Shown: piece after piece, positions 1 through 64,000 of the stretch
Position numbering within the stretch: position 1 is the first letter of the stretch
How the letters are laid out: each line of letters starts with the position of its first letter
Assembly (NCBI RefSeq): GCF_964340395.1
Contig: NC_135549.1
Span: forward strand, 7,548,342 to 7,612,341
Reading direction: 5' to 3'
DNA: 64,000 bases
Origin: Glandiceps talaboti
Taxonomy: Eukaryota; Hemichordata; Enteropneusta; Spengelidae
Notes under the pieces: model-generated
What the model was told of the DNA's origin: nothing
Seen by the model: only the letters and a program-made list of their open reading frames with translations
The model's database searches: none
Position numbers and translations under genes: made by a program

Positions 1-1002
1 GCTATCTGAACTAACAGTCAGCCATACTGAATGTACAAGGTAAAGGCAGGTGAATAGTAACACAGGCTTCTTGATGGTCAAACTGTAAGAAATCTTGTAA
101 TTACATGTCAGTTTTGTTAACTAGAACATGATCTTCTTTTCAATATATAACATGTATAGTACCAAAGCTCCTAAAGCACCAATGTGGAAATGGTCAGAAT
201 AAAGTTTTTCTGGCATTCTTTAACCAGATGTTTGTTTACGTTATTTGAAGGCTGCATGCAATGATTATTTATAGGGGGCGTTGTGTATGACTCACCCTAC
301 CTGGGAGACACAAAGACTCCCCATATCAGTGTACAATAACAAACAGTGTGATAGTGATCTCATAATGGATTGTACATGTATGCTCCCCAGGGAGTTGTTC
401 ATGCCATGTTGATGCAACTGATTTTCTATTGTTACCAAATTTTTTGGGGTAGTTTTGGTCCAAAATGATATTTTTGACTTAATTCTCAGACACAAGCTGT
501 GTGATTACTTTGAGTGTACATGTCATATGGGTGGAGTTCATTCAGATTTGTTAATACCAAGTTGATAGTAGTCATTTTGTTATTTTTAGCAGATTGTTTT
601 GATATTTTTGTTCAAAACTGATATTTTAGTCTTCTCCTCTGAAACCGAGTTGATGTGTCATTTTCTGTTTTGGGCAGATTTTGGAGTAATTTGTCCCCAC
701 TGACTGGAGAAAAACAACCAATTCTACCATGATGAACGTGAACACTTTTTACCTCTCATAAAATGAAGACATTTCTTGTGAAGTCATAAGTTAATGATGA
801 TGATGATGATGAAAGACATGTTTTGTAGGGAAGTTTTTGACTGGGTTTATAAGTGATGTTGACCTGGGAACCAAAAACAATTCACCACTATCATGGTTAT
901 TCTTCAATGTTAATACCTTATGTTAATTGAACTGTTGCTAGGCAATACTCAATACAACATCAGAGATTCTGCCTTATCCATCTCCTGTAAAATTTATGTT
1001 AG
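1..1002. other. Upstream intron or flank of gene A
   Basis: No exon could be recognised. The stretch is AT-rich with a small GAT microsatellite near 797-812. It presumably belongs to the intron that precedes the gene A transmembrane exon. Confidence 0.5.
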
Positions 1003-2994
1003 ATTTGCTTAAAGGTTCACCAATCGATATGAAAATGGTAAATTTGTCAAATTTGCATAATAAATCATATTCTCATCTGTTTTCAACAATAGAAATTTCA
1101 AATGTTTGGTCGATTGTGGCAACAGTTGCAGGAGCTGTGTTTAGTCTTGTACTTCTCATTCTACTGGGATATCTGTATCAAATATATAGATACAGATCAA
1201 TCAAGATACCACGTCCAGGAAGTGTTCCAGATCAGGAAGTTGATAAAGGTTAGTTTATGTGTGTGAGGGCACAGAACACTTTTTTGCCAGCAAATTCACG
1301 GAACTCGAAAAAATTGTGCAAATGTTGTGTTTTTTTTATCATGAATGTTAAAATCTGGTTCACAATAAGCTTATATTATAGTGTAAATATTTGATTGTTA
1401 GCTATATACTTTGTTATACAGTGCCATTTGCATGTATGATTTTATTATTACAGGAACGGACCTAAAAATAGTTTCTCAATATAATAATACCTATGGTTTG
1501 ATAGTGAGATGTGTTCGAGGCTCTGTCATTGGCCAATCGCACATGCTTTAGCAAGTTATGTGTATGTAGAATATTACAAGTAAGTTTATACACGTAAAAA
1601 AAATTGTGATAAAATTTAGTCATGGCTACTCTGGCTTGTAATTATTCAATGCATGTCTTTGTTACCCCAAAATAGTTGCTTCATGCATGGGCATCCCATG
1701 GTCAGTACAAGTGGTGGCTCAGTGTAAAATGGGCAAATTGTCAATCGTACATCGTCATGGTAATTATACATTTTGCTAGTTTGCTCCATCCATTGATTTT
1801 GAGATCGTAATATGTGAATCGTGGGTTTGTTTATTCCTCACAGGGATTCTCAACCCCAAGATTCTTCTATTGTATACCAAAGACTGTGATTTACATGTGA
1901 AAGTAGTGGATCATTTTGCAAGATTCTTGACAAATCAGTTATACTGTGAAGTCAAACATGATGAGTGGGAAGTCGACAGTGTTGCTGCTGATAAGACAAA
2001 CTGGATTTTAACACAAATGGAAGAAGTTGATAAAATTATCGTCATAGCAACAGAAGGTACCCGGAGAAGATGGAATGCATTACGATCCCAAGAATCAAAC
2101 CCAAATATTCCATACACTGATGATTTGTTTAATGCTGCCATGATGATAATGAACAATGATTTCCAAGATCCAAATTCACCCCATCACAAAAAATACGTCA
2201 ATGTTCACTTCTCAGTTCAAAACTACTCGACAGAGACAAACATTCCACTACCAGTCAAAATGATTGGAAAGACATTTCGTTTACCAACAAACTTTGATAA
2301 GTTTTATCTGTATCTCCGTAATTTGCCATATGGGGGACCCAGAGGTTACAACCACGTGGAGAAATTGGATGAAATGTTAGAATGCAGTGATGAAGGTATA
2401 GCACTTTCTAAGGCTATCAAGGATATGACAGACTATGTCAGCAGAAAACCTGACTGGTATGGCTCAGTGGTTACCCGGCATGAAAACAACCAACTGTACA
2501 CAGAGGAGCTACATCATCAAAGACACAATGTGAGTAGCAATGGTTTTCTACCTAAAAAAGGGATCATCTCAAATAACAATGAGTCTTTCTGTTCTACTGG
2601 ACATACTAACAGAAGTAGGGAAGATGTAGAACTTGTTTCATACCGAGCTAACCCCTCACCTGAACTGGCAAATGGAAACTTTAACTCACCAGTAGTTTAC
2701 GAAGGTGATATTTACTGTGAAATTGGCAATGACACCATGCAGAAACCACCTAGTACATTATGTCAAGAAAGAGGTGATGAAGACAGCTATGAACCACACA
2801 TCGTAGTTTATAAAGGTGATAGTCACTTTGAAAGTGGCTATGGCACCATGCCAACACCACCTAGTACATTCTGTCCAGAGGACAGCTATGAACCACACAC
2901 TGATAGTTTTCGTTATGTTAATGCAGACTCTGATAGTGATGCCTCATCTGGATCTGACTTTGCATTGGCTGCTAACCGTAAAAGCCAAGAATAG
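1003..2994 (+). CDS. Gene A: IL-17R-like SEFIR receptor, 3' part (transmembrane exon + SEFIR exon)
   Basis: This is the 3' end of a type I membrane receptor; the ectodomain exons must lie left of the window. Two exons are seen: about 1003 (or 1015; both AGs keep phase 1)-1248, and 1844-2994 ending in TAG. The first encodes a short juxtamembrane stretch, a hydrophobic helix (SIVATVAGAVFSLVLLILLG) and a basic stop-transfer (YRYRSIKIPRPG). The donor g|gttagt and acceptor ctcacag|gg join in phase 1. The second encodes the SEFIR domain starting ILNPKILLLYTKDCD (box 1), with DKIIVIATEGT as box 2, then FYLYLRNLPYGGP, and a tail of about 170 residues. Unlike gene B there is no separate linker exon. 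The tail contains a 37-residue tandem duplication and ends with a FALAANRK motif shared with gene B. A poly(A) signal AATAAA lies at 3215-3220. The SEFIR assignment is strong; the exact 5' exon border is not. Confidence 0.85.
1844..2994 (+). CDS. SEFIR exon of gene A
   Basis: A single large terminal exon holds the whole intracellular SEFIR domain (roughly the first 150 residues) and the C-terminal tail. Visible SEFIR hallmarks are the opening beta strand with YTKDCD, the conserved helix HVKVVDHFARFL, the acidic CEVKHDEWE strand and the DKIIVIATEGT strand-turn. In known IL-17 receptors this domain pairs with the SEFIR of Act1/CIKS. The first 217 nt differ from the gene B exon (30948 onward) at only 5 positions by my count, while the remainder is much more diverged. 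The tail has several tyrosines in acidic or YxN contexts (DSYEPH twice, FRYVN), which are candidate phosphotyrosine docking sites by inference only. Confidence 0.9.
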
Positions 2995-3129
2995 TGCATA
3001 GCCTCGGTATGGATGGTTCAACCATATGATAGACTATGCTCAATTGGATATAAACTTCAAAATTGAACCCTGACTCCCTATTTTAAGGGAGTATCTACAT
3101 AGCAAAGGGTTAAAATACATAGACTACCG

Positions 3130-3425
3130 GTAGGTGATATTGGAAGACTATTCGCAATCAAATTTTAATTTGAGTTTTAAGTTTTGATTTTCATCACAAA
3201 CACTGAAGAACAGAAATAAATAGACTATCAATGATTAAAAGACTATCCTCAATCTAAGTTTTATGTTTTGATTTTCATCATGTAAATGTAGACTAGACTA
3301 CCCTCAATACAAATCTAAAATTTGAGAATTTAAAGTTTTGATTTTCATCATGAAAATGTAGACTAGACTACCCTCAATACAAATCTAAATTTGAGAATTT
3401 TAAGTTTTGATTTTCATCACAAACC
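3130..3425. repeat. 70 bp tandem repeat downstream of gene A
   Basis: Units share GACTAGACTACCCTCAATAC and GTTTTGATTTTCATCA. The exact repeats at 3291 and 3361 are 70 bp apart, with more degenerate units to the left. It overlaps the likely 3' UTR of gene A. Confidence 0.75.
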
Positions 3426-3949
3426 GTGAATATGTGAATCAGTGGATTAAACATCACACCCAGATAGACAAGAATATTGATACAAATGATATCCAGTCGG
3501 TGAATTCAAAGCAGACAAATACATCAATTAGAAAGTACGTAGACTGTTTAAATATATTATTAGCAAAACATTTTTATCAACACTTCTTAATTAGTAGTGC
3601 ATATCAGCATATATTTGTAGCTGAGGGGGGCTTTAGGTTCCCTGGATTGGTTGAGAGTCATGAAGATTAGATTTGGGACTTTGTTTCATATAGTCTTGAT
3701 ATAAAGGAAACATATTACAGAAATTTTCAGTAATGTTATTGTACTTTTTTTTGGAATCCCTGGAACAAACATGATCAAATGAGGTGAAAATCAAGTATTT
3801 TTAGAAAACTGAACTTAAAAAGTTACAAGAAATAACATACAGCTTTAGATATTTTCTCTCTCTGTTCACAAGATTCACAATGGTTCACTGACAAGTTTAA
3901 GTAGTTGTAATATATTGCTGGCCCGGTTCAAGTGTCCAGCACTATAATT

Positions 3950-4265
3950 ACCCCACAGTAGATATTATTCCCCAATATTTCTCTTCCTGATCAGCCAGTG
4001 AAAATATGTTTGAGCTAAAAGGGAACTTAACACTTCAAGTCAAAGAATAGAACTATCAAGTATCTTCTGCCTGAATGAGGACAGATGTTATCATTTTACC
4101 TGCACAAGCATAATTTATGAAATATTAATCTTAAATTTGAAGTTTTTGACTCATATTTTGAGCACCATAGAACTGATGAGATATAAATGCACACTGTAGA
4201 GTGACCATGGTATAAATTCCATATATTTTGTTCAAACATGTTCAACTTGGCTTACATATGGTATA
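3950..4265. repeat. Dispersed repeat copy (family 1)
   Basis: Segments TATTCCCCAATATTTCTCTT, ACCTGCACAAGCATAATTTATG, TTTTGACTCATATTTTGAGC and AAATTCCATAT recur in the same order near 20515-20935 and, more diverged, at 61200-61460. The element class was not recognised. Confidence 0.6.
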
Positions 4266-4460
4266 TGACATTCTGTGAATGCAAGGCTGACCATTATCAC
4301 ACTGATGTGATATCATGTTAAAGTTATCATTTTACAGTTTTGTTTGATTAATTGAATGTGAAAAAAATAAAATCAGTAATCAAAATTATATTTAATCCTT
4401 TCATGTAAAGATTTGTTGTATTTATTTTAGAAGTGAGAACAGTGAATAATTCCAAATACT

Positions 4461-4484
4461 GGGGGTGGGGATGGGGGTGGGGGG
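4461..4484 (+). other. G-quadruplex-prone G tracts
   Basis: Four G runs of 4-6 are separated by loops of 1, 2 and 1 bases, a textbook quadruplex-forming pattern, in otherwise AT-rich intergenic DNA. Confidence 0.6.
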
Positions 4485-4919
4485 TTGAATGAAACTAAAT
4501 TGAATTGTAGTATGATTAATATCTTGGTATATTTATGAAAACACCACAAATCACCCATACCACATTGGGTAAAACTGGAGACTGTATTAACTGATATATC
4601 AAACTGACAGCTTTATGCACTGCCTTCTATGTTCATATAATCATAATAACTTAGCGGTATTTTCATTGGATAAAGTAGCTAAGCAAGACTGGATTCTAGG
4701 CCAACATAAGGTAATATTTAGCTATACAAATGAAACACTGATCACAGTGTGTGAACAATTACAGCAAATCCCAGAAACCTAGCACTTTTAGATTTAAAAG
4801 TGCAAACTGTTGAAAGGTGAACTGTGTGCGCTAAATACCTGTGTTGTGAACGTTCATACACTCCTAAAATGTAGGACAAGGTGCTACTTAAAGCGCCAAT
4901 AGTTGTATATTTTCACTGT

Positions 4920-5210
4920 TTGTTCATTGTTCATGACTTGATGTTCATGTGTAAACAGTTTAATTCTTTTTATTTGCCAAATTACCCATTTACTAATTGT
5001 TGATGGTACTGTGTACACTAGCTTGATGTCTGTTTGTAAACACTAACCCTTACTTGCCAAATTACCCATTTATGGTACTAATTGTTGATGTTGCTGTATA
5101 TGCTGGCTTGATGTCCATTTGTAAACAGTTTAACCCTTATTAGCATTTGCTAATTGTTGATGATACTGTGTACACTGGCTTGATGTCAGTATGTAATCAT
5201 TATAGTTAAC
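4920..5210. repeat. Degenerate tandem repeat, about 90 bp unit
   Basis: Three units share AATTGTTGATG, ACTGTGTACACT, GCTTGATGTC and GTAAAC. A single related unit occurs near 40815-40860. Confidence 0.65.
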
Positions 5211-6264
5211 TTTCAACCACACTTTAAATTCTCCTTAAATGTGTTATATGCTACATATCTCATGGCTATATAAAAATATGATGTGTTTAGAATAACATGT
5301 CTTGAGGAATTCTTTCAGTGAAGTAAAAACAGCACAAAGCCACTTAGATCTGGAAAGTGTGGTCTAGTGTGATTCCCTCATTGCAAATCATGACTGATTC
5401 TTTGCATTAGCAGTTCAAGTGCAACTTTCCCAGACTTGGTGAGCCAGCAAGTCGGGTGTCATAAACTTGTTTGCATCTCTAAAGCAATTTGCAATTTCAC
5501 TGATAATGGGTCAGTAAAACTGATAACAACTGATATGACATTTGGGGCTTCACACTTAGATATTGAGCTTAGCTTTGCCTGATGTGTTATGTAATAGTGC
5601 TTTATAACATTTGTAAATATTGCCAACAAACATTATTCAGTGATAAGAAAGATAAGAAACCCCACTTCCTTAGTTTGATTGATTGATTCTGTAATGCTTT
5701 CAGATCTGTGTTTCATTAGGGACCAAGTTTGCATCCAGACTCAACTAGGAAAGTGTGCTATGCCTCCCTTCAAAAAGTACATTTTCTCTCCATTTTCAAT
5801 TTCTGAATCAGCTGAGAGGCAAACTTATTTTTCTTTCATTGTTAAAATTATTATGAAGATACAGATACATGTGTCATAGTGTAAATATAGACAATACCTG
5901 GTAAAATGTGTATATAGTTAAATTATTAAGTTCTTGTTATCATCACGTATAGAAATCCAAGCCTCTACATAGTGTACAGATAAACAGGTATGTATCTCCC
6001 TTTTATTACTAATGGCAGCAAATAACATCAATACTTCCCATGGTATGAATTAAAACCACTGTCTGGACCAACTTCCTCATTACAGTGGGCAACTTTTATC
6101 TCTCAGGTATAATCTAGCTCATCGGTGTATGTGAACTTTGAACCTCTGACCTGTGACACTATCACATGATATACGGACATTGATATGTAAATTACCCCAG
6201 ACAGGTATTCTGCCTACCATCTGAAGTGTACCTATATTATGTGGTAGAGAATGTCAATACAAAG

Positions 6265-32167
<25,903 letters not shown>

Positions 32168-32408
32168 CAGACAGTATTGAAAAGTGACAACTCCACAGCC
32201 ATTTACATGGTTGTATCAGCAATATATGTAAGATTTCCAACAGCTGAAGTTCTCAGTTCAGCCATTAACTTACATATTATAATAACATCAATTCTTTAAA
32301 AAAAATGATTTTTTTCCTATTGATCAAATTGATATTTTTATATTCTGCAAATAGGAATATTTGAGAGATGATCCAGGGATCACTTATTGACAATAGTTAA
32401 AACACAGA

Positions 32409-32422
32409 GACACACACACACA

Positions 32423-32502
<80 letters not shown>
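32409..32502. repeat. Compound (AC)n(GA)n(AC)n microsatellite
   Basis: An AC run, then GA, then AC, in the likely gene B 3' UTR, 240 bp after the stop. Confidence 0.95.
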
Positions 32503-32504
<2 letters not shown>

Positions 32505-33582
32505 CATCCAAACCCACCATGACTTTGATCCTTACATGATATTCTTATGATTTTATGACTCTATTTGATGAAAAGTTTTGGTTTTTGACTGCTCCTACAA
32601 CTGAAAAAAAAGAAAAGAAACAACATGACAATGTAAACTGTGAAGTGCTGTCACTATATTCAATTTTTTTTGCATATTTTTGATAAAATGTTTAGATTGA
32701 TTTTTTTGAAAGGTCAACAAATAGCTTGCCAAACATGCTTCCACTTATGAAAACAAAGTTATCGTAGAAAATCCACAACATTTTGATATTTAAACTTATA
32801 GTGAAAAGCTGGGTTTATAAACATTTCTCTTCGATGGTTTACTAAAAGTACTTAGTACATAAACTTGACAGCAATTCAACTAACCTTAAAGTAGAATATT
32901 ACAATACAGAGGAAAAATGACTCTCCCCTACCCCGTCCAAAAAACAAACAACCAAACCAAAACAAAAACAAAAACAACATATAAACTCAGGTTTACTCTG
33001 CACCTTTAAACCGCCAGAAGTCAATTTTATAACACTGTTATCATGACTACCTCAAAGCAATTTATACATTTAGTTGTCTTTACATTTAAGGGAGTACCAC
33101 ACCACTAGGATTTTCATTTTGGCAATCGAAAAGAATACTATAATGGAAAGTGTAGATTATTTCACTATTAAACATACAGAGCATTATTGATTGTTGCCTT
33201 ATGCATACTTTTGTTCATGGTTCTGATTTAAACTTGGCTCAGTTTTGATACTTGTGAAAGGAAAACCATTGCACCAATGTCTTGAATAGTGTTCTCTATA
33301 TTGAAAGACAAAATTTGTTTTTGGTCAAAACACAAAAGGACTATTGTCAAAATGATGTAAAATCATAGTCGTTGTATGGGAGACTCAGTATACAAATCAT
33401 GTAAAAATGTGAGTTTTATATTCACACCATGGTATGGGATTTAGGTGGGACTTCCAGAAATGAATTCTGTATAAGTGTGTAGGCTACTAAGATTACTTAG
33501 AAGTCTTAGATTCTCTCTAACTATTTGCCGTAAAACAAAGCAATATCTAAAATTGCTGATTATGGTGCACAAGTTAGTTAAT

Positions 33583-33610
33583 AATAATGTGCTTTATAAA
33601 GCACATTATT
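33583..33610. repeat. 28 bp perfect palindrome
   Basis: The arms AATAATGTGCTTTA and TAAAGCACATTATT are exactly complementary with no loop. Confidence 0.85.
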
Positions 33611-35934
33611 ACTGAAAGTTAGTTAATAGATCAGTAGTGTGCACTACATGAATCTATAATGCCATCAACATATATAGGACATTATAAACTAGAGCCTTAC
33701 AGATAATCATCAGTTTCATCAAAAATTATGTGTCGACAAAATATTATGGAATGTTATCTGAATTCAAGCACTGATACTGAGACGGGGAAAAGTCTTTTTT
33801 CTTTTCAGTCATTTAAGTCAGTGTTTCTTGAAAATAGAATGATATCAATGAAGTCATTTCTTTCAACTCTTACAAAAAGGTGAATGCAGCGGTAATGACA
33901 ATGATGTGCACACAGAAATCAGATCTATTTTAATATTTTATGTACTTCATACTGAAGCAACACAATAAACTTGCCAATGCAATGCCACAAGACATTTTAC
34001 ATTTAGGAAGTTTTATAATACTAGTGTGTGTACATATTATTGCAGACATCATGTATTCAAAGTGTTTAATTTAAATTAGTGGTCTTTTTTTACAGCTGTG
34101 TGTCTTTTTCTTGGTTTTATTATTTGTTCTGGAAGTATTATATTTTGTCCATGTATCTATAATCATATCACAATATGATGATGCTATTAAGCAGAATTTA
34201 CAGCATAATATCAGTGCTGAAATAGTTTGCTTAATTAATTAGTTAGAGTAAAGTTTTTTGATACATACCCAAGTTATTTTTTTCATGTTTATGTTTCGGC
34301 AATGTGACTGTTACCTTCCTCTGCTGAATTGATTTCATAAAGTACATGTGTGTGGCTGTTATAAAACTTTTCAACTATATCTTGTATTTCCCAAGTAGAC
34401 GTTTTTAGGTATTTTGTGACAAAAATTTGCAAAATGGAAAATGTTGCAATACAGAGAAGTGTAAAAGTTGAAAGCCTAGCAACATGGCCTTATGACTTTT
34501 TAAATCTAAACTCAAAAATATCACATAGCTGCTGTACACAGCCATACACGGCTAAAAAGTAAACTTAGAATCAGAAACACACACTGATACTGTTTTCATG
34601 TATTAACAAGTCTGAGATACTTGGCTAAATGTAGTCTTTGTGTTATATCAGTATTAACCCATTAATGACTTGGTTTCTGGAACCATGTAAATATATATAA
34701 TATAATTATATATTGGGTATCAGGCTTTAAGGGGTCATTGTTTTCATTTCTTCACTTTTTCTGTAGACGAGATACATGACCATTATAAAACGGTCTAAGT
34801 TATAACCAGAAGCTAACAGTGATGTTGTTTTCATTTTTTCATTTTTTTTGTGTGTAGATGAGATACTTGGCAAAAAGTCTTCATAATTAAAAATATCAGT
34901 TATTATAATTAGAAAGTATCGGTAATTATAATTAGAAGCACAAAGTAAATGTTTTTAATTTTCTCTTTTTTTTGTCTCACAAGGGGAGAGATGCAAAGAT
35001 AGCAACACACATTTAAGTCCTTCAATTATAGCCCTCTTTTGATACCTCATAAAGATTATGCTATAATTTCCGATCACAAAAGTGTCTGCCAATCTGTCAA
35101 TTATTGGCATTTATACTTCTGGATTATGCTTAATATTTTTATACTCAGTGCCACTGTTGTCAGTCACACACTTGTTTATTGACATACAAATTATCACACA
35201 TACAAGCATATGTGCTTCCATCCTTATAGGTGAATTTGAGGCTGCCAGATAACAATATGCACTTTTCAAACATAGCAACATAAAGATTATTTGAAAAAAT
35301 AAAATATGCAGCTTGCCTGACTTCAGTACACTCACATTTTGGCATTTTTAACTTTTATATTTTATTACCGAGAAATCTTAAAGGGTCACAAAGTGGTGAC
35401 ATGTTTACTAATATTGACCTGGCCATTGACTTTTGGGTGACTGTGGTCAAACTTGTTTACCTTGTATGTAAATGAGTGAGTTTAATTTGTACCTAAATTG
35501 GTTTAGAAGTGAATTAGCATATTAGAGTACATGTACCAGATGGCTGAGGTGGTTGGGGAACTAGTCTATTGAATTTACTATGAATGACACGGATGGCAAA
35601 CAGTGATAATCCAATTGGATGTGGCAACTGATCTAGGGTAGTTAGTATCAGAAGGGGTTATGTGGCAAATTGGTCCATGATGAAGCTGTAGCTAGGGTGT
35701 AGTATGTTGTTGTAGTCTGCATAGAGAAACTCTGAAGCACCACATCTTACCAAGACTGTGAACTAAATTGAGTAACACTCAATGTCGTCAATGATTTGTG
35801 TGTCATGTTTTGGATCTCTTGACAGTTTCAAGTTTGCACTTCAACACAACACAAAGAGACTTATGCATGGAACTTTGTGAGTAATTTAATTTGCCACATC
35901 TTGCCAGCCATCAGTAATTTGGAAGTGTATACTT

Positions 35935-36005
35935 TTTGTATAGATTTCTGTAGATTTGATTATACACAGAAACTATAACCAAAGCTACAGAAATCTATAC
36001 ACAGG
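35935..36005. repeat. Short inverted repeat
   Basis: TGTATAGATTTCTGTAG is inverted as CTACAGAAATCTATACA about 35 bp downstream, forming a 17 bp stem. Confidence 0.7.
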
Positions 36006-37924
36006 AGTAAGCATTGTATTTTTTATTTTATTTAGTAATATAACCAGTTCAAGTTAATCCTGGGACCAAAAGGGAACTTGCAATCCAGGCTGAGCAAGCT
36101 CAGACACAAAGGATTATGAGATTATCTGTGGTTATTTTAATACCTAATCTGGAGCTACTGATAAAAGTAACCTCCCATAATGATCAGGGTGACTCTGAAT
36201 TGATCATTTGTGGTTACAACCAATGTATCAATATTGTTTATAATGCTAATTGATGAGTATTTATTATCACATTTCCCATGATGCAACATTTAACATGGCG
36301 GGTTTGCAAGTTCCCTATTGTGTGCCAGTATGTTGTTTATTTCTCCCATGCTTGTGGTCCTCACCTCATCCTCTACACCTCAAAACTTGGCTTTCCTAGC
36401 ACTCAATTTCTTTTCCTGTGCAAAACATATTAACTAAAAAATAAGAAAATGTGAACAGCACTGCAACTTTCTCAAGATTATTTCCTGACACAAATGTAGA
36501 AATGTTCATGCAAGCTCATCTGTGTAGGTTAATAATTACTGTATCATCATTGAAACTATGCACACTATTGAAATTCTACAAAAACAAAAGCTTTTATATA
36601 TACCTGTTGACTTCAGTTGCACTTTTTTTCAACAGTATGTAATGTTTCAAAAGTTTAAGTGTCAATGTTGATACAAATGTACAGATGGATGTTGGAAGGT
36701 TCAACTCCATGAATAATTGCGGTGGCACCGTTACTGTAAATTTTGAAAGATTTGATGTTTTATGTATTCTGTTATATACAAGTGAGCTCTGAGAGCCAGT
36801 ATAAGATACTGAGACTACTGTACTTGCCTAGCTCTGGTGTAATTTTTATAAAAGTGATCACTTCATCTACATAACAAATACTTTCAATTGTTATGTAAAT
36901 TTGATATGGCATCACAAGACACTCCTTGTGAGAGAATACTGCTGATAGCAGAGATTCTTGTCATTTTTTGTGTGACAATAGGTTGAAAAAAAGAGCATGA
37001 ACAATACTATTTAATAGACATGGTCTTATATTTCTGACCTAATATGGGCTTGACTTTCAGGGTGGATACCATATTGAGTTAACCATTGTATGTTTAGATC
37101 TATAAAATGAAAACATCTGATAGAAATCACACCTTAGACTAGGTGGGCAATGTAAGTTTCACCTGCTAGGCAAGTATCCTGAGGATTCCTTATCTGAAGA
37201 AATGGCAAGATTGCTCAGACATATAATAAAACATGTACAAAACCGTACTTTGAATCATGGAATTCTAAGTTGCTTTACGGGATTTTATATGTATATACTT
37301 GATTAGTAATATTTATTTTTATATATATGTAATAAAATTACTCTTTTTCAAAAATGATGCAAGGTAGTCTGGTGTAATATTGTGTGTTGAACAATGTGGG
37401 AGTAGCTTTCTTTCTCAATCTGAAGTAACTTGGTCAAAACTTTACATATTTTATATTTTTCAGCAAAATCACTCAGTGAGCCACCGCTTTCTTTTTCAGC
37501 AACACTTTGTTCATGATTTGTAAGAGCTTAGAGGAAATTTCTTAACAGATAGAGAAAAAAATTCCACTATTACCGATACTTTAGCAAGTACACCTGCACA
37601 GAAGCGCAACAAAACAGCAAAGCCACTGATATAGGGTTTCATTTAATGGGTTAATCTATATAGAACATTGTCTTAGTTATAGGATTGTCATATAGCCAGG
37701 TCAAAGGTGATTACCATAGAGACACAAATCACTTTGTGACAAATTATCTGATAGGGGATGATAAATATTCATGTAGTTTTGTTACAAATTAGCCAAGTTG
37801 CCGGTGTTATGATGTACTGACTTCTAATTCTGCAGGCATACATTACACCACATGTTGTGGTACTGTTAAAACAGTTTATGTGACAACTTGGAAGAAAGCT
37901 GCAGTAAGGTACTTTGCAAGCCTA

Positions 37925-40595
37925 ATGTTTTGCCTTACATCTATTGGTATAATGCTCATAGCCTGGTGCTATCTTGTTGTAGTCTTTCTGACCTACTTGT
38001 CAACAGGAGAAAATTTAGACTATACAACTGAACCATGTATAGTGGATTTGCCATCGCAGTGCACGCACACGGTAAGTTTGCTTGGTCCGATATCAAGTGT
38101 TATCTGTCAAAGTCTAGTTTCTGACAAGTTCATTCATTTTTCATGCGTATATTCCCAGCATTTTCAAAGCATGTCAAAGAACATTTGCTGTCACCTGTAG
38201 GTACAGTACTTGTTTGTTTGAGAACGTACTTAAAGTATAGGGCTGTGATAGTGAACAAAAGTTGGATATAAATCATAAGACTCAAGATAACAACATAAAG
38301 AAGTTAACAGTGAAAGAATTCTGAATTTATCATTGTATGTGATTTACAAGTAGAATCCATGTAGAAAGATTTGAGATAACAAGCTAATAGTGTGTATGTT
38401 CTAAAGTATAAATAAGGTCTTTTAGTTTTGGCGTTCAAGTGGTTGGGACTACCCCTCCTCATGTACAATTGACATCCATAGGTCATACCTAGCTACCCAT
38501 GTTGTAGGAGTATTATGTCCAATACATTCTTCAGATGTTTAAATATTTGGTGGTGCTAAATTGCCACATCGTCTACCATTTTTCAGTCTCTATTTACACA
38601 GATGGGAGAACATCTTTTATACCTCGCCTTAATACAATGTACTCTGTATTTGGAGTTTAACTAGTGAACATTAAAACTTGACTTCTTTGTAATTTCAATA
38701 TCAGTAACTTTATTTTTGTTAAAGATTCACCAAGATCAACATGTTTTCAAAATCTCAAGCACTTTATTAATTGGCATACCAATGAATGAAGAAAATTTTT
38801 ACCAAATGTGGGGAAAGCACTTTGATGTTAATCCACACTTTGCAGATTTGGTGACATATTTAATGATAATTATTATTCAGTTTGAATGAACTTCTCAAAT
38901 CTTTGCTTATATTTTTCATTGAGACATGTTTTTCGTTAAAAGATTCAGAAAATACACTTAGAGAAAAATTGATTGGACAAGAAATGTTTGCATAACTGAA
39001 TAAGCCTGCACTAACTGTAACTGGAATATTCTTTTTGGGGTCAGACAACCAACAATATATTCACTGAAGTTAAAATACAAATAGTTCAACATTGTACATG
39101 TTAAATTAGAGGTCAATTTCATCCATGAGTAGCACTGTTACAGATTGAAAATCATAATTGTTAATTTCAGAGTGCAGACGTCACCAAAAATGTAATTGGC
39201 TTTACTGTACCATATTATCTTTACAGCTACCAAACATGTTTACCCACAGCTGTTCAGTGTACAGAGTGTATGATATTATGATTAAAGTCATTATAGCGAA
39301 CAACACAGTTTTAAAAAAAAACATTTCAGTTGCAGCTAGTGCAGCTTTAAGAGTGTACAAAAAAGTGTCTAAAAGCGAAAACAAAATGCTGATAATAGCC
39401 ATCCAATAAGTACGATTATGGTTTCTCAACTGATACTTAACTATTTGTTGATAAAAGGGTCGGTATATCCATCTTTTGACTCAAACATATATGTGAACAT
39501 GTAGATCTATCAAATGAGCAGTCAGTCTATCATGATATATTTCAGGATATGATAAAAACAGTATTCTTCAACCTCCACCTCCACTGCTGTTTATCACATA
39601 AAGTAATAAATATAATGGATTCCAGTGTATCTTCTATGGGGATACAGAATCCAATAAAAAGACAATTTAATTCACAAATGACTGATGGTGTTTTGCACGG
39701 TCTTCTTTTCACATTCTGAGAGGACGTGATACTTACCTAGTAAAGAAGCCATATCTGACATTGCATAGAAAAACAACAGAGTTTTCAAGTCAAAACGGTT
39801 ATCCTGGAGGCTATGCAGCTCTTAGTTATTGTCACTCGCATCAGTTTCAACCCAGCTGATAACAATTTTACAACAACAACAAAACTGAGATATTGTAAGA
39901 TATAATTTGATTCTATTTCTTTCATTTTTTTTACATGACTATAATGAAGCAGAAATGTTCTTTAAAGTATAACATCAATTGTAATTTATTTGAGTGCCTA
40001 CAAAGACAAACTCTTTATGATTTAAAACATGAAAGCTCACATATCCCCGGGCTGTATCCATTATTTTAAAAGTTGTCTAAACATGCAACCCATTTTTATG
40101 ATTACTTTTAGATAGGTCACACAAACATTGAATGGATCATGAGTAGGTGTATACACTGACTAAAACGTGATATTTGCAGAAATTAACAGACAAAATGGAA
40201 ATTAAAATGAGCTCAGATAGTACAAGAACTCTCTGTCACATGCATAAATTTTTGCATACTTGGCTTGAGGAATTCTACACTATTTCAGACAAAACTATAC
40301 TATAAAGAAAATATTGAAAACTTTTTAAATTAAAATGTGTTCACAGCTGAGTACACAATAAATGTTTTATTAGAAATATCAAAAGAAACAAAATCCAACT
40401 AAAAAAAAATTACAGGTTTTTTCAAAATTAATTTGTATTAGTTACAGTATTATTTGATCTGTTAAAACGGGCTGTATTTAGCTGGTGTTATTAGTTTGTC
40501 ATGTTATTTTGAGAAAATGTTTGTTTCTTGCTGTTTGTACATTCGTTTTGGGATGTTTGTTTTTTGTTTTGTTTTTATGTTTGTTTTATGGGTTT

Positions 40596-40649
<54 letters not shown>

Positions 40650-43600
40650 TCTTTGGGGGGGGGATTACATCAAATCATATATCAGTTGCTCTATAACTTC
40701 TGCCAGTACAGAACTTGTGATTTAGCGTTAGTTGGAGGTAACCGTTTGATACTTTTCATTCATTTTTGTTGATTAAAAAACACTGCATTAGTTGGCGTAC
40801 CTCTATATAAGTCATTGATAATACTGTGTAAACTAGCTTGATGTCTGTCAGCAAATTGTGGGATATTTATCAGATTTGATCACCTGACAACCGAAAGTGT
40901 TACAATATTAAAGTACAAATTACATTAAAGTTGAAAATACGAACAAAATTTATGAAAATTATTGTTCAGTTACAGCTACCAAGATTTTACTAATATTATG
41001 GTGCATACATCATAAATAAAGAGAGATAAATATTGCAACCACTGTGTGTTATCTAATATCTTATTCATCAAGTAGCCAGTACTGGATATGAGTACGTGCA
41101 GTTCTTGTAGTTTAACTAAACCCGGCTACTGAATTCCAACATCTTATCTGGACAATTGTCATTGTCTTTGATAGCCGGACACAAACCACCTGTGGATTCT
41201 CAACTTTTTTATCTACTTTCCTGTCATGTTTATTTCAACAGACATCCACAGGCTTTACACTACCATGCAGTATCATAATACATGGTAAGTGTCTAACTTT
41301 TAAAACATGCTTTTGAGTGAAGGATTACCCTCCCATGCAGTATCATTCTGCATGGCAGGTTTCAAGTTTTGGGTTTATTCTCAGTACAGTTTTCTTCTAC
41401 TTTGTTGTTATTGATAACATATATGTCATAACAATATCAGAAGTATACAAAATACTATGACAGAACCCCATGACATGTGTATGCAAGTGTCAGTTGCCTA
41501 CGTGGGGTATTTGCATGAGTGCTTGCAGAGTTCTCTGCAGCAGCAAACACTGCAGACACAAGTGCAAATACCCCTGAGTACCTACACTGGAACTGACAGT
41601 TCTGTTATTATTACATATGTTTATCTTAAACAACAAATTTTAGTAAAAACATGAAACTGTGCGATCACATGCCTTCATGTAGAATGCATGAGTGTGTCCA
41701 CATTTGCATATCATTTGCATACATGTATGCAATACTGTTTTTGGTATTGCACTGTAGTGCAAATACCACTAGTATGCACATGCACCAGTGCAAGTAATCA
41801 CTGATGCATATGCAATACTATAAATTACCATTATCTGTTTATTGATTGATCTAACAAACTGATGTTTTAGTGATTGACTTAGCTGCAATAATTGTAGCGT
41901 TTGATGTGATTTTGAGGGCTTTTTCGTCTGTTTTTTTTCCTTTTTTCGTTCCGACGTTTAACTCGAATCAAACGCTACAATTCCTCTAAAGCAAACACAA
42001 ATAGACGAGACCACATTGAAAACGTGCCCATTTCAAAATGCTGCATGCCTTGCTACATTTGCCAATTTTGATTTAATTGGGGTACCTCTGAACACTTCTT
42101 GGGTCTTGAAGGCTCCGTAATTAATGTTGGCGTTAGGAAATATCAGATATTTTGCCAGGTATGGCGTAATTTAGCAGAAAAGTCCGCCCAACTTTGCGAT
42201 TCAGATCTGAATCGGTTCTGTCTAGTTGTGTTTGCATTAGAGGAATTGTAGCATTTGATTCGGGTTAAACGTTGGAACGAAAAAAGGCAAAAAAACAGAC
42301 GGAAACACCCTCAAAATCACATCAAACGCTACAATTATTGCAGCTATGATTGACTATACCAATTTGTTTTTTGTACAAGGGTTTCAATGTTACAGGTGTG
42401 ACATGGAAGTACATACTCAAGTCCACACCTTTTGCATTTCCTCTTTTCGATGAATAATTGATTTTACCTTAGATTCAGGTTGTCCTGGTGACTTGTATCC
42501 ACCTGTTGGATGGCATGATATCCCAACACAACCACAGAATGTCAAGGTTACAAACATTAAAGCCAGCTATCATTGGTCAGATGGTGTCACATCTGTCTAC
42601 CCAGCAATGAATATATCATGGAGTCTTGATCTAAAACATAGTAAGTAGAATTTATGTTGTTGGTCCTGGTGAGTTATATCTTCCTGTAAAATGGCATGAC
42701 ATTCGAAAAAAACCCAGAGAATGTCAAGGTTGAAAACATGTTTGACAGCATGTCACATCTATCATGTATCATGGAGTGTTATTCTAAAACACTGATTATA
42801 ATTTAGATTCATAGCAGGGTCAATAACCTTTATCAATAATACTAGATAAAATATGTCCATTAGTATGAAAATATCATATCTGTATCACAGGATTATTTAG
42901 CAAAAACAAATAGTATTAAAGGTTTCCACAGAACCAGGCACAAATGTTTAATATATGTACACCCAACAACATATATATATATATATATTGGTTTAGAAAT
43001 ATTATACATGTAACAGTCACTCATATATCTTTTTCACACCATCTTTTGACATATCACAAACTTTTACCACCAAAGCCTCATTCTCTTCATGTCCCCTTCT
43101 AGCCCAACCCAATACCTGCCAGTACCGTTACACTGCATTCAATTATTATAACTATAATATACAACCTACATGTATACAATGAGTGACAATGCACAAAGTC
43201 TGGAATCCAGGACACTTCAGAGAGTTCAATGATCTTTAAACTCTCCCATTTGTTGGGTCTGCAAACTGGCGATATACTTTTGGCACCAGTCCATTTGACA
43301 GAGGTGATCTACTTCAATTGTTACCTGTATTGTTGTGTGCACACATTTGTTTGGATAACTCAATTGCTTGTATTGTATACATCTTATAAAATGTATCTGT
43401 CAGTCAGTCACTCTAGGATAATTGACAAGGATTAAGAGGAGCAAAATAGGTTTTCTACAAGAATATCTGACAATGATTCTTATTTTGTTCTAATTAGTAT
43501 ACAATATATAATGATTTTTAAATGATAAATCAATTATTGTATGCTATGTTTGATTCTTATTGAAATGAAAATGAACAGAAAATTCTTTTAAAACAAAAAT

Positions 43601-46600
43601 GTATAAAACGAAGAAACTAAGTCCCTTTGTTGTCCATTATTGAATAGAGCTTAAACAAACCAAGTGTTTACCACCATAGCTATGCTGTTTAAGAATTCTA
43701 TTTCACTACCAGACAACATCTTATTGCTCAATAGATTTGTATCAAAACGTACACCTTAAAAAAGCAAGTTTAAAAAAAATGCACTCAACAAAATATTTAA
43801 AACAAACATGGTTGCCAATGTTATCAATATAGGTCACTCGGGATCAATTATAATAAAGACATTGTCACATATGGTCTTTACATTACATATATCATTTAAT
43901 GTGCTGAATCAGCATACATATTTTTGCTGAGCCAGCAATTTTTTTCCATTTTAACAGTTTGACAAACAGTTGCAAATCAAGGAGAACTCTTGTCAAATTG
44001 ATAAAATATTGTATACTAAAACATTTAGAAGAATGTGATGTCATTTGCAGTATTCACAGAAATGAGTATCAACTCTTTTGCCCTTACATTTTGTTTATAC
44101 TTTTAGTCTGGATGCCAACTGTGGTTTCTAACCAGTCTGGTCAAAGTCCCTCAATCAGCACAAAAAAGTTCTCTATCCAATCAGTGAACCCCAGCTGCTA
44201 TATAGTTAGTGAACTGCTGACAAATATACCATATTTGGACATTATATAATAGCCCAAATAAACACTAACTTTATGAGGCACTGTGTTATTGGTTAGAATT
44301 GTGTGGTTGATTAATAAAGACATGATGTTAATGACTGTGTGGGTGGCTGTGTATGAATTTTTAATTACATCTCATGCATCTCAGGACTTCTAGAGTAACT
44401 TGACTAGACTGTGAGTGAAGGTATAAATCGTAATGATACTGTATAGGAACTAGACTGTATTCATCATGCTCGCAATCATATAAAATTGTTTGATCAGTGC
44501 TTTTGTACTGAATCGTATGTCCTTCTTTATCTTTGCTTACCAAATATTACCCTAATGAAAAAGATGTTTTAATGAAAAAATCAGAAAATGTCAGAAATTA
44601 TGTAAATGCAAACCCATCAGTACAATTCAATAATTGTGATACAGATAAGATAAGATAAGATAAGATATAGCTTTATTACAACTGTATAGAAAATTGACAA
44701 TTCTTTTTGGGTATATAATAGTCTTGCTGCTAGACGTTCGGGCTTTCTTTCGATACTATAAGCGAATGAAGTTCGCAGTGAGCGTTTGCCCGAACAGTCT
44801 AGCAAATGTCAGTTTCAGACTGGACATTCCATTGAGATTAGTGGGTTGGGCCATATATGCATATATATACTTTAATATATTCAATCTCTGCATGCAGGTG
44901 TTGACAAACACACTTATGTCATTACTATGTCTTATCAGTTTATGGTAATTGTGAGTTTGATGAGTGTGTAGACGTTGTCATTCACATATTTCAGTTAACG
45001 CATTGGTGGTTATTTTTACAAGCCCCTCCTTAAGATGAATATGCATGAAAAATTAGCTATTGTCCTCTGTTTGTGTTTGTCGCTAATGCGGTTCTCTGAT
45101 TGGCAGTTATTTATATCCTGATGACATTTGCTAGACCTTGGATGTTCCATCCTCGATAGCGATGTTCGGTCGTTTGTCATATTGTATCAGAAGAACATCC
45201 GAGGTCTAGCAGATAGACTAGGTATATAAGTGCAAAAATGAAATATGTGATTTTGTGGGGCCATATTGATTCTATTCACACACAATTCTCTACAGTGCTA
45301 AAAAATTACCAGTGATGAAATCATCAAATGAATAGATATGTTTATCTTTAATTTGAATTATTTTCCTTTTTACTCTAATTATTTCCCTCATATACGGGTA
45401 ATATGTCTACATTTTCCTCACATTAGATCTCCACTATCTGAAAGGAGTCCAGGTGGCATTCATTGGATTGACCAATCACCAGTATATGTATCAATATTCC
45501 AGGTTTAATGTAATTAGATGTGTCACCTTTGACCTTTCATCTGCAGATTTTACCCAATCAGATGTAAGTATTATCAGATGGTAATTTGCAATACTGACCA
45601 CTCTGTTTTTGAAGCTGTTGTTTCAACTGTATGGTACTATAATAAGATGAATGACGTTAATGAAAGAAGTTAATCTCAAATTTTAAAGAAATCAAATTGA
45701 TCAATTATATTGAGTTATTTACTGTTGCAGCAAAATGTTTTAATTTCATCTTAAGCTGATCAAAGCATATGAATTTAGATTAATTTAAACAGTATGCTAT
45801 AAATAGTATGATTTAATAACTTATCTCTAATTATTGTAATTATTGATATATTGAATATTTTTAGCTATTTGACCTTGAACATAGAGGTCATTTTTATTGA
45901 TACTATTTCTGCAACTGAATTCAGTTCTTGCATCTATGTAGTTCTTATGTATGTAAAACTGACAAACTTTACTTGATTACTTGTAAACTTTGTGTTTTTC
46001 ACACAATATACAACTCTGGTAGCTGAGCCTTCAGTTGTATTCTAGGTTAGACACAAACTAAATCTATTGTTGCAATATGTTAACGTAAAAGTGATAAGCT
46101 ATTGAATAGACGTAGGTTTAATTAGTCTCAGTAGGGAGGTTTCCTAGTTTTATTGACAGAGTTCCATGAACTTGCAGTGTTACTGTTTTAGGACTTCCAA
46201 TGTTTACACTATCTTGATAACAACATGATTATATTTGAACAACCGAGAAACCGCTATGGCCCACTTGTGTAATCTACCACATTGAACATCTATCTTAGTA
46301 AATTGAAGGCTAGATTACCAAAGTAATATTTATAAATCTTCATACATTTCCATATTTTTAAAAAAAGGTTGTGTTGTATTCATAATTTCATGTTTTGACA
46401 TCATCGCAAACCACGGCCTCCTTTAGAGCACCGTCGAAACTTGCCATAAAAACGTTATTTCGAAGTGTAGCGGAAGAAATAACAGCTCTGGTTTGCGAGA
46501 ATGAGTTTTGAACATGTTGACTTAAAACATTGAGAACTGGGACAGATTTGACAGTTGGACATCGATTATAATTCCTTGTGGCATTTTTCTCTGTTGATTG

Positions 46601-49600
46601 GGTACCATGTGCAACAACATTTTAGGAGCATCTGACACGCAACTGGAGTAACCTTTGACCTGTTCCCTCATAAATCATTATTATTGGCAAACTAAACTAC
46701 ATAATAATGTGCATGACATGAACCAATCAATGTAGCTTTAAGCTGGAGATGTACATTCACCAGCTTATTATATTCTTATGTTCTATTTTTCAATAAACTT
46801 ACATTACTGAAAACTTAGCTATTTATTTTTTATTGATCTATCATTGAATTTATGGTTTCTATGACTATCTGTACATCTGTAACACTATCTGTACATTTCA
46901 AAGTGACATTGATCTAAAAATTCACATTTTCTTGGCCTTTTGATATTTCACAAAGTCATTGTTTATTGTTTCCATAGTTATAAATGGTTGGTTTCCAAAA
47001 AAACTATCTGTAATTTAAAAACTAAATATTCATAATATGGTATACAATATTGACACTTATAAGAATAGAACTATCAACCTTCTATAGTTATTAAGGTGTC
47101 TGTTGTGAACTACTTATTATTACTTGGAAGACAGCCATTACAAGCATATATCTATATATGCCACCTATCACCTTCCAATTGTTAAAGATTAACATGCATC
47201 CATTGTTAACTAATTATAGCATTACAATCAGTTATAATTGATACACTATTATCAAAAGCAAAGTTTAGAATTGTTCAAACTTTTCAACCACAATGGAATA
47301 CTTTTACCCTATTTACCTTCAAATTTGTTTAGGTTTTTGTGTGTGCTATTTTCACTGCTGTCTCTGCTGAATTAAAAGTGAGTGAGAATACTATTCATTG
47401 CTGCTCAAACAAGTCAATGTACAAGTTCAATGCTTTTCAGTGAAAATTTAATCCTCTTTTAAAAACAAATGATTTGAAAACATTGATGTACATTTTTTGA
47501 AAGATTATAATGTTCACCAATGGGTCTTTTTTGTAGAAAGTCTGAAGATTATGTCTATGGTTTTCAGGAAAAAATAAATAGTCAACAAATATATTTCAAA
47601 AACACTATGCTTAAAGTTCGGTGACTTGTTTAACTTGAGAAAATAATTCTGTCACAACAGGGTGCAAATTGGCATGCTGAGTATATGAAATGCTAACTTT
47701 AAAAATATCAATTAAGCTGTTCAATCATAATAAACCAATCAATCAAAGTATATATTTAAAGATTCCAAACATTATTTTATCCAATGGTGTTGAGAAGTAA
47801 ACACACAATGAATGTATGTTTTCTTGCAAAGGTGCAGTCACAGTTTGGTCTTAACCATATTAACCAAGCATACCTTTCTAACCAAAATATTTCAAGGGGG
47901 CTAGGTTATACCCCTCTACTCTAATGGGTCACCAGTACACTGGCATGAATTTTATGATGATACTAGTTTCAATTGAATGCATTTGATACACAGTATGCCC
48001 TTGCTAACATTTGACTATGTTTCAATTTGATTTACTTATACATGTATATTATGCGTTTTGATATTCAATTAAAGAAAAATAACTACGTTCCATAATCTCC
48101 TAAGCCTGTTGGTGCAGCACCCTCTGCTTTCACCATAACTACCATATTAGGTACATGGTGATCACACATGGCAATGACAAATTTCAAAGTATATTGTGTT
48201 GTGTGTGTAGCTGATAGCAACTGGTGTGGAATGCTAGATGAATTCGAGTGAAACATAGTCAAATAAAGTAGAAGTTAAGCATGACTAGTACTGATATTTC
48301 TCAATTATTATTCCTAAGTTAAGTCTCAATGTCTTCATATCTGTGCCCTGGATTACCATATCACTGACAGCAAGCCATGACATTTTAACCATTTATAGAG
48401 CTAGAGATATTGGTTGGAGATATTCCTGGAAACTTTCTAGGAATATCTCCAGCAATACTGTAATCAGAACAATTAGGCCTACAGGAACAAGGATGCAAAG
48501 AAGATACATATTAAAAGTATTTCTTTTACCTCTAAAATGAAAAAATGAGCAATATTATTAACGTAAATATCTTTGTCAATTATTATTAAAACACAATATG
48601 CATATGTAGGCCTGATTGGTTGGTCAATTGGTGCTGATCAGGTCATTCTAATGTTTGTACATAGTTTTTCATAACACTTTTATATCGAGTTATTGATGAT
48701 CATCCATGTATAATTTGTTGGGCACTGGTAAAGAGGGTGGGCAAGGGGTATTTTATTTTTTGTAAGTTGTAAAACATGGCAATAAAGTCATTAAAATCAT
48801 AATTCAATGGTCGGCGTACTGTGTAATCAACTGTTTATTTCACTGTAACCTGTAAAAGTACCACTTTTTTCGTACACATAAAAGAAAAATATATACAACT
48901 GTACCGTAATTGTACGATGTTAAAATGACTCAATAGAAGGAACACTAGATGCAATCATCACATGTTCATATACCCAGGACTTTGCAAAAATAGCAGTCAT
49001 ATCAGAATACAATGTGTCTTTCTTTCTTTCTTTTTCTTGGGGTCCAAGCCCCAGCCCACAACGGTCAAAGTTTGTTGGTGGAAAGGAAAGAGTGAATGTT
49101 CCTCTTATCTGTTTTTACTTGTCAGCCAATGTCACAGGATATTCATCAGCTCGTAGACCCTACACATGGTCTACGCAAACATGCAATGTTATGTGATACC
49201 TCAATGAGGGCGGATGTATGATAATCAACACAATAGTTCACTAGTTGCTTCAAAGGTCTGTAGACTGTAATTTGCTATTTAAATTTCTGTAAATTAAAAA
49301 TAAAGTCACAGTACACATGTGTATAAGTTAACCTATATGCCTCCACAAGATAAACTTACCATGCCCACCTTTTAAACCTAAATTACATGTAATTTTTTCC
49401 TTTTGATTATATACTTCCTGTTATTTGAAATCTGTGCCCAGAATCTGTAGATGAAGTAAAGTGCACACTCAAATTGATGCGTTTTCTTCTAATTTTGTAA
49501 CTACAATATTGATGTTCATTGATATATACCACTGCACTGTTTATGCTTAGAAATTACGTCTGGTTAAAACGTCATGGCTGGCCATCAGCAATATGGTAAT

Positions 49601-52007
49601 AGATCAGCACCCTAGCCGCACCCAAATAGAAATATTATGTTCAATTTACAAATTGCACAACCGTCAGTTAACAACAATATTTTCACGTGGCAATTTATAA
49701 GCAAATGCCAAATTGCACGTATAGAATTAATCATTGCATTGAGCAATACCTAACAATACTTTATATTCATACGAACATATATGTGGTGTAGTGTTGCTGA
49801 CAATATATATTGAAATGATGTATTTTGGCGGGAATCTCACCCATAGCTGACGACATTGCAGAGTGCACTACAAATCAAATCGCCGTCCTCGGCTCGCCCC
49901 GTCCCCGCGTGACCTTTCCCCTTTTCGTCATATAATTACATTATAACCTCTGTGAATTTTCATACAAAACTTCTTGGAATAGAAGTGTTTACATGTAAAT
50001 TAACGTTATATGCCAGAAATACTTATCTCAATGTTGTCATCATCGCGTTGTCTACATGCTACTCGAGTCGAGGTCCAGTTTCGCGGGCTCTGACGTACTA
50101 CAGAAATAAACGTTTTTCCGAACAGGCCAGAGAGGGCGGTTGTCCTGCAAAATGTCCACGCTTTCATAGCTCATTGACATGAGTAAATACATCCCAAGGT
50201 AATTTCATATTGCAGGAGCTTCTCATGATCAAGTATCCATCACTATGTATTACAGAATCTAAATTCTAGGATTCAGTGCGGTTAAGTCTAGCTGCAAGAA
50301 TTGTGGCGTTATTTTTTTTTGAGCTTTTTAGCAAAAATGTTTGAATGAAACCCGGAATGCGATTATCCTGAAAGTATCTGGGTTGTCAAAGAAAGACATT
50401 TGGGGCTAAAATGTATGGAAATTTGAATTAAACAAAATCAAAATTCATAGTATCATATTGACACATTTTTTAATGAAAAAGAAACAAAGAAAAAACTAGG
50501 ACGATGTAGTTTTTGACTGATTGTTGTTAGCTGAACATGACAAATATGTTTTCTTGTATTTAACAAAGACTATATATTTATTCTACAATTCCTAAAAACC
50601 CTACTCATATTCCACATCTTTCATGTCTTTATATTTTATAGCTAACAAGTTTGGATTATTATTTCGATTGTGTCAAACCGCTCTCGCCACAATCATACTA
50701 TGCCGTCATGTTGCGAACATTACCTCTGGTGCTGACGTCACATGATGATATTACGTCACAGAGCAGCACAGTGTGGACGACCATCTCAACACCAGGTATG
50801 GCTCAACGAACTTGACATTGGTATGTCCCAATAACTAATCCGGACTATCTTTTAGGGAGCTTTGCATTGTACGGTAACAATTGTTTCAAATCTTAAGAAA
50901 ACTTACCGCGAAATGGTGATATTTGAGCACAAAGTAGTCCTACAGTCGAGACGACGTAGCAACACCAGATATGCATGGCTTGACATAATTGGTATGTCCT
51001 AATATAATAATAAACACGTACTACCTTGTAGTTTTTCATTGCACTGCAAAAGAAACAACCATATCTTCCCATATCTTGACACGCAGAATTGTTCTATCTG
51101 ACACCATCATCGCAGGAAAAAGTATAATTACAGGGACTATCTAACGACTAGAGTAGGCCTTCAGAATCGGCATTTCAGTGATGTCATCAAACCATTTCAT
51201 ATTTCGAGATGATAAAGTCTCAAAATTTGTCTTTGTGTAATGTTTTTGACGAGTCAGATCGGGGGACAACGTATTTACACATTTTTCAAACACTTTCATA
51301 TTAAAGTATGTACATGCCACCAATTCTCAGTAAACAATGGTGAAAAGAAGGCCGATTTGCCATTGGTATGTGAACTGTGTATATTGTTCACAAATTGTGT
51401 TTATGGTCCATTCTTTTTGCTTCTGTTTTGTAGTCTGTGGCAGTTTTGAAGCTCGTAATTTTGACGAATGCATTCATAGGTCTGTTGGATGTAAGTAATA
51501 AATACATATTTACTATAAAGTCCATTTTATCTGACGCCAACTCAATCAGTGGAAAATTCATTGAGCATCTTAAAAATATACTATTATGATATGATATGTA
51601 AGACTTACTCAAAATATATAATGTATTAATTTCCTCTTCAAATATATTTGTTATTATAATACTACTTGTAATCGAATATTAAATTTAGCTATACCTTTTT
51701 ATCCCTTGTTCACTGTTTTCCATCTGTTTTTGTTCTAGATGAAGCGTCTACGTGGGCACCACGTGACATGTTGACGGAATCTCAATATTATAACGAGGTT
51801 GTTGTAACAGTTGACCTACCTTCAGTCACATATCGCTTGGATATCATGACTATCTACGTATTTCGCTATAATGAATATACTTTCAACTGCTCAGTAGATG
51901 ATGCGCTTGTCTTTGAAGATGTTGAAGTTGTGAGTGTACTTTTTCTATTCAAATAAAACACGTGTCACAATGGTATACATTACACACACCAAGCTAACCA
52001 CATAAGC

Positions 52008-52056
<49 letters not shown>

Positions 52057-54824
52057 TGCATGATATACAGAGAAATATGTTCTTGCTTTTTCTTGGATGG
52101 CCACATAAGAAGAATTGTATAACCTTTGCTGCCAAAATGTTGACACAGTGTTTGGACATGTACAGGACCAGCAATCCTCTACTGATGTTGACCTTGAAAA
52201 GTTTTGAAGTTTGTGCAGCGGATGATAACTAACTCCTTGCTGCTGAATTTTAATATTCAAGATTTGAAATGTTTTAAACCTTTGTTCATTTACAGTATAA
52301 TGCACAGCTCCCTATGTATAAGGTACATATAGCATGTGTTTTTGAGACATGCATACATGTTGTGTTATGTTATTGCTTATTAAGGTGTCCTATGTGGACT
52401 TATGAATTATACAATGCTTAAACAAAATTTATAAACAAAAGAGCCACACCCAGCCCTCTGGCTTATAGGACACAAAAGAAAATTTCAAAATACATAAATA
52501 AATAAATAAATAAATATCACACACGTTTTAATTATAAATAAAGGTTTTCCTACGATTAAATGCTTCGTGTAGAAAGTTTGACAAAGATGATTTGACATAC
52601 AAAATGTTCAATCCGTTACATAGTGTAAATAATATGGTCGTGTATATGCGTGTGTGTCACAGTAGTAGGTGTGTGTGTACTTTCTTTGCAAAATAAATCG
52701 TGTACCTTTTCTTTGATTCTAAGATTTCAAGTACACACAATATAGAATCAGTTATCAAATAATATTTATATCAAACATATTACTACAAAAATAGCAGCGA
52801 TTGAAATATATAGCATGATCAGGGCTATCATTCTTTCTTGTCTTTCAATTTTGTTGTATTTTTTCCAACTACAACTTCTTCCCCTCTCGTTGTTGTTTTA
52901 GACATCTGAAAATACCTACAAGGTGACAAATTCAACTTTCTTAAGACATATAGTTAACAACATTCCCAAGGGCAAGTACTGTATTGGGGTAAGTATGCTA
53001 TTAACCTTGTGTTCCTAATTTGCGTTTTCTTTGTCATACTTTGTGTTCTGTTGTTTTTGTCTCGTTTTTATTTTTCGTAACTAATTTTTTTACTTTTGGC
53101 AACCATAAGACAGCTTCTGTAGCTGATTTTTGTGTTGAATAAAATAAATAAATAAATAATAAGTTTATAAAAAGAGACAAGAGACTAGTAGACCCTTTCA
53201 CAAGTGACTAGTTTTTGTTAGTTGCATTAATAAGTAAAGGGTGTCTTGTGAAAATAATAACAACAACTTATATCGACGTTACTTTCTACCTATATTATAA
53301 ACTGCGAATCCGAATTCAAAGTTAAGGTTATAATAAACTGCGAATCCCAATTCAAAGTTAAGGTCATCCTAAACTGCGAATCCCAATTCAAAGTTAAGGT
53401 TATTATAAGCTGTGAATCCCAATTCAAAGTTAAAGGTTATTATAAACTGCGAATTCCAATTCAAAGTTAAAACTGCGATTCCCAATTCAACACCATGGCT
53501 TCGTCAGTGTTTTCACAGATGAGCTTTCAGCAAACTATCATGCAGATAAACAAAAAAAACACATCAATCAATCAAGACAAACATTTATCATTATTGAACT
53601 ATAAAACGAACATTGAAGTTATATTCCAAAGAGACAATAACTATTCACAGTAAGACTTCTTAATATCAAGATTTATCAGTGAATGGGTCAAAAGTCTCGT
53701 CTCAAGATATCCTCATGACTAACTTACAAATAAATTGAACGAAACTGTGCCCATGTTTAAAGACGCTTGAAAACGTAATTAATTATTATACACTTGTGGT
53801 AATAATCCAGATTTTCCTAGGCATAACAGTTCAACACAATGATCACAATCATGTATTATTAATGTGATCGGAATAAATTTAATACATATCACATCATGTG
53901 CTCATTTCGTTTTTAGATTCGACCCTACCCAAGCGATATATCAGCATGTAAAAGAGGACCAGAAGTGGGAGCGTTGGTCATGTGTACTTTAACTATATCA
54001 CAACCTGTACACGTGATAGGTATAAACCATCATCTCACTATGTAATAATGTTTATATCATATTTGCAGTTTATGATTTATGATTTTTAATATGGAAGTGT
54101 TGCTTGCATTGAAATCTGCAAGTGAGATACACTCATTGTACGAACTATGTATAGTATGTTATTGTGCTGTACTATTTTTCTGACCTTACAATGCTAGGTG
54201 AAAGCTAGTCAGAGTTGTTACAACGTTTGAGATGAGTTTTGTAGACCATATATATTAATTTCCTTTTTATGTCAAGAATTCTAATATGAGATACAGTTGT
54301 GCTATTTTTTCATCCTATTTCAGATGATCCATGTGAAGGCGAACCATGTGGTAGCCATAGCAACTGTACCAGCGCAGGGGAAAAGTTCTTTTGCAACTGT
54401 ACTCATGGTTATATCATGCACAAAGGCTCTTGTAGAGGTGAGTTATGATTTATAAATAGCTTTAATGAAGTTGAAAATGTTTGTCAAAATTTAGGATTTT
54501 CCAATAAATTCTTACATTTCTACTTTTTTCGAAAAAAATCAGTTAATCTAAAGACAACTTTGATAATTTAACTTTAGATATAACACATATTACTTTCAAT
54601 TATCCTTTTTCCGTAGTGAATCCATGTGAGTTGGGTTCTTCCGAAATATGTGGTCAACATGGTATCTGTCGAATTTCCAATGATCTGTTGAATATCACAT
54701 GTCAATGCCTAGATGGCTACATAGAAATCGATCACATATGTCAAGGTAAGATTTGGCGGGAAATGATGTTTATAGTAATGGCATGGAAAGCGCTACACTA
54801 TTGTCGTCGTCGTCGTCGTCGTCG

Positions 54825-54858
<34 letters not shown>

Positions 54859-57129
54859 ATTCAAGAGTTATAGAATATACGTTATCCTGCTTTACATTGT
54901 AAATGATACATTATGTGTCACTTCTTGAACGCATGAAAGATTGTGTTAGATGGTCACAGCTCAGCGTGATCTATCATAGATATAGACAAAAAATGTGGCA
55001 TAAAGTTTTAAAGAAAATAATTTCAAGATGAAAATAGATGTGAGTTTCGCTCGATGCATGATTTGATGTGACAGTACTTTAGACGATCATAGTATACTGT
55101 GTCATAAATATCCATATTTTGTTAATCTACAAGACGGTGAACAGAAGGTGACTTATATCATCATTGCATCTCTCGGTGGAAGTATGGTTGGTTTACTTCT
55201 TTTGATTCCTTTACTTTGCTGGGGTTTATGGAAGAGGAAGAAAGTAAAGATACCTCATTTACCGATGACTCCAACACCACCACCACAACAGCAACAACCA
55301 ACAAGTAAGCTAATTATTTGGTTCACTCATTGACCGCTTTGTGTATTTCTAGAGGACCAAAGCTTGGCCAACATTTAGCCTCACTGGTGACTAGTTACTG
55401 AAATTGTCATCACATACATTATACCTACGTACATTATGAACTATGTATGAAATGTGTTCTTATATTATTGTAATGGTAATCATGCGTGCTGCCCCCCCCC
55501 CCCCCACACGCACACGCGCATTATTATAACGAGGCGTCAGTATATAAGTTTATAACAGTTGTGCTTTGGTTTATAACATAACGTAGAAAGCGATACAAAT
55601 GTTAGTTTTTAAGAAGAAAATGAGGTTGAGTCTTAATTCGGTCTTACTTGACTTGGGGAAGTTTAAAAAGAAGTATACATAACAGAATGATGTCGAAGAT
55701 TAACGTCATATTTATTCAGTAATGTCAAAGCCAAGAAATTGTGAGTAATAATACATCATTGGATATGAAATATGGGCATAGTATGTTATTACAAAATGTA
55801 TCTCTCAAATGTTTTTGCATGACATAATATGTCTCGCCAGTTGTTAGAAACTCTTAGTAATTCAATAATATACTTGCAATCGGTGTATAAATTGATTGGA
55901 ATATTTTGTTTTGCATTCCGCTGTTCGGTGTCGGTTCATAAGCTGTTGACTGACTCGAATGTCTCGACCCATTCATCTGAATTTAAAATGTTCCCATTGT
56001 TTGTATTCTATTGACAGGTGTATCAAGTCAAAAGATAGATTGTGACAATCCACAGTTACTTCTACTTTATTCAAATGACTGTGATCGTCATGTCCAAGTC
56101 GTTGAGAACTTTGGCAGATTCCTAGCCATTCAAGGTGGATGTAACGTACACTTGGATCTCTGGCAGGCTTCCGAAATTGCTTCAGCAAAAACCGAATGGT
56201 TATTCCAGAAGATCAAAGCAGCAGACAAAATCATTGTAATTGCTTCAGAAGGAACCAAACAGAGGTGGCAGGAACGATGCAATAATGAAAACACTCAAGA
56301 ATGCCATGATCCCAAAGATGACTTTTTAAGCGCAGCTTTAAATATTATCAGCAGTGATTTTAATTTAAGAGAACGGTCTGAACGGTATGGCAAATATGTG
56401 TCTGTCTATTTTGAATATAGTGACTATGAAGATATACCAGAACCGTTGAGAATCATGGGAGCAACCTTTGAGTTGATCAAATCAATGGAGAAGTTTTATC
56501 TCTACTTAAGAAACGTCAAAAGTAGGTCAGTAGTGGGTTATTGTAAGGTGCAGGATATTCAAAACATGATGGAAAGTTGTGAAGGTGAATCGTTACTGGA
56601 AGCCATTTCCTTAATGATGCAATATAAGACCTCAAACCCTAATTGGTACAGAGAGGCTTTGAATGAAGCTGACTATGAACAGATCGCACTAGGACAACAA
56701 TCTTTACACCTCGTTGACGACAGCACAAAGGATGATGGGAGAAAACGGGAAACAGAAACAGTGTGTAGGGAAAGTGAAAATAGCCAATTCGTATCAAGAA
56801 GTGACGACGATGGATATCAGTCAGTATACAGTTGTGGGTTTAATAACAAGGAAAGTTTGAAATCTACTCTTGTTTCATTGACACAAGACACAGAAAATGA
56901 CGAGAAAATTGAACAGCTTTGCTCGTTGTTACCGTCCCAACATCACCCTGAGACACTAGATACATACCAATATGACGAAGAGTGCAAAGATTTCTACACG
57001 ACTTCACATTCGACGTCTCAGTTTCATTTTATTCAACCCAGTATTATTATGAAGCAGAGTAGGGACAGTCTGACGTCATCTGAGTTCGGAGCATTGGCAG
57101 TGGAGATGAACAATATACACCCACTATAA
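37925..57129 (+). CDS. Gene C: IL-17R-like receptor with D1/D2, two EGF-like domains, TM and SEFIR (13 exons)
   Basis: Exons: 37925-38071, 41242-41284, 42473-42640, 45427-45563, 50642-50795, 51434-51490, 51739-51929, 52902-52988, 53917-54019, 54324-54437, 54617-54745, 55134-55304, 56018-57129. The total is 2613 nt (870 aa) with consistent phases and GT-AG borders throughout. The signal peptide begins MFCLTSIGIMLIAWCYLVVV; the frame is open back to 37793 but with no earlier ATG. D1/D2 matches gene B exon by exon: the MNISWSLD strand, LKGVQVAFIGLTNH, YYFDCVKPLSP, VCGSFEARNFDEC, STWAPRDM, and CKRGPEVGALVMC at the end of D2. EGF-like domains occupy about 363-443. TM is about 452-476 (YIIIASLGGSMVGLLLLIPL) with WKRKKVK after it. 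SEFIR follows LLLLYSNDCD. Gene C is more diverged from A and B than they are from each other. It is probably a cytokine receptor of the same class. Confidence 0.88.
38072..41241. other. Gene C intron 1 (3.2 kb)
   Basis: It contains the (TTG)n microsatellite at 40597-40648 and a unit of the 4.9-5.2 kb tandem repeat near 40815. No exon was seen. Confidence 0.65.
40597..40648. repeat. (TTG)n microsatellite
   Basis: About 17 TTG units followed by a G run; poly-Leu/Val/Cys frames over it are artefacts. Confidence 0.95.
41881..42345. mobile_element. Non-autonomous DNA transposon with about 125 bp terminal inverted repeats
   Basis: The left end, GCTGCAATAATTGTAGCGTT through GATGTGATTTTGAGGG, TCGTCTG, CGTTCC and CAAACGCTACAATTCCTCTAA, is mirrored at the right end, finishing CAATTATTGCAGC. 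The flanks are TA on both sides, a possible TA target duplication. The unique centre is about 215 bp without coding capacity. End fragments of the same family occur at about 10583 and 50289. Confidence 0.85.
42657..42800 (+). pseudogene. Decayed duplicate of gene C exon 3
   Basis: Just downstream of exon 3 (42473-42640) the intron carries a degraded copy. It shares GGTCCTGGTGA, the ATGGCATGACAT block, AGAATGTCAAGGTT, ATGTCACATCT, TATCATGGAGT and TCTAAAACA in the same order as the exon. Small deletions break the frame and no donor follows, so it is a relic of a local tandem duplication rather than an alternative exon. Confidence 0.75.
44104..44458 (+). mobile_element. Composite MITE-like element, second full copy
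   Basis: Colinear with 15300-15667, sharing GTCTGGATGCCAAC, CAATCAGTGAACCCC, GACAAATATACCATATTTGG, GACATGATGTTAATGACTGT and the end GGAACTAGAC. Confidence 0.75.
44643..45215. mobile_element. Element with GATAA repeats and two hairpins
   Basis: A (GATAA)n run (44643-44668) and ATAGAAAATTGACAATTCT match the fragment at 23150-23230. The hairpin GCTAGACGTTCGGGC / GCCCGAACAGTCTAGC spans about 44727-44807, and GCTAGACCTTGGATGTTC / GAACATCCGAGGTCTAGC spans about 45128-45213. Both hairpins begin with GCTAGAC, so they may be termini of one element. Confidence 0.5.
48416..48450. repeat. 12 bp-stem hairpin
   Basis: GGAGATATTCCT pairs exactly with AGGAATATCTCC across an 11-base loop. Confidence 0.75.
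49855..50175. promoter_or_regulatory. CpG-rich patch inside gene C intron 4
   Basis: The run ATCGCCGTCCTCGGCTCG, CCCCGTCCCCGCGTGACC and, further on, TTTCGCGGGC and GAGGGCGG stand out from AT-rich surroundings. It could be an internal promoter or enhancer or a fragment of a GC-richer repeat; there is no direct evidence for either. Confidence 0.25.
52009..52052. repeat. (AC)n microsatellite in gene C intron 7
   Basis: A run of about 21 AC units, 80 bp after exon 7. Confidence 0.95.
53291..53489. repeat. 36 bp tandem repeat in gene C intron 8
   Basis: About five units of ACTGCGAATCCCAATTCAAA plus GTTAAGGTTAT start at 53301, 53337 and 53373, then become irregular. Confidence 0.85.
54324..54745 (+). 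CDS. Gene C EGF-like exons 10-11
   Basis: Exons 54324-54437 and 54617-54745 each encode one EGF-like domain with six cysteines, opening DDPCEGEPCGSHSNC and VNPCELGSSEICGQHGIC and carrying CNC and CQC pairs. Both are phase 1-1, and the intervening intron is only 179 bp. The first aligns best with gene B EGF1 (same DDPC start immediately after D2). Confidence 0.92.
54802..54859. repeat. (CGT)n(CAT)n trinucleotide repeat
   Basis: Seven or eight CGT units change to about eleven CAT units, just 57 bp after the last gene C EGF exon. The Arg/His tract in the open frame is intronic. Confidence 0.9.
56018..57129 (+). CDS. SEFIR exon of gene C
   Basis: The terminal exon after attgacag|gt begins SVSSQKIDCDNPQLLLLYSN, so it has about eight residues more before box 1 than genes A and B. 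SEFIR signatures are DRHVQVVENFGRFL, DKIIVIASEGTKQRW and KFYLYLRN. The tail is rich in acidic residues and serine and ends SSEFGALAVEMNNIHPL, where FGALA aligns with the FALxAN motif of genes A and B. The stop is TAA at 57127-57129. Confidence 0.92.
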
Positions 57130-57507
57130 ATGTCACCATGTACACCAAACAGTATATAACATTTTGCATCCAGTATTTTTTCCCTTTACTGGATATAGCT
57201 TTTTGTGAAATTGATTCTGAACGATATGTTTTCAAATATTTCTACACCAACCAGTAACATTTGAAGCCAGTATTTTTCCCTTTACTGTACATTATTTTCT
57301 GTGAAACTGATTCTTGGAATCACCAACATTATATTTTTTCGATATTGTTTTCATATATCATTAAGGTTTATTTTTATTCAGATATTTCTAAACTTAGTGG
57401 AATTATTATCTATCTTTACGACCATTTGTAACTGTGTTATTTCTGAAGATAAAAATATAACTAAAGTCTATGTTCAGTCACAATGACTTTGGCATATTTC
57501 ATTCATC

Positions 57508-57655
57508 TGTTTGTTTGTTTGTTTGTTTGTTTGTTTGTGTAATGCTTTGTATGTTAAAGAAAATGAATTGAACATTTAATATTGAACTACATGTATGATG
57601 TATGTATGTATGTATGTATGTATGTATGTATGTATGTATGTATGTATGTATGTAT
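57508..57655. repeat. (TTTG)n and (TATG)n tetranucleotide repeats
   Basis: Two tetranucleotide runs (57508-57538 and 57595-57655) in the gene C 3' flank. Confidence 0.95.
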
Positions 57656-58159
57656 CCCCACTCCTCCACATATCCCCAATATCCTTCAACAAAGTGGTAA
57701 CAGTGATGGGATGTGGCAGCAATGGGGTATGGTACCGGTGATAGCTATGGAATGACAACATCATATTAAAATATCATGCAAATTTAGACAATACAATAAG
57801 TCATAGTAAAATGTGACTCTCCCATTATTCCATTTTCTAGCATATGGCCCTCCCTGAGAACCGATTTGTAAAATGTGACCCATTGCAATTACTGACAAAT
57901 GTTAACAGGAAATGTTACCCTTGCCAAATTTCACCACCAGGGGATGAAGTACCCTTTTTTATTTTATTATAATATATACATGGACCTCAGGAAAGCATTA
58001 CTAGATAAAATCAATAACATTGACGCCAAACTTTAGTCATATGAACATATACGATAAAGTACAAAATTTAATGATAACAATTCCCCATTGATTCTGCAAA
58101 CTGTTTACATGAAGCCTTTAACCGTAGGAAAAACTTTATTTGCAACTGAGACGTATGTG

Positions 58160-58163
58160 ATAT

Positions 58164-58211
<48 letters not shown>
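58160..58211. repeat. (ATTT)n repeat
   Basis: About thirteen ATTT units. Confidence 0.95.
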
Positions 58212-58532
58212 TTGGATATTCTTTGCGTCCTATAAGCCTGAAGGCTGGATTTGTCTGATATGATATGTAAGTCCACATAGGACATCTTAATACACAAATA
58301 ACAATACATTGACTACATTTTATACAGGCCAGGAAATAGAGAATATTGTGTGACTATCCTACTGTTTATCATGACTACACTACACAAATCATTGAACTTT
58401 GACCTTACGTTTTTTGAAATATCACGACCTTGAAGTGATTTCACGAAATCATCATGGATCATGGCGCGTAGTTTATAGGGTTGTGCAGTTAACAGTATTG
58501 ACAACATGATATATATGCCCCGTTCGTACTAG

Positions 58533-58709
58533 TATATAGTCACCATGCCAACTTTCAATCCCGTGTAACATCACGCGTGGTTTCGATAAGCTCGTCCCAT
58601 GCAAGCTTGGGTGCGCGTACGTGCACCGTGTGTTACGAAGAAATCGTAGACAAAGCAACGAGCTGATATACGAGCACCTCCGGCAATTATGAGATAGTGG
58701 TGTCACAAG
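58533..58709 (+). promoter_or_regulatory. Putative gene D promoter / 5' UTR
   Basis: A TATATA box-like motif at 58533-58538 precedes a stretch with many CpG (CACGCGTGG, GGTGCGCGTACGTGCACCGT) ending at the gene D ATG. Position and composition suggest a promoter region; the transcription start is unknown. Confidence 0.3.
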
Positions 58710-61700
58710 ATGAAGTACCTCCGTCCATTCGTGTCAGTACTTCATATAGTAGTATATGGTATTTGTGCAATCCACTGTGGATCTGACGATAACTGGCGGG
58801 AACCATGTATCGAAAATAACGGTTGTAGTCAACAGGTTGGTGTTTTATTATATACATCCGTGTGTTAGTCTTTATTTCTGCCAATCAATTATGACACTTC
58901 TTCTGATATTTACCAGTAGAACTCTTAATTAATTCTCACTTCGAGATGTTCAGTCAAATATTGTTTCTAAGTTCCGCCTGACAGGTATTGTTCTGTCAGT
59001 TCTGTATTGAATTCTCGTTCCAGCCACATGACTATGTCTGACGTCTATGAATAACCCCCTGCCTTGTTCTGTACATTGACTACCGTTATCACAACCTGGG
59101 CTACTTTGGTATGCGGAACATAAAACCGCAGTTGATAATTAGAATATGAATGGCATATAGTATTAAAACGAGTAAAGCTTGGGCCTTATAGTCTAAGCTA
59201 GTGATATGTTGTAATAATAGCCTACGTGTAGTACAAGACAGTCAATATCTGAAAACGAAAGAACGTCTGTGATCTGTTGTAATAGCCTACCTGTACTACA
59301 AGCTAGTCAATCTGAAAACGAAAGAACGCATATTCAAGGAATTTGAAATAATCAGCATTTATATTTGTTCTTTCTATTTTCAACAAAATGTAGTCGGATT
59401 TCTACCGTGGAAATTTGATGACATGAGACACGAGTCGTGTATTTATATCATTTGCCAATAAATCAAAGAAAAGGCGTCTTCCAATCACCTACAGATTTCT
59501 CAATAAGATATATAGTAGATGCATTACATGTATTGATTCTTGATAAAAACAGGGGATATAATACAGCACTGTACTTGTACTGAGTAAACAAGGAACTAGT
59601 TGGTATTTGGTTATAAAATCCAATATATGTACATGTATCTAAAGCATTCCATTGATGTTACACTCACTCTAATCTGATAGTTTATAACATTCCTCTATCG
59701 TGTTGTTGTAAACCGATAAAGTTGATAAACAATCAATCTATTATAACTATTTCCTTATTACTTTTATAATACAGTAACGCCATTGATATTGGATTATAAT
59801 ACTGCATAACCCCCCCCCCCCACACACACACACACACATGCATGCATGCATGCATGCATGCATACATACATACATACATACATACATACATACATACATA
59901 CATACATACATACATACATACATACACACACTAACGTTTAAACTCACTAAAGAACTCCTTTACAGTGAGTTACTCACTGCGATGTGTGTGCAAAGTAGAT
60001 CATAATATTTGGACAATTCTCCCTTCTATATCCAAGGTTTCCCCAACTACAACATGGCCGTGTACTATTCATAAACACAATGGTGAGTAATATTCATACC
60101 ACATCATACCATACCGTTAATAAGTAAAAAATACCTAACGCAGTTAAGGATGGCTACTTTCATGTCGAAAGGAGCAACAAGAAAAAACACCAAGAAATAA
60201 GAAATAAACGGTCATATCTTACGACATGCAAAGTAGTTATGAATCCTCATTAATTGGGATGGATGGATGGATGGATGGATGGATGGATGGATGGATGGAT
60301 GAATGGATGGATGGATGGATGGATGGATGAATGGATGGATGGATGGATGGATGGATGGACCGACGGACAGACTGGTGCGTGGATGGCCGGGTGGATGAGA
60401 GAGGGGAATGGGTGGATGGATTGATCGATGGGCGGGTTGGGTGGGTGGGTGGGTGGATGTATGGATGGATGGACGGATGGGCAGATAGATGGGAGCGTGA
60501 ACTGATGGACGGAAGGATGGCTAGATAGATGGATGGATGGGTGCGTGCGTGGATAGATAGATGGATGGATGGGTAGATTGGAGGTACAGGGACGGATGAG
60601 TGAGTAGCTAGAGTAATATATAGTACATAGAAAGTTATTGAACGTAAATACTTCAAAACATTGTAATTATTTATGCTGAAGGACGAATTCGAACGAGAGG
60701 CTCTTGTCATCGTAATTGTACCGATTTCCATTGTGTAAATTAAAGTTATATTAGTGAACATGTTGAAACTTCGAATTGTGCGTGCTTTATTCGTAACCCA
60801 AAAACAATGATATGTGTTCAGTATACATCGAACGCTGGTGTGGTATACAGTGAAACTAGTCGCATATAATATCGCCATGAATTCAGACATAGCAAATTTG
60901 TGGAAGAAAACAATCTGTGTAATACTGTGTACAAGTCATGTTTATTTCGCAATCTTTTGTTGTGATTATGATGTATTGATTTGTAATAAATATCACGTGA
61001 ATTTTTTTCACCTGCAGTTACAGGATGCACAAAGGATCCATTCTTTCCAATGGTAGCTCAGTATGAGCTACCATCGCAACCCGTTAACTTGAAGATTAAC
61101 TGGTATCCTGTCAGTCATGTACTTTTGGATCAGCATGACACATTTCTAGCTTTAAATGTATCTGTAGACATTGATTTGACAACAGGTATGGACAACATTT
61201 AGATGTTATTCCCCAATATTTTTCTTCTTTAAGCCAAGGAAACTACGAGTGACCAAAGGGGTCTTTGTCACTACCAGTCAATGGACGAATAGTGACAACC
61301 CTAAGGTCACTTGAATCAGTATTTTCTGACTGAATGGAGAAAAGTGTTGGAGAATAACATAGTTATACCAACGCCAGTAATATCAAAGAAAAATGTTACG
61401 CAAAGTACATGTTATGGTAATTTTGAAAGTTTTGACTATACTTCGAATACAGCAGAACCAGTGACGTAGACGCACGTTGTCGCGACGTATACGCGCGTTC
61501 TCGTGACGAAGAACGATATTCCTCATAAGCTTAAATGGTCCGTGCATGGTTTATTGGTGCTACATTTGGTATCGTGGAACGAATTAAACAAATTTGTCCA
61601 ATCGCATGATTTGCTATGTATACGAACTACATGTATGCTTTGGACAATGGTATATTGAAATATACTGACGTACACTTAATATTACAATATGTTTCAGAAC

Positions 61701-63686
61701 AAATGCCACGAGGCTTATTATCCTGGAAAGCGTACGATAATCGATGTCATAACGCATAATTATACACAATACTCTAAAAAAATTATTCCTACACTAGTTT
61801 TAGAGTAAGTCAACTATTACTATTTGGAATTTATCCGCATTTATTTTTAAATACATGTACAAGAAAATCTAATAATTTAAAGTTGATAACATATCTTCTA
61901 TTTTTAACATGTTATAACATGTTGTTTTACTTGGCTTTGCTAGTACATGTAACTCGATTTTTTTTTTACAAACACAGGTTCATCCAATCTTCAGGGTATT
62001 CATTTTATTATCCGTGGTCTACAAAAAAGTGGGGTTTTCCACTACGATTACTTTAATCAGGAAATTTGTCGAACTTATAATCTGTCGTCTGCCGATACAA
62101 GATGGAGTTCTGATGTAAGTATGAATGTTTTAGAAATAAAAAGCTATCTGTTTTATTTATTTAGAGAGAGTGGTGGCATGCAGAGACAGACAGACAGACA
62201 GACAGAATGACTGACTGTCTGTCTGATTGACTGAAGATAGACACACAGAGAAGCAGAAGAGAAGGGGAAAGGAGAGAAAGGGGGGGGGCAATGGGATATA
62301 ATTGGCGATTTGTGTCTAATTTAGACATGTATATGTAATTCGTATATTTTTACGAATTGCGACACTTTCTATATCCAGAAAGGAAACACATTAAACTGAC
62401 CATGCAGAACAAGTGTTATAATTATTTGGTTACCACTTTCTTGCTGTTTTCTTGTAACCCTGCTGCACTTATTTGTCCAAGAATCAACGCCTTTTCTTCA
62501 TTCACTAGTATTACATGGACAATGTCACCTTCTACTATGACTGCTTTCGTCCAATGTCGCCGAACGTCCTCTATCAAGTTCAGGTTATATTACTACCTAC
62601 CTCTGATACTGGAGTAATGAAAAGTATCTCAAAGGATTACAGAATGCCATGTAAGTACGTTATACAATTTAGAATTGTATTTTCTTATACATTCTGTTTT
62701 TGTAAATCTTCCTTATTGAACCTAGTGAGAGGTGTAATCATGCATGCTACAAGTACAGGATTGTATTCCATAAGTCAGCCATGCCATAACCAAAACTGTT
62801 TAACGTTCTAATTAATGATATCAGGGATGATATGTTGAAAAATGATTCCATTGTCAGTGTTATAGATTCCTTATAATATTTATGCACTTTTTGCGTAATT
62901 GTAAACACAATCAAAATCACGAAGCCTGAAACAAAACGTTGCCTTGCTCGACAAAAATCTCACCAATACTGCTATATTTTGTCGTATGGTTCAACAAAAA
63001 TCTTACTAACAGTGCTACACTTTATCGTCTGGCTCAACAAAAATCTTACCAACAGTGCTACATGTTATCGTGTTTGTCGACAAATATCTGTCAATCTTTA
63101 TAATTCATATACCTACCTGTACAAGTGTATATTTTTCCACAGCGTGTTCCGACCACTCTGGATTATTTTATGAATGCGATGGTGAGTATGTGTCACAATT
63201 GTGTATGACGTAAGAATGCCATGAATATAGTAACTTCAACCTGAACCATAATTTTCTATGGCTATGGCTGTGACATTTTGTCTGTCCATAATTTGGACTA
63301 AATATATGTTAATGTTTCGATGGCGATATTGAAAGATGAAATCATTTGTAGTTTAAATACTTAAAAAAAAACATTTAGAAGGTAAATGTTTAAAGTCATC
63401 AGTGGGTAAACGTTCAAACATAGACCCTACACGAAAGGGTCAATAGTTTAAACAAGATGATTATCAGTCACTGTGCCTCAATGAAATGTTTGCTTGCAAA
63501 TTCAATGATATACCTGTAGAGTCTGATGACGCTGCCTCTTGGGGACCAAGCATTATTGACATCATATCTATATACGAGACGGTGAACCTGACATTTGACT
63601 TGCCTCCACCCGAAATGGATCTTAATAGTTTTGTAGTATCTTTGTTTAAGGAAGGTACTGAGATTACCTACAAAGTCGTCCAATTG
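58710..63686 (+). CDS. Gene D: IL-17R-like receptor, 5' part (exons 1-7; continues beyond the window)
   Basis: Exons: 58710-58835, 60037-60082, 61018-61185, 61978-62114, 62509-62650, 63143-63181, 63520-63686; exon 7 ends at donor ttg|gtaagt and the gene runs off the right edge. The signal peptide is [20 protein letters not shown], followed by [13 protein letters not shown]1 matches genes B and C: exon 2 has [10 protein letters not shown], exon 3 a [10 protein letters not shown] strand, exon 4 [12 protein letters not shown] with EICRTYNLS, exon 5 [11 protein letters not shown]. Exon 6 is the short [13 protein letters not shown] junction and exon 7 starts D2 ([18 protein letters not shown]). 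Exon 3 is exactly 168 bp, as in genes B and C, and exon 4 is 137 bp as in gene C. EGF, TM and SEFIR exons are expected to the right. Numerous N-glycosylation motifs (for example NVS, NLS, NVT, NLT) fit an extracellular domain. Confidence 0.85.
59809..59931. repeat. C run, (CA)n, (CATG)n and (CATA)n compound repeat
   Basis: Successive simple-sequence blocks in gene D intron 1. Confidence 0.95.
60259..60600. repeat. (GGAT)n degenerate satellite in gene D intron 2
   Basis: Pure GGAT units (60259-60360) pass into diverged GGNT/GGGT units to about 60600. Long low-complexity open frames on both strands (up to 217 codons) come from it. Confidence 0.95.
61200..61460. repeat. Dispersed repeat copy (family 1), diverged
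   Basis: TTATTCCCCAATATTTTTCTTC, then GGTAATTTTGAAAGTTTTGACT and CTTCGAATACAGCAGAACCAG, parallel the copies at 3950 and 20515. It lies in gene D intron 3 and is followed by a CpG-dense stretch (61470-61515). Confidence 0.45.
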
Positions 63687-63846
63687 GTAAGTAGTTAGTA
63701 TTCGGTATGTTTGACGAAATTCAATTGCGTACCACCTCGGTACATGTATAAATGCTTTAATAGCCCAGCTGGCATGGCGAGTGTCGGTCCATGACTTGAT
63801 TCTGACTGTAGTCGCTCAATCTGTGCTACAGCTATATTATGATAAG

Positions 63847-64000
63847 AACGTACAATACAACCATACAAATAGGGCTAGCAACGCGCAACGTACAATACAA
63901 CCATACAAATAGGGCTAGCAACGCGCAACGTACAATACAACCATACAAATAGGGCTAGCAACGTACACTGTAGTCATACAAGTAGGGCTAGCAACGTACA
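63847..64000. repeat. 40 bp tandem repeat at right edge
   Basis: Units starting at 63847, 63887 and 63927 are identical (AACGTACAATACAACCATAC, AAATAGGGCTAGCAACGCGC). A shorter variant follows and the array runs off the window, inside gene D intron 7. Confidence 0.92.

What the first reader, a model, noticed from the sequence alone, without database searches (positions are those of the whole stretch)
1003..63686. Head-to-tail array of four IL-17R-like SEFIR receptors
Four paralogues on one strand fill the window and both edges cut through members, so the array is probably larger. Exon order, splice phases (0,1,1,0,1,1,0,0,1,1...) and even exon sizes (exon 3 is 168 bp in genes B, C and D) are conserved, while introns share almost nothing. 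Vertebrate IL-17 receptors are few; a clustered expansion suggests a diversifying immune receptor locus in this animal.
Basis: partly seen in the sequence, partly recalled or inferred. Interest (0 to 1): 0.88.

Follow-up and report, generated by a model that had tools for sequence, protein, structure and literature searches.

The report
Tandem IL-17 receptor gene array
A marine animal, probably an acorn worm, carries a row of IL-17-type cytokine receptor genes with extra EGF-like modules, next to a small family of intracellular proteins that share the same signalling domain, so one chromosome region holds most of the IL-17-receptor-type signalling domains found in this genome.

Summary
Four IL-17R-type genes (A-D) lie head to tail on the + strand. 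A and D run off the window; the array continues with a fifth receptor (E) and a receptor-like ectodomain without SEFIR (D'). The ectodomain profile finds IL-17RA first among PDB sequences (5.5e-6). New here: 1-3 EGF-like modules before the membrane in each SEFIR receptor modelled; three minus-strand SEFIR-CARD genes directly downstream; and a 210-nt stretch opening the SEFIR exon, nearly identical between A and B though most of both genes is far diverged, best read as recent gene conversion. Eight of 11 SEFIR matches in the genome lie in 124 kb. A Death-SEFIR (Act1-type) gene sits elsewhere; 18 IL-17 ligand matches exist, eight in one cluster. Mitochondrial code and gene order suggest an enteropneust hemichordate. 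No positive selection was shown; splicing, ligand binding and immune function are inferred. New variant of a known kind.

The parts
1003..1248 (+). Gene A: juxtamembrane/transmembrane exon (phase 1-1; acceptor uncertain, 1093 also possible)
   Evidence: hydrophobic stretch and splice model; A's other exons lie at -14866 to -3527, left of the window
1844..2994 (+). Gene A: terminal exon, SEFIR + cytoplasmic tail
   Evidence: Pfam SEFIR 1.8e-21; terminal exon model
1846..2055 (+). A/B near-identical tract (5 differences in 210 coding nt), proposed gene conversion
15124..15291 (+). Gene B exon a (168 bp), D1 part
   Evidence: splice scan; weak in leave-one-out, E 0.1
16081..16214 (+). Gene B exon b, D1 part
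   Evidence: leave-one-out E 4.3e-19
16933..17089 (+). Gene B exon c, D1 part
   Evidence: leave-one-out E 1.7e-12
18520..18573 (+). Gene B microexon c2 with C...EC pair
   Evidence: splice scan with a Cys pattern
18790..18900 (+). Gene B exon d, D2 part; visible piece before a run of 100 N
   Evidence: leave-one-out E 6.3e-8; N run 18901-19000
19442..19552 (+). Gene B exon e, D2 part
19912..19996 (+). Gene B exon f, end of D2 with Cys pair (donor uncertain; 20119)
22726..22854 (+). Gene B EGF-like module 1
   Evidence: Cys pattern and homology to other members; not over a Pfam EGF cut-off
25430..25555 (+). Gene B EGF-like module 2
   Evidence: as module 1
26354..26479 (+). Gene B EGF-like module 3
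   Evidence: as module 1
27689..27784 (+). Gene B transmembrane exon
   Evidence: splice model with hydrophobic stretch
28736..28798 (+). Gene B short cytoplasmic exon
30948..32167 (+). Gene B terminal exon, SEFIR + tail (30950-31159 is the A/B tract)
   Evidence: SEFIR 2.7e-20
42473..42640 (+). Gene C exon a (168 bp)
   Evidence: leave-one-out E 6.6e-10
45427..45563 (+). Gene C exon b
   Evidence: leave-one-out E 6.9e-12
50642..50795 (+). Gene C exon c
   Evidence: leave-one-out E 3e-10
51434..51490 (+). Gene C microexon c2
   Evidence: only in the run with the lower exon penalty
51739..51929 (+). Gene C exon d
   Evidence: E 6.5e-6
52902..52988 (+). Gene C exon e
   Evidence: splice scan only
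53917..54019 (+). Gene C exon f (weak donor)
54324..54437 (+). Gene C EGF-like module 1
   Evidence: Cys pattern and homology; no Pfam EGF match at E <= 1
54617..54745 (+). Gene C EGF-like module 2
   Evidence: as module 1
55134..55304 (+). Gene C transmembrane exon (weak acceptor)
   Evidence: hydropathy-led splice scan
56018..57129 (+). Gene C terminal exon, SEFIR + tail
   Evidence: SEFIR 2.2e-29
61018..61185 (+). Gene D exon a (168 bp)
   Evidence: leave-one-out E 5.2e-6
61978..62114 (+). Gene D exon b
   Evidence: leave-one-out E 4.4e-16
62509..62650 (+). Gene D exon c
   Evidence: leave-one-out E 1.9e-13
63143..63181 (+). Gene D microexon c2
63520..63686 (+). Gene D exon d; D continues to its SEFIR exon 69372-70234 beyond the window
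   Evidence: leave-one-out E 1.1e-8

Best explanation
A tandem birth-and-death array of IL-17 receptor genes in an ambulacrarian animal, most likely an enteropneust hemichordate. Each full member encodes an IL-17R ectodomain (two fibronectin-III-like domains, exons a-f), one to three EGF-like modules as a stalk, one transmembrane helix and a SEFIR domain in a single terminal exon. Proposed working: IL-17 dimers, from a repertoire seen as 18 ligand matches, bind the D1-D2 part; the SEFIR recruits SEFIR adaptors, namely the Death-SEFIR Act1 homologue (another chromosome) and possibly the SEFIR-CARD proteins encoded directly downstream, which would couple the receptors to CARD/NF-kB assemblies. 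Ectodomains diverge while part of the adaptor-docking SEFIR is kept alike, in A/B by a recent gene conversion. D' would act as a soluble decoy or as a second ectodomain spliced onto E. Shown by computation: gene content, domain order, homology, linkage, the A/B tract. Inferred: splicing, ligand binding, signalling, immune use.
For: SEFIR over the Pfam cut-off in all five array receptors and both dispersed ones (model-based E-values). PDB sequence search: the SEFIR profile finds IL-17RA 4nux at 2.8e-26 and IL-17RB 3vbc at 5.3e-15; 3 of 9 matches with E <= 1 are IL-17 receptors, the next is at 0.013. The ectodomain profile of 7 members finds IL-17RA/RB in the first 10 of 14 matches (5.5e-6 to 0.014). 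Ig_ILCR1 over its cut-off in D', below it in A, D, E, C10, C15. Leave-one-out recovery of exons b, c, d 18 of 18. One splice-phase plan. Linkage: 8 of 11 SEFIR matches within C1:7550196-7674068; two ectodomain queries (E, C15) over 590 Mb match only the C1 array and C15. Tract: 2 of 61 synonymous codons differ in codons 1-67 of the SEFIR exon against 42 of 131 in the rest (Fisher 2e-6), while the same block is saturated against the C15 receptor (pS 0.86 and 0.89). SEFIR-CARD: F CARD 7.2e-17 in two stretches and SEFIR 4.7e-10; G CARD 3.9e-12 and SEFIR 2.4e-10. Act1: Death 2.3e-9 and SEFIR 1.2e-14 on C18. Ligands: 18 PF06083 matches, 8 within 92 kb on C24.
Against: No RNA: joins, start exons and signal peptides are unproven. 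Pfam's own IL17R_fnIII_D1 stays below its cut-off (A 0.0036, C15 0.0048); B's D1 piece matched no Pfam family at E <= 0.1 and gene C matched SEFIR only. No Pfam EGF family reached its cut-off in any model scanned; the modules are named from their cysteine pattern and weak matches. Exon a homology is weak for B and D'. The SEFIR tree does not resolve C, D, E, C10 or the two reference receptors. dN/dS below 1 on the A/B ectodomain. C15's model has no TM exon.
Confidence: 0.85

Rival explanations
1. The array is mostly decaying: some members (D, D', perhaps C) are pseudogenes, so it is a graveyard of one or two working receptors.
For: D exon e not found; D' has no EGF-like, TM or SEFIR exon that passed the scans up to E, only simple repeats; C has a weak f donor and a weak TM acceptor.
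Against: None of the 11 SEFIR matches has a stop inside; the homologous exons are open with AG/GT sites in one phase plan; A/B dN/dS is 0.20 in the EGF-like part and 0.29 in D1-D2, which speaks for A and B only.
Confidence: 0.1
2. D' and E are one gene: a receptor with two ectodomain units in series, since exons a-f form a phase 1-1 module that can splice onto E's exon a.
For: D' exon f has a possible, weak phase-1 donor (after 78484) and E exon a a phase-1 acceptor (85812); no convincing signal-peptide exon for E, a weak candidate for D'.
Against: Signal-peptide exons were not convincing for B and D either, so absence says little; D' exon f can also end at an in-frame stop.
Confidence: 0.3
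3. The A/B tract reflects coding constraint or an assembly error, not gene conversion.
For: Within the first 200 codons alone the shuffle test is weaker (73 of 20000); the tract starts at the exon edge.
Against: The same codons have pS 0.68-0.89 in A or B against C15, C, D and C10 (the 6 such comparisons made); the window's run of 100 N lies elsewhere, in B exon d.
Confidence: 0.15
4. The receptors serve a neural or developmental cytokine system, not immunity.
For: IL-17 signalling is neuromodulatory in C. elegans (PMC7190641, abstract start and passages); crustacean CFSH may act through an IL-17R (PMC10604874, search listing and start of abstract only).
Against: Sea urchin larval IL-17/IL-17R act in the gut response to bacteria (PMC5457136, abstract and passages).
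Confidence: 0.2

Closest known systems
Vertebrate IL-17RA/IL-17RB
   Same: D1-D2 ectodomain plus TM plus SEFIR; sequence match over D1 and the start of D2, and over the SEFIR
   Different: No EGF modules in the vertebrate receptors (recalled, no call); no one-to-one orthology resolved
Sea urchin SpIL17R1/SpIL17R2 (PMC5457136, passages)
   Same: Long ectodomain, TM, SEFIR; SEFIR in the last exon of SpIL17R2
   Different: That paper reports only two SEFIR genes and no Act1; here 11 SEFIR matches, a tandem array, an Act1 homologue and SEFIR-CARD genes
Mussel IL-17R isoforms (PMC8353272, passages)
   Same: Invertebrate expansion of IL-17R (6 isoforms)
   Different: The passages seen do not describe tandem arrangement, EGF modules or linked adaptors
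Act1/CIKS, including Death-SEFIR forms of non-amniotes (PMC7190641, passages)
   Same: SEFIR joined to a death-fold domain, as in genes F-H
   Different: F and G carry CARD, not Death, and lie beside the receptor array; the Death-SEFIR gene is on C18

Membership tests
IL-17 receptor | cytoplasmic SEFIR domain | tested here: met
   A, B, C, D, E, C10, C15 over the Pfam cut-off; nearest PDB chains are IL-17RA/RB. D' has none found
IL-17 receptor | two fnIII-like ectodomain modules (D1, D2) | tested here: met
   profile matches IL-17RA/RB at 5.5e-6 to 0.014, over D1 and only the start of D2; Ig_ILCR1 on D2 over cut-off in D' only; IL17R_fnIII_D1 below cut-off. Sequence evidence only, no 3D test could be run
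IL-17 receptor | single transmembrane helix between ectodomain and SEFIR | tested here: met
   hydrophobic exon modelled in A, B, C, D, E, C10, 6 of 7; not found in the C15 model; hydropathy and eye only
IL-17 receptor | binds an IL-17 cytokine | not testable with these tools
   ligand matches exist in the genome
Act1/CIKS adaptor (for genes F, G, H) | Death domain (non-amniote form) plus SEFIR | tested here: not met
   F and G have CARD plus SEFIR and no Death match at E <= 1; H was not scanned, it is read by its likeness to G; the C18 gene meets it
TIR-domain receptor | TIR rather than SEFIR intracellular domain | tested here: not met
   SEFIR is the best family; no TIR match for A, C, D, E at E <= 1 nor for B's EGF-TM-SEFIR piece at E <= 0.1
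EGF-domain protein | EGF module recognised by a curated family model | tested here: inconclusive
   six-cysteine pattern, but matches stay below cut-off (E: cEGF 0.00056; C15: EGF 0.002; A, B, C15: Pvs28 EGF) and none in C and D

The most novel reading that the evidence does not exclude
The locus is an integrated IL-17 signalling cluster: EGF-stalked receptors with freely diverging ligand-binding parts beside a private SEFIR-CARD adaptor family, with gene conversion keeping the receptors' SEFIR docking surfaces compatible with shared adaptors, so new ligand specificities can be added without rewiring the signal output; D' adds a soluble decoy or double-headed receptor.
Probability: 0.3. Interest if true: 0.72.

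Novelty: new variant of a known kind. Interest (0 to 1): 0.52.

Why it matters
Sea urchins were reported to have two IL-17 receptors, many ligands and no Act1 (PMC5457136, passages). A relative with a receptor array, an Act1 homologue, a second SEFIR-CARD family and clustered ligands would let one ask how ligand and receptor repertoires expand together, whether CARD can stand in for the Death domain downstream of IL-17R, and whether gene conversion separates the evolution of the binding and signalling halves of a cytokine receptor.

Tried and rejected
A test by 3D fold was wanted, but the prediction tool took no jobs; by its stated rule I also judged that a spliced protein would not be accepted and did not send one. 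Looked for EGF-like, TM or SEFIR exons belonging to D': only simple repeats. Looked for D exon e with relaxed splice sites: nothing convincing. Signal-peptide exons: weak candidates for A, C, D', none convincing for B, D, E. Positive selection on the ectodomain: not seen, dS near saturation. SEFIR tree of 13 rows: only A+B, (A,B)+C15, F+G+H and G+H hold at 80 or more; the rest is open, with five long branches flagged. Considered TIR/Toll or pure EGF receptors: rejected by SEFIR and IL-17RA matches.

Papers: searches on SEFIR with CARD, on SEFIR with EGF, on IL-17 receptor with gene conversion/tandem and on SEFIR or IL-17R in invertebrates or hemichordates. Among the papers listed I saw no title or abstract start that describes a SEFIR-CARD adaptor, an EGF-bearing IL-17R or an IL-17R array in a hemichordate. 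The lists were capped (for example 20 of 629, 15 of 271, 12 of 128), so this is not proof that none is in print. Passages only were seen of PMC8353272, PMC6321704, PMC7190641, PMC5457136, PMC11175523, PMC2697986, PMC12909245 and PMC11797021; of the two last, which count SEFIR in a sponge and ctenophores, nothing seen bore on SEFIR-CARD. PMC6321704 mentions a placozoan SEFIR-Death protein.
Full report
What was checked. The window is G000:C1:7548342-7612341 of a 590 Mb, 47-contig assembly. I fetched the flanks, so that 194 kb could be read as one piece (window coordinates -29999 to 164000), plus 30 kb each on C10 and C15 and 20 kb on C18, and built exon models with a small script that scores splice sites, codon use and homology. 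There are no transcripts, so all joins are models. Coordinates below are window coordinates; those below 1 or above 64000 lie outside it.

The array. Profiles of the shared exons find six ectodomain units on the + strand: A (first exon found -14866; TM 1003-1248; SEFIR 1844-2994), B (15124-32167), C (42473-57129), D (61018-70234), D' (75069-78498) and E (85812-93432). A-E each end in a single SEFIR exon. The plan is a, b, c, c2 (a microexon of 39-63 bp with a C...C pair), d, e, f, EGF-like modules, TM, (a short cytoplasmic exon in B), SEFIR. EGF-like modules in my models: A 3, B 3, C 2, D 1, E 1, D' 0; of the dispersed receptors C15 has 3, and C10 has 2 such ORFs, of which its model kept one. 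They are named from their cysteine pattern; no Pfam EGF family reached its cut-off (best: cEGF 0.00056 in E, EGF 0.002 in C15; none in C and D). Exons a-f together, and each EGF-like exon, are phase 1-1 modules that could be gained, lost or doubled without a frame change; that is inference from the phases.

Is it chance? Leave-one-out profiles over 11,556 ORFs recovered the left-out exon in 6 of 6 cases for b (E 4.3e-19 to 2.4e-7), 6 of 6 for c (4.3e-15 to 3e-10) and 6 of 6 for d (5.1e-10 to 6.5e-6), against best reversed-ORF matches of 0.02 to 0.84 in those runs. For exon a the result is mixed: A 6.6e-6, C 6.6e-10, D 5.2e-6, E 0.015, B 0.1 (a reversed ORF reached 0.0019 in that run) and D' not found. 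Exon a of B and D' therefore rests on place, phase and size. Exons c2, e and f were not put to this test.

Family. SEFIR E-values for the models: A 1.8e-21, C 2.2e-29, D 1.6e-20, E 6.1e-10, B 2.7e-20, C10 8.8e-34. Against PDB sequences, the SEFIR profile of nine proteins (receptors and F, G) finds an IL-17RB/RA construct (1.8e-44), IL-17RA (2.8e-26) and IL-17RB (5.3e-15); the other six matches with E <= 1 are G-protein chains and a bacterial SEFIR, at 0.013 or worse. The profile of seven ectodomains finds IL-17RA in 7 and IL-17RB in 3 of the 14 sequences with E <= 1; they are the first ten (5.5e-6 to 0.014), the other four being unrelated at 0.39 or worse. The match covers profile positions 17-205 of 293, i.e. 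D1 and the start of D2, and includes the C...C pair and a W-P motif. Pfam's Ig_ILCR1 passes its cut-off only in D' (27.6 against 27 bits); IL17R_fnIII_D1 never passes.

Genome context. Pfam SEFIR finds 11 places, 8 of them in 124 kb of C1 (the tool warns that counts of large families are lower bounds): receptors A-E, then three minus-strand genes F, G, H (about 104.7-125.8 kb). Queries with the E and C15 ectodomains match only the C1 array and C15; these are exon-wise searches and did not reach the C10 receptor, so other distant copies may be missed. F has SEFIR, two CARD stretches and a weak fn3 match (6.6e-5, below cut-off); G has SEFIR and CARD. H was not scanned with Pfam beyond its SEFIR; G and H differ little (pS 0.06 and pN 0.03 in the SEFIR exon, 0.02 and 0.02 in the CARD exon) and their four longest aligned blocks are 94-96% identical, a recent duplication. 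A SEFIR-CARD query finds F, G and H on C1, and beyond them only weak partial matches: a CARD stretch on C1 and one on C18, and receptor C's SEFIR. The SEFIRs of F, G and H form one clade (96/99). The C18 gene has a Death domain and a SEFIR, the Act1 plan of non-amniotes (plan described in PMC7190641, passages). PF06083 finds 18 ligand matches, 8 of them within 92 kb on C24; two on C2 hold a stop.

A conversion tract. A and B are sisters (100/99). Their D1-D2 part is near saturation at synonymous sites (pS 0.67, dS 1.7, dN/dS 0.29); the EGF-like part is less diverged (pS 0.52), codons 67-200 of the SEFIR exon less still (pS 0.41 and 0.38), the tail strongly (pS 0.70). But the first 67 codons of the SEFIR exon have pS 0.05 and pN 0.02, 5 differences in 210 nt, ending abruptly, and the 46 or so intron bases just upstream are not alike. 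Synonymous codons differ in 2 of 61 there and in 42 of 131 in the rest of the exon (Fisher 2e-6); the longest run with at most two differing codons (65) was reached in 0 of 20000 shuffles over the whole exon, but in 73 of 20000 within the first 200 codons, so the contrast inside the SEFIR itself is weaker. Constraint is unlikely, because the same block has pS 0.86 and 0.89 against C15 and 0.68-0.80 against C10, C and D. Recent gene conversion is the best reading. That it serves to keep the adaptor-facing part of two receptors alike is inference.

Which animal. C40 carries COX1 three times at 15435-bp spacing, a mitochondrial concatemer. Around COX1 ARAGORN gives tRNA-Asn(-), a TCA-anticodon tRNA(+) that I read as Trp, Ala(-), Tyr(-) and, after COX1, Ser(-); the frames on either side I take by eye for ND2 and COX2. 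The four ATA codons of COX1 can be read as Ile, three of them at places where I recall Ile or Val in other animals; AAA is absent from the ND2, COX1 and COX2 frames. PMC2697986 (passages) states that ATA=Ile is shared by echinoderms and hemichordates, that echinoderm gene orders are very different, that Balanoglossus has virtually the vertebrate order and no AAA, while Saccoglossus uses AAA for Lys.

Function. By family knowledge, SEFIR-SEFIR contacts recruit Act1 to IL-17 receptors; in C. elegans ACTL-1 then gathers IRAK and MALT1 (PMC7190641, passages). Sea urchin IL-17R1 acts in the larval gut response (PMC5457136, abstract and passages). I therefore propose IL-17 sensing at epithelia with two adaptor routes: Act1, and the linked SEFIR-CARD proteins. 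The second route is a guess from domain content and linkage.

Verdict. The 'diversifying' claim is not shown. What lifts it above an ordinary gene family is the combination: EGF-stalked IL-17 receptors in tandem, linked SEFIR-CARD genes, and a mosaic of diverged ectodomains with a homogenised start of the SEFIR exon.

Noticed in passing
window coordinates 104684-125771 (right of the window; L016-L018): Three minus-strand genes joining SEFIR to CARD (F also has a weak fn3 match); G and H are a recent duplicate pair.
   Followed up: partly
window coordinates 134579-159868 (right of the window): Three minus-strand gene copies; of pieces from two of them, one gave CARD 8.5e-15, one fn3 3.9e-5 (just below cut-off) and one a weak TRADD-like N-terminal match (0.01, below cut-off). 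Their CARD region resembles that of F-H.
   Followed up: partly
L025/L026, G000:C18 about 1827830-1836530, minus strand: Act1/CIKS homologue: Death domain 2.3e-9 and SEFIR 1.2e-14, the SEFIR split over two exons.
   Followed up: yes
G000:C24:4499245-4590765: Cluster of 8 IL-17 (PF06083) matches on both strands; 18 in the genome.
   Followed up: no
window 2696-2998: The cytoplasmic tail of A holds an internal duplication (35 aa, 60% alike); both copies hold D-S-Y-E-P-H.
   Followed up: no
cytoplasmic tails of A, B, C and C15 (4 of 7 by pattern; C10 by eye): Short shared motif near the C-terminus of the type SS.S.FAL..N, not found in D and E: possible docking motif.
   Followed up: partly
G000:C40: Mitochondrial DNA assembled as a concatemer, COX1 three times at 15435-bp spacing: probably an assembly artefact.
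   Followed up: no
window 10601-10999 and 60212-60935: Minisatellite-like repeats readable as long ORFs: probably not genes.
   Followed up: no
window 18901-19000: Run of 100 N inside exon d of gene B: assembly gap or withheld stretch.
   Followed up: no
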